Source: Mesostigma viride (Eukaryota; Streptophyta; Mesostigmatophyceae; Mesostigmatales; Mesostigmataceae). Taken from it: a stretch of 64,000 nt of DNA. Below the pieces are notes generated by a model that ran no database searches, had not been told where the DNA came from, and saw nothing but the letters and a program-made list of their open reading frames with translations. The number at the start of each line of letters is the position of its first letter. The first letter of the stretch is position 1. Below are positions 1 through 64,000 of this stretch, piece by piece. The stretch covers positions 2,658,874 through 2,722,873 of the forward strand of contig RPFO01000188.1 of assembly GCA_009746045.1 (NCBI GenBank), given 5' to 3'. A program made the position numbers and the translations under genes.

Positions 1-429
1 AGCTCGGCCGCATAGCCAACAGGTCGAGCAGCCGTGCCTTCCCCGCCACCTCCGCCTTTGGTAGACTCACCGCGTCCGCGCGCAGTTGTTCATACTTATT
101 CTGCTTCCCATATATTGCATCAGCACCTTCTTGCTCCTGGCCTGTCGCAACGCCCCCTACGCGGCGACTGTGCCAGGTGCAGTGCCTCTTGACCCTCGCA
201 AGGGCCTCCTCCCTCCCCTTAGAGCACGCCCCTCTAGGGTTAGGAGGAGGGTCTTGCCCCCCTCCCCACAGCCAATTAAGCCAACGCACTACCTTGCATT
301 GCAGTGTGTACTCGCGGTGGCGGCGCGTGGCACGCTGTCGCCGGCGTGCCGATCTCACCCTGCCCCACGCGGTGTACGCTGGCCTAAGTGGGTATGGCAG
401 CGGGAAAAGGGAGCGGTCCCGCTGGGATT
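1..429. other. No supported gene
   Basis: I see no convincing coding, RNA or repeat signal here. The short open frames on both strands overlap each other and show no recognisable protein pattern. The stretch lies just downstream (minus-strand sense) of the 351-residue ORF and may hold its 3' untranslated region. Confidence 0.4.
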
Positions 430-1485
430 CTATTTCCCTACTTGTTGAGCCTTGCTGAGCTTGTCCAAGAGGATGGCAGTTTGGAGAGCTGCCTTGACAG
501 CCGGGGTGGCTGACAGTGCAGCCTCCTCCCCCAATGGCAGGAGGTGGCTGGCCACCTTCCACCCCCCCCCTCCTTGCCCCTCCACCTGCAGCAAGGCCGC
601 CACCACCCTCATTAGGTACTCCATGCCCACAAGCTCCCCGGCTGCTGAGCCCAGCTCCTTGAGAAGGGTGTCCATGGCCAATGCAATGTTCATGACAATT
701 TTCCTGTTCTCCATGTTCCGCCAATTTCCAGGCTTTACCGTCATGACCCACGACCGGATTCCCATCCCATTGTCGCTGGCGTCCTCCAACACCCCCGGCA
801 GCACCCGCTCCGAAACCCGATATTTCACGCTCTTGGCTCGGCTTGGCAGCGCCACCCCTTTCGAGGCCTTGAAGTGGCTTCCCGCCCCCTCCATTCCTCC
901 CAGCGCTGCCTTCAAACCTTGCATGAATTTCTCGGCTGCGACCTCCCCCTCCTCGTCCTCCTCGTCGTCCTGATTTTCGGTTTCCGGAGGTGCCCCAACG
1001 AATGTCGCCAACCTCGCCCTCATTTCCTTTCCGACAGCCCCCCCACCTGCCGAAACCTTGGCCGCGCCTTTCGGCTTGGCCATTTTTCGCTGCGCAGGTG
1101 TCGTTGGTGGCAGCGCCTGATCCTCCTCCTCGTCCGCCGCGAGATCTGCCACGGCCAGCAGTTTTGCCACCAACGTTCCGTTTGGGTCACGTGCGTCCAA
1201 CACGTCGCCAACATCAACGTGATCGGCCAGCAACTGCACGACAGACTTCAGCTGGCTCGAGCTCCACGAGCTGGCGTCCGTCACCCAGTCCTCGGCACCG
1301 AAGACCTGCTCGACTGCCCCCACCGCCTCTGCGGGGCTGATGCACTTGGCGAGCAGAGTGGCGAGCTGCTTCTTTTTGGCGCTGAAGGCGACTGGCGCGT
1401 GACTGGCGGCAGCAGCCCGCGGTGTGGGCGTCCCGTCCTCCCCGCGCGCTGCCTGCCCTCCTGTAGCTTTGCGCCCCTTCGGCAT
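430..1485 (-). CDS. Unrecognised 351-residue basic/acidic protein
   Basis: This is a single open frame of 351 codons from an ATG at 1,485, with a Lys/Arg-rich N terminus (MPKGRK). A helical segment at about residues 35-110 is followed by an acidic Asp/Glu run near residue 180 (DDEEDEE). The C-terminal half, about residues 185-350, looks globular and helical and contains Trp-rich WVMTVKPGNWRNME. There is no signal peptide or membrane segment. I recognise no family. The location among mobile-element debris suggests a transposon-borne accessory or Gag-like protein, but this is inference. It could equally be an ordinary single-exon gene. The start is chosen as the first ATG of the frame; the sequence before it is not coding in this frame. 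Confidence 0.5.
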   Translation of the reverse strand: MPKGRKATGGQAARGEDGTPTPRAAAASHAPVAFSAKKKQLATLLAKCISPAEAVGAVEQVFGAEDWVTDASSWSSSQLKSVVQLLADHVDVGDVLDARDPNGTLVAKLLAVADLAADEEEDQALPPTTPAQRKMAKPKGAAKVSAGGGAVGKEMRARLATFVGAPPETENQDDEEDEEGEVAAEKFMQGLKAALGGMEGAGSHFKASKGVALPSRAKSVKYRVSERVLPGVLEDASDNGMGIRSWVMTVKPGNWRNMENRKIVMNIALAMDTLLKELGSAAGELVGMEYLMRVVAALLQVEGQGGGGWKVASHLLPLGEEAALSATPAVKAALQTAILLDKLSKAQQVGK

Positions 1486-2439
1486 TGCTGCTCAGGGCCA
1501 AAAATGGCTCCGACAGTACAGGTTCGTCAAACCAGAGGTTCGTTTCCCCTGGCTTGCTGTCGCCGCCCTCGTGAAAAGAAAAGAGGCCGACCTTAGCTAG
1601 GTGGGTTTGTTTTTGTCCTTTTTTGCGTGTCATGCGGCCTTGGCCCGGACGGCATTTTTTCGCCACGCAAATGTTGCGTCTGAACAAATGACGCAATGTG
1701 GCGTTCTAATTGCCGGCAGCTTACGTAAGGCTGCCGGGGCTATTAGGTCACATATTGCGTGAGAGAAAGAATCTAGATCTAGTTAATCACTACGCCATGA
1801 GCCAAGAAACCTAGACAGTGGCAGGTTTATATCTCAACGTAGCTCCTGCCACCTGGCCAAGAAAAACTGGCCAAAGCTTTGGCCACGACTGATCCGGATC
1901 AGGCCGCACCGGCCTCAAAAGGTATGTCACGTGAACCCAATAACCTAGCTATAGCGGCTACCCTTCCATCTCACTATAAAGAAACTATGTTCAGAGAACC
2001 ACGATTCAGGCCCTGTCTTCTTCATGGCTGCAAATCGAAAATGGCTGCACACTGTCGCACAGTCGCACTGGCCTCGTCGTCGCTATATTGCATTACACCG
2101 TCAGTAGCACAGCTGGCATTTGCTGGCACACTGTTATTATGCGTTATGTACCTAGTCCTAGCTGTCTCCAACCGGCCAAACATTTTGCAAGGCTTGCGCT
2201 TTATGAAAAGAACTGTACGCATCTACTTCTAGTAGTAAAAATCTCAAATGTGCAGTGAACGCGCCGCGCCCAGAACCTGGGCACCGCGCCAGTGCCCGCT
2301 GCCCGCTGGTACCCCCGAAAAATTCGAAGTCCAAACCGCGTAGTCTGAAGTAAAGTAAGCGTATAATACGCGGAGGCCTAAAATATGCGTTCATCCCGCA
2401 TTTTTTCGCATCCGTACGGCGTACTGACCAACCCGGTTT
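1486..2439. other. Non-coding, with a GC hairpin
   Basis: No gene is supported. A hairpin with an 8-bp perfect stem (CCGGCAGC at 1,713-1,720 against GCTGCCGG at 1,730-1,737) surrounds TTACGTAA. The remainder has short unsupported ORFs only. It may contain the upstream region of the minus-strand ORF that starts at 1,485. Confidence 0.35.
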
Positions 2440-3660
2440 TCCTTCTACCAATAGCTGGCCCTGACGAAGGAAGAATGCGCGCCCACATCATCCGGTTCAC
2501 AGCCCAGGAACGCAAGCTCATGGGGCCCAACGGGCCCATTCCTGACGCCCAAGTGGAGACGTTAATCGCCAGGCCAGACAAACGCCTCGCCGTATCCTGT
2601 GCAGTTTCTTCCAGCTACCTCTCCACGACATTGTCGCTAAGCTCCAAAACCCAGCCTGGTTTGCGCAGCCGGCAGCCACGTCAGCTCCCTCCCTCTGCAA
2701 GGATGATCTCCAAGCAGTGCTGGAGGGGCACGTGACCTGGCCCTTGACCGAGAAGCTGACCTCGCTACACACGACGCTCAACACGGTGGAGGCGCCCGGC
2801 CGGGTCTCCAATGTGGAAACCAAGGTCGTCCAAAAGCTCCAACCACAGTTCACGGCGTTGCACACCGCGGCGCAGTCATCTGAGACGCACGCTGCACTTG
2901 TCTCTCGCCTAAACCAGGTGGAGGGCAAGTGCGGCCGCGTGCTCATGAAGAAGCTTGAAGCCATCGCCGCCCACACCAAGGCCCTGGCCTCACAGGTCCC
3001 AAAGATAGCGGAGCAGACGGCCACCATCACATCCCAGCCACCCCGGCTGGATGCTGCTTGATGACCTCCCGCCCCTCTCCTATGCGGACCTGCACTGCGG
3101 ACCGCGACCGCGTCCACCACCGACGCCATCGCTACTACGAAACTCCAGGATCTTGAAGACCTTCGCCACTGGCTGCCACAACAACGGGAGGCCACCGACC
3201 GCGCCCGCCGCGACTGCCGGGTGGTGCCGGCGTCGTTTCCCCCAGAACTTAGCCAGGTGCATGAGACGTCAACCTCCCAGTTGCCGACGTTGAGCTTAAG
3301 GACCAGCTCCTTACCCTCATGGGCCTGGTAGGTGAGGTAGAACTGCGTGGGTGCCACCGCCTTCCCCACTCACCGGGGACAAGGCGGCTCCCCCATGCAG
3401 GTCAGTCCTGCTCACCTTAATTCCGGCCTCCCGTGAGGACAAGCAGCGGTTCCTCTCTCGAGTCGCATTGAAGCGGTTGCACGACCTCACCTGGACGCTG
3501 GACGACGACCTGACCCCCGCTCAGCAGCAGCAGCGACGCGACCTGTGGCCGGAATACCTCCGCCACAAGCAGGACCCCCAGAAGCCCAAGGTGTACTGGA
3601 GGGGCGGGGACCTGATGATCAACCACAAGATGTGGACGCCTCGCAGCGGGCTACAATAGC
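2440..3660 (+). pseudogene. Decayed LINE (L1-like) ORF1
   Basis: Several plus-strand frames together resemble the better ORF1 at 54,825-56,174. The middle (2,717-3,061) reads as a heptad-like helical coiled-coil segment. The last part (3,351-3,659) carries TLDDDLTPAQQQQRRDLWPE followed by VYWRGG, the same C-terminal signature as the ORF1 copy further right. The frame changes several times and stops interrupt it, so it cannot make a full protein. In the L1 family, ORF1 protein is the RNA-binding chaperone of the retrotransposon particle. No ORF2 follows in the same orientation, so this is an isolated, old fragment. Confidence 0.65.
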
Positions 3661-3751
3661 TTGCATAATAGCCCTAGCTTGTATCCATTGGTAGTACCTG
3701 CTGCTATGGCAGCCATGCTTAGAATGTTCGCCTATAGTGTCCAAAAACCAA

Positions 3752-5496
3752 ATGTCCTCATTTGAGGACATAGTCCTCGTTTGAGACGGGGGGGGTCAGG
3801 GGGGCGGTTTTGGCGCCAAAGTTGGTCCTGAGGATCCCTGGTGGGTTTTGGCGCGAAACTGGGATAGGTACTGAGCGCGCCAAGCCCCCGGGGTCGACAG
3901 GGGCCGACCGTACCTGGAAAATATGAGGCGAGGAAAAGTACCTACTACAGCAAGAACGTGGCAATGTAATCGAGTATTTTGTCGAGTGACGGCTATGGGG
4001 TCGTTCCAGTTCTGAGGCTTGCCTGAACGTTATAGGCCATTATTTTGCCCCGAATGAAGACAGAACTTTAGATCATCATCTAGTCATTTCGAAGATGCTG
4101 CTTTTGACGTGCAGTTGCTTTGTATATGTCGAAAATATTGTTCATGAACGGATTTTGGCATCGTTGAAGAAAATCTGGAAGCTACGTAGATGGCATGATA
4201 GGTCAGTATGCAGTTCGGTTTTACAATTTCTTTTTCCGCCCAGTAGCTGCGGATATCGCGAGTATGGGTTATGGTACGCTTCTGGGTTAATGGGCGACCC
4301 GGGCAACAGAGGGACCTGGGCAGTTAGATGGGTCAAAGAGTCTCCATTTTTTCGTCGTGATATCGCAGTCACGCCTGGCGAAAACCACGGCGAGCGCGAG
4401 CCATATTTTACTTTTGCCGCAAGGCTGGGTGCTTCCCGGGCGTCACCGTCCTTTAATATATATTTCTTGAGCTGTCCCGCGCAGCTGGCGGCCTGGGCGC
4501 ACGTCAAGAACAAGGTTCCGGATGTCATCCGCAACCGCATCGTTCTAAACAAGCGTGTCAAGAGTATCGTAGCTTATAACTCCCGCAGACTTAATGATTC
4601 CGGTTCTTTTCAATGCCCAACGTCGTGGTTGTGATTACGCCTATGTCCGGGGAACTTAAAGGAAGTTTGCTGGGTAATGCTTTCTTTTCCCGTGGTGTCA
4701 CTGAAAAGGTAAACGGCCTTGCGTCGTCAAAACAGCAGCAAGTAGAAGTCACTGTGCTTAGTTGCAATGTGGTAGTTTGATTTAACACATATACTGCCTT
4801 GTTGCTGAAAACTTTTTCAAGGCTTGCTGGGATGTTGCCCATATGTTTCTAACGCTTAACCTAATGTCCAAGTGAGCTAGACTGGCTTGGAAACTTGAGC
4901 TTGTCATGCTTACATTGTGCTTGTATTGCTATTTGTGCCTCTTTGCAGTATCTGCTTCATATATAATTGAAGGCTTCAGCATCATTGTCGAGCACCGTGG
5001 TGGCAGCCAAGCCTCCAATAACGATCATGGACCTACTAACCTTGGCAAGTATTTGCTTCTTATTTCATTCTTTGGACTGGGCTAGCTTTGAGCTAGCTTT
5101 ACACCTGCTATTTGGCCTGCACCATGGTCCCTGGCTGCCAGTTACATTTTGTGCCCCCCCCCGGCAGGCTGCAGGGTCTAGGATAGCGAGGGTGTAACGT
5201 AGACATGTTGTGGGCACCTTGGGTGCATTTTCAGGACCAGCCATGACCTGGCCCTGCCTTCTTTCTGGGCATATTGTTGACTTGAGTGCTTGTTGGTCAC
5301 TCGCGTAGCGACCCCCCTGCATTCATAAATCGTAAACCATTATACAATAAGCATATTTCATGGATGTTAAGCATTGCTACTCTTGAACATATCATAAATG
5401 AACATGGTTCCATGCCGTACCCATGGATATGTTGAAATATGTGAGTTATTACAAATGGTATCCATGCTAAAAAATGTCCTCATATGAGGACATTTT
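3752..5496. mobile_element. Candidate element bounded by palindromes
   Basis: A near-perfect 20-bp palindrome with core TGTCCTCATTTGAGGACA lies at 3,752-3,771, and a perfect one with core TGTCCTCATATGAGGACA lies within 5,471-5,496. Being palindromic they are also inverted repeats of each other, bounding about 1.74 kb. No transposase is visible inside. Open frames at 4,095-4,634 (plus) and 4,142-4,561 (minus) overlap antisense and show no recognisable pattern. I infer a non-autonomous element. Clear target-site duplications were not found, so the boundaries are provisional. Confidence 0.3.
3808..3858. promoter_or_regulatory. Two E2F-like sites
   Basis: TTTTGGCGCCAAA (3,808-3,820) and TTTTGGCGCGAAA (3,846-3,858) lie 38 bp apart. 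Both match the TTTSSCGS core bound by E2F/DP factors in plants, algae and animals. No convincing gene starts next to them, so they may be chance or part of the surrounding element. Confidence 0.25.
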
Positions 5497-5811
5497 CTTG
5501 GTGATTAGACAATAGCTGTGCCAATGATACCTAGTCACGTGCGCCGCGAACGCACGGTACACAACCAGCCATAGCCTTAGTAGCTTAGTTAGTAGTCCTA
5601 AGTTGTACAGCCATGCTACGTCCTGGCTATGATCAGACTACTTGCCCACGCTCCTTGTTATGCCATGCTCACATGGGTCTTATTGCACCCACAGATTGCC
5701 GGATCGTTTATAGCGTGTCCTCGAGTGCAGCTGTGGCATGCCTTTGGCATGAAGGAGAATGGGGGTCTCTGCCCTTTCTCCTGTTGTGCACACACAGGGA
5801 TTAAAAGCACT

Positions 5812-5867
5812 TCGGTCCTCCGTGACTCCCCAACGGGATCACGTAATTATTATAATTAATTAATTAA
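5812..5867 (+). mobile_element. LINE 3'-terminal tail
   Basis: A short stretch ends with a hairpin (stem arms GTGA/TCAC and TCCC/GGGA around loop CAAC) followed by an AATT-rich tail. It matches the 3' termini at 17,877, 54,373, 56,848, 57,125 and 57,425. It is a remnant of a plus-strand LINE insertion. A minus-strand LINE fragment starts immediately to the right. Confidence 0.5.
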
Positions 5868-7800
5868 TAATGAACAGATATGGGGACAGGGCACAACCTT
5901 GCCACACGTCCCCGTGGTGAAGGGGGAATATGGTGGGGTCAGTGCCTTCTGCAGTCCGCACTACTGCCTATGAGCCCTCATAAAGTCGACGAATGACAGC
6001 AATAAACACTGGTGGTACCCGATCCAGAGCTCGAATGGCCCAACTGAGAGCCTCCCAGAGGACAGTGTCAAACGCCTTGATATAGTCAACAAAAATGAAG
6101 ACAAGCGGCGAACCGTCAGGGCAAAGGCGACGCACCTCCTCCATCATCAACCGGCGCGCGGCAATTAATACAGCCGTGACAGTGTTATACTCTGATCAGA
6201 CAGTGTTATACGACCACGACGGAAACCCATCTGCGACTCACCCAGGTGTGGGTCCAGCGCGGCGCGGAGCCGGCCTGTGCAGCATCATGCGCATGAAGGC
6301 CTTCAGCCCGGCGCTCTGGACTGGCAGACACCCCGATAGTTACCGGGGTCAGCAGCAGAGCCCTTCTTTGACAGCATGACACGGATGGCCGTCTGCCACT
6401 CAGCAGGCGGAGGCTCATCAGAGAGCAGGACACTGTTAATTGCAGAACGCCAGCAGAAGGTAGCTCCCACACCGCCGGGTCAGGGCGGTCTTCAGCAGCT
6501 CAGTAGAAAGGCCGGGGTTGGCACCGACCGCCGCTTCGAACCGCAGGCGAGCAAGGGCGCCGTCCAATTCCTCCAAAGTGAAGGGGCGGACGACGTCGTT
6601 GGTGGCAAGGCAGCCCTCCTTCAAGGCGGGGACTTGGTGGTCCTCGGCCGAGGAGGCCGGGGCCGCAGGCGGCAGGGGGAGTCCGGCAACACCGAGATGG
6701 GCGGCCGTCTCGGGCCGGGTGAAGCGACGGGGGGGGGGCCGGGCGCGAGCCCCACCTGTCAAGGAAACATTGTGGGCCAACCAGCGGTCAAGGCTCACTG
6801 ACCGGCGCCGTGCCGTCCCCCGTGTGCTCCACCGGGGTGCGCTGCCGCCGGCCGCCGAGCCGGTCGAGGTGGTCGGCCACATGTCCTTTGCCCTGACCAG
6901 TTGCAAGCTTGGCAGGCCTTGGCATTCGCGATGCACTGGGCCGCCCGCCTCTGCGTACTGAGCGTGTCTGCGTGTGTGTAGGCCTCCACAAGGGCGGCCT
7001 TGACGGCACCGGTTTCAGCAGCGGGTCCCAGTTACGCTTGAGGCCGGGTGCCGGGCGGCCAATTAGACCTTAAGGGGTCCTGGCGGTAGAGCGGGCCGGG
7101 GCGTCGGCGGGACATGACTTGCAGATGCCGGGCCGCCAGCAACGGGGCGCGGGCCGCAAACTGCAAAGCCCGCAAAAGTGGCAGCGTTGGGAGCACCCTG
7201 GGCCAGCACGTCGACGTCCGCCTGGGCGTCCAGGGCCGCCATGCCGGCTGCCAGCTACTCCGGCCGTCCGGCACCTGTTCCGCTCGTGCTCGGCGTCCGT
7301 CCAGTCCTCGGGATCCCCACGGCCAGACCGGGCGTAGCGCAGACCAGTCAGGACGGGCCACTTGCATGGGCGCGGCACTTGGGGACATGGAACCGGAGCC
7401 GAATGGTCGCGCGCACCAACCGGTGGTCAGAGCACACCGTGGATGGGTCGAACACTCTGACAGCAGGTATCCAGAACCGAAAGTGCACCTGGGCTGCCGT
7501 ACCACCGCGTAGCCCAATGACAGGCCTGACGGTCGTTAGGGCCCCGAAAAGTGACCAAGTCCTGTGAGGGACGTTGGAAGTGGCAGTTGACAGCAACCAT
7601 TCCGCTATCCCGCAAAAAGGCAGAAAACAAGGAGGTGTTGTCGTTAGCAGCCGTGCCGGCAGGCGCAAAGCGACTGCCCGAGCAGTGCCCACGGGGAGCA
7701 TGGCGTTGGCGTCGAGCAGCATAACCAAGAAGTGGCGGGCCGGGGTGCATGGCCCCCTCGAGGACTTGCAAGGCTATGCAAGTCCTCGAAGAACTTCTGG
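5868..7800 (-). pseudogene. Decayed LINE ORF2: endonuclease and reverse transcriptase
   Basis: On the minus strand the order is endonuclease, linker, reverse transcriptase. At 7,728-7,350 the frames show an APE-type endonuclease pattern (LLDANAM near the start, CSDHRLV near the end). From 6,936 to 6,436 a linker and RT N terminus match the copy at 52,300-52,760 (KEGCLATNDVVRPFTLEELD). At 6,150-5,968 the RT core FVDYIKAFDTVLWEAL is readable, then VWQGCALSPYLF near 5,890-5,930. The element stops there, before the YADD box. Frameshifts and stops are numerous, so it is non-functional. It shows that the family carries an APE-like endonuclease, which the 52,090 copy has lost. A 12-bp perfect hairpin (CGAGGACTTGCA) lies at 7,759-7,788. 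Confidence 0.75.
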
Positions 7801-8274
7801 CGTTCCAACTGTCAGAGGTAGACCACTATACATATGGGTTGCGTAACCCTGCACCCCAACCGTGAGGTGAGTGTTAATTAGACCGCCCCTCAACTGAGGT
7901 GAAATGTGCCACCATAAGGCGTGGGATTACTGAAACTTCAGCGTGCTGAGGCTGGCAGCTGCCAGCGGCGAACACAAAAGGCCAACGCCACCTTGATCCG
8001 CCTAACCTTTTAAATAAGCGGGGACGATTTACTAGATGGAATAACACTAGCCCCTTTGATTTTTAAATAATGAGTGGCGTCCCACTGCCAGCAAAGTAAA
8101 AACGCCAACCGCCTGCCAGACGATCAGTGAGCACCGTGCCCGGAGGCACCGTACGTGCGACGATGCTCCCGGCTGCACGCCTAGAATTATTAGACACACG
8201 ATGTGCAATGCAAAAGGCAACAAGCTCCTCCACCCGGTAGCTATGGTCGCATTTTCCGCATTATTGGTCGTATA
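7801..8274. other. No supported gene
   Basis: Non-coding as far as I can see; it may be the 5' untranslated part of the adjoining minus-strand LINE or unique spacer. Confidence 0.3.
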
Positions 8275-8402
8275 CCAAGGAGACAACCACTGAGCGCAGG
8301 CCAGAAATCGGGAGAATCCAGACCATGGTAGCTCGAGCCTGCCGTTATCTTGTCCGCGTTTTCGAGTCCGACGTTCAGGATGATGAATATGAATGGAGAT
8401 GG
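8275..8402 (+). repeat. Copy of a 120-bp dispersed repeat
   Basis: The stretch beginning GGAGACAACCA and containing GGCCAGAAATCGGGAGAATC is about 90 percent like copies at 18,046-18,165 (+), 18,525-18,620 (+), 19,075-19,220 (-) and a short one at 51,825-51,872 (-). In the 18-19 kb element the same sequence forms the inverted arms, so this copy is probably a solo arm. Confidence 0.6.
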
Positions 8403-9365
8403 TCGCATACGCCAATGATGCGCTATAAATAGCAAAAGACACTAATTAGGGCTGGGTATGCCCCAGCCAATGCACACGTTTGTTTGCAAAACTGTACGCA
8501 GCGTTTGTAGTTCCCTGATCGAGTTTGTAGCTTGCTGAGCTATTTACATCATGGAAAGGGCAAAACCTTGAACAGTTATTAATTTCCCCGCACAATGACC
8601 CTTTTTTTACCAGACATTGGGAATAACTTTTTATAAACACGTCAAAAAATACTTTGAAACGCAGCGAAAATCCGTCTAACAGGGGGACAACTGTGTTCCA
8701 AGTCCCAGGTCATTCCGACAAGTCTAGCTCAAGTTATAATAAGGTTATGTGTGCTAAAACCTGAACATAAACTAAAGGAGGTTTTTCTTTGTATGTACAT
8801 ACAAGGACACTTAGGCATGATGTTTTCCATCTAAAAAGCCTGAAAGCATGCCCTACTCGATCAGAAAACATAAGCAAACGGCTAGGCACCTCATCTGCCC
8901 TCACCTGCCCTCGGCAAGGCCAACCTTGCCAGCGCCAGCTGATAGCAACACGATCGCTAGGCTGCCTAGGCATACATGCCAAGAGAGCATATATGTACAC
9001 TATACTCAACCTAAGGTTACCTTGTAAACTTCATGATTAGAACTCAGCAATTAATTAATTAATTGATTAATAAACACGTGTAGTTTAATAGAACTCAGCA
9101 ATTAATTAATTAATAGACACGTGACTGCGTCACGTGAGCATAAGTCCTCAGTGGGCCGAGGGGAACATGGGATGGAATGGATGGTGTAAGCTAGCTTAAG
9201 TCCTTGTTACAGGTCCTAGTTACAGGGTTGCAGGCACCACGGCACTCAGCAAATCTATGACCAAAAGCACATATAAATAACCCTTGCACACTGATGACGA
9301 CACATACCGGCTGTCAAGGTTGGGGGGGCACTAGCTGTGCCACGCACTGATGGGTTTCCTAGGAC
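8403..9365. other. Non-coding; AATT-tract direct repeat and G-boxes
   Basis: No gene is seen. A direct repeat (GAACTCAGCAATTAATTAAT) occurs at about 9,038 and 9,090. Three CACGTG boxes lie at 9,075, 9,118 and 9,131; the last two are arranged symmetrically around ACTGCGT. The AATT tracts resemble LINE tails. The last 5 bases, AGGAC (9,361-9,365), are repeated after the palindromic cluster. Confidence 0.35.
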
Positions 9366-10237
9366 AGTTACGTTAAATAGTGTCCGGAACCTTTTGCCCA
9401 CTGAGGCAAATCGGGCCGGAACACTATTTTGCCCGGAATAACCACTTCCGAGCACCCAAGTTAATTCGGCCGAATTAACTTGGGTGCTCGGAAGTGGTTA
9501 TTCCGGGCAAAATAGTGTTCCGGCCCGATTTGCCTCAGTGGGCAAAAGGTTCCGGACACTATTTAACGTAACTAAAACCTGGCCTCGTGGAGGGGGGACG
9601 AAGAGCCCGAGACATCCGCCTAGGCCGCTGAGCACGCACCACTAAATGCGCCGGAGCTGCCCGGATTCGAACCCCTGACCTCCAAGGTGCACAGGTTTTA
9701 GTTACGTTAAATAGTGTCGGAACCTTTGCCCACTGAGGCAAATCGGGCCGGAACACTATTTTGCCCGGAATAACCACTTCCGAGCACCCAAGTTAATTCG
9801 GCCGAATTAACTTGGGTGCTCGGAAGTGGTTATTCCGGGCAAAATAGTGTTCCGGCCCGATTTGCCTCAGTGGGCAAAGGTTCCGACACTATTTAACGTA
9901 ACTAAAACCTGTGCACCTTGGAGGTCAGGGGTTCGAATCCGGGCAGCTCCGGCGCATTTAGTGGTGCGTGCTCAGCGGCCTAGGCGGATGTCTCGGGCTC
10001 TTCGTCCCCCCTCCACGAGGCCAGGTTTTAGTTACGTTAAATAGTGTCCGGAACCTTTTGCCCACTGAGGCAAATCGGGCCGGAACACTATTTTGCCCGG
10101 AATAACCACTTCCGAGCACCCAAGTTAATTCGGCCGAATTAACTTGGGTGCTCGGAAGTGGTTATTCCGGGCAAAATAGTGTTCCGGCCCGATTTGCCTC
10201 AGTGGGCAAAAGGTTCCGGACACTATTTAACGTAACT
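9366..10237. repeat. 872-bp perfect palindrome
   Basis: The centre lies between 9,801 and 9,802. Reading out from it, every base I compared pairs: the inner 204-bp palindrome, the 126-bp spacers (9,574-9,699 and 9,904-10,029, identical in inverted orientation) and the two outer 208-bp palindromes. The inner palindrome lacks bases in the TCCGG and CTTTTGC runs on both arms symmetrically. Such symmetry needs arm homogenisation, or a read that copied one strand and then its complement. Confidence 0.85.
9904..10029 (+). repeat. tRNA-like spacer with a Pol III B-box match
   Basis: The spacer contains GGTTCGAATCC (9,930-9,940), an exact match to the B-box of tRNA-type Pol III promoters. It also contains GTGCTCAGCGG at about 9,968, reminiscent of an A-box, but downstream of the B-box rather than upstream. 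The T-stem flanking the loop does not pair, so it is not a working tRNA. Copies lie at 9,574-9,699 (inverted) and about 10,350-10,471 (direct, one base different). Confidence 0.45.
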
Positions 10238-10801
10238 AAAACCGAATTAACTTGGGTGCTCGGAAGTGGTTATTCCGGGCAAAATAGTGTTCCGGCCCGA
10301 TTTGCCTCAGTGGGCAAAAGGTTCCGGACACTATTTAACGTAACTAAAACCTGTGCACCTTGGAGGTCAGGGGTTCGAATCCGGGCAGCTCCGGCGCATT
10401 TAGTGGTGCGTGCTCAGCGGCCTAGGCGGATGTCTCGGGCTCTTCGTACCCCCTCCACGAGGCCAGGTTTTAGTTACGTTAAATAGTGTCCGGAACCTTT
10501 TGCCCACTGAGGCAAATCGGGCCGGAACACTATTTTGCCCGGAATAACCACTTCCGAGCACCCAAGTTAATTCGGCCGAATTAACTTGGGTGCTCGGAAG
10601 TGGTTATTCCGGGCAAAATAGTGTTCCGGCCCGATTTGCCTCAGTGGGCAAAAGGTTCCGGACACTATTTAACGTAACTAGGACCACTCAGTAACCAAGT
10701 AAACACAATTACACTTTACATGCCATCCAACATGCATCAATTATACATGCTGAATATGTTATGAAGTACAAAAGGGTGGCCACACACCTCATACCCCTTA
10801 A

Positions 10802-12881
10802 CCCTTCAACTGTCAAAACTCGAACCACGAGAACGGACTGAGTTTGGGTATCTTTGTGCGCCTGAGAGTAACTAGCCAAATAACATTTTCTGGCCCACCC
10901 TTGGAACCAAGCATGCTTTTATATCAAATAATGTTTGGGAAATTTGGTTGGTCACATATCCATGCCCTACACCTGCTAAAAATAGCACCCCCCTCAGGGG
11001 GGTACAGTGCACATGGGGTTGGAGACATATATAATGCATTATCGACCATTTACACAAATCAGTTGGCCCTGGCCTTTTAAAGGCAGGTTATTATAATCAT
11101 AGACATGCCATCAATGCATTCACAACATGAAATGTCACAAAACTGTGGACGCTAGCAACAAAATGGCCAAAGCCAGCTGGCACCGTTATAACGGTGCCAG
11201 CTGGCAGGGGTATAAATGGTAGCATAACAACACAAAACTTTATTCCAATTGGCATGAAACAACAAGGGATGCCCAATTGGGCATCATGCACCATACCCAG
11301 GTGATAAAACAAGAGACCATGCCATATAGCACATGCCAACATGCCGCAAGGGGCCAAAATGGCACTAGCGCGCGCGTGCAGTATACATAGCGCAAGACTA
11401 GCCAAGGGTGTAGCTAACTGTCAATTGGGCTACCTGGCTATGTGCCAAACTACGGATTGCGCCTCTGGGTGCGCAGATCCTGCCTCCTACAAGGCCCTGT
11501 CAGCTGGGTGCCAGCTGCCAACGTGCGGGTCGTGCGGCCATTGGCCTCAGCCCATGCGCGGCCAGCCGGGCTGCGGGCTGACAAGGGCTGCATGGCACGC
11601 TGGCGGCGGGCGTCGTCGTCGTCGAGGCCAGCCACTGGCCCAGCGTGGAAGCTGAGATAAGCCAGCATATAAGACACAAGACCATGCTAAAAAATAGGTG
11701 AAAGGCTCATTAATCAAGGCCTCAAGCGCGCGTCAAAGGGGTGGCAAGGAGCTACATCACTAACCCACCCGATGAATGACAAAACACCTCCACGTTCTTT
11801 GCAACAATAAAGAAAACAAAATGAACAAGTTGGTAATGCTTCCATGCAAACAGGTATTGGGTATCTCCATGTTTGTCACATGCAATGGATGCAAAATCAG
11901 AAGGTGGGCGTTGGCCAGCAAAACAAGAAGCCATGCCTAAAACTGGTCAGAAAAGAACTTGTCTCGGGCTGTTTAAGCCAGGAAAAGCATTGGGTAATCA
12001 CCTTTACCATATTACTAACCAATACCAACCGTTATCACGCTATTTCCGTTGCAGCCTCAGCTAACAGCGACCAAACATGGTCCAAAATCTGCTTGACCTG
12101 ATGGTATTCCACAACTATGACAAGCCGATGCGTAGAGGGAGCAAAACAACAAAATGACAATCACAAGCCCTCGATTATAACCCTGATATTAGTTATAAAC
12201 GGTAATACAACCATATACGGTTAACGGAACACGCTAGGAGGCTAGAACGTACCAGGTCGGAACAACAGATTACCTTTCCTGCGGGAGCCAGCACGCCCGA
12301 TTCATGGACGTAGCCTAGAGCCTTTCCTGGCTGCCAATTCTAGCAAATCTGGTTGGGAACAACGTCAAAGGTTTATCCATGCGCAAATACCTCGAAAATT
12401 TCCGCCTAGCAACATGCAGCACTCGCACTGTCACCGCCTGGCCGCTGACATGATTTGCTGCGCCGACCAGCACCCCGATGACCCATCTACGCATCTTCAA
12501 ACGTTCCATGGCTGGGGATAAAAAGTTTTTAGGACTTGAAAATCATGCCTACAAAATTTGAGTCCATTATGTCAAGCCATTCTCTCGTACCAGTCAGTTG
12601 CGTGCACCGCCATAGCCGTGCGCGTCAATATTTTTCATGCACGTCGGTCCCGTTGGACCATGGTACCCCCCTAACTTTGCTCAAGCATATCTCCCTGGCC
12701 AGGTGTCCAAAATACGGTCTGAATAGCGCCAGGCATAGCTTACGTCTAGATCTTTCGATCCCCCCAGGTTTGACCGTTAAATTATTATTGGCGCGGCGCC
12801 TGGTTCTGCCACAAACTCAGTCCGTTAGAGTGGCGCGAGTTCAACTGGCGCCACGAAAACGGACTCAGTACAGTTTAAGGG
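10802..12881. mobile_element. piggyBac-like non-autonomous element
   Basis: The element is flanked on both sides by TTAA (10,798-10,801 and 12,882-12,885), the fixed target of piggyBac transposons. It begins CCCTTCAACTGT and ends ACAGTTTAAGGG: 12-bp terminal inverted repeats with one mismatch, starting with the CCC typical of that superfamily. A 19-bp near-identical subterminal direct repeat (CCACGAGAACGGACTGAGT at 10,825; the same with two changes at 12,851) lies near each end. No transposase ORF is present in the 2,080 bp, so it would need an enzyme supplied in trans. A diverged relative of its interior lies at about 57,700-59,320. Confidence 0.65.
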
Positions 12882-13571
12882 TTAATTAACCGTCCCTCGA
12901 GCATGACCAGACTTACAAGCATGTGTTCATAGCAATAATGATGATGGCACTAAAATGCGTAGCCAGCATTTTCTATGTTTCTCCCAGGTTAGAGTGTAAG
13001 GTTTAACATGCCAACCAAGCTAATCAACACAGCAACACCTCCTTTAAGGGGAGCCGGAGGGTCCCATAGAAATATATCAAAACTTACCCCCCCTAATAAC
13101 TACAGAACTGCAACTGACAACCACTGAATGATGTTTGGGGACCATAAACATGATGTTTGGGCATGCATACCACCACTTGTTGGGGGTACTACCCCCAGCC
13201 ATACACCGGCTACGAGCTAAAAATAGAAAAAACCCCCCTCCGGGGCACATCTTGCCCAGAACAGTGGGAGAACCAGTTGCATGAAAAAAGTAATACCCAT
13301 ATAAAAATGTCATGGGACATTGTTTCTACCTAATTGGATCAACAAAATCAGCACATCCCATTGAGTTATTAATTTTTGGGCCAAAAATACGCTTTTTTAG
13401 GCGGGGCGCCCCCATACACACTCATAACACATCAGTTAGGCCTAAAAAGTAATAGTCAAATTCTGTCATGACCATAGAAGGCACTGTCAAAGTTTGGTGG
13501 CATTCTGAGCTCAGCTGTAGCAGTTATTAATTTTGGCAGATGGCCACCTAGTGGCGCCAAACATGTCAAGT
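12882..13571. other. Non-coding flank of the transposase
   Basis: No gene is supported. The region lies between the TTAA element and the stop of the Mutator-type transposase and may hold the 3' region and terminal repeat of that element. I could not identify a matching inverted repeat on the other side near 16,400. Confidence 0.3.
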
Positions 13572-15966
13572 TTAGGACTCCTCATCACTATCACTATCAC
13601 CCGTCACGCATGTGGGGCAAAACCAGCTCCCCTCGGGCACAGCATTCAGGGGGGGTCCATGCACTTCAAATGTAGCCCCTGGTCACACTTCCTGCCCTCA
13701 CGCTCACCATCACACAACACTATTGGGTTCGCGGCCGGGGAGTTGGTTTTACAGCACACAAGGCAGGGAGTGTCATCCCACTCCTCCTCCTCCCCCTCCT
13801 CCCCCTCACCCTCACCCTCGCTGTCACTGTTGGCGATTGGGGACACACCCCCATATGCCACCCCCTTCTCATAGGTGCACTTGTCCTTTTGCTTGTCGGC
13901 CCACTGCAGGCCCTTAGCTAGCATCTCCTTCTTCTTCTCTGCCAGCTTGAACTCCACCGTCTTCTTCTTGGCTTGCTGCAGCTTCCTATCCCGTGCCAGG
14001 GCCGCCAGCTGCAGCAGCAGGGAGGGTTGAAACACAATGCCGAGAAGGCCAGCAAGGCGGACCCACCAGTCATCCCCAAACTGCGCCCGCAAGATGCCAA
14101 TAGCCATGGAAGCAGGGTATAGCAAACCAGGAAAGCCACCCTTGCCACGTGGGGTGGACGCCACCTGAACTGAGTGCACCCACTCATTCAAGTTGCTGCT
14201 GCCCTCATGGCAGCAGCCCTGCAATATCTCCTCGGTAGTCTTGCGCTCCCACACCTTCTTCACAATGGCCAGCACATCCACTGTCCGCCCCCTCACAATC
14301 ACCTCCCTCGCCATCCCAGGCTTGCCCTCACACCACTGCACCTCCGTGACCACCCCATCCTTCAGTTGGTGGTTGGGCCAATTGGGGCAATCATCGTGGT
14401 CGCCAAAGTAATGCTGCAATGCATTGCTCATAGCGCCCACAAGGTGGCGCGGCCCCATGTGCCAGTTTGCCCTGATGCATGCGCGGTAACCATAGGTCAT
14501 GCTAGTGAGCTGCTGAGGGGTGAGCACATTCCTGACACCTTTCAGGTGGTCCTTCTTGGCTCGAAGCAGTGCAGCATACAAGGTGCCAGAGAGGTGGTTG
14601 AGGTCATTCAACTTCTTGGGGATGTGCTTGCTAGCCTTTAGTGCATCAGACTGCTGCACACGCGCGAACCACGTGGTGTCCCCATCACTCACAACCGTGG
14701 CAGCATACAAACGCTGCTCTTGGGGCTTGTCTGCAACCACTTTCTCACCAGGGGCCCCTACTGCTGCATGCATCACCATGCCCGTGCGCACCCCTGCCTG
14801 TAAGGACTGCAGCTCCTCCAGCATATACACTGCCCCCTCCCCCTCCATGCTCCTGCTGCTGCCCTCCGTGTTATTCCAGCAGTTGTCATGTGGGGCTACA
14901 GGAATGCCTGCGCGCTTGGCTGCTGCACACTTGGGACAGAATTTGGAGCTAATATGGTGTGCGATTACCAGCTTGGTGCCTGCGTGGATTAGGCACTGCT
15001 GGCCCCACAAGGAGTGGAACCCCCTAGTCAGCCATGACCCGTCTATGGAGGTGTCACAACCCTGCCTCCCCTTTGCATCCACACGGTGCTTCCCCTTCTC
15101 TTGCTCATACAGCCTGGCCTGCTCCCTGTTCTGCACGATGACCCGCTTGAGTTCAAGGATAACCTCTGATGCCACTTGCATCACATCCCGCCCCCATTTC
15201 CCCTTGCCCACGAAAGGGAACTCCACCCCAAGAACGTGGCTACCCGCATGAGCGTGGGGCGTGGGACAGCAAAGAAAACAGCGGACGCAGCCCACAAAGT
15301 GGCCATGGGGTTGCGTGCAGCCTGCCTTAGCTGTGCCACGGGTGCGTTGATAGCAACAGTGTGGCGGTATGGTGCACCCTCGCTGCCCTTGCAGAAGCGG
15401 TTTTGACAGGCCACAAGAATGCAGGGTGGATCCCCGGGACGCTGGACAGGTTGCTTGAACATTTTGCAGGTGAGCTTGTGACAACGAGGGCAAGCTTGGG
15501 CTGCCACAATACCTGCCAAGACAGCAACATCGATGATCAAACGAGGCGTGCCGAATTCCTCGCCTTGGGCAGGGTCCAGGCCGACGTCGGTCTTGCGAAG
15601 TTTCCCATTACTGCCGCGCTCCAGGGGCGAAAATGACAGCCGCATCTGCGGCCCAGACTTGCGCTTTGCGGGATGTTTTTTCGGGGTGACTGCTTCCGCG
15701 CTTGCTGAACCGCTGGCGGGCTTCCGTGGCGCATTGGGCAGTTGCGTAGCTATGGAGTCCGCCGTAACGCTGGGCTTCGCAACCGCTTTATGTTGCTGCT
15801 TAATGCGACGTCCTGGCCCTCTGTTCGCCAAATTCACTGCGCCCGGCGGTCTGCCCCGTCCCCTAGCCGCTGGCGCTGACGCGGCTATCCGCGCTGCCAG
15901 GCTGCCACCACTTGTGCTCGTCCACCTCTGTTTAGCCGCTGCCACTCTTGCTGTTGGTCGCACCAT
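13572..15966 (-). CDS. Mutator-type transposase with C-terminal PHD finger (two frameshifts)
   Basis: The frame starts at ATG 15,966 with a basic, low-complexity N terminus (MVRPTARVAAAKQRW). A Cys-rich zinc-ribbon-like segment (CPRCHKLTC then CQNRFC) follows. A one-base shift in a G run at about 15,226-15,229 moves into the main frame. That frame has DTSIDGSWLTRGFHSLWG near 15,040 and CPKC about 30 residues later; this resembles the SVDG-W-RG-SS-G box of Mutator-type transposases, where the Asp is catalytic. SDGDTTWF lies near 14,680. Then come a Lys-rich helix, an acidic run and a PHD-type C-x2-C finger from about 13,780. A seven-base C run at 13,649-13,655 causes a premature stop; one more base would keep the frame to 13,572 and complete the finger with W-F-C-P-T-C. 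Family assignment is from motif memory. Confidence 0.6.
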
Positions 15967-16010
15967 TTCCTCCCTAAACTACGCCCCCCCTAAAATCTGG
16001 CCCAAACGAT

Positions 16011-16357
16011 CTATCTGTCGACGGTCGGAATGAAGCCGGTATATGGCTTCTTATCATTCGGAAAACGATATTTAATTATAGTTTCTACTTCCTTCGGCAG
16101 TTCCTTGGCCGCACCCTCATCGTGCCAGCCCATTTTAGCCGCAAAATGGCGATAGGCGGCATGGCGCATCACGTTGTTGGGGGCCTTTTCGGATTTCGGA
16201 GGTGTATGGTCTTCGGCAGCTGCCCCGGCCTCAAAAAGTAATTTCCGCGACAATATGAAATCCAAATCTTTTCTGGGCATTCGAACGAGACTTGCCATGC
16301 TTTTAAACGCCGCAAAGCCTCCGTTTCAAGTCTGGCATCTCGTCTGGTAGCCGCCAT
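16011..16357 (-). CDS. Small accessory ORF beside the transposase
   Basis: About 115 codons read from ATG 16,357 (MAATRRDARLETEALRRLK), shift by one base in an A run near 16,301-16,304, and continue through MPRKDLDFILSRKLL to a stop at 16,011. The C terminus AAYRHFAAKMGWHDEG, LPKEVETII, YRFPNDKKPYTGF follows the Y-R-F, LP-V-I, FP-YTGF pattern I associate with P2X7-tail-like proteins found with transposons; this is a weak resemblance. It lies 44 bp upstream of the transposase start on the same strand, so it may be a second gene or an upstream exon of the same element. No membrane segment is visible. Confidence 0.4.
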
Positions 16358-16594
16358 GGCTCGTCCGGAAATATTGCATTTTCACTCACGCACGCAATTT
16401 AGGTCGTGGGTACTGGCGGGAATTTTTCGGCGCCAAAATATTCGCGCCGGGACCGGTCCCCTTAACTGCCCTACCTGAGATCGGCAACAAACTGGAACTA
16501 TGGAGGGCAAGGAACCAAGGAGATCATGGCATACATGCAAAGCTAGCTTGCATGCAGTCAACCAAGTGGGCTAGTCAAGTGGGCCAGTCAAGTA
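16358..16594. other. Upstream region of the transposase element
   Basis: This GC-rich stretch contains CGGCGCCAAAATATTCGCGC, reminiscent of E2F-type sites, near 16,430. It is probably promoter or terminal sequence of the transposon, but no clear terminal repeat was found. Confidence 0.25.
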
Positions 16595-17640
16595 GGCTAG
16601 GCTCCGTTCGCTCAAAACCAGTACTGGCACTCGAAGCCGGACCTGGGCGAGCACCGCAAGCGAATGCTCTAGCTTCAAGGTCCTCGTCCTCACAGTGCTT
16701 ACGTATGCCGCCGAGGCATGGACACGGACGGACACGCTGGCCGCCAGGCTGGACAGCACGGTTTACAGGATGCTGGCGACAGGTCCTCAGTGAATGTAGG
16801 GTTTTCAACTCATAGGTCATTAGAGTCTTTGTATCAGGCAGTATGCCTCGCATTTCGGACGAGATTAGGCAGCGTAGGCTGGCGTTCGTAGGACAGTCTT
16901 GCTCGCACCAGTCAGGTAGACACCGCCCTTGGCCGGTCTGGTCGCCCCCCGGCGGCTTGGCCAATTCCAGGGCGGCGTATGATCAGTCCTGACCTGGCCT
17001 GGCCCCAAGGACATTTCTAGAAAGCTGGGTAAACCTGCCATGAACTACACTGACAGCTGTTGCTGGCCGACCTAGTGGTCCCAGCTCAGTTTGAACACCG
17101 CATTTACTCCCTCCGAGATTCGGCAGCGTAGGATAGCATTTGTAGGACATCTTGCTCGCACCAGTCCTAGGTAGATACCACCCTTGGTCTGGCCGGCCCC
17201 CAGCGGCTTGGCCAACCAGGGCGGCACATCCTGACCTGGCCTGGCCCCAAGGACATTCCTAGAAAGATACGTAAACCTGCCATGAACTACATCCAGATGT
17301 TCTGGCCGACCATTGAAGTGGTCCCAGCACAGTTTGAATACCGCATTCACTCCCTCTCTCTTCTTAATTGACTGCTATGCAGTACAAGAAGAGGTGGCCG
17401 AGAAGATTGTCCAGGCTCACACGCCAGCCCCTGTGGGCAAGGGCCCCCCCCCCAAGCGGAAAGGGTGTTTTGCTGAGTAGTGTTACTAGGAGTAGTTAGG
17501 ATTTTTCTAGACTAGATAGCTTAGAGTTAGCTTAGTTTGATTCCGCGGCTTGCCCACCTCCACCCATCCAGCAAGGAATATGTGCTACATGATCTCGACC
17601 CAACGGAGTCATGTTATAATATAGTTTTTCTAAATTTAGA
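16595..17640 (+). pseudogene. Decayed LINE ORF2 C terminus with 3' end
   Basis: From 16,600 the sequence follows the 53,690-54,420 part of the better LINE copy (GAGCACCGCAAGCG, then CTCGTCCTCAC), heavily mutated. A segment of about 260 bp is tandemly duplicated (about 16,850-17,100 and 17,115-17,360; both contain CTTGCTCGCACCAGTC). The ORF2 stop region is at about 17,480, followed by a 3' untranslated region and the family hairpin CAAC loop near 17,600. No intact frame remains. Confidence 0.65.
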
Positions 17641-17930
17641 TTCACTCCCTCTCTCTTGCTTGGACTGCTATGCAGAACAAGGAGAGGTGGCAGAGGATTG
17701 TCCAGGCTCACACGCCAGCCCCTGTGGGCAAGCCCCCTCCCCCCAAGAGGAAGGGGCGCTTTGCTAAGTAGAGTAGTTAGGGTTTTCTAGATTAGATTAG
17801 CTTAGAGGTAGCTTAGTTCGGTTCCGCGGCTTCGCCCACCACCATCCATCCAGCAAGGAATATGTGCTACATGATCTCCCAACGGAGTCATGTTATAATT
17901 TGATAATTTAATTCTTTTTTTGGCAGTCAA
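17641..17930 (+). mobile_element. Second LINE 3' end, in tandem
   Basis: This stretch repeats the preceding 17,340-17,640 segment: the last ORF2 codons, stop, 3' untranslated region and hairpin (CTCC-CAAC-GGAG at about 17,877), then an AT-rich tail. Two 3' ends in direct tandem suggest repeated insertion at one site or template jumping by the reverse transcriptase. Confidence 0.6.
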
Positions 17931-18041
17931 TTACCATGGTTGGCTCAGCACATTGCAGTCTTTTCACATCATCATATCAAGGGAAAGCTCACATAAACCA
18001 ATGGTGGCAGCTATCTACATGCAGTCACTCACAAATGCAAT

Positions 18042-19222
18042 ATCAAGGAGACAACCAGCGCAGGCCAGAAATCGGGAGAATCCGGACCGATGGTAGCTCG
18101 AGCCTGCCGTTATCGTGTCTGCGTGTTCGAGTCGTTCAGGATGATGAATATGAATGGTGATGGAAATGTGTAGCCGTTGTGCATTGAAATTATGGCTGGC
18201 GTACGTGTAGAGAGACTAGATGACCTAGACGGTGGGGCCATATCTCCAACATGATCGTCAATAAAACACTTCCTCCCCTGCACGATAAAATGGAAAGAAA
18301 CCATGGCGGCCGTCCAGCGCAGGAGCGCTGTGATGCCGCTGCGAAGAGAGGGTGCGTCACTCTCACACAACAAGACGGCGTCCATACGTCAAAGACTATG
18401 ACCGAGGCATTATGCTCCGTCAAGCAAGTCCGGTGTTTTTTGCAACGTGGCCCACATCTGTTCGGTGCGGCCCCTTGGCACACAAGCTCTACAAACAGGT
18501 CGTGGACCGGCTGGATCGCGTCGTATCAGGGAGACAACGAGCGCAGGCCAGAAATCGGGAGAATCCGGACCATGGTAGCTCGAGCCTGCCGTCATCTTGT
18601 CCGCGTTCTCCATTCTCCGCACATCTGAACCCTGTGATGCCAGATCTCCTTTGCGGCCGTTCCGAGCTTGGCACTGGATTCGTTGTCCACACCGCCGCGT
18701 CGCTGCAGCAACATGATGTTTTCTGGCATATGTACGCGGGCTTTTGGTTCCCGCCACACATTTGAAAGCGCGGTCCTCCGGATTGTCGCCTTTGCACCGT
18801 GTGCAGTTCTTGGCCGGACGTTTGGAAACATGGCATGGCTAACGTGATGACTGACTAGCTAGACCTTTTCAGTGGTTTTCCAAATGCGGGTATTTCCTCG
18901 TAGATGGTGGGAGATCGCAGCAATGGTGCTCACCACTAGACACTCACGGCCAGTTAGGCTCGAAACACACGCCCTGATCAAGCAAGCTGTTTCCGGCCCC
19001 ACCGTCTAGGAAATCTAGTCGCTCTACACGTAAGCCACCCATAATTTCAATGCACAAGGCTACACATTTCCATCTCCATTCATCTGGCCTGCGCTGGTTG
19101 TCTTCTTGATACTCATCATCCTGAACGACTAGAAAACACGGACAAGATAACAGCAGGCTCGAGCTTACCATGGTCCGGATTCTCCCGATTTCTGGCCTGC
19201 GCTGGTTGTCTCCTTGATATGC
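18042..19222. mobile_element. Foldback element with ~200-bp inverted arms
   Basis: The left arm (18,042-18,244, plus) and right arm (18,985-19,222, minus) are inverted copies sharing TATCAAGGAGACAACCAGCG at the outer ends. A third partial copy lies inside at 18,525-18,620 (plus). The right arm has an internal partial duplication of its outer end. TGCA occurs just outside both ends and could be the target duplication. No transposase is visible. Short relatives are at 8,275 and 51,825. Confidence 0.6.
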
Positions 19223-19861
19223 ACAACATCCTTGCCAGAACACGTTTTATGAAATGCCTTAAACCTTTCCGAGAAGCTATAGGCTTCGACTGAAGCGGCC
19301 CTGACCGCGACGTCAAAGAAAACAATCTAAAGCTGCCAGGTATTCGACAACACCACGGCGCAAGCGACGGCGAGCTAGCTGGCAGAAACTGCCCAAAGAA
19401 CGCAAAAAACTTCGAACGATGACCTCATAGAAGACAGAACTGATAGCACATAACATTCGCGACAAATCTATACCTTGCGCTAGCAGATCCCTCGCCCAGG
19501 CGCGCAACAACGGCCGTTCTTCCGTGGAAGGTTCCGACATGCACTGCGCAGGCCTGAAGAATTACTTACCGAGAATGGCAAAAAATGTAGCAAAAAGCAC
19601 CAGTTCGGTTTAGAATTCAATGCTACCGATATTAATGCATCCTTCACAATAAAAAAGCCCCCCAAAACTGCGAATTTACTGCCGCTATCACGAGTTCCAT
19701 TTTATTCCGCGCAACAAAAAAATGCAGATTGCCCCCCATGCCGATGGCAGTAAAAGAAAGCAGCGATAGTGTAAACCAGCTACTTTATTCTGATTTTCTG
19801 ATTTGGCACGCCGCAAAGGTGAAAACCATTTGCGTTCAGTGCCGGTCCGCGGAAAACGCGA

Positions 19862-19975
19862 TCTGCAAATGAATCCAGGCCGGAATCGAACTGGGGACCT
19901 CTCGCACCAACTTTTGCTGACTATAGGACGGACGTCTCCTGATCCTAAGGCATCGCCAACTGACTTTATAGCCAC
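19862..19975 (-). other. tRNA-like sequence (pseudogene or SINE head)
   Basis: On the minus strand the stretch begins GGCTATAAAGTCAGTTGGC (A-box-like) and reaches AGTTCGATTCC (B-box-like). The T-stem has two mismatches, no clear acceptor stem forms and the anticodon arm is short. It is more likely a tRNA pseudogene or tRNA-derived SINE promoter than a functional tRNA. Confidence 0.3.
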
Positions 19976-20312
19976 AACCCGACATCATTAAGCATCAACA
20001 TTCGAGCATTTTTTTTGCATTTCTCTAGCCCTACATTGCTAGTTTCGCCTAAACGCAGCCCCCACGGCCACTTCCGCAAGGGGTGCGCGCACCGTGCACC
20101 CACTTTTCACGGTATAGCCGGTACCGCGAATTTTTTCGCGCGGAAAATTTTCACCGCGCCACGTGCCCTTAACTCAAGTCGATTTCATTTCAAACCAAAG
20201 ATGTGGAAGCCAGTGCCACCTACAACATTTGTCTTAGGCTGTGCGACGCCAGCGGGCCAGCAGTGGGCCGAACCTCTAGCGCCGCAACCCCTACGTGATA
20301 TTAGCCGTAGAT

Positions 20313-20317
20313 TTACA
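20313..20317 (-). terminator. Possible TGTAA poly(A) signal
   Basis: TGTAA on the minus strand, about 350 nt past the stop codon of the giant gene, matches the chlorophyte polyadenylation signal. The 5-bp motif is common by chance. Confidence 0.25.
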
Positions 20318-20668
20318 CATGGTATTCCCTAGTCTGTCATCCCGGTACCTGGTAGTCCCTGGTACAGACCAATAAACACACCAAACCGAAAGCAAAGCCA
20401 CGGGTACATGGGCCGACTGTTGGAATAACTCGGCCAAGTCCCCGAATCTAACATAATAGCTATCAAAAGTCTCAAACAATATCAAAATGACTTTCGACTG
20501 ACCAAACTAATTTATTTTAGGAATTGTTTTACGCCCAAACAAGGGTTAGGGCTGTAACACACAACTAGAAAATGATCAGATAGTTCAGAAATTAGTAAGT
20601 GGGAATGCCACGAACTTTGTCCATGAAAAAAAAAAAAACGCCACCCCAAAAGGCAAGCACAGTGGCCT

Positions 20669-20967
20669 TCAAGGAGATGCGGCAACTGGGTGCAGTTGGA
20701 TCCTGTTCCCATCCACCTCCTTGCCAGCTGGCATGCTCGTTGCCCGGCGCAGCAAGTATATCACCAGCGCAATGTTTACGAAGACAAGCGCTGTAAGGAT
20801 ACAAAAGCCGATGATGACGCCGTTTCGCAGTGCAACTGAGTCGACGCCATCCCCACGCTCGACATAGATCACTTGCGTTGGCGTGTCAATTGGTGGTGGC
20901 GATGGCGGTGGCGGTGGTGGTGGCGGCAGCGGACTGGCAGAAACGTTCTCACCCGGAAGGCCCGTGC
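20669..20967 (-). CDS. Giant gene: last exon (Pro-rich linker, TM helix, tail)
   Basis: The acceptor TTTACAG lies at 20,968 and the exon joins the preceding one in phase (Q-G-T-G-L-P). It encodes SPLPPPPPPPPSPPP, a linker of the hydroxyproline-rich type seen in algal wall proteins. Then VIYVERGDGVDSVALRN leads into a single hydrophobic helix (GVIIGFCILTALVFVN and onward, about 24 residues), LLRR as stop-transfer, and a short cytosolic tail ending in HPVAASP. The exon is 299 nt: two bases completing a codon plus 99 codons including TGA. This places the modules outside the cell and the C terminus inside. Confidence 0.8.
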
Positions 20968-23900
20968 CTGTAAAGAATGGATGCCCACAAGAAAAGAAGC
21001 CATATGAATGAAATCTGAACAGTGGGGCCCTTGCATGGTGAGCCTGAATTTCTGGACATCTTGCATCTGAGAGGCATACATAGCTGAATACATAGTAGCA
21101 GCTGAACTAGAGGGAGTGTAGGGCTGGGGTATTCAAACCTCCTACATTCCACATAAAAGTGGATGCCTACCACACAGCTATTGAGATATGCTCTTGCAGC
21201 GTCATCCATTTCCACAATCTTCACAACACAGAAACCGACCTAACAATATCGAATGCCACATATCATAGCAAAAGAGACAAGAATCTTTAATAGTATAGGT
21301 TATACATCCAAGCCATGTCCTATAAATAAACCATTGCCTGCACCCAGCCTAAACATCTCGGTGAAGACAGCATGCCCAGGACCTTACCTTGTCTGTCCAG
21401 CTGCGAGAAGAAATCGCAGCTGCTGATGCGCTCCTCGGTGAGCGGGTGGCGTATGCCGTTGAAATCCATCAAAGTATTGCAATTGTCACCCCGGACACCC
21501 AGGCCCAGCGGCAACGTGTCCTCGTGACCAACGGGGCACTGGTAGCCCGGCAGCTTGTCATACACCAGGATGATCCCCTGCGGCCCGCGGTTCGGCGCTC
21601 CGATGGGGTCGAAGCACAAGCCCATATCAATGTACAGCATGTCCCCATGGTTGGCCGCAGAGCCAAGGTTGACCCCACGCTGCCTGCTCCAGGCATTCAG
21701 CACAGTCTGAGAAGGCGTGCCAGCACGCAGGAACGCTGCCGTTGTGTGGCATTGCCAGCCCATGTAGGCCAACACGGTCACAATGCGCGGGTTCACAGTT
21801 TGGGGCTGGTTTGGTGTGGGATAACAGCCATCGGTCAAGTCGTACGCCTCGTTCACCTTGAAGACCTTACGCATGCCATTCGGAAGAAGGGTTGCATTAT
21901 ACTGGGCATACTTGTTGTAGAAATCCGCGCCCTCCTGGGTCTTCTGGACAACCGTCACGTTCATGCTGTGGAAGTACAGCAGGCGCAGGTCCGGATAGTC
22001 GGACACCATAGACTGGCCTTGTCCCCAGTACAGGGGCTGCTTCACGGCCGGCTTCTTGCCCATCATGTACCAAGCATGGTGAGACTGGCTGTCGACCAGC
22101 TCAATGCCATGCTCAGCACGCAAGGCTGGGTTCAGCAAGAGATCCATGTTGCGGATGACAGGGTTGGCATCGGAGCAGTTGCTGCCATTCATGAAGCGGA
22201 AGGTCAGGTGCTGCAGGTCCAGGGTGTGGCCGCAGATGACCTGCGTGGACAGCTCAAACATGTCTGCTCCGCCATCAGGCCCCAGGCGTGAAGCACCGTA
22301 TCCGGTACTCAGGCACGTGCCGTAGTACCAGAAGCCTTGCAGCTTGGTGTAGGAGCTGATCACATCAGCCGTGTCGTCCGTGGAATTTGGATTATCACAG
22401 CTAGATATCAGTTTGTTCAGCGGCTCGGGGCCCGTGGGGTTCATGAAGCGGGCGCAAGGGATCGGTGGGCTGGGGCACTCAAAGCCCTGGATCTTGGGCA
22501 GGATGAGGTCGTACTCGTACGGAACGGTGCGCTCGCAGCCTTCAATGTCTGTTGCACATCATTACCAGGTAGGCAGAGCACAGTAATTGTTCCAATCGGT
22601 GAGCCGACTGCTGCAACGAGCAGTCATTGTTCCAAGGTCAGCGGACTGTTGTAACGCGCAGTCATGAATCCAAGGTCAGCAGATGTACACCCGAAATTTC
22701 CGCAATGTATTTACTTTTTTGGGTACCCCCTCGTTTGAGAGGACATGCTATCCCACTTTTATCTCAGGTGACGACCAGTATCCCACGGTATCATGAGTGC
22801 GCGCATGGGCGGGTGTTTGACCATAGCAGCTGTGATGCCTTTGTCACCATATTTATTATATGATATTTGGTGTTCGTTTCATCCCAAATGCCCCACAAGG
22901 ACATTTCCGATAGATACAACAGCCTTTACCAAACCTTTAAGAAATCGAAGCCCTCGGCTTCTCTAGCAACTGCATGAAGGTGCAAAAAGCATTGTCGATG
23001 TGCTTTTGAATACAAGCGAGATCGCTAACGGGCTTGTAGTGGCCAACCAGACCATGAAGGAAGTGGAAGTGGAAGTGGAAGTGGAAGTGGGAGTGGGAGT
23101 GGTGTGCGATTGCGATTGCGATTTGCGATTGCGATTGCGATTGCGATTGCGATTGCGATTGCCATTGCAAGGCAGCTGCGGTGGCTGAAGAGGAAGAGGA
23201 GGTGGAAGAGGAGGAGGAGGAGGAGGAGGAGGAGGAGGAGGAGGAGGAGGAGGAGGAGGAGGAGGAGGAGGAGGAGGAGGAGGAGGAGGAGGAGGAGGAG
23301 GAGGAGGAGGAGGAGGAGGAGGAGGAGGAGGAGGAGGAGGAGGAGGAGGAGGAGGAGGAGGAGGAGGAGGAGGAGGAGGAGGAGGAGGAGGAGGAAGAAA
23401 ACGAAGAAGAAAAAGTAAGGGATATACAGACCAAGAGAAGACAGTAATCTCCCACGTGTGGTTGTTATGATAACGAACTACCAAAGCAGTCAGTGGATTG
23501 CCAGACATTACAGTTTTGGATTGAATTACCTGCCAGCCACAAGGCAGGAGACCCTGTGGCGCCCAGGCCGTGCTTGTGTGCCAAGCTCGCCGGCAGCGGG
23601 GCCACCTCCGAATGGCCGTGGAGAGACTTGCACGAATGGCCCATCCATGCCACCACACGCACAATGCCCGGGAAGGCACGGTCACCGTACACTCCAGTCG
23701 ACGCAGTAGAGCGCGCATCACACCCTGCGCTGATGTCCACAGGGACGCCCACGGCGAACGTCTTGTTGGCGCATGGCCCGATGGCATTCTGCCTGTAGTA
23801 GTTGACCAGCTCTTGGGTAAAGAGGGTGACCGTCACGTTGTGCACGTACTGGTAGGTGGAGCTCATGGTGGGGCCGGGCACCTGAAGGGTTGCAATAACA

Positions 23901-26900
23901 GTGGGATGCCAATATCAGCTGTCTTTCGCCGAGCACGGATAGGAGGCACTCAAGTTTGCCGTTTTAAAACGTGTTAAGCCAGCAACAATACACATCTCCC
24001 CTAGCTAGCCTACCGGTCATGCAAAAAAAAGCTGGGTATGTTCAAAGTTGGTCGGTGATGCCTTACGAATCTCACTCACGGCTGCAGATTATCGGAACTT
24101 GCAAGTAAGCAACGTCACTGCTTACTCAGCATCTCAAGAGGACGGGGAATACATCCATATGTTTAAGTCTAGGTTGGTGAAGATGATGCAGCAGATTGTG
24201 CTATGATTAGGTTTTGTAAATTCTCTCATTTGAAGGGATAATAAAATGCAAGGATGGCTATACTCCCTAGAGCTTGTACTGGTTATGGTAGCCATATAAA
24301 TGGGCCAGTTTAGTGATCACTAATGCAGTTGAATATCATGGTTTTCAGCTAGTACGTTACCAGCAATGGTAACTAAAAAAAGGCTCATTCCAAGGAGGGG
24401 TTATCATCGCAGCCTTCATAATACTAGTACATATTCATCTGCACAACTTATCAAGGTCAAGGAGGGGTTATCATCGCAGCCTTCATAATACTAGTACATA
24501 TACATATTCATCTGCACAACTTATCAAGGTCAAGGAGGGGTTATCATCGCAGCCTTCATAATACCTAGTACATATTCATCTGCACAACTTATCAAGGTCA
24601 AGGAGGGGTTATCATCGCAGCCTTCATAATACCTAGTACATATTCATCTGCACAACTTATCAAGGTCAAGGAGGGGTTATCATCGCAGCCTTCATAATAC
24701 TAGTACATATACATATTCATCTGCACAACTTATCAAGGTGAGCAGGCATGGCTTGGAAGCCATTGTATGCTTCGCCCGTTTCCAAAAGGTGGATATCAAG
24801 GTGTACATAATATTTTGCGCCTGTTACAATTCATGCTCACCACAGGGATGCCCTCATAAGTCTTGTAGCCTCGAGGGAGGGGAGGTTCCGTCGTGTGGCC
24901 GATACCCAAGTGCGCGCCGATGTAAACACTGCAAAGGAGCAAAGGAATCAGGCATATAGTTAGTTGGTTCAGTCAAAGACACCATCATCATGATGGCAGT
25001 GGGTAATGCTCCACGCAAACTCTCCTACCAATGTCATGGGCTCGGCCGACAATTTGCATTATATTCAGTGCACACGAATGGCTGGCACGAGCTATGTGGC
25101 ATGCACTGAGGATACAACTGTTGCACCTACGTGAGAAATGACGGTCACCGCAATGCTCGGCCTCTCGCACAAATGTTCTGAGCCAAGCTACAACAATGAG
25201 GTGTCCAGCAGGAATTGGTCGGATATACACACATGGCACATCGCCGACCTCAGCAGCCTGCAAATGAGCAGCAACAGCCACAGGACATCCCTTTGCCAAG
25301 CAAAGCTTCATACAAGCACTAGCCAATTGCCTACGCACCTCTCCATGATCCTCCCTGACGATTTGATGATGTTGACGTTGATGGAAGCATTCTGGCACGT
25401 CACGCCATCCAGCGAGTACGTCCCGATGTGCCAGTCCAAGTTCACACCGCACACGTGCAGCTTGTAGACGCGCGCAATGTCGACACGCCCGTTGGCAAGC
25501 TCGGGAGGCACACACAGCGCCAGGCCCCAGGCGCCCTGCATGCTCTTAGCCTGATGCACCACCTTAATGGGCTTGGCCTGGTCCACATGCAAAGGGTAGC
25601 TGCGGACATCGAGGTCCTTGATCTGGAAAACTGGTTCAACTGTGCTATTCACCAGAGCAACAGTCTTATTTACCCCTGGAATTCCACGAATGCGCGAGCG
25701 ATCCTCCTCAGACAGGAAATCGCAGCTGCTGATGCGCTCCTCGGTGAGCGGGTGGCGTATGCCGTTGAAATCCATCAAAGTATTGCAATTGTCACCCCGG
25801 ACACCCAGGCCCAGCGGCAACGTGTCCTCGTGACCAACGGGGCACTGGTAGCCTGGCAGCTTGTCATACACCAGGATGATCCCCTGCGGCCCGCGGTTTG
25901 GCGCTCCGATGGGGTCGAAGCACAAGCCCATATCGATGTACAGCATGTCCCCGTGGTTGGCCGCAGAGCCAAGGTTGACCCCACGCTGCCTGCTCCAGGC
26001 ATCCAGCACAGTCTGAGAAGGCGTGCCAGCACGCAGGAACGCTGCCGTTGTGTGGCATTGCCAGCCCATGTAGGCCAACACGGTCACAATGCGCGGGGTC
26101 ACAGTTTGGGGCTGGTTTGGTGTGGGATAACAGCCATCGGTCAAGTCGTACGCCTCGTTCACCTTGAAGACCTTGCGCATGCCATTCGGAAGAAGGGTTG
26201 CATTATACTGGGAATACTTGTTGTAGAAATCCGCGCCCTCCTGGGTCTTCTGGACAACCGTCACGTTCATGCTGTGGAAGTACAGCAGGCGCAGGTCCGG
26301 ATAGTCGGACACCATAGACTGGCCTTGTCCCCAGTACAGGGGCTGCTTCACGGCCGGCTTCTTGCCCATCATGTACCAAGCATGGTGAGACTGGCTGTCG
26401 ACCAGCTCAATGCCATGCTCAGCACGCAAGGCCGGGTTCAGCAAGAGATCCATGTTGCGGATGACAGGGTTGGCATCGGAGCAGTTGCTGCCATTCACGA
26501 AGCGGAAGGTCAGGTGCTGCAGGTCCAGGGTGTGGCCGCAGATGACCTGCGTGGACAGCTCAAACATGTCTGCTCCGCCATCAGGCCCCAGGCGTGAAGC
26601 ACCGTATCCGGTACTCAGGCACGTGCCGTAGTACCAGAAGCCTTGCAGCTTGGTGTAGGAGCTGATCACATCAGCCGTGTCGTCGGTGGAATTCGGATTA
26701 TCACAGCTAGATATCAGTTTGTTCAGCGGCTCGGGGCCCGTGGGGTTCATGAAGCGGGCGCAAGGGATCGGTGGGCTGGGGCACTCAAAGCCCTGGATCT
26801 TGGGCAGGATGAGGTCGTACTCGTACGGAACGGTGCGCTCGCAGCCTTCAATGTCTGTCGTGTATCCCCGGATACAGTACGCAGTGATTATGAGGGTCCA

Positions 26901-29900
26901 TGGAGAGCGTATGCACGGACATTGGATACCGAAAAAATCCAAGAAAAGAAATTGTCAGGTATGCTTCTGCCAAGCATAACTTTGCCACAGAAATACAGCA
27001 GTGCCGCTTACAAGCGTTGAGGAACGGAAAGGACATACAAGTTATGTGTACTTGGTCAGGTCTGGATGTTGGCACAGAACATTAGGTAAGTGGGGAGTGG
27101 GGAGAACTCAGGTAGGTCGAATGTGCTGGAGCTAGGTGTGCTCCATGCAACGGGCCGCCAGGGAGGCAACGACCCTGATATTGACCGTGCAGTCAAGCTT
27201 GGTAGGAGTGTGTGAACTCCATGAAACAGTAGAAAAAAAAACTGGCAACCTTCTCTGGTCAACATCTCCATTATAAGCCTACCTCTAGCATACGTGGGAG
27301 TGAAAATACCTTGCTAAACCTCGGCGTGGTTCACGATAATGTGTTGGACAACCGGGTGGTGTACTGAACGCATGATGGCGATCGAACACAATTCTGTTGT
27401 GGAGGCATGGCCATCTAGAAAAACAAATCGATCCAAAACGCTTTTTATTCGCCTGTGCTAAAACAGCACCTGACTTCAAGCGGCCAAATCAGCGACTGCT
27501 TGCACGGCATGCCAAGGGGCTGCTGCTGACTCACAACATCAGAAACGTGCCTGTAGTGGGGCATCATATTTTTCTTCTCTTCAGAGATACAAGTGCTTGA
27601 GAGACGGAAACAAAGGCTCAGCGGGATCAGCTTCACTGTACCTTTTTCGGCTATATACTTACACATCCCTCAAGCATAGGCTTGGTACCTACTAGGTGCC
27701 TACTAGGTGCCTAATGGCACGGAGCGGCCATCCAGCAATCAGGAGGTATATGCTGTATATGCCGATCACGACAGGAACAGCAGCCACACGGGACGGTCAT
27801 GTACGTACCTGCCAGCCACAAGGCAGGAGACCCTGTGGCGCCCAGGCCGTGCTTGTGTGCCAAGCTCGCCGGCAGCGGGGCCACCTCCGAATGGCCGTGG
27901 AGAGACTTGCACGAATGGCCCATCCATGCCACCACACGTACGATGCCCGGGAAGGCACGGTCACCGTACACTCCCGTGGACGCAGTAGAGGGCGCATCAC
28001 ACCCTGCGCTGATGTCCACAGGGACGCCCACGGCGAACGTCTTGTTGGCGCATGGCCCGATGGCATTCTGGCTGTAGTAGTTGACCAGCTCTTGGGTAAA
28101 GAGGGTGACCGTCACGTTGTGCACGTACTGGTAGGTGGAGCTCATGATAGGGCCGGGCACCTGCAGGCAAGGCACACAATGCAAAGGGTGGCATTCAGTT
28201 GGCAAGGCCAAAGCAAACTGCCTGTCTTAGGGTGGCACAACAGTAGTTTCCTTGACTTGGGGGGGGTTAAATAGGAAACGGCCTGGGATTATTTGATCAT
28301 GAACTAAACTCCAATCGGGACATCAGATAGGACGTAGTTCCGAGATTCCAAGAATCTGACGGTGTGTTAAAAGGCTGACTGTTTTTGGAGACACACATGC
28401 CACTTGGCATTTCAAGCATGTACATACAAGACCAAAACTACTGCCCACAAGGCCCAAAACAACCCTCATTCTAGAACATACCTATCTGCGAAAAGTGCGA
28501 GCATGCATAGTAGTATAACAACAACGAATGTTTGACAAGTGTATACTGGCACGATGATGTTGAAAGACAAGCAAGAGGGGATGAAACTGACAAGGACAGG
28601 GCAGACTTTGAAAACCAACCATGACAACTTAGACCCTCACCTCTGATCAAGCTTGAAACTTCATGGCAACGGCAACGCTACAACAATGCCCACAGCTGCA
28701 GGTTACAGCCCAGCTTCCAGATAAGCTTAGAGCAAGAGCTTTGAACTTTAGGCAAGGGTGACCAGGCACGCGTATCTTACCACAGGGATGCCTTCGTAGG
28801 TCTTGTAGCCACGAGGTAGAGGCGGCTCCGTCTTGTGCCCGACACCCAGATGTGCGCCGATATAGACACTGGGAGGCGGCACAGACCATTTGCAACGAGG
28901 GGCGGTCAAGCAAGGTCCATTGGTAGAGAGAGCAAGTCCGACAGCCAAGTCCCACAGCATGCGGGGAGTAGTATCCAGTCAGCCAGCGAAACTGCCTTAA
29001 CGTGTAGTAGAGCACCGGATTACATGCGTATATGCCAATCCGATACACATAAGAATACTATAAGGCAGGCATGGATAACCAAGACAAGTAACCTCGTATA
29101 GAAAACTTGCAAAAAGCGACGCCAGCACGAGGACACATGTACCTGGCGTACATACCAAACAAGTCAGCCAAGAACAACGACAAGCGTTTTATAAATGAGA
29201 AATAATGGCATACTTGAACATCAGTCACACCATGCCTACCTCTCCATGATCCTCCCCGACGATTGGATGACGTTGACATTGATGGAGGCATTCTGGCACG
29301 TCACGCCATCCAGCGAGTACGTCCCGATGTGCCAGTCCAAGTTCAGACCGCACACGTACAGCTTGTACACGCGCGCAATGTCGACACGCCCGTTGGCAAG
29401 CTCGGGAGGCACACACAGCGCCAGGCCCCACGCACCCTGCATGTCGCGGGTCTGGTCCAACACCTCCATGGGGGCACCCTGGTCCACATGCAAAGGGTAG
29501 CTGCGCAGGTCCAGGTCCTCCACCGGGAAAACAGGCTCCGGCGTTTGTTCTAACTCCGGGGTGGGCTCCTCCAGCGCAGGCAAACCACGGTTGCGCGAGC
29601 GATCCTCCTCAGACAGGAAATCGCAGCTGCTGATGCGCTCCTCGGTGAGCGGGTGGCGTATGCCGTTGAAATCCATCAAAGTATTGCAATTGTCACCCCG
29701 GACACCCAGGCCCAGCGGCAACGTGTCCTCGTGACCAATGGGGCACTGGTAGCCTGCCAGCTTGTCATACACCAGGATGAGCGCCAGCGGCCCGCGGTTT
29801 GGCGCTCCGATGGGGTCGAAGCACATGCCCAAATCAATGTACAGCATGTCCCCATGGTTGGCCGCAGAGCCAAGGTTGACCCCACGCTGCCTGCTCCAGG

Positions 29901-32900
29901 CATCCAGCACAGTCTGAGAAGGCGTGCCAGCACGCAGGAACGCTGCCGTCGTGTGGCATTGCCAGCCCATGTAGGCCAACACGGTCACAATGCGCGGGTC
30001 ACAGTTTGGGGCTGGTTTGGTGTGGGATAACAGCCATCGGTCAAGTCGTACGCCTCGTTCACCTTGAAGACCTTGCGCATGCCATTCGGAAGAAGGGTTG
30101 CATTATACTGGGAATACTTGTTGTAGAAATCCGCGCCCTCCTGGGTCTTCTGGACAACCGTCACGTTCATGCTGTGGAAGTACAGCAGGCGCAGGTCCGG
30201 ATAGTCGGACACCATAGACTGGCCTTGTCCCCAGTACAGGGGCTGCTTCACGGCCGGCTTCTTGCCCATCATGTACCAAGCATGGTGAGACTGGCTGTCG
30301 ACCAGCTCAATGCCATGCTCAGCACGCAAGGCCGGGTTCAGCAAGAGATCCATGTTGCGGATGACAGGGTTGGCATCGGAGCAGTTGCTGCCATTCACGA
30401 AGCGGAAGGTCAGGTGCTGCAGGTCCAGGGTGTGGCCGCAGATGACCTGCGTGGACAGCTCAAACATGTCTGCTCCGCCATCAGGCCCCAGGCGTGAAGC
30501 ACCGTATCCGGTACTCAGGCACGTGCCGTAGTACCAGAAGCCTTGCAGCTTGGTGTAGGAGCTGATCACATCAGCCGTGTCGTCGGTGGAATTCGGATTA
30601 TCACAGCTAGATATCAGTTTGTTCAGCGGCTCGGGGCCCGTGGGGTTCATGAAGCGGGCGCAAGGGATCGGTGGGCTGGGGCACTCAAAGCCCTGGATCT
30701 TGGGCAGGATGAGGTCGTACTCGTACGGAACGGTGCGCTCGCAGCCTTCAATGTCTGTCGTGTATCCCCGGATACAGTACGCAGTGATTATGAGGGTCCA
30801 TGGAGAGCGTATGCACGGACATTGGATACCGAAAAAATCCAAGAAAAGAAATTGTCAGGTATGCTTCTGCCAAGCATAACTTTGCCACAGAAATACAGCA
30901 GTGCCGCTTACAAGCGTTGAGGAACGGAAAGGACATACAAGTTATGTGTACTTGGTCAGGTCTGGATGTTGGCACAGAACATTAGGTAAGTGGGGAGTGG
31001 GGAGAACTCAGGTAGGTCGAATGTGCTGGAGCTAGGTGTGCTCCATGCAACGGGCCGCCAGGGAGGCAACGACCCTGATATTGACCGTGCAGTCAAGCTT
31101 GGTAGGAGTGTGTGAACTCCATGAAACAGTAGAAAAAAAAACTGGCAACCTTCTCTGGTCAACATCTCCATTATAAGCCTACCTCTAGCATACGTGGGAG
31201 TGAAAATACCTTGCTAAACCTCGGCGTGGTTCACGATAATGTGTTGGACAACCGGGTGGTGTACTGAACGCATGATGGCGATCGAACACAATTCTGTTGT
31301 GGAGGCATGGCCATCTAGAAAAACAAATCGATCCAAAACGCTTTTTATTCGCCTGTGCTAAAACAGCACCTGACTTCAAGCGGCCAAATCAGCGACTGCT
31401 TGCACGGCATGCCAAGGGGCTGCTGCTGACTCACAACATCAGAAACGTGCCTGTAGTGGGGCATCATATTTTTCTTCTCTTCAGAGATACAAGTGCTTGA
31501 GAGACGGAAACAAAGGCTCAGCGGGATCAGCTTCACTGTACCTTTTTCGGCTATATACTTACACATCCCTCAAGCATAGGCTTGGTACCTACTAGGTGCC
31601 TACTAGGTGCCTAATGGCACGGAGCGGCCATCCAGCAATCAGGAGGTATATGCTGTATATGCCGATCACGACAGGAACAGCAGCCACACGGGACGGTCAT
31701 GTACGTACCTGCCAGCCACAAGGCAGGAGACCCTGTGGCGCCCAGGCCGTGCTTGTGTGCCAAGCTCGCCGGCAGCGGGGCCACCTCCGAATGGCCGTGG
31801 AGAGACTTGCACGAATGGCCCATCCATGCCACCACACGTACGATGCCCGGGAAGGCACGGTCACCGTACACTCCCGTGGACGCAGTAGAGGGCGCATCAC
31901 ACCCTGCGCTGATGTCCACAGGGACGCCCACGGCGAACGTCTTGTTGGCGCATGGCCCGATGGCATTCTGGCTGTAGTAGTTGACCAGCTCTTGGGTAAA
32001 GAGGGTGACCGTCACGTTGTGCACGTACTGGTAGGTGGAGCTCATGATAGGGCCGGGCACCTGCAGGCAAGGCACACAATGCAAAGGGTGGCATTCAGTT
32101 GGCAAGGCCAAAGCAAACTGCCTGTCTTAGGGTGGCACAACAGTAGTTTCCTTGACTTGGGGGGGGTTAAATAGGAAACGGCCTGGGATTATTTGATCAT
32201 GAACTAAACTCCAATCGGGACATCAGATAGGTACGTAGTTCCGAGATTCCAAGAATCTGACGGTGTGTTAAAAGGCTGACTGTTTTTGGAGACACACATG
32301 CCACTTGGCATTTCAAGCATGTACATACAAGACCAAAACTACTGCCCACAAGGCCCAAAACAACCCTCATTCTAGAACATACCTATCTGCGAAAAGTGCG
32401 AGCATGCATAGTAGTATAACAACAACGAATGTTTGACAAGTGTATACTGGCACGATGATGTTGAAAGACAAGCAAGAGGGGATGAAACTGACAAGGACAG
32501 GGCAGACTTTGAAAACCAACCATGACAACTTAGACCCTCACCTCTGATCAAGCTTGAAACTTCATGGCAACGGCAACGCTACAACAATGCCCACAGCTGC
32601 AGGTTACAGCCCAGCTTCCAGATAAGCTTAGAGCAAGAGCTTTGAACTTTAGGCAAGGGTGACCAGGCACGCGTATCTTACCACAGGGATGCCTTCGTAG
32701 GTCTTGTAGCCACGAGGTAGAGGCGGCTCCGTCTTGTGCCCGACACCCAGATGTGCGCCGATATAGACACTGGGAGGCGGCACAGACCATTTGCAACGAG
32801 GGGCGGTCAAGCAAGGTCCATTGGTAGAGAGAGCAAGTCCGACAGCCAAGTCCCACAGCATGCGGGGAGTAGTATCCAGTCAGCCAGCGAAACTGCCTTA

Positions 32901-35900
32901 ACGTGTAGTAGAGCACCGGATTACATGCGTATATGCCAATCCGATACACATAAGAATACTATAAGGCAGGCATGGATAACCAAGACAAGTAACCTCGTAT
33001 AGAAAACTTGCAAAAAGCGACGCCAGCACGAGGACACATGTACCTGGCGTACATACCAAACAAGTCAGCCAAGAACAACGACAAGCGTTTTATAAATGAG
33101 AAATAATGGCATACTTGAACATCAGTCACACCATGCCTACCTCTCCATGATCCTCCCCGACGATTGGATGACGTTGACATTGATGGAGGCATTCTGGCAC
33201 GTCACGCCATCCAGCGAGTACGTCCCGATGTGCCAGTCCAAGTTCAGACCGCACACGTACAGCTTGTACACGCGCGCAATGTCGACACGCCCGTTGGCAA
33301 GCTCGGGAGGCACACACAGCGCCAGGCCCCACGCACCCTGCATGTCGCGGGTCTGGTCCAACACCTCCATGGGGGCACCCTGGTCCACATGCAAAGGGTA
33401 GCTGCGCAGGTCCAGGTCCTCCACCGGGAAAACAGGCTCCGGCGTTTGTTCTAACTCCGGGGTGGGCTCCTCCAGCGCAGGCAAACCACGGTTGCGCGAG
33501 CGATCCTCCTCAGACAGGAAATCGCAGCTGCTGATGCGCTCCTCGGTGAGCGGGTGGCGTATGCCGTTGAAATCCATCAAAGTATTGCAATTGTCACCCC
33601 GGACACCCAGGCCCAGCGGCAACGTGTCCTCGTGACCAATGGGGCACTGGTAGCCTGCCAGCTTGTCATACACCAGGATGAGCGCCAGCGGCCCGCGGTT
33701 TGGCGCTCCGATGGGGTCGAAGCACATGCCCAAATCAATGTACAGCATGTCCCCATGGTTGGCCGCAGAGCCAAGGTTGACCCCACGCTGCCTGCTCCAG
33801 GCATCCAGCACAGTCTGAGAAGGCGTGCCAGCACGCAGGAACGCTGCCGTCGTGTGGCATTGCCAGCCCATGTAGGCCAACACGGTCACAATGCGCGGGT
33901 CACAGTTTGGGGCTGGTTTGGTGTGGGATAACAGCCATCGGTCAAGTCGTACGCCTCGTTCACCTTGAAGACCTTGCGCATGCCATTCGGAAGAAGGGTT
34001 GCATTATACTGGGAATACTTGTTGTAGAAATCCGCGCCCTCCTGGGTCTTCTGGACAACCGTCACGTTCATGCTGTGGAAGTACAGCAGGCGCAGGTCCG
34101 GATAGTCGGACACCATAGACTGGCCTTGTCCCCAGTACAGGGGCTGCTTCACGGCCGGCTTCTTGCCCATCATGTACCAAGCATGGTGAGACTGGCTGTC
34201 GACCAGCTCAATGCCATGCTCAGCACGCAAGGCCGGGTTCAGCAAGAGATCCATGTTGCGGATGACAGGGTTGGCATCGGAGCAGTTGCTGCCATTCACG
34301 AAGCGGAAGGTCAGGTGCTGCAGGTCCAGGGTGTGGCCGCAGATGACCTGCGTGGACAGCTCAAACATGTCTGCTCCGCCATCAGGCCCCAGGCGTGAAG
34401 CACCGTATCCGGTACTCAGGCACGTGCCGTAGTACCAGAAGCCTTGCAGCTTGGTGTAGGAGCTGATCACATCAGCCGTGTCGTCCGTGGAATTTGGATT
34501 ATCACAGCTAGATATCAGTTTGTTCAGCGGCTCGGGGCCCGTGGGGTTCATGAAGCGGGCGCAAGGGATCGGTGGGCTGGGGCACTCAAAGCCCTGGATC
34601 TTGGGCAGGATGAGGTCGTACTCGTATGGAACGGTGCGCTCGCAGCCTTCAATGTCTGTCGTGTATCCCCGGATACAGTACGCAGTGATTATGAGGGTCC
34701 ATGGAGAGCGTATGCACGGACATTGGATACCGAAAAAATCCAAGAAAAGAAATTGTTAGGTATGCTTCTGCCAAGCATAACTTTGCCACAGAAATACAGC
34801 AGCGCCGCTTACAAGCATTGAGGAACGGAAAGGACATACAAGTTATGTGTACTTGGTCAGGTCTGGATGTTGGCACAGAACATTAGGTAAGTGGGGAGTG
34901 GGGAGAACTCAGGTAGGTCGAATGTGCTGGAGCTAGGTGTGCTCCATGCAACGGGCCGCCAGGGAGGCAACGACCCTGATATTGCCCGTGCAGTCAAGCT
35001 TGGTAGGACTGTGTGAACTCCATGAAACAGTAGAAAAAAAAAACTGGCAACCTTCTCTGGTCAACATCTCCATTATAAGCCTACCTCTAGCATACGTGGG
35101 AGTGAAAATACCTTGCTAAACCTCGGCGTGGTTCACGATAATGTGTTGGACAACCGGGTGGTGTACTGAACGCATGATGGCGATCGAACACAATTCTGTT
35201 GTGGAGGCATGGCCATCTAGAAAAACAAATCGATCCAAAACGCTTTTTATTCGCCTGTGCTAAAACAGCACCTGACTTCAAGCGGCCAAATCAGCGACTG
35301 CTTGCACGGCATGCCAAGGGGCTGCTGCTGACTCACAACATCAGAAACGTGCCTGTAGTGGGGCATCATATTTTTCTTCTCTTCAGAGATACAAGTGCTT
35401 GAGAGACGGAAACAAAGGCTCAGCGGGATCAGCTTCACTGTACCTTTTTCGGCTATATACTTACACATCCCTCAAGCATAGGCTTGGTACCTACTAGGTG
35501 CCTACTAGGTGCCTAATGGCACGGAGCGGCCATCCAGCAATCAGGAGGTATATGCTGTATATGCCGATCACGACAGGAACAGCAGCCACACGGGACGGTC
35601 ATGTACGTACCTGCCAGCCACAAGGCAGGAGACCCTGTGGCGCCCAGGCCGTGCTTGTGTGCCAAGCTCGCCGGCAGCGGGGCCACCTCCGAATGGCCGT
35701 GGAGAGACTTGCACGAATGGCCCATCCATGCCACCACACGTACGATGCCCGGGAAGGCACGGTCACCGTACACTCCCGTGGACGCAGTAGAGGGCGCATC
35801 ACACCCTGCGCTGATGTCCACAGGGACGCCCACGGCGAACGTCTTGTTGGCGCATGGCCCGATGGCATTCTGGCTGTAGTAGTTGACCAGCTCTTGGGTA

Positions 35901-38900
35901 AAGAGGGTGACCGTCACGTTGTGCACGTACTGGTAGGTGGAGCTCATGATAGGGCCGGGCACCTGCAGGCAAGGCACACAATGCAAAGGGTGGCATTCAG
36001 TTGGCAAGGCCAAAGCAAACTGCCTGTCTTAGGGTGGCACAACAGTAGTTTCCTTGACTTGGGGGGGGTTAAATAGGAAACGGCCTGGGATTATTTGATC
36101 ATGAACTAAACTCCAATCGGGACATCAGATAGGTACGTAGTTCCGAGATTCCAAGAATCTGACGGTGTGTTAAAAGGCTGACTGTTTTTGGAGACACACA
36201 TGCCACTTGGCATTTCAAGCATGTACATACAAGACCAAAACTACTGCCCACAAGGCCCAAAACAACCCTCATTCTAGAACATACCTATCTGCGAAAAGTG
36301 CGAGCATGCATAGTAGTATAACAACAACGAATGTTTGACAAGTGTATACTGGCACGATGATGTTGAAAGACAAGCAAGAGGGGATGAAACTGACAAGGAC
36401 AGGGCAGACTTTGAAAACCAACCATGACAACTTAGACCCTCACCTCTGATCAAGCTTGAAACTTCATGGCAACGGCAACGCTACAACAATGCCCACAGCT
36501 GCAGGTTACAGCCCAGCTTCCAGATAAGCTTAGAGCAAGAGCTTTGAACTTTAGGCAAGGGTGACCAGGCACGCGTATCTTACCACAGGGATGCCTTCGT
36601 AGGTCTTGTAGCCACGAGGTAGAGGCGGCTCCGTCTTGTGCCCGACACCCAGATGTGCGCCGATATAGACACTGGGAGGCGGCACAGACCATTTGCAACG
36701 AGGGGCGGTCAAGCAAGGTCCATTGGTAGAGAGAGCAAGTCCGACAGCCAAGTCCCACAGCATGCGGGGAGTAGTATCCAGTCAGCCAGCGAAACTGCCT
36801 TAACGTGTAGTAGAGCACCGGATTACATGCGTATATGCCAATCCGATACACATAAGAATACTATAAGGCAGGCATGGATAACCAAGACAAGTAACCTCGT
36901 ATAGAAAACTTGCAAAAAGCGACGCCAGCACGAGGACACATGTACCTGGCGTACATACCAAACAAGTCAGCCAAGAACAACGACAAGCGTTTTATAAATG
37001 AGAAATAATGGCATACTTGAACATCAGTCACACCATGCCTACCTCTCCATGATCCTCCCCGACGATTGGATGACGTTGACATTGATGGAGGCATTCTGGC
37101 ACGTCACGCCATCCAGCGAGTACGTCCCGATGTGCCAGTCCAAGTTCAGACCGCACACGTACAGCTTGTACACGCGCGCAATGTCGACACGCCCGTTGGC
37201 AAGCTCGGGAGGCACACACAGCGCCAGGCCCCACGCACCCTGCATGTCGCGGGTCTGGTCCAACACCTCCATGGGGGCACCCTGGTCCACATGCAAAGGG
37301 TAGCTGCGCAGGTCCAGGTCCTCCACCGGGAAAACAGGCTCCGGCGTTTGTTCTAACTCCGGGGTGGGCTCCTCCAGCGCAGGCAAACCACGGTTGCGCG
37401 AGCGATCCTCCTCAGACAGGAAATCGCAGCTGCTGATGCGCTCCTCGGTGAGCGGGTGGCGTATGCCGTTGAAATCCATCAAAGTATTGCAATTGTCACC
37501 CCGGACACCCAGGCCCAGCGGCAACGTGTCCTCGTGACCAATGGGGCACTGGTAGCCTGCCAGCTTGTCATACACCAGGATGAGCGCCAGCGGCCCGCGG
37601 TTTGGCGCTCCGATGGGGTCGAAGCACATGCCCAAATCAATGTACAGCATGTCCCCATGGTTGGCCGCAGAGCCAAGGTTGACCCCACGCTGCCTGCTCC
37701 AGGCATCCAGCACAGTCTGAGAAGGCGTGCCAGCACGCAGGAACGCTGCCGTCGTGTGGCATTGCCAGCCCATGTAGGCCAACACGGTCACAATGCGCGG
37801 GGTCACAGTTTGGGGCTGGTTTGGTGTGGGATAACAGCCATCGGTCAAGTCGTACGCCTCGTTCACCTTGAAGACCTTGCGCATGCCATTCGGAAGAAGG
37901 GTTGCATTATACTGGGAATACTTGTTGTAGAAATCCGCGCCCTCCTGGGTCTTCTGGACAACCGTCACGTTCATGCTGTGGAAGTACAGCAGGCGCAGGT
38001 CCGGATAGTCGGACACCATAGACTGGCCTTGTCCCCAGTACAGGGGCTGCTTCACGGCCGGCTTCTTGCCCATCATGTACCAAGCATGGTGAGACTGGCT
38101 GTCGACCAGCTCAATGCCATGCTCAGCACGCAAGGCCGGGTTCAGCAAGAGATCCATGTTGCGGATGACAGGGTTGGCATCGGAGCAGTTGCTGCCATTC
38201 ACGAAGCGGAAGGTCAGGTGCTGCAGGTCCAGGGTGTGGCCGCAGATGACCTGCGTGGACAGCTCAAACATGTCTGCTCCGCCATCAGGCCCCAGGCGTG
38301 AAGCACCGTATCCGGTACTCAGGCACGTGCCGTAGTACCAGAAGCCTTGCAGCTTGGTGTAGGAGCTGATCACATCAGCCGTGTCGTCCGTGGAATTCGG
38401 ATTATCACAGCTAGATATCAGTTTGTTCAGCGGCTCGGGGCCCGTGGGGTTCATGAAGCGGGCGCAAGGGATCGGTGGGCTGGGGCACTCAAAGCCCTGG
38501 ATCTTGGGCAGGATGAGGTCGTACTCGTACGGAACGGTGCGCTCGCAGCCTTCGATGTCTGTCGTGTATCCCCGGATACAGTACGCAGTGATTATGAGGG
38601 TCCATGAAGAGCGTATGCACGGACATTGGATACCGAAAAAATCCAAGAAAAGAAATTGTCAGGTATGCTTCTGCCAAGCATAACTTTGCCACAGAAATAC
38701 AGCAGCGCTGCTTACAAGCTTTGAGGAATGGAAAGGACATACAAGTTATGTGTACTTGGTCAGGTCTGGATGTTGGCACAGAACATTAGGTAAGTGGGGA
38801 GTGGGGAGAACTCAGGTAGGTCGAATGTGCTGGAGCTAGGTGTGCTCCATGCAACGGGCCGCCAGGGAGGCAACGACCCTGATATTGACCGTGCAGTCAA

Positions 38901-41900
38901 GCTTGGTAGGAGTGTGTGAACTCCATGAAACAGTAGAAAAAAAAAACTGGCAACCTTCTCTGGTCAACATCTCCATTATAAGCCTACCTCTGGCATACGT
39001 GGGAGTGAAAATACCTTGCTAAACCTCAGCGTGAATCACGATAATGTGTTGGACAACCGGGTGGTGTACTGAACGCATGATGGCGATCGAACACAATTCT
39101 GTTGTGGAGGCATGGCCATCTAGAAAAACAAATCGATCCAAAACGCTTTTTATTCGCCTGTGCTAAAACAGCACCTGACTTCAAGCGGCCAAATCAGCGA
39201 CTGCTTGCACGGCATGCCAAGGGGCTGCTGCTGACTCACAACATCAGAAACGTGCCTGTAGTGGGGCATCATATTTTTCTTCTCTTCAGAGATACAAGTG
39301 CTTGAGAGACGGAAACAAAGGCTCAGCGGGATCAGCTTCACTGTACCTTTTTCGGCTATATACTTACACATCCCTCAAGCATAGGCTTGGTACCTACTAG
39401 GTCCCTACTAGGTGCCTAACCCCACGGAGCGGCCATCCAGCAATCAGGAGGTATATGCTGTATATGCCGATCACGACAGGAACAGCAGCCACACGGGACG
39501 GTCATGTACGTACCTGCCAGCCACAAGGCAGGAGACCCTGTGGCGCCCAGGCCGTGCTTGTGTGCCAAGCTCGCCGGCAGCGGGCCACCTCCGAATGGCC
39601 GTGGAGAGACTTGCACGAATGGCCCATCCATGCCACCACACGTACGATGCCCGGGAAGGCACGGTCACCGTACACTCCCGTGACGCAGTAGAGGGCGCAT
39701 CACACCCTGCGCTGATGTCCACAGGGACGCCCACGGCGAACGTCTTGTTGGCGCATGGCCGATGGCATTCTGGCTGTAGTAGTTGACCAGCTCTTGGGTA
39801 AAGAGGGTGACCGTCACGTTGTGCACGTACTGGTAGGTGGAGCTCATGATAGGGCCGGGCACCTGCAGGCAAGGCACACAATGCAAAGGGTGGCATTCAG
39901 TTGGCAAGGCCAAAGCAAACTGCCTGTCTTAGGGTGGCACAACAGTAGTTTCCTTGACTTGGGGGGGGTTAAATAGGAAACGGCCTGGGATTATTTGATC
40001 ATGAACTAAACTCCAATCGGGACATCAGATAGGTACGTAGTTCCGAGATTCCAAGAATCTGACGGTGTGTTAAAAGGCTGACTGTTTTTGGAGACACACA
40101 TGCCACTTGGCATTTCAAGCATGTACATACAAGACCAAAACTACTGCCCACAAGGCCCAAAACAACCCTCATTCTAGAACATACCTATCTGCGAAAAGTG
40201 CGAGCATGCATAGTAGTATAACAACAACGAATGTTTGACAAGTGTATACTGGCACGATGATGTTGAAAGACAAGCAAGAGGGGATGAAACTGACAAGGAC
40301 AGGGCAGACTTTGAAAACCAACCATGACAACTTAGACCCTCACCTCTGATCAAGCTTGAAACTTCATGGCAACGGCAACGCTACAACAATGCCCACAGCT
40401 GCAGGTTACAGCCCAGCTTCCAGATAAGCTTAGAGCAAGAGCTTTGAACTTTAGGCAAGGGTGACCAGGCACGCGTATCTTACCACAGGGATGCCTTCGT
40501 AGGTCTTGTAGCCACGAGGTAGAGGCGGCTCCGTCTTGTGCCCGACACCCAGATGTGCGCCGATATAGACACTGGGAGGCGGCACAGACCATTTGCAACG
40601 AGGGGCGGTCAAGCAAGGTACATTGGTAGAGAGAGCAAGTCCGACAGCCAAGTCCAACAGCATGCGGGGAGTAGTATCCAGTCAGCCAGCGAAACTGCCT
40701 TAACGTGTAGTAGAGCACCGGATTACATGCGTATATGCCAATCCGATACACATAAGAATACTATAAGGCAGGCATGGATAACCAAGACAAGTAACCTCGT
40801 ATAGAAAACTTGCAAAAAGCGACGCCAGCACGAGGACACATGTACCTGGCGTACATACCAAACAAGTCAGCAAGAACAACGACAAGCGTTTTATAAATGA
40901 GAAATAATGGCATACTTGAACATCAGTCACACCATGCTACCTCTCCATGATCCTCCCCGACGATTGGATGACGTTGACATTGATGGAGGCATTCTGGCAC
41001 GTCACGCCATCCAGCGAGTACGTCCCGATGTGCCAGTCCAAGTTCAGACCGCACACGTACAGCTTGTACACGCGCGCAATGTCGACACGCCCGTTGGCAA
41101 GCTCGGGAGGCACACACAGCGCCAGGCCCCACGCACCTGCATGTCGCGGGTCTGGTCCAACACCTCCATGGGGCACCCTGGTCCACATGCAAAGGGTAGC
41201 TGCGCAGGTCGGTCCTCCACCGGGAAAACAGGCTCCGGCGTTTGTTCTAACTCCGGGGTGGGCTCCTCCAGCGCAGGCAAACCACGGTTGCGCGAGCGAT
41301 CCTCCTCAGACAGGAAATCGCAGCTGCTGATGCGCTCCTCGGTGAGCGGGTGGCGTATGCCGTTGAAATCCATCAAAGTATTGCAATTGTCACCCCGGAC
41401 CCAGGCCCAGCGGCAACGTGTCCTCGTGACCAATGGGGCACTGGTAGCCTGCCAGCTTGTCATACACCAGGATGAGCGCCAGCGGCCCGCGTTTGGCGCT
41501 CCGATGGGTCGAAGCACATGCCCAAATCAATGTACAGCATGTCCCCATGGTTGGCCGCAGAGCAAGGTTGACCCCACGCTGCTGCTCCAGGCATCCAGCA
41601 CAGTCTGAGAAGGCGTGCCAGCACGCAGGAACGCTGCCGTCGTGTGGCATTGCCAGCCCATGTAGGCCAACACGGTCACAATGCGCGGGTCACAGTTTGG
41701 GGCTGGTTTGGTGTGGATAACAGCCATCGTCAAGTCGTACGCCTCGTTCACCTTGAAGACCTTGCGCATGCCATTCATGAGAGGGTTGCATTATACTGGG
41801 AATACTTGTTGTAGAAATCCGCGCCCTCCTGGGTCTTCTGGACAACCGTCACGTTCATGCTGTGGAAGTACGCAGGCGCTGGTCCGGATAGTCGGACACC

Positions 41901-44900
41901 ATAGAGCTGGCCTTGGCCCAGTACAGGGGCTGCTCACGGCCGGCTTCTAGGCCCATCATGTACAAGCATGGTGGTGGCTGTCCTCCTAGAATGCATGCCT
42001 TGCGTAGGGTATCCGTACCACGTTACCTACGTGCATGGACAAGGTGGCACCTGCACATAGGTGCCATGTAAGGGCAGTGTGATGATGCAGTTATGTTTCC
42101 CCATCATTGTGGAAGGGAAATGTATTGTTTGGCATGGTTGGTAGCCATATTAGTAGGTAGTATGCCCACCCCTACCCCCTTGGTTGCTTTTTACCAACGG
42201 TGCCCCTATGGGCTGTACTGGGTGTAACTGCTGGTATACCCACCCAAATGATGACACCAATGGCTCAAACTGTTCAGCAACTAATTGTTTATCATCCCTG
42301 AAGTGGTAGGTGCCTAGGTCTTATAACATAATTCAAAATGCACATTCTACCAAAAATGAAAACGCGCGTCTTGACCCCCCTGACTTTGACGGCAGTTATA
42401 TATGGCCTACCCTGCATATATGTGAGGTTGTGATATACCAACCCGAAGGGCAACTCATGGACGTGCTTGGCCCCCAAGGACAGCCATTGGATATGGGTAG
42501 GTTGGATGGCATCTGGTTTGCAAAATTGTGAAGATCCAGCCGATTTATCGGCAGGATCTCAGACCATTTAGGGGCTAATGGCACGGAACGGCCATCCAGC
42601 AATCAGGAGGTATATGCTGTATATGCCGATCATGACAGGAACAGCAGCCACACGGGACGGTCATGTACGTACCTGCCAGCCACAAGGCAGGAGACCCTGT
42701 GGCGCCCAGGCCGTGCTTGTGTGCCAAGCTCGCCGGCAGCGGGGCCACCTCCGAATGGCCGTGGAGAGACTTGCACGAATGGCCCATCCATGCCACCACA
42801 CGTACGATGCCCGGGAAGGCACGGTCACCGTACACTCCCGTCGACGCAGTAGAGGGCGCATCACACCCTGCGCTGATGTCCACAGGGATGCCCACGGCGA
42901 ACGTCTTGTTGGCGCATGGCCCGATGGCATTCTGGCTGTAGTAGTTGACCAGCTCTTGGGTAAAGAGGGTGACCGTCACGTTGTGCACGTACTGGTAGGT
43001 GGAGCTCATGATAGGGCCGGGCACCTGCAGGCAAGGCACACAATGCAAAGGGTGGCATTCAGTTGGCAAGGCCAAAGCAAACTGCCTGTCTTAGGGTGGC
43101 ACAACAGTAGTTTCCTTCACTTGGGGGGGGGGTTAAATAGGAAACGGCCTGGGATTATTTGATCATGAACTAAACTCCAATCGGGACATCAGATAGGTAC
43201 GTAGTTCCGAGATTCCAAGAATCTGACGGTGTGTTAAAAGGCTGACTGTTTTTGGAGACACACATGCCACTTGGCATTTCAAGCATGTACATACAAGACC
43301 AAAACTACTGCCCACAAGGCCCAAAACAACCCTCATTCTAGAACATACCTATCTGCGAAAAGTGCGAGCATGCATAGTAGTATAACAACAACGAATGTTT
43401 GACAAGTGTATACTGGCACGATGATGTTGAAAGACAAGCAAGAGGGGATGAAACTGACAAGGACAGGGCAGACTTTGAAAACCAACCATGACAACTTAGA
43501 CCCTCACCTCTGATCAAGCTTGAAACTTCATGGCAACGGCAACGCTACAACAATGCCCACAGCTGCAGGTTACAGCCCAGCTTCCAGATAAGCTTAGAGC
43601 AAGAGCTTTGAACTTTAGGCAAGGGTGACCAGGCACGCGTATCTTACCACAGGGATGCCTTCGTAGGTCTTGTAGCCACGAGGTAGAGGCGGCTCCGTCT
43701 TGTGCCCGACACCCAGATGTGCGCCGATATAGACACTGGGAGGCGGCACAGACCATTTGCAACGAGGGGCGGTCAAGCAAGGTCCATTGGTAGAGAGAGC
43801 AAGTCCGACAGCCAAGTCCCACAGCATGCGGGGAGTAGTATCCAGTCAGCCAGCGAAACTGCCTTAACGTGTAGTAGAGCACCGGATTACATGCGTATAT
43901 GCCAATCCGATACACATAAGAATACTATAAGGCAGGCATGGATAACCAAGACAAGTAACCTCGTATAGAAAACTTGCAAAAAGCGACGCCAGCACGAGGA
44001 CACATGTACCTGGCGTACATACCAAACAAGTCAGCCAAGAACAACGACAAGCGTTTATAAATGAGAAATAATGGCATACTTGAACATCAGTCACACCATG
44101 CCTACCTCTCCATGATCCTCCCCGACGATTGGATGACGTTGACATTGATGGAGGCATTCTGGCACGTCACGCCATCCAGCGAGTACGTCCCGATGTGCCA
44201 GTCCAAGTTCAGACCGCACACGTACAGCTTGTACACGCGCGCAATGTCGACACGCCCGTTGGCAAGCTCGGGAGGCACACACAGCGCCAGGCCCCACGCA
44301 CCCTGCATGTCGCGGGTCTGGTCCAACACCTCCATGGGGGCACCCTGGTCCACATGCAAAGGGTAGCTGCGCAGGTCCAGGTCCTCCACCGGGAAAACAG
44401 GCTCCGGCGTTTGTTCTAACTCCGGGGTGGGCTCCTCCAGCGCAGGCAAACCACGGTTGCGCGAGCGATCCTCCTCAGACAGGAAATCGCAGCTGCTGAT
44501 GCGCTCCTCGGTGAGCGGGTGGCGTATGCCGTTGAAATCCATCAAAGTATTGCAATTGTCACCCCGGACACCCAGGCCCAGCGGCAACGTGTCCTCGTGA
44601 CCAATGGGGCACTGGTAGCCTGCCAGCTTGTCATACACCAGGATGAGCGCCAGCGGCCCGCGGTTTGGCGCTCCGATGGGGTCGAAGCACATGCCCAAAT
44701 CAATGTACAGCATGTCCCCATGGTTGGCCGCAGAGCCAAGGTTGACCCCACGCTGCCTGCTCCAGGCATCCAGCACAGTCTGAGAAGGCGTGCCAGCACG
44801 CAGGAACGCTGCCGTCGTGTGGCATTGCCAGCCCATGTAGGCCAACACGGTCACAATGCGCGGGGTCACAGTTTGGGGCTGGTTTGGTGTGGGATAACAG

Positions 44901-47900
44901 CCATCGGTCAAGTCGTACGCCTCGTTCACCTTGAAGACCTTGCGCATGCCATTCGGAGAAGGGTTGCATTATACTGGGAATACTTGTTGTAGAAATCCGC
45001 GCCCTCCTGGGTCTTCTGGACAACCGTCACGTTCATGCTGTGGAAGTACAGCAGGCGCAGGTCCGGATAGTCGGACACCATAGACTGGCCTTGTCCCCAG
45101 TACAGGGGCTGCTTCACGGCCGGCTTCTTGCCCATCATGTACCAAGCATGGTGAGACTGGCTGTCGACCAGCTCAATGCCATGCTCAGCACGCAAGGCCG
45201 GGTTCAGCAAGAGATCCATGTTGCGGATGACAGGGTTGGCATCGGAGCAGTTGCTGCCATTCACGAAGCGGAAGGTCAGGTGCTGCAGGTCCAGGGTGTG
45301 GCCGCAGATGACCTGCGTGGACAGCTCAAACATGTCTGCTCCGCCATCAGGCCCCAGGCGTGAAGCACCGTATCCGGTACTCAGGCACGTGCCGTAGTAC
45401 CAGAAGCCTTGCAGCTTGGTGTAGGAGCTGATCACATCAGCCGTGTCGTCCGTGGAATTCGGATTATCACAGCTAGATATCAGTTTGTTCAGGTGCTCGG
45501 GGCCCGTGGGGTTCATGAAGCGGGCGCAAGGGATCGGTGGGCTGGGGCACTCAAAGCCCTGGATCTTGGGCAGGATGAGGTCGTACTCGTACGGAACGGT
45601 GCGCTCGCAGCCTTCGATGTCTGTCGTGTATCCCCCCGGATATAGTACGCAGTGATTATGAGGGTCCATGAAGAGCGTATGCACGGACATTGGATACCGA
45701 AAAAATCCAAGAAAAGAAATTGTCAGGTATGCTTCTGCCAAGCATAACTTTGCCACAGAAATACAGCAGCGCTGCTTACAAGCTTTGAGGAATGGAAAGG
45801 ACATACAAGTTATGTGTACTTGGTCAGGTCTGGACGTTGGCACAGAACATTAGGTAAGTGGGGAGTGGGGAGAGCGCAGGTAGGTCGAATGTGCTGGAGC
45901 TAGGTGCCCTCCATGCAACGGGCCGCCAGGGAGGCAACGACCCTGATATTGACCGTGCAGTCAAGCTTGGTAGGAGTGTGTGAACTCCATGAAACAGTAG
46001 AAAAAAAAAACTGGCAACCTTCTCTGGTCAACATCTCCATTATAAGCCTACCGCTGGCATACGCGGGAGTGAAAATACCTTGCTAAACCTCAGCGTGAAT
46101 CACAGTAATGTGTTGGACAACCGGGTGGTGTACTGAACGCATGATGGCAATCGGACACTACTCTGTTGTGGTGGCATGGCCATCTAGAAAAAAAATTGAT
46201 CCAAAAGGCTTTTTATTTGCCTGTGCTAGAGGCAACACCTGACTTCAAGCGGCCAAATCAGCGACTGCTTGCACGGCATGCCAAGGGGCTGCTGCTGACT
46301 CACAACATCAGAAACGTGCCTGTAGTGGAGTATCGTATTTTTCTTCTCTTCAGAGATACAAGTGCTTGAGAGACGGAAACAAAGGCTCAGCGGGATCAGC
46401 TTCACTGCACCTTTTTCGGCTATATACTTACGCATCCCTCAAGCATAGGCTTGGTACCTACTAGGTGCCTAATGGCACGGAACGGCCATCTAGCAATCAG
46501 GAGGTATATGCTGTATATGCTGATCATGACAGGAACAACGGCCACACGGGACGGTCATGTACGTACCTGCCAGCCACAAGGCAGGAGACCCTGTGGCGCC
46601 CAGGCCGTGCTTGTGTGCCAAGCTCGCCGGCAGCGGGGCCACGTCCGAATGGCCGTGGAGAGACTTGCACGAATGGCCCATCCATGCCACCACACGTACG
46701 ATGCCCGGGAAGGCACGGTCACCATACACTCCCGTCGACGCAGTAGAGGGCGCATCACACCCTGCGCTGATGTCCACAGGGACGCCCACGGCGAACGTCT
46801 TGTTGGCGCATGGCCCGATGGCATTCTGGCTGTAGTAGTTGACCAGCTCTTGGGTAAAGAGGGTGACCGTCACGTTGTGCACGTACTGGTAGGTGGAGCT
46901 CATGATAGGGCCGGGCACCTGCAGGCAAGGCAGGCGCAACAGTATTCAGTATGATGTCAAATCGCCTTGGTAAGCGGACACAGCATGTCAGTAAAGTAGT
47001 CATTGGCGAAACCCAGACCTTCCATTTATCATCAGGTGGAGCCAATTTTCGGAAGAACGGTTAGGTTCGCCAGAATTAGCGAAGGCCGTACACGTGAGAA
47101 AAGACATAGGAATAGGGGATAAAATCGGTCAATCCATACATACATCCACCGAATTGGTCCCTAATTTGCAAGCATAAGGGTGAGGTTCTTCCGAAAATTG
47201 GCTCCGCCGTAGAGTTTCAACGGGCAAGTTGCAAACACGCACGTTACTTGATTCAACTAAAAGAGCTGAGATAGCGGCAGGAGCAGCACACATACGACAG
47301 TTCAGCAGAGCATGCGTGATTGCACTGTGGCTGCTAGCAGTGAAAGGTAGAAGCCAGACTTTCATATAGGGCTCACCATGGTGAGTCGTGCACACACTAC
47401 TGAACTGTTATCAATTCTGAATTACACTTGTCAGGGCGTGGAGAACATACAGATTATTGCATATTGCCTATATGCCTGCGCACAGGATTGGTTGACTGAT
47501 TTAAGACGACTGGGGGGGTTTGCAGGTTTACAACATAAACTTAGCCTGCAGTGCCCGGCCATGTCCTGAATGGTCAGGTGGTAAGTAGATTACTGCAAGT
47601 ACCAGGCACGCTGGAATCGTATCAGAAACCATGCTTCTCACTACTACTTATGCACGCTAACGAGAATGCATTGCACTCCGCTGCGCTGGCAGTCGGCAGC
47701 ATACCACTGTTCCACAGGGTGTACCAGGCCTGAAATGCCTTAGCGTTGCCTTCCAACAGCTTCCAACTTGGTTGCGCTGGCCATTCAATCCTTCCCCCCT
47801 GCCCCCCCCACCCCCCGCACCCCCCACCCCACCCCCTCCCTCATTCCCTCCCTCCCTCCCTCCCTCCCTCCCTCCCTCCCTCCCTCCCTCCCTCCCTCCC

Positions 47901-49814
47901 TCCCTCCCTCCCTCCCTCCCTCCCTCCCTCCCTCCCTCCCTCCCTCCCTCCCTCCCTCCCTCCCTCCCTCCCTCCCTCCCTCCCTCCCTCCCTCCATCCC
48001 TTCCTCCCTTGGCCCCTCTTTCGGCCTCCCCGCGGTGTTTCGTCCCTTCCTCCCCTCCCCTCATTGCGTTCCACTTCCAAGTCCCCCCCCCAATGGCCCG
48101 CCTCCCAGTATCTTTCTTCCCTGTCATTAGTCTCACTACGTTTGGATCACTTTAAAACTGCGATAAAAGGTGTTACACGTAGATCCAAAGCACGCGGGCA
48201 AAGAATAATCACAGATCGCAGCTGGCGTGATGCAACTTACCACGGGAGTGCCCTCATATGTCTTGTATCCCTTAGGGAGAGGAGGCTCTGTTTTGTGCCC
48301 GATGCCGAAGTGTGCTCCCACATAAACGCTGCAGCCAAGTGAGGGCATTGGAAGCATAGAATATGTGCCATCAACCTCAGCAGATGGGTTCGTGAAACTA
48401 GACAGACTGTATGGTGGAACAATATTATTAGAAAACAGGATGCCGGCTAGAAAAAGCATACAATGTTGTCACTGTACATCTTCTACATACACTGTTGTCA
48501 CTGTGCATCTTCTAGTAACATGTAATCCAGGTATGAGCCTGCAAACCCCACCAAGCTGTGCAATTCAATGTACTACTTCCTGGATAAAACTTTGACCCTA
48601 GCAGTCCATGAGTTCGCAACCATACAGCTGGTCCAAGAGGGCTTTTGCATTGTGAGCCATACATAAGAAGTGCAGCAGCAGCGCCACATAACCATGTGCA
48701 AACAGGGTATGGCAGTACTATCCAACGATTGTGGGATTGAGAGAACTTGTAAGGTGATGGCACTGCGCTTCGCGTTGCTCACATTCTATTACACCACCCC
48801 AACGTAAATGGAAATGTATGTCACACTATTATTGGACTAGGGTCTTGCCAATGTTGATGTCACCGACAGCGTGGGCTATTCTACTTGCGAACCCATACAA
48901 TTGCCAGTAAACAGAATTACCTTTGGCTGCATTTGAGCTACTAATTTACGACGACCAGTCAAACCCAACCTTCCTTCCATGTGTGACCCCAGACATTCTG
49001 ATTCTAAGAACAATCAGCGTCGCCAAGGCAGAGCTCTGCACCCACCGAATGATCAACACGGACATTACTGGGCAATTAATGCCTCCTCAACTCGGCACAG
49101 CAGGCAGCCACAAATGGCAGCTGGGCCTGCCAACCCGGCGTCAGCAGCAGCCGAAACCCTAAATTTGCCGTGCCGCTGCGGTCCAATACCGGGTAAGACC
49201 CAGCGCTTGCGGACCCACACTATGCCTATCATGGACATTATGGGCATTGGGCGGTGTTATACTGGTATACAACAAGAACTGTTTCATGTCAATCATGTTA
49301 GCTTGTATGCACATATAACCATATTAAATAGCATACTCTGTTTGCCTCTTATGATCCAACGAAGCTGGCGTCTTATCGACATTATCCCTTACCTTTCCAG
49401 GACGACGGCGGATGTTTGCAGAACATTTACGTTGATAGATTCATTCCTGCAAGCTTGCCCATCTTTTAAAGCGTAGGTCGCGATATGCCAGTCCATGTTC
49501 AGGCCACAGACGAAAAGTTTGTAGACCCGTGCTATGTCGGACCGCCCTTCTGCGCTTCCTGGAGGCAGGCACATAGCCAGTCCCCACGCGCCCTGCATAT
49601 CACGGGTCTGATCTAGAACTTTGAATGGATATCCTTGGTCAACGTGCAGAGGATAGCGACGGAGATCAAGATAGTCCGCGTTGAACGGTCCTTGCGCCTG
49701 CACTGCCCTAGGAATAAATGCCCATGCTCCGACTAGAAGCAGTTGCACGAGGACCGGGAAAGCCAATGACGACGCCATTGCTTTGATCGCGCACCACATT
49801 TTTGTGCCAATCAT
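20669..49814 (-). CDS. Giant modular type I membrane glycoprotein, seven exon trios
   Basis: I reconstruct 23 exons: a signal-peptide exon, seven trios of 88 nt (S), 352 nt (M) and about 1,516 nt (L), and a final exon. S starts after AG in phase 2 and ends in phase 0; M goes from phase 0 to 1; L from phase 1 to 2; all donors are GT and acceptors AG. The protein would be about 4,000-4,700 residues: signal peptide, seven modules of about 650 residues, a proline-rich linker, one transmembrane helix and a 26-residue tail. Each module has about eight N-glycosylation sequons and many Cys, so it is extracellular. I recognise no known domain; an ECM, adhesion or receptor role is inference. Three L exons are one base short, and trio 2 lacks part of L, so the gene as assembled is interrupted. 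Confidence 0.75.
21388..24928 (-). CDS. Giant gene: exon trio 7 (C-terminal module)
   Basis: S 24,928-24,841, M 23,881-23,530, L 22,548-21,388. S is the most diverged copy (GIGHTTEPPLPRGYKTYEG). M differs from the others at a few residues (VPGPTMSS, YYRQN, CDARST). L is 1,161 nt because the module-start segment is absent: it ends ISSCDFFSQLDRQ with a GTAAGG donor and joins the membrane exon. The introns are unrelated to the array introns and hold GAG, GATTGC and 68-bp repeats. This end module is thus older or freer from homogenisation. Confidence 0.75.
23058..23170. repeat. (GGAAGT)n and (GATTGC)n microsatellites
   Basis: In an intron of the giant gene (L7-M7), about seven GGAAGT/GGGAGT units (23,058-23,100) are followed by about ten GATTGC units (23,107-23,170). 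They explain repetitive open frames there, which are not genes. Confidence 0.85.
23206..23394. repeat. (GAG)n microsatellite, about 190 bp
   Basis: This is an almost pure GAG/CTC repeat in the same intron. It produces poly-Glu, poly-Arg, poly-Ser and poly-Pro open frames on both strands, none supported as genes. Confidence 0.95.
24391..24738 (+). repeat. Five tandem ~68-bp repeats
   Basis: Units begin at 24,391, 24,458, 24,531, 24,599 and 24,667 with CAAGGAGGGGTTATCATCGC. They differ by the presence of TACATA in two units and one extra C in two others. The array lies in the M7-S7 intron, just downstream of the S7 exon in transcript order. It has no spacers, so it is a minisatellite. Confidence 0.9.
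25339..28868 (-). CDS. Giant gene: exon trio 6
   Basis: S 28,868-28,781, M 28,160-27,809, L 26,854-25,339 (1,516 nt, intact frame, donor GTGCGT). L reads DIEGCERTVPYEYD at its start, ISSCDFLSEEDRSR at the module end, then a linker GVNKTVALVNSTVEP that differs completely from the EEPTPELEQTPEP linker of the other copies. The next module start follows (DLDVRSYPLHVDQ to INVNIIKSSGRIME). The linker has its own sequons. Its donor-side intron differs from the array, marking the left edge of the near-identical region. Confidence 0.75.
29240..32769 (-). CDS. Giant gene: exon trio 5 (L exon one base short)
   Basis: S 32,769-32,682, M 32,060-31,709, L 30,754-29,240. L has 1,515 nt; a G is missing in the run at 29,996-29,998 relative to trios 3 and 6, breaking the frame inside TVTPRIVTV. 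Everything else is nearly identical to trios 4 and 6, including introns. As assembled the reading frame is lost here; the same base is missing in trio 4. Confidence 0.7.
33141..36671 (-). CDS. Giant gene: exon trio 4 (L exon one base short)
   Basis: S 36,671-36,584, M 35,962-35,611, L 34,655-33,141. L has 1,515 nt with a G missing at 33,897-33,899, the same position as in trio 5. S and M are intact at 88 and 352 nt. The sharing of one deletion by adjacent units fits either duplication after the mutation or a systematic base-calling error in a GGGG run. Confidence 0.7.
37043..40571 (-). CDS. Giant gene: exon trio 3 (intact L, damaged M)
   Basis: S 40,571-40,484 (88 nt), M 39,862-39,514 (349 nt), L 38,558-37,043 (1,516 nt, intact, the best full exon of the array). 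M has lost three single bases (near 39,582, 39,680 and 39,760), so its frame returns only at the end. L carries the complete module body, including CGHTLDLQHLTFRFVNGSN, the ISSCDFLSEEDRSR end and an EEPTPELEQTPEP linker. Confidence 0.7.
40941..43735 (-). pseudogene. Giant gene: exon trio 2, truncated L exon
   Basis: S 43,735-43,648 and M 43,024-42,673 are intact (88 and 352 nt). L is represented only by about 41,975-40,941: its first ~460 bases and its acceptor are missing, replaced by unrelated sequence at 41,985-42,570. The remaining part has more than ten single-base deletions relative to other copies (for example at GACCCAGG near 41,399 and GTCGGTCC near 41,209). It cannot be spliced into frame as written. 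Real decay or a low-quality assembly join are both possible. Confidence 0.6.
41985..42570. other. Unrelated block inside the array
   Basis: About 590 bp with no similarity to the array units replaces roughly 1.36 kb of unit sequence. It holds a plus-strand frame at 42,310-42,531 that looks protein-like (LHICEVVIYQPEGQLMDVLG) but has no recognised family. It may be an insertion-deletion or a mis-join. Confidence 0.6.
44106..48328 (-). CDS. Giant gene: exon trio 1
   Basis: S 48,328-48,241 (acceptor CTGCAG, reading SVYVGAHFGIGHKTEPPLPK), M 46,918-46,567, L 45,620-44,106. S is diverged from the array copies, whereas M and L are array-like. L is one base short (1,515 nt) at 44,956-44,958 (GGAGAAG instead of GGAAGAAG), which breaks the frame in NATLLPNGMRK. 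The S-M intron is unique and carries a (TCCC)n tract and a small inverted-repeat element. Confidence 0.75.
47036..47210. mobile_element. Small inverted-repeat element in intron
   Basis: GGAGCCAATTTTCGGAAGAAC at about 47,038 is repeated inverted at about 47,188 (21 bp, perfect), with a spacer of about 130 bp. It is absent from the other S-M introns, so it is probably a MITE inserted in this intron alone. Confidence 0.45.
47845..47993. repeat. (TCCC)n microsatellite, about 150 bp
   Basis: An almost pure CCCT repeat in the S1-M1 intron. The Pro/Ser- and Gly/Arg/Glu-rich frames through it are artefacts of the repeat. Confidence 0.95.
49393..49814 (-). CDS. Giant gene: first exon (signal peptide and module start)
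   Basis: ATG 49,814 opens MIGTKMWCAIKAMASSLAF followed by a strongly hydrophobic PVLVQLLLVGAWAFI and a likely signal-peptidase site near AVQA-QGP (about residue 40). Later ATGs at residues 6 and 13 could also serve. Then comes the module-start segment (YLDLRRYPLHVDQG, QTRDMQGAWGLAMC, DWHIATYAL), ending VVLE plus a split codon at donor GTAAGG. The exon has 422 nt and ends in phase 2, fitting S1. The match to the module start inside each L exon shows that module and exon boundaries are offset. Confidence 0.8.
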
Positions 49815-50965
49815 GTAGTCATTAGAATATCAACGATAGCGCTAACAAACTGCTCTTAGATGTAATGGCCGGCTCGCGCAGCCTGCCAATTGCCAATCAC
49901 CTTGCTTGCTCTGTAATCAGCAATTATTCAATTCAACGCCATTCTTGACGGTCGTGAGCGCCAAGCCTGACGCAGGCGCACCATTTTTTTTTCCGGGGCA
50001 GGCGCACCATTTCAATCGATGCCGGCAAGAATCATGCCGGCAAAAAGTGGATAATTAGTATCTGGATCTGGAGCGCGGTGTCATCTGAAGCGTTGGATCC
50101 CTGCCGGATACCTATTAGGTACAGATCCGTGTTGTTGTCGATTCAGTTCTCAGTGCAAGGTATCTTCTCGTCGCAGTTCAGTATTTCCCAGTAGCTGAAG
50201 CTGCTGACAACTGTTCGAAGGAAATCTGCCCTGGCAGCGTCAGTGCTTCTGGGCGGCTCCTCGCCGGGGAGTTGGGTCGCGCTGGAATCTGGACGGCGAG
50301 GTACAATGCAACGGCTGCCACGTTTCATTAATTGTTTTCTTCGCATTTGCCTAATTAGATTCTCTAATTAGATTCTCTGCTGCAAATGTGCGGCGTGGGA
50401 CACAACAACAACAATTTGCCTAATCTGAAATGACAATCGTATAGATCTCTGCGTCCGGAGTCCGGACTGATGGCAGGTACGATTGGCGGCATCTGACGAC
50501 ATTCTATTCGTTGGTTTTGGACTGCGTTGTCCTGGCGTTGTTGTTGTGTATAACGCCGCACATGTCGGACCACCGGCGCGGGAATAAACTCAACTCAACG
50601 CCGGCACGTGAGCAGCAGAGAATCTGATCCGTGTAGGCTCTTGCCGGAACCACGCGGCAAGAACCGCAACCACCCGCGGCTATAGACAGACAAACCCCGG
50701 ACAAGGGCTACCTAATCACGACAGTCGTTCCCGCGTAAGTTGCGTTTCTTAAGGTTGCGTTCCCGCTTTAAGTTGCGGCGCCGAGATTTGGGGGGCGACC
50801 GCAACTTAAGTATGGAGGCAATCGCAACTTAACGCGGTCATGACTCAATTTGTAGGTGTCAGGCCATTTTGGGCCGCGCAGGAGGCCATTTTTTGCCAAG
50901 TCCGGACCCGCAACGTGATTTTAGGCGGCGAAATGCGCAAGCCCCACTGGCGCGCAAATTTCCCC
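49815..50965. other. Upstream region of the giant gene
   Basis: No gene is supported. This should contain the minus-strand promoter. I see a 13-bp direct repeat (TAATTAGATTCTC near 50,353 and 50,366), a repeated GGCAGGCGCACCATTT near 49,970-50,010, and a CGCAACTTAA repeat near 50,800-50,830. No clear TATA box can be placed. Confidence 0.3.
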
Positions 50966-51083
50966 GCCCGTGCAGTGGGGCTTGAGGTCAGCAAGAAGAC
51001 AGACGGAGGCTTTGGCGATTGGGCTCACTCAGCCACCGCCCGCCCTCTGTCTTCTTGCTGACCTCAAGCCCCACTGCACGGGC
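50966..51083. repeat. 38-bp perfect inverted repeat of LINE sequence
   Basis: Arms 50,966-51,003 and 51,046-51,083 are exact reverse complements with a 42-bp loop. Both arms encode the LINE segment after the YADD box (AVGLEVSKKT). The minus-strand arm continues into the RT fragment to the right. Confidence 0.85.
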
Positions 51084-51596
51084 CTCTATTGCCAGGCCGG
51101 GCAGTCAAGCCACGTCTGCACGTGCTCAGTGCTCTCGAAGAGGGTGGTGTCGTCTGCATAGATGATGTCCGCCAGCCGAATCTCCGTTTCTGCCCCGCCA
51201 TGCCAGAAATGGTTGTCGACCTGCGGCACCCCTGGTTCCCTACCCACGATGCGGGCAATCCCTTGCGCGCCTGAATCATTACGTATTCGACCACAATAAT
51301 GAACAGGTAGGGCGACAGCACGCAGCCCTGCCACACACCCTTCTGTAAAGGGCATGGTGGCGTGGTCCCGTAGGATGTGCGCACCGAAGTGGTGGACCCT
51401 TCATATGCAGGTTGCGGATGACAGCAATAAGGGGGCGGGGGATCCGGAACAGAGCGAGGATGTCCCACAGCGCAGGCCAGAAAACCGAATCGAAGGCTTT
51501 GATGAAGTCCACCAGCACAAGGTGCAGAGGGGACTCACCAGGCTGAAGGCGTTGCAGTCCAGTACATTGCTTTATTCTTGGTCCTAGCTTGCGCAT
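51084..51596 (-). pseudogene. Decayed LINE reverse-transcriptase fragment
   Basis: The minus strand shows, in order, LVLVDFIKAFDSVFWPAL (51,530), HGVWQGCVLSPYLFII-like sequence in another frame (51,330), and LADIIYADDTTLFES (51,150). These are the catalytic RT boxes of an L1-like ORF2, split over frames by indels. It belongs to a subfamily slightly different from the 52-54 kb copy. It is not functional. Confidence 0.75.
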
Positions 51597-51824
51597 GCTT
51601 TAGCCTGCTTGTCCTGAATGCTGATATTCCTGACTTTGCTCGGTTTCCTACTACGGGCTTTTTCGTTGATATATAGTTGTGGAATGCATGGTAGAATTAG
51701 TTTGCATTACGCCTTGCATAAATTAAGCGTGCAATTGCCTTTTGCTCTCTGGTTGGTTCGTGTTTGAGGACGGTCTCTTGACAGATTGCCACATTACCAG
51801 TTTCTGTTGCTTAGTAGTCATATG

Positions 51825-51872
51825 GTCCGGATTCTCCCGATTTCTGGCCTGCGCTAGTTGTCTTCTTGATAG
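51825..51872 (-). repeat. Partial copy of the 120-bp repeat
   Basis: ATCAAGAAGACAACTAGCGC and GGCCAGAAATCGGGAGAATC on the minus strand match the arm ends of the 18-19 kb foldback element. The surrounding 51,597-52,090 has no other feature I can support. Confidence 0.55.
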
Positions 51873-52089
51873 CCCAGGGCTCCATCCAAGCAGTCTTGTG
51901 GCATCACAAGGGAGCTCATGAGTGGTGTTATAATGGGTAATGGTTCTGTAGTAATTCTATTAAGTGAGAGTGTGAGACAACTATGCACTGGTAAGACATT
52001 CTGGCCAGTCCTTAATAGTAGTTGGAATCAATGTACACCTGACTGCATCACGAATCGCTGGCCGGGAATGATTATGAGGCATCATGACA

Positions 52090-54288
52090 ATTTACGGGCT
52101 TTGCGGCCCGTGCCCCGTTGCTGGCGGCCCGGCACCTGCCGGTCATGCCCCGCCGCCGCCCCGGCCCGCTCTACCGCCAGGACCCCAAGGTCTTGGCCGC
52201 CCGGCACCGCCTCAAGCGTAACAGGGACCCGCTGCAGAAACCATTGCTCAAGGCCGCCCTTGTGGAGGCCTACGAGCATGCTCAGGACGCGGAGGCGGCC
52301 CAGTGCATCGCGGATGCCAAGGCCTGCCAGGCTCGCAACCAGGGCAAGGACATGTGGTACCACCTCGACCGGCTCGGCGGCCGGCGGCAGCGCACCCCGG
52401 TGGAGCACACGGGGGACGGCACGGCGCCGGTAAGCCTTGACCGCTGGTTGGCCCACAATGTTTCCTTGACCGGTGGGGCTCGCGCCCCCCCCCGCCGCTT
52501 CACCCCGAGACGGCCGCCCGCCTCGGGGTCGCCGGACCCCCGCCGCCGCCAGCGCCCCCCTCCTCGGCCGCGGACTACCAAGTCCCCGCCTTGAAGGAGG
52601 GCTGCCTTGCCACCAACGACGTCGTCCACCCCTTCACTTTGGAGGAATTGGACGGCGCCCTTGCTCGCCTGCGGTACGATGCGGCGGTCGGGGCCGACCA
52701 CCTTTCTGCTGAGCTGCTGAAGACCCCTGATCTGGCGGTTAGGGATCTTCTGCTGGCGTTCTGCAACCGTGTCCTGCTCTCTGACGAGCCTCCGCCTGCT
52801 GAGTGGCAGACGGCCATCCGCGTCATGCTGTACAAGAAGGGCTCTGCTGCTGACCCCGGTAACTACCGGGGTGTCTGCCTCCAGAGCGCCGCGCTGAAGG
52901 TCTTCATGCGCATGATGCTGCACAGGCTCCGCGCCGCGCTGGACCCACACCTGGGTGAGTCTCAGATGGGTTTCCGTAGTGGTCGTAACACTGTCATGGC
53001 TGTGTTTGTCGCGCGCCGGTTGATGGAGGAGGTGCGTCGCCTTCCCCCTGACAGTTTGCCGCTGGTCCTCATTTTTGTTGACTATATCAAGGCCTTTGAC
53101 ACGGTCCTCTGGGAGGCTCTTTGGGCCATCCTAGCTCTGGACCGCGTGCCACCAGCGTTTATTGCTGCCATTCGCCGACTGTATGAGGGCTCACAGGCAG
53201 TAGTGCGGACTGCGGAAGGCACCACCCCACCATTCCCCCTTCACCACGGGGTGTGGCAAGGTTGTGTCCTGTCTCCATACCTGTTCATTATTGTCGTGGA
53301 CCACGTCATGCGCCAGGCACGTGCGCGCTTTACTGCTCTTAAGGGGTTCGAGCCAGGCTTGGACATCCTTAACGAGCGTGGGCACGGCGGGGTTAGCACG
53401 GGTTACCGCCTGGCTGACCTGATTTACGCGGACGACACCACCCTCATCGCGCGCCCCGAGCACATTCAGACCTGGCTGGACTGTCTGGGCCTGGAGGCGA
53501 GGGCGGTGGGGTTGGAGATTAGTGTCAAAACTGAGGCGATGGTGATTGGGGCCTCCAGTCGCCCACCGCTGCCGCGCCTGCTAGACGGGACGGAGGTCCC
53601 ACTCCGCGACCGCTTCAAGCTGTTGGGGAGTTGGCTTCCGGACACTGCCGACGATGTGGACACCCGCATCGGCCTTTCCTGGGCCAAGCTCCGTTCGCTC
53701 AACACCTACTGGCGCTCCAAGGGCCTGGACGAGCACCGCAAGCGCATGCTCTTCAAGGTCCTCGTCCTCACGGTGCTCACGTATGGCGCCGAGGCATGGA
53801 CACTCACGGCAACACTGGCAGCCAAGCTAGACGGCACGGTAACCCGGATGCTCCGACAGGTCCTGAATGTCGGGTTTTCTCAGCGTAGGTCCTTAGAGTC
53901 TTTGTATCACGGTATGCCGCGTATTTCGGACGAGATTAGACAGCGTAGGATAGCATTTGTAGGACATCTTGCTCGCACCAGCCAGGTCGACACCGCCCTT
54001 GGTCTGGCCGGTCCCCAGCGGCTCGGCCAACCGGGGCGGCACATTTTGACCTGGCCTGGCCCCAAGAACATTCCTAAAAAGGTAGGGAAACATGCCATGA
54101 CCTATACCCAGATGTTGCTGGACGACCTAGTGGTCCCAGCCCAGTTTGAGTACCGCATCCACTCTCTCTCCCGTCTTTGGACTGCCATGCAGGACAAGGA
54201 GCGGTGGAAGAAGATTGTCAAGGCACACACGCCCGACCCTGTGGGCAAGCCACCTCCCCCCAAGCGGAGGAGGCGTTTTGATGAGTAG
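52090..54288 (+). CDS. LINE ORF2 reverse transcriptase, 5'-truncated
   Basis: The copy begins after the endonuclease at about 52,090. The upstream linker (LAARHLPVMPRRRPG, RWLAHNVSLTGGARA) shifts frame by one base in the C run at about 52,487-52,495. It then runs open for about 565 codons to 54,288. RT boxes are clear: LIFVDYIKAFDTV (53,068), HGVWQGCVLSPYLFII (53,246) and LIYADDTTLIA (53,421), then ISVKTEAMVIG. The C terminus has CHGMPRISDEIRQRR-like sequence, GHLARTSQVDTALGLAG and RWKKIVKAHTPDP. All catalytic Asp residues are present. With no endonuclease and a frameshift it is probably not autonomous, but it is the best RT in the window. L1-like clade by motif order. Confidence 0.85.
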
Positions 54289-54420
54289 TGTAGTTAGGCT
54301 TTTCTAGATAGAGTTAGGATAGTTCGATCACGCGGCTTCCTCCACCCCATCCATCATGAAATATGTGCTACATGACCTCCCCACGGAGGCATGTTATAAT
54401 TTAATTTAATTTAATTTTTT
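54289..54420 (+). mobile_element. LINE 3' untranslated region, hairpin and tail
   Basis: After the ORF2 stop come about 75 bp, the conserved ATGTGCTACATGACC, a hairpin CCTCC-CCAC-GGAGG at 54,376-54,389, then GTTATAATT and TAATT repeats. This is the intact reference for the 3' ends elsewhere in the window. Confidence 0.75.
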
Positions 54421-54824
54421 AATGACAATTTACATGAGTATCTCTTGAGTATACATGGTTGCCCAATGGCATACGCCCCATGAACCACCTAACTCGTCGT
54501 CATTAATTATACTGGTTCTCAGACGATGGAGGACGCATGTTTTGGAATAAAACACGCAACCGTACTGGTCCAACGAGAGAGCTACCGTCTCTACCCAAAT
54601 AATCTACAACTGAGTCCGTGTCGCCCAATTAATGTGTGCGAGGTGACATCATATCATGGTGACATGGTCTTAATTCTAAGCCACGAGCCACGAGGTAGCC
54701 ATGGCTGACGGCGGAGCTCATAACTTTCACGTTTGAGCCCCAAATTCCGCTGTGAATATCACTATCGCTTCGTCTTTCTAAGACGCACATGCTGATATAA
54801 TTTTCCGAATCTAAAACGCAATAT
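54421..54824. other. Upstream region of ORF1 element
   Basis: No gene is seen. It may be the 5' untranslated region of the following ORF1 element; I could not define its start. Confidence 0.3.
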
Positions 54825-56174
54825 ATGACGAGCAAACGTCCTTTGACGCAACGCAGTTTGGCGGATGCGCTCGCCCATGAAAATGCGGCAGCTGAGGCTG
54901 CAGCTTCGCCATCAGGTCCGGCAGGCAGCGGTGACACTAGTCGTGCACTGGTGGTCACCCAGCAACCTCCCGGGCTTAATGCCTCGCCATCGGCATCGCC
55001 TGACCCGAAACGCACCCGCCCAGCCGACAAAACAGGATGGTCCCGCCCCTCGGAACCGCGCTTTCGGCCCCACCCTTTCAAGGTCGATGATCACGACTGG
55101 ACCAACATGTCTCCGGACGATGCTATGGACTGCATCTTCTACGGGGACTACGCCTCGCTTTACGACCTGTGCATCCATCTCTACGACCAAGGTCGCCTCC
55201 TCTGCAGCAACGGCAGCCGCTGGCAAGCCCACGGTGCCATGCTTGGCTGCCCCCGCCCCCAGCTCCAGCACGCCATCCTCAACTCCCTTCACCAGCGCTC
55301 TGACGGCGAGATCTGGGCTCCATCCATCTCCGCCTCCACCCTCCGTTCCATCCTCACGGAAGCCTTTCAGCAGCACGTGACCCCCCTTGCTGCTGACGTC
55401 GCAGCAATGGGTGGCACGCTGGCTGCTGAACTTCCTCACATTTCCACCGCCGCCGCCTCCACCTCCACTGCCATTTCCGCCTCCACTGCCGACATCAAAG
55501 CCCAGCTCCTCGACCTCGACCAACGCCTTCAAGCCACCGCCAACGCCCTTGAGAGCTTGCATGACACCGCCGGCCTCACCGCCCAGGCGGTGAAGGACAT
55601 CGCCGCCCAGCCGGCTCCTGCTGGCCCGGCCGGCGATGCTCCCTCCACCTGGGCGGACTTGCTTAAGCAACACACCACCTCCACCACCTCCACCATCTCG
55701 GCACAACTCAAGCAACAAGCCCTCGACCTTCGCGAGGAAGCCGACATCGCCCGGCGCAGCCACAATGTCATCGTCAAGCACTTCGACCAGCAGGCAGGTG
55801 AGACCTCCACGAGCCTTCTTGAGGCATTTAAGCGCGCCATTCTTGCCCCCATGTTACTCACTGGTGAGCTGGACATGTCGGCTGTCCGCCTCCCCCGCGC
55901 GCGGGGGAAGGCTGGCCCGGCACCCGTGCTCCTCACCTTTAAGTACATGGCGGACAAGCTGGCGTTCCTTAAATGCCGCAAGAAGCTCTCGGAGACTCGC
56001 TTCACGCTGGACGACGACTTGACCCTGGCCCAGCAACAGCGGCGACGCGAGCTATGGCCGACCTACCTTCAGCTCCGGCAGAGCGCAAGGGGGAAGCCGG
56101 TATACTGTCCAGAGGGGGGCGGTCATCCACGTTGACCACAAGCCCTGGCAGCCCCCTCCTGCCACCTCAGACTA
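54825..56174 (+). CDS. LINE ORF1 protein (L1-like), near-intact
   Basis: ATG 54,825 opens a 436-codon frame. Residues 1-80 are disordered and basic. A globular part follows (DDAMDCIFYGDYASLYDLC). An Ala/Ser/Thr-rich coiled-coil region covers about residues 180-320. A region resembling the L1 ORF1 RRM (NVIVKHFDQQAGETSTSLLE to LLTFKYMADKLAFLKC) is at about 330-395, and a C-terminal domain (TLDDDLTLAQQQRRRELWP) follows. The frame stops at 56,135 because of a G run (GGGGGGC at 56,115); one base less would give HVDHKPWQPPPATSD and end at 56,174, matching the fragment at 56,346. The product would be an RNA-binding chaperone. No ORF2 follows it. Confidence 0.75.
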
Positions 56175-56345
56175 GGAATATACATACCAGTAGTGTAGAT
56201 TAGTAAGGCTTAGCCTAGCATGTGGCCCACGCGCATGTGCGCCCACAATGGCCCCCATGGATGTTGCCTTTAGAATTTAGCCAAGCCATGCCTATAATGG
56301 GACCCCCATGGATGTTGCATTAAGAATTTAGCCATGCTATGCCAT

Positions 56346-56470
56346 GCGGTGTACTGGAAGGGGGCGGCCATCTACGTCGGCCACAAGCCCTGGCACGCGA
56401 CCCCCTCGACCACCGCGGCCCCAGCGACTCCGGCAGCCCCAGCCTAGGGGAATATAGCAGCAGTAGTGTA
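56346..56470 (+). repeat. Second copy of the ORF1 3' end
   Basis: GTGTACTGGAAGGGGGCGGCC continues like the last codons of ORF1 (CACAAGCCCTGGCA) and the following GCAGTAGTGTAGAATAG. It is a tandem 3'-end fragment of the same element family. Confidence 0.6.
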
Positions 56471-56614
56471 GAATAGATAGACAGTGGCCTTGTACATGCC
56501 CGCCTACTACAGGCACTATACCAGCTGAGCCTAGCCTTTTCTAGTCATGTACATGTGTGCCTATGATGAGCCACCCTCCAGATGATACCTAGCTTTATTT
56601 AATTATGCAGTGCC

Positions 56615-57455
56615 CATGCAGGGGGTCACTCCCTGCTGAGAAGCCATGCCCTAGCTTTTGTATAGCTGTGCTGATCTTCCCCACCTATGACAGGCTCCCC
56701 TTAGCTGGGTGCTGCCTGAAACTCTGGGTGGTGCAGGTGCCCTAGTGCACCTAGAGCAAGTGTTGTTTACATTCCCACCCTTGCAGGAAGTAGCTTAGAA
56801 TGTATGATAGGCCATATGCCCCTTCTCTGGGCTATGTGCTACATATACTCCCAACGGAGTTATGTTACAATTCAATTCAATTCAATGCCATGCCATGCAG
56901 AGAGATGCTCTCTGTCGAGAAGCCATGCCCTAGCCCTTGTATAGCCATGATGATCTTCCTCCCCCGTGCCAGGATCCCCTTCGCTGGGTTGAACCTGAGA
57001 CAGCATGGCGGTGCAGGTGCCCTTGCGGCACCTAGAGCAAGTGTTGCTTACATTCCCACCCTTGCATGAAGTAGCCTAGGATGTATTGAAAGCCATATGC
57101 CCCTTCTCAGGGATATGTGCTACATTGACTCCCAACGGAGTGATGTTGATAATTAATTAATTAATGCCATGCAGAGAGATGCTCTCTGTCGAGAAGCCAT
57201 GCCCTAGCCCTTGTATTCTGATCCCCCTTGTATAGCCATGATGATCTTCCTCCCCCGTGCCAGGATCCCCTTCGCTGGGTTGAACCTGAGACAGCATGGT
57301 GGTGCAGGTGCCCTTGCGGCACCTAGAGCAAGTGTTGCTTACATTCCCACCCTTGCATGAAGTAGCCTAGGATGTATTAAAAGCCATATGCCCCTTCTCA
57401 GGGATATGTGCTACATTGACTCCCAACGGAGTGATGTTGATAATTAATTAATTAA
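56615..57455 (+). repeat. Three tandem LINE 3'-UTR units
   Basis: Units of about 270-285 bp at 56,615-56,888, 56,891-57,162 and 57,165-57,455. Each starts near GAGAAGCCATGCCCTAG and contains GAGCAAGTGTTG. Each ends GTGCTACAT, hairpin ACTCC-CAAC-GGAGT and an AATT or AATTC tail. They are successive 3' ends of the same family. Confidence 0.75.
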
Positions 57456-57699
57456 TGGCCTTAATTCGAGCATCTTGCATGTGCATATGCTTTTGTGGCC
57501 AGTGCGGCTTTTGTATCCATGTCCATGCTCGACAATAGTGAATGAATTAGGAATCTATGTAGCTAGTGAATTCGAAGTTAGGAATTGAGGTGCCCTGGGG
57601 GAGCAGGCCATCCAGCCCTGAATTCTCAGATGCACCGGCTGGAGAAAGCCTATCTGAACTCACATGTGCAAATGTATGCACCACTATTCAATGTTAGCT
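57456..57699. other. No supported feature
   Basis: I see no gene or clear repeat apart from AATT-rich stretches near the edges. Confidence 0.3.
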
Positions 57700-59320
57700 C
57701 CCATCCAATGAAGTTGACACGTGTAGTAAATTAATTATTAATTAATTAAGCTGTGTCCACTGAGTCCTAAAAAATGGACTGAGTGACACATCTTTGCACA
57801 CATTAAGTGAGACAACTATTCCTGAACGCATGGCGTAATCCAACGTCCTATGTTTGTTTACGGCATAAAAACAATTTCTGCATGGCTACGCCTTGGGACC
57901 AAGGATGCATTTATGTTATATATGCAGTGGTTGTCTCTTTGATATTTATTTGGGGGCATGCCATCGGTCCCATATCAATGACTTTTGGGTGCTATAAATA
58001 GCGCCAACCCCAAGGGGGTACGGAAAAATTGAGGATTTGAGACATACATCATGCAATATGGACAACTTATACAAATCAGTATGCCCTGGAATTTCAAAGG
58101 CAGTTAGTTTATATCACAGGCATGCCATCAGTACTTCACAAAATGACATGCCACAGAACTGCACAAGCTAGCTAGCAAAAAGCCCAAGATAGCTCAGTCC
58201 TAAAAATAGGACCAAGGTTTTTGGGCGTGGTTGGCTAGCACCATGCCGTTTTGGTTTCCTATCCCAATGTGGCACAAAACATCATAGCTGGCCACACATG
58301 CATCCTCCAACACATTTCCAGCATATATAACAGCGGCTCATGCTATATAATGTTGGAAATATAGTGCCGTTGGGCATAAAGCACGTGTAGAAGGCACATG
58401 CAAGGAGCTGATTACCAATTACGCATCATATACGCTACAAACAACTTCAAAATACAAGAAAAAAGGAAAGAAACAAAAGAAGAGACTTGCTGATGCTTCA
58501 ATGCAAGCAGATCCCAGGCATCTCCATCAACAATTATTGTCTCTAACACACAACAAACAGACAAAAAGAAGGCGGACTTGGCCAGCTTGCATGCCTACAA
58601 CTGGGCAGAAAAGCACTCTCCCCGAATTGTTTAAGCAACTGAGAGCATCGTATCATCACAATATCTGTCGTTACCAACATTGATGTTCTACGCTAAAAGC
58701 AGTTAAATCTCGTCCAAAATCTGGCCGAGGTAGCATTACTACCCAACCACCACAAGCCTATGCACAGAAGCAATAAATCAACAACAAGACAGTCATGAAG
58801 CATCGATTACAGCCCCAAGACTGATATCGAAACAATATATAACACATGCGCGGTCACTGAGAGATGTTAAAAGGCTAAAGCGTACCTGGTCGAAACCGCA
58901 GATTACCTTGTTTGCGGGAGCTAGCACGCCCACCCCACGAACGTAACCTCAAGCAAGTCCTGGCCGCCATGGATGATCAACTGTGCTAGGAATGACATAC
59001 CGAACTCATCCATGCGCAAAAATCCCAAATTTTTCTGCCGGGCAACAAGTAGAGGTCGCACTGTCATCGCCTGGCCGGCCACACGATCTAGCCCGGGGAG
59101 GGCTCGCTATCGCGAAGCCTAGATTTGCTGCACTGCGACATCACCTCGAGACATATCTACGCATTTTCAAATGCTTCACGGCTAAGGATATAGCGTTTAT
59201 AAGACCTATGGATGATGCCTACAAATTGTCATTCCAATACGTCAAGCCACGCCCTCGCCCCAGTCAGGTGTTTGCGCCACCATAGCCGCGGACGTGAATT
59301 TTGTAGTCGCGTCGTCCCGC
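57700..59320 (+). mobile_element. Diverged relative of the TTAA element
   Basis: Several blocks match the interior of 10,802-12,881 in the same order: ACAAATCAGT, GCATGCCATCA, TCCATGCGCAAA, TCGCCTGGCC, ATCTACGCAT, GCCTACAAA, TGTCAAGCC-like blocks and CGCCACCATAGCCG. The intact TTAA and CCC ends were not found, so this is an old or truncated copy. No coding capacity. Confidence 0.5.
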
Positions 59321-60104
59321 CCTGCCCGCCTGCCACTGGTTCTGTTTTCTTGCGTCTGCCCCGAATGTTGGACATTGGACTGCGGGCCCGACCGGTGAGG
59401 AACCGGTCGAGAACCGGCCGACAACCTTCCAGTCCAACACATTGTCCAATTTTTGGGCACATGGGACCAGGACAGGACTGACGACAGAAAATGATCCTAC
59501 TGTACTGTTGTTGTTGTTGTTGTTGTTGTGTGACTTGTGTCCCAAGCCGCAACTCCTACTGTCGACCTGGTATAGTGGCTACCATGCCCTGCTCCCGAGC
59601 CATGCCAAGTTGCCAACTGTCCTCGATCTGGCCGGAATAGGCCGGAGAGGTGCTGGGTCCGGTCGCGCATTGGGCAGAGGGCACAGTCCGCACAGACGTA
59701 CCGGAGGCAGAGGCCTGAGAAGACATCTCTTGTTTGTGGCCTTGATGAGGCCTTCTGTTCCATATGAAACAGGCTGGCTTCGCTGGACTTCTAGGCATGG
59801 GCGTTTTTCTCGTTGAGGCTCATCGTAGGCCAAGGCGCCATCGAGATCGAAAGAACGTCGCCATGCATGTGATTTTGCATCTCCCATAGCGAGATCGAGC
59901 TTTGATGCTTAGTATTTGAGGCCTCGCCACGCGCGCGGTCGGGTAGTCTTGCGGAGATGCGGTGACCCGGAATACGGAAGCGATGGGCTGAATGAGCTAG
60001 CCAAAACATGTACCTGGTTATTTCCGCGCTGATCGGGCTGAGCTCGCCCTGAAGGCAAAACTAGCCTTTCGCTTGCTGGTAGACGCGGCTTGGCCCTAGG
60101 CACA
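59321..60104. other. Upstream region of the membrane-protein gene
   Basis: It contains repeated ACCGG hairpin-forming sequence at 59,388-59,432 and a (TTG)n tract at 59,509-59,530. Promoter and 5' untranslated sequence of the next gene are expected here; no clear core promoter is visible. An additional upstream exon cannot be excluded. Confidence 0.3.
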
Positions 60105-63100
60105 ATGGTTACTTACCTGTGGTTACCGCTTGATCCGAAGTGGAGCTGGCAGCGCCATGACATTGTGTACGTGTCCTGTGTAGCCTCATGTGGCTGTTGT
60201 TCTTGACGGATTGCAGGCATTATGCCACGTTACGTCGGGGTTATTTGTCAGTTGTTTGCGCCGTTGTCCATTATATTTAACATGTTACCGCTGCCAACCG
60301 TTTGTTTCGTCATCCATGCAGGTTGGCGTACTTCGCCAATATACTTTTCCTGCTGGGGTCGATATTCTATGTCATCTCTCCCATTTTATGTCTACTACAT
60401 AAAGAACAAGGATGTGCCGAGTTTGGGCTTGCTGCCGCGCTCGTTTACGTCATATACGGAGCGTGTTGCGTGCTGGACTGGAAATGTACGCGAATGGAAG
60501 GCGGCCTGGAACATTACGGCGGGGGAATCAAGAAAGGTGCGCCGAAGTTTGGTTCGTAGTGGAGATTCTTCGCTAACCGTTGCATGGGGAAGGGTAGTTC
60601 ACCTCGTTACTGTAGCTCACCTTGTGTGCCGCTCACCTTGTTGCTGTACTTCAAAAAGTATTTTGTTTTGTTTGTTGAAGCATTCACTTGTTGTGACGGT
60701 GGTAGTTTTCGATCCTGTTGATATTTCACTTTTTGTTTTGTCTGTCAGATTAGCTTAGGTCTCCGGCGTGCTATTAAATAGCATTGTTTGAAATAGGAAT
60801 AACCATTTGTGAGTGTGGGAAATGGTGTCTGTTGTGCCTCCTGCTGCCACGTACCAGCCTGTATAACTACATCAGGATCGTAAGTTGTGCACTACATAGC
60901 GTAGCACTCTGCTGGCCGTATCCGTGCCCTGGTAGCTCCATGCATTGCCATAGCAGTGCACTCTCAGTGCACTCTCATGGATAGTAGCACACTTTGAAGT
61001 GCCACATCGCATGTGCAAGCCATCCTCCTTTTATGTACCCGAGCATTCCTGTAGGCACTTTTTCTGCCAACACCGTTGGCCTGGATTGTTTTTTCTCAGC
61101 TGAGTGGCCAGGGCATACGTGGCCAGAACACTGGTTGTTACTGCCCTGCAGCACCCCTGCCCACGTCTCGTGCATTGTGGGCCAGGGCCATGAGCAACAT
61201 CTGGCATCCTGGGTGTTCAAGCGCTCAAATAACGTTCGTTCTATGTTCTATGTATCTGGCATGGTATGCTGCTAACACGAAAATAATAATGCATTTCGCT
61301 ATGCCTATCACGATAGATTTTCTGTGGTGTGTGTGCCACTTGGCAAGCCTACCGTTGGTATGCTCCCTCATTACTGCTAGCGATGCCCTCGTCGCTCGCC
61401 TACCGTGCCTATCGGAGTAGTTGCAACAACCCCAGAGCAGGTGTGCCTAGTGGGGAGGGGGTCGAGGTTCCCGAAATGGCTCTCCCACTACAGGGACGAA
61501 CTTGACAAGGGGTGGGGTGGGGTACTGGCATCCCCTTCACAGACTCCCCTTTTTGCGTGTGTGGGGTGAGTGTCGTTGTCGAAAGCGAGATTTCGTATGT
61601 CTCTGTAATGTTTCTCTGTAAGCCCCTTCCCTCAATCCTCACCCCCGCAAAAAAAATATTCCTGCCTCTTCTCCCTCCCCCCTCTCCCCCAACATGTATC
61701 TTTGTTGTCTCTCATGGATACATCATTCTCCCCTTCCTCCGCCCCTCACTTCTCCCCCCCCCCGCATCCCTCCCCTTCCCCCCTGCCCCTGCCCCCTACC
61801 AGAGGCGTGCAGCGAGTGGTACTTCAATTTCCAGACGGTCGACTGGTGGATGCACTCAAACATCTTCTTCTTCTTCGGGACGTCGTTTGACATCTCGATG
61901 GGCGCGATCGACACGTTTTCAGGCGACGCCGATGTGGACGTGATTGAGGCCTTCCTGGACGGCATGTCCGGCATGTCCTGGTTCCTCTCCTCCCTCTTTG
62001 CCCTCTTCCAGTGGGCGATCGACCGCCGGGCGCGCGCGTTTTACGGCGCCAAGTACCAGTTTGCGCTCTTCCGGCCGGGCGAGCGCGACGGTATCACCTA
62101 CCTGTTCCACTGGTCGGGCTGGGGCGACTGGCTCTTCTTGCCCGGGACCATGCTGTACGCGGTCGGCACGTATGCGTGCCTCTACTGGAACCAGGTCGGG
62201 TGCGACACGATCGAGCTGTCTGCGGGGCTGTGCTTCCTCGTCGACTCGTGGCTCTACTTCCCAGAGATCGCGCGCGCGTGCCGGTTCCCCGACATTTACG
62301 ACGACGAGGCGCCCGCGGGCGGGTCTGTCGCCGCCCCGGCCGCCGCGGGCGCACACACGCACGAGAACCCCGTGTACGAGCCAGGTGGTCCCACCCACAA
62401 GGGTGACATGGAGCGGGTGGCCGGCGTGGATGACGATGGCGGCGACGGCGACGACGACAGCATGAGCGAGTACGGTGGCGGCGGCAAGGGCAAGGGGGCG
62501 GAAGGGGGTCAGATGCTCGCGGGGCACGGCCCCAAGTCGGACGCGGCCGAGTGGGTGGCGGCGGAGGAGTTCAAGCTGGAGCGCAAGGGTATGCTGGTGG
62601 GTGGCGGCGGGGATGAGGGCGAGAGCGGCGAGGGTGGTGGCGGTGTGGGGGGGTACGGGGGCCAGGGCGAGATCATGGAAGCGTTGCCGCGAGGTGACAT
62701 GGAGCTGGTGCCCGTGGTCTCGTACAACCACCTCATGCACATCAAGGGTGGGGAGGCCCCGCTGGTGGCGGCAGCGATGGACGCGACGTCGCCGCCACCG
62801 TACGCGCTCAGGGAGGGCGGCGCGGGCACGCATGGGCACCATGGGCACGGCCACACGGGCTCATCGGCGCAGCATCACGTGGGGGGAGGGCATGATGCGG
62901 GTGGGGTGGCCCAGCCGCATCATCACCACCAGGCATCCGCGCCGCACCACCCTCCGGTCGTGGTGAATGGGATCGCGATCGCCTCACACGCGCGCGGGCA
63001 GGGCCACATGCACGGGCACGCGGTGGACCATGACAACGGGCACGCGGTGGCGCAGGGTCATGGGCACGCGGTGGCGCAGGGTCATGGGCACGCGGTGGCG

Positions 63101-63289
63101 CAGCAGGGGCATGGGCACGCTCCGGCGCAGGCCCACGGGGGTGGCCATGGGCAAGCGCAGCCTCATGCAGTGGTGGTGGCGGTGGAGCATGTCGCGTCCG
63201 AGGCGGGGGCTCGTAGCCACGGCCCCCCCGGCACTGGGGACGCGGCCTCTCCCGCGGTGGCGGGGGAGCGGGATGACCACGCAGTATAG
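60105..63289 (+). CDS. Polytopic membrane protein with His/Gly-rich tail
   Basis: Three exons fit in phase: 60,105-60,166 (ATG in context CACAATGG, donor GTACGT), 60,322-60,536 (acceptor CATGCAG, donor GTGCGC) and 61,803-63,289; total 1,764 nt, 587 residues. The N terminus is MVTYLWLPLDPKWSWQRHDI. About six hydrophobic helices follow at about residues 22-46, 54-73, 111-124, 153-165, 202-221 and 230-246, with Trp- and Tyr-rich segments. From residue 255 on, the tail is soluble: acidic (DDDGGDGDDD), Gly-rich, then His-rich with repeats of GHGHAVAQ (63,030-63,110). I recognise no family. The His repeats could bind metal ions, which is inference. The initiator and the first exon are the least certain part. 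Confidence 0.75.
63030..63125 (+). repeat. 24-bp coding tandem repeat
   Basis: About four units of CATGGGCACGCGGTGGCGCA, with GGGT or GCAGG spacers, encode GHGHAVAQ. The repeat is in frame in the tail of the membrane protein, so its copy number could vary without breaking the gene. Confidence 0.85.
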
Positions 63290-63419
63290 CATGGTGGCCA
63301 GAATACGGTTGAGGTGTAATCAGCGTTGTCTGAACAGGTATATTGGGAGCCAGAGCATCTATCGGTATATGTTACGTGAATCAATATGTCAACCACCATG
63401 AATGGGGTGGTCTTAATAA

Positions 63420-63424
63420 TGTAA
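63420..63424 (+). terminator. TGTAA poly(A) signal
   Basis: TGTAA lies 131 nt after the stop codon of the membrane-protein gene, a usual distance for chlorophyte 3' ends. Confidence 0.5.
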
Positions 63425-64000
63425 CATGATGCAAACTTGATGTCCATCGTCATACTGAGATTGGTCAGCTTGTCTCGTTGGCCTTGCTTGACATCGGTAT
63501 GAGATGCATTTTTAAGTGTTTTCGCAGTGCTCTCCGGGCGCACGCAAGCCGTTTGCATGGCACGGGCCATGTCTCGCTGGTCTCCGTCATCTATTCCACA
63601 CGGCATTCACGCGTCCACCCACCACGGAGGCGGTTTTTGCAAACATTATTTGCCATCCCTGGTTCCAAAGAGAAGCTCTGTGCGTTGTTTGTTCGTCTGA
63701 ACTCATGTTATGTGCACACTGAACATGGAGTGCTTCTGGTAGGCTGGTAGCTTCTGGGCTTTCTTATTTTCTGTGTTCCGCGGAATCTCAGATTCGGGCC
63801 GCTAGCATTTTCACGTTTGTTGCTTTCTGATCTGACGACAATGATGTGCTAGTAGACGGAGTATATTTATTACCTTGGCGTGTGGCAATGTTGGTGAGGA
63901 TTCCTGATGTATATGTTATGAGGCTGATTTTAACGGCCTCAATTTGAAATAATAAACAACAAGTATTAATTTACCCGTGTTTTTTAGAACGTGATATCAG
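63425..64000. other. No supported gene
   Basis: Downstream intergenic sequence. Short open frames near 63,480-63,750 show no recognised pattern. Confidence 0.35.

Follow-up and report, generated by a model that had tools for sequence, protein, structure and literature searches.

The row of exons on the minus strand of this Mesostigma viride sequence reads as one gene, whose product would be a large, probably membrane-anchored surface protein. Taken as a whole, the evidence is best explained by a secreted, membrane-anchored modular surface protein that is encoded by this single minus-strand gene and likely contributes to a coat at the cell or flagellar membrane, a reading that we consider probable. 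An earlier note had described a signal-peptide exon, seven S-M-L exon trios and a Pro-rich/TM exon that link in phase at GT-AG splice sites, and this description is borne out: the exons join in frame, and all 21 introns for which both ends were mapped (369-1,322 nt in length) have the form GT...AG. The same note took the gene to be hidden in a row of ORFs, which it is not, since a shorter, three-unit form is already annotated as Mv12224-RA. The chain consists of exon 1, seven S, seven M and seven L exons (one of the L exons being a fragment) and a last exon, and is listed here from 5′ to 3′, with positions counted in the window, i.e. the whole stretch of 64,000 nucleotides that was analysed.

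49393-49814 (-): exon 1, 422 nt, opens with a signal-peptide-like segment and carries the first D domain; GT at its phase-2 end; hydropathy; matches Mv12224-RA from the exon's second Met
48241-48328 (-): S exon, unit 1, of the old type and different from S2 at 24 sites; exon mapping, dN/dS, Mv12224-RA
46567-46918 (-): M exon, unit 1, intact; exact variant absent from Mv12224-RA
44106-45620 (-): L exon, unit 1, 1,515 nt; frame broken by a one-base homopolymer loss
43648-43735 (-): S exon, unit 2; exon mapping, Mv12224-RA
42673-43024 (-): M exon, unit 2; exon mapping, Mv12224-RA
40941-41982 (-): L exon, unit 2, fragment without its 5′ part; preceded by unrelated sequence and with 22 indel events, probably an unpolished or misjoined stretch
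40484-40571 (-): S exon, unit 3; exon mapping
39514-39862 (-): M exon, unit 3, 349 nt; three single-base losses in homopolymers
37043-38558 (-): L exon, unit 3, 1,516 nt, intact; protein identical to the first L of Mv12224-RA
36584-36671 (-): S exon, unit 4; exon mapping
35611-35962 (-): M exon, unit 4; exon mapping, Mv12224-RA
33141-34655 (-): L exon, unit 4, 1,515 nt; lacks one base in a homopolymer
32682-32769 (-): S exon, unit 5; exon mapping
31709-32060 (-): M exon, unit 5; exon mapping, Mv12224-RA
29240-30754 (-): L exon, unit 5, 1,515 nt; aligns with L4 without an indel, so that the loss in L4 is common to both
28781-28868 (-): S exon, unit 6; exon mapping
27809-28160 (-): M exon, unit 6; exon mapping, Mv12224-RA
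25339-26854 (-): L exon, unit 6, 1,516 nt, intact, with a D domain that has diverged; exon mapping, dN/dS, Mv12224-RA
24841-24928 (-): S exon, unit 7, of the old type; distance to S2, dS 1.23 and dN 0.03; Mv12224-RA
23530-23881 (-): M exon, unit 7, 344 of 352 positions identical to M2; introns on both flanks unrelated
21388-22548 (-): L exon, unit 7, 1,161 nt, other 3′ end, without D domain; splices to the last exon
20669-20967 (-): last exon, with Pro-rich stretch, TM-like segment, short tail and stop; Mv12224-RA uses an inner acceptor, with the exon from 20790
20511-20516 (-): AATAAA polyadenylation-like signal, ∼150 nt beyond the stop; sequence motif

The lengths of 88, 352 and 1,516 nt that had been given for every undamaged copy hold for S in all seven copies and for M in six of seven (M3 has 349 nt), whereas the figure for L comes from two copies only: among the five L exons with both ends, L3 and L6 measure 1,516 nt and L1, L4 and L5 measure 1,515 nt. 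An undamaged trio adds up to 88 + 352 + 1,516 = 1,956 nt, or 3 × 652, and encodes 652 codons. The exon junctions have phase 2 from exon 1 to S, 0 from S to M, 1 from M to L, 2 from L to the next S and 1 from L7 to the last exon, and stops lie in frame upstream of the start codon. Two introns carry simple repeats, (CCCT)n at 47834-48009 between S1 and M1 and (GAG)n at 23190-23395 between M7 and L7, and both introns are unlike those of the array. The ∼590 nt between M2 and the L2 fragment (41983-42572, minus strand) are likewise unlike the M-L intron of the array and represent either a misjoin or an insertion.

Elsewhere in the window, a LINE-like reverse transcriptase ORF lies at 52441-54288 on the plus strand (RVT_1, E 1.9e-23), and a second, broken reverse-transcriptase-like stretch (51064-51600, minus strand; RVT_1, E 0.0013, below the cut-off) is found ∼1.2 kb upstream of the 5′ end of the gene. 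A Mutator-like transposase ORF occupies 13649-15607 on the minus strand (PF20700, E 2e-26), and a long plus-strand ORF at 61622-63289, hydrophobic and Trp-rich in its first half and followed by His/Gly-rich repeats, has no Pfam match. Long-period tandem repeats outside the gene are present at 9366-10680 and 56595-57457 (332/442 and 291 nt, respectively).

The exons can be recognised as real without recourse to RNA because their divergent copies combine an excess of synonymous change with exon ends and splice sites that are kept beside unrelated introns. The S exons are of three kinds (S1, S2-6 and S7). Between S1 and S2 there are 24 differences, of which 18 fall at third positions; 17.0 are counted over 22.5 synonymous sites and 7.0 over the remaining 67.5. 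Likewise, 13 of the 16 differences between S7 and S2 are at third positions (dS 1.23, dN 0.03). D1, the D domain encoded by exon 1, differs from its counterpart in L3 (D3) at 89 sites, 56 of them third positions, with synonymous sites saturated and a dN of 0.18. S retains its 88 nt and its AG/GT ends although the introns beside S1 and S7 are unrelated to the rest, having no BLAST similarity to the other introns at E ≤ 1e-3; in the divergent exon copies generally, the ends are kept and the differences fall mainly at third positions while the introns are unrelated. The recent copies, with dN/dS from 0.15 (L6-L7) to 0.67 (M1-M2), carry few changes and are weak evidence in this respect.

The second line of evidence is the independent gene model jgi/Mesvir1 Mv12224-RA (EukProt, Mesostigma viride, P0001), a protein of 2,013 aa that shares exon types and repeat junctions with the assembled locus but has three trios. 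Its order is exon 1 from the second Met, S1-M2-L3, S2-M4-L6, S7-M7-L7 and the end of the last exon, and S1, S2, S7, M2, M4, M7, L3, L6 and L7 are each matched by exact protein identity. Exons and junctions thus identify the model as the same gene, from which the assembled locus differs in the start Met, the 3′ acceptor, the number of units and the variants M1 and L1, which are absent from Mv12224-RA. The model joins L7 at 20790 instead of 20967, so that the Pro-rich part is lost together with some of the TM segment. The "-RA" name follows MAKER style. The CCAC 1140 paper, in its available text, describes a short-read assembly annotated by MAKER with the aid of transcript evidence (PMC7027972), and "maker" is absent from the available main text of the NIES-296 paper (PMC6947507). 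From the form of the name together with this difference between the two papers, we infer that Mv12224-RA derives from CCAC 1140.

Joining of a single gene over the S-M, M-L and L-S junctions is thus strongly supported by conservation and by the independent gene model, both read at the sequence level. That each unit is instead its own gene or transcript is very improbable: the L exons alone do form long open frames, but each opens at an acceptor, with the frame upstream running only into intron, the phases fit as a chain, and the exons are joined in Mv12224-RA. The expectation that each L exon would appear as an orphan ORF of ∼535 residues is correct for two of the seven, which have open frames of 539-548 aa, whereas L7 has a frame of 412 aa and the frames of L1, L4 and L5 fall into two pieces each. 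Of the proposed single giant protein with seven units, the one gene therefore stands; the seven continuous units are not supported, given the three units of Mv12224-RA and frame damage in five of the seven units.

As assembled, 18 of the 23 exon copies are intact and five are damaged (L1, L2, L4, L5 and M3), and only units 6 and 7 are wholly intact. L1, L4 and L5 have each lost one homopolymer base, all three losses in M3 are in homopolymers, and 12 of the 22 indel events in L2, which is preceded by unrelated sequence, are homopolymer losses. Homopolymer losses are the type of error expected from PacBio RSII data. The damage looks like residual long-read error combined with poor gap filling, and the loss common to L4 and L5 could be inherited. 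Were the frame breaks real, the array would be decaying in this strain and would yield no more than a short secreted product that terminates within the first L exon, which we think unlikely. The rearranged unit 2, the one-base deficits of L1, L4 and L5, with a site common to L4 and L5 as in an inherited lesion, and a dN/dS among recent copies of up to 0.67 (M1-M2, three changes) and 0.47 (L3-L6) would all be compatible with decay. However, these three single losses, like all those of M3 and the 12 in L2, are homopolymer events of the PacBio RSII type; the published NIES-296 genome (442 Mb, 2,363 scaffolds) was, according to the text available, made from PacBio RSII data with gap filling and polishing (PMC6947507); every exon type has intact copies both here and in Mv12224-RA; and the old copies S1, S7 and D1 are under strong purifying selection.

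It is similarly doubtful that the gene really comprises about three units, in the manner of Mv12224-RA, and that the seven-unit array is an inflation of the assembly. The three units of the model are of three recognisable kinds, and there is a misjoined, error-rich stretch within units 2 and 3, both of which would suit such an inflation. Against it, units 1, 3, 4, 5 and 6 are mutually distinct by substitutions and unit 7 is distinct from the rest. With units 2 and 7 left out, units 1, 3, 4 and 5 differ pairwise by 8-52 substitutions over ∼3.9 kb and from unit 6 by 79-127 substitutions over 2.8 kb; most copies are therefore probably real and separate. Moreover, Mv12224-RA, to judge from its MAKER-style name, probably stems from a short-read assembly (PMC7027972, available text), in which units that are 99% identical would tend to collapse. 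By arithmetic, Mv12224-RA with four further units would amount to ∼4,600 aa.

Unequal exchange of a phase-symmetric (2-2) block of 3.9 kb would have enlarged the array, whose left edge lies 14 nt before M1 and whose right edge is the donor of L6. At the DNA level, similarity among the M exons and among the L exons is mostly 94-99%. It was unexpected that M7 and L7 are ∼98-99% identical to the array while the introns adjoining them are unrelated: L7 has 98.95% identity to L6 over 1,143 nt from its start, the 100 bases on each side of M7 match the array at near-chance level apart from the splice sites, and the identity of M7, and that of L7 at its 5′ end, ends at the exon edge. Homogenisation therefore ends at exon edges. 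The synonymous divergences also differ widely, being 1.23 for S7 (to S2), 0.047 for M7-M2, 0.031 for L6-L7 and 0.238 for D3-D6, and neighbouring parts of the gene therefore differ in age.

Conversion that halts at exon edges would keep the M and L exons alike, and its limitation by the diverged introns would be the plainest account of this pattern. Conversion through a cDNA rather than at the DNA level is improbable, even though similarity breaks off at the exon edge both for M7 and at the 5′ end of L7, and reverse-transcriptase sequence lies near the gene, because no intron has been lost, the 88-nt S7, a neighbour in the mRNA, is unconverted, and the same edges also follow from ordinary conversion that halts at heterology. 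Genes can grow by tandem duplication of phase-symmetric exon groups, with equal end phases and concerted evolution. The present gene resembles these in the duplication of a block with equal end phases and in its concerted evolution, but differs in having ∼98-99% identical exons beside unrelated introns in its last unit, which makes it a clear case of homogenised exons with introns that are not homogenised.

The protein would run from a signal peptide, presumably cleaved, through units of ∼652 residues to a Pro-rich stalk and end in a single TM segment with a short tail. The signal peptide and TM helix anticipated for the joined protein are predicted as far as hydropathy goes, with hydrophobic segments at both ends (19-residue maxima of 2.1 in exon 1 and 2.8 in the last exon, where the Pro-rich stretch is also found). 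The exon trio and the domain unit are out of register by one D domain, such that exon 1 supplies the first D and the last L is without one. The 652-residue unit, which has 19 Cys and 8 N-glycosylation motifs (Mv12224-RA has 58 and 26), is an old two-fold repeat, its halves aligning with 85 identities in 333 columns and a score of 102, compared with 34.5 (SD 5.1, maximum 61) for 300 shuffles. Each unit would thus comprise two half-units, of ∼300 and 352 residues, rich in Cys and in motifs that may be glycosylated, and three Cys are invariant in all four D/C rows of the alignment. An AlphaFold2 model of an L exon (6 rows) reached a pLDDT of 27 and was discarded. The D-domain model (4 rows) is weak, with three strands and a pLDDT of 56.4; Foldseek returned nothing at E ≤ 0.001 among the best 50 of its 368 matches, which were not used.

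No relative outside Mesostigma was found among 5.77 billion proteins, Pfam, PDB sequences, viral contigs and prokaryote genomes, the protein search reaching lengths of ∼296 to 4,646 aa and relatives with exact 5-residue words in common; that the protein is unknown elsewhere holds only at these sensitivities. In its own genome (439.9 Mb, 2,243 contigs), the L protein has at least 14 matches at E ≤ 0.01, all 14 of them within this gene, and no second locus at that threshold. Pfam gave nothing above the cut-off for an L exon, an M-exon frame, exon 1, the last-exon frame or Mv12224-RA. The best match below it, PRIMA1 (19.2 bits of 38.6), was taken as chance, as were the PDB sequence matches at E ≤ 10 to a beta-glucanase (E 0.023) and a response regulator (1.5). 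The half-unit alignment gave 16 pattern matches in viral and 47 in prokaryote contigs, none of which was confirmed. The name Mv12224 was not found in the literature searched, and none of the papers found for Mesostigma coat or repeat surface proteins evidently concerns it.

The likely job of the protein would be as part of a coat at the cell or flagellar membrane, as for FMG1 on Chlamydomonas cilia. In the text available from the two papers, FMG1B has 4,389 aa and a TM anchor (PMC7759384), and its chain comprises 34 Ig-like repeats, each ∼110 aa long (PMC12021028, section 2.3). A member of the FMG1 family would be expected to have such repeats as Ig-like beta chunks with one conserved disulfide. 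The anchor of FMG1B is described as a single predicted helix (PMC7759384) and as multi-helix (PMC12021028), and adhesion is raised when both FMG1 isoforms are lost (PMC12021028). As portrayed there, FMG1B/FMG1A and the Mesostigma protein, the latter as predicted, are alike as very large N-glycosylated surface proteins of green flagellates, with cysteine-bearing repeats and a C-terminal linker and membrane anchor (PMC12021028, PMC7759384). In contrast, the FMG1 repeats are ∼110 aa long and ∼22% identical, whereas the Mesostigma units have 652 aa in two half-units, and their exons are far closer in DNA. No FMG1 chain appeared in the PDB sequence search at E ≤ 10, in a copy that may lack FMG1B (PDB 9GOS) and by a sequence comparison that may miss a relative when FMG1 repeats are only ∼22% mutually alike. 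The layout is like that of FMG1 and the job may be; this likeness is one of description, and we claim neither homology nor family membership.

On the best reading, the gene encodes a candidate N-glycosylated, membrane-anchored coat protein of the cell or flagellum, which may work like Chlamydomonas FMG1. A more tentative possibility, which we rate as rather less than even, is a coat protein of variable length, in which strains would differ in the number of 3.9 kb in-frame blocks (three in one model, about seven here) and thereby set the reach of the coat, while conversion confined to exons would keep the modules alike, the introns would drift apart, and the module would represent a domain family unknown elsewhere. 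The gene also demonstrates how near-identical internal repeats can disrupt one gene model and may shorten a second one for the same species. The surface of Mesostigma is covered by layers of scales (PMC10762512, available text), and for this scaly biflagellate near the streptophyte base the analysis offers a candidate coat protein, built from a domain without a detected relative.
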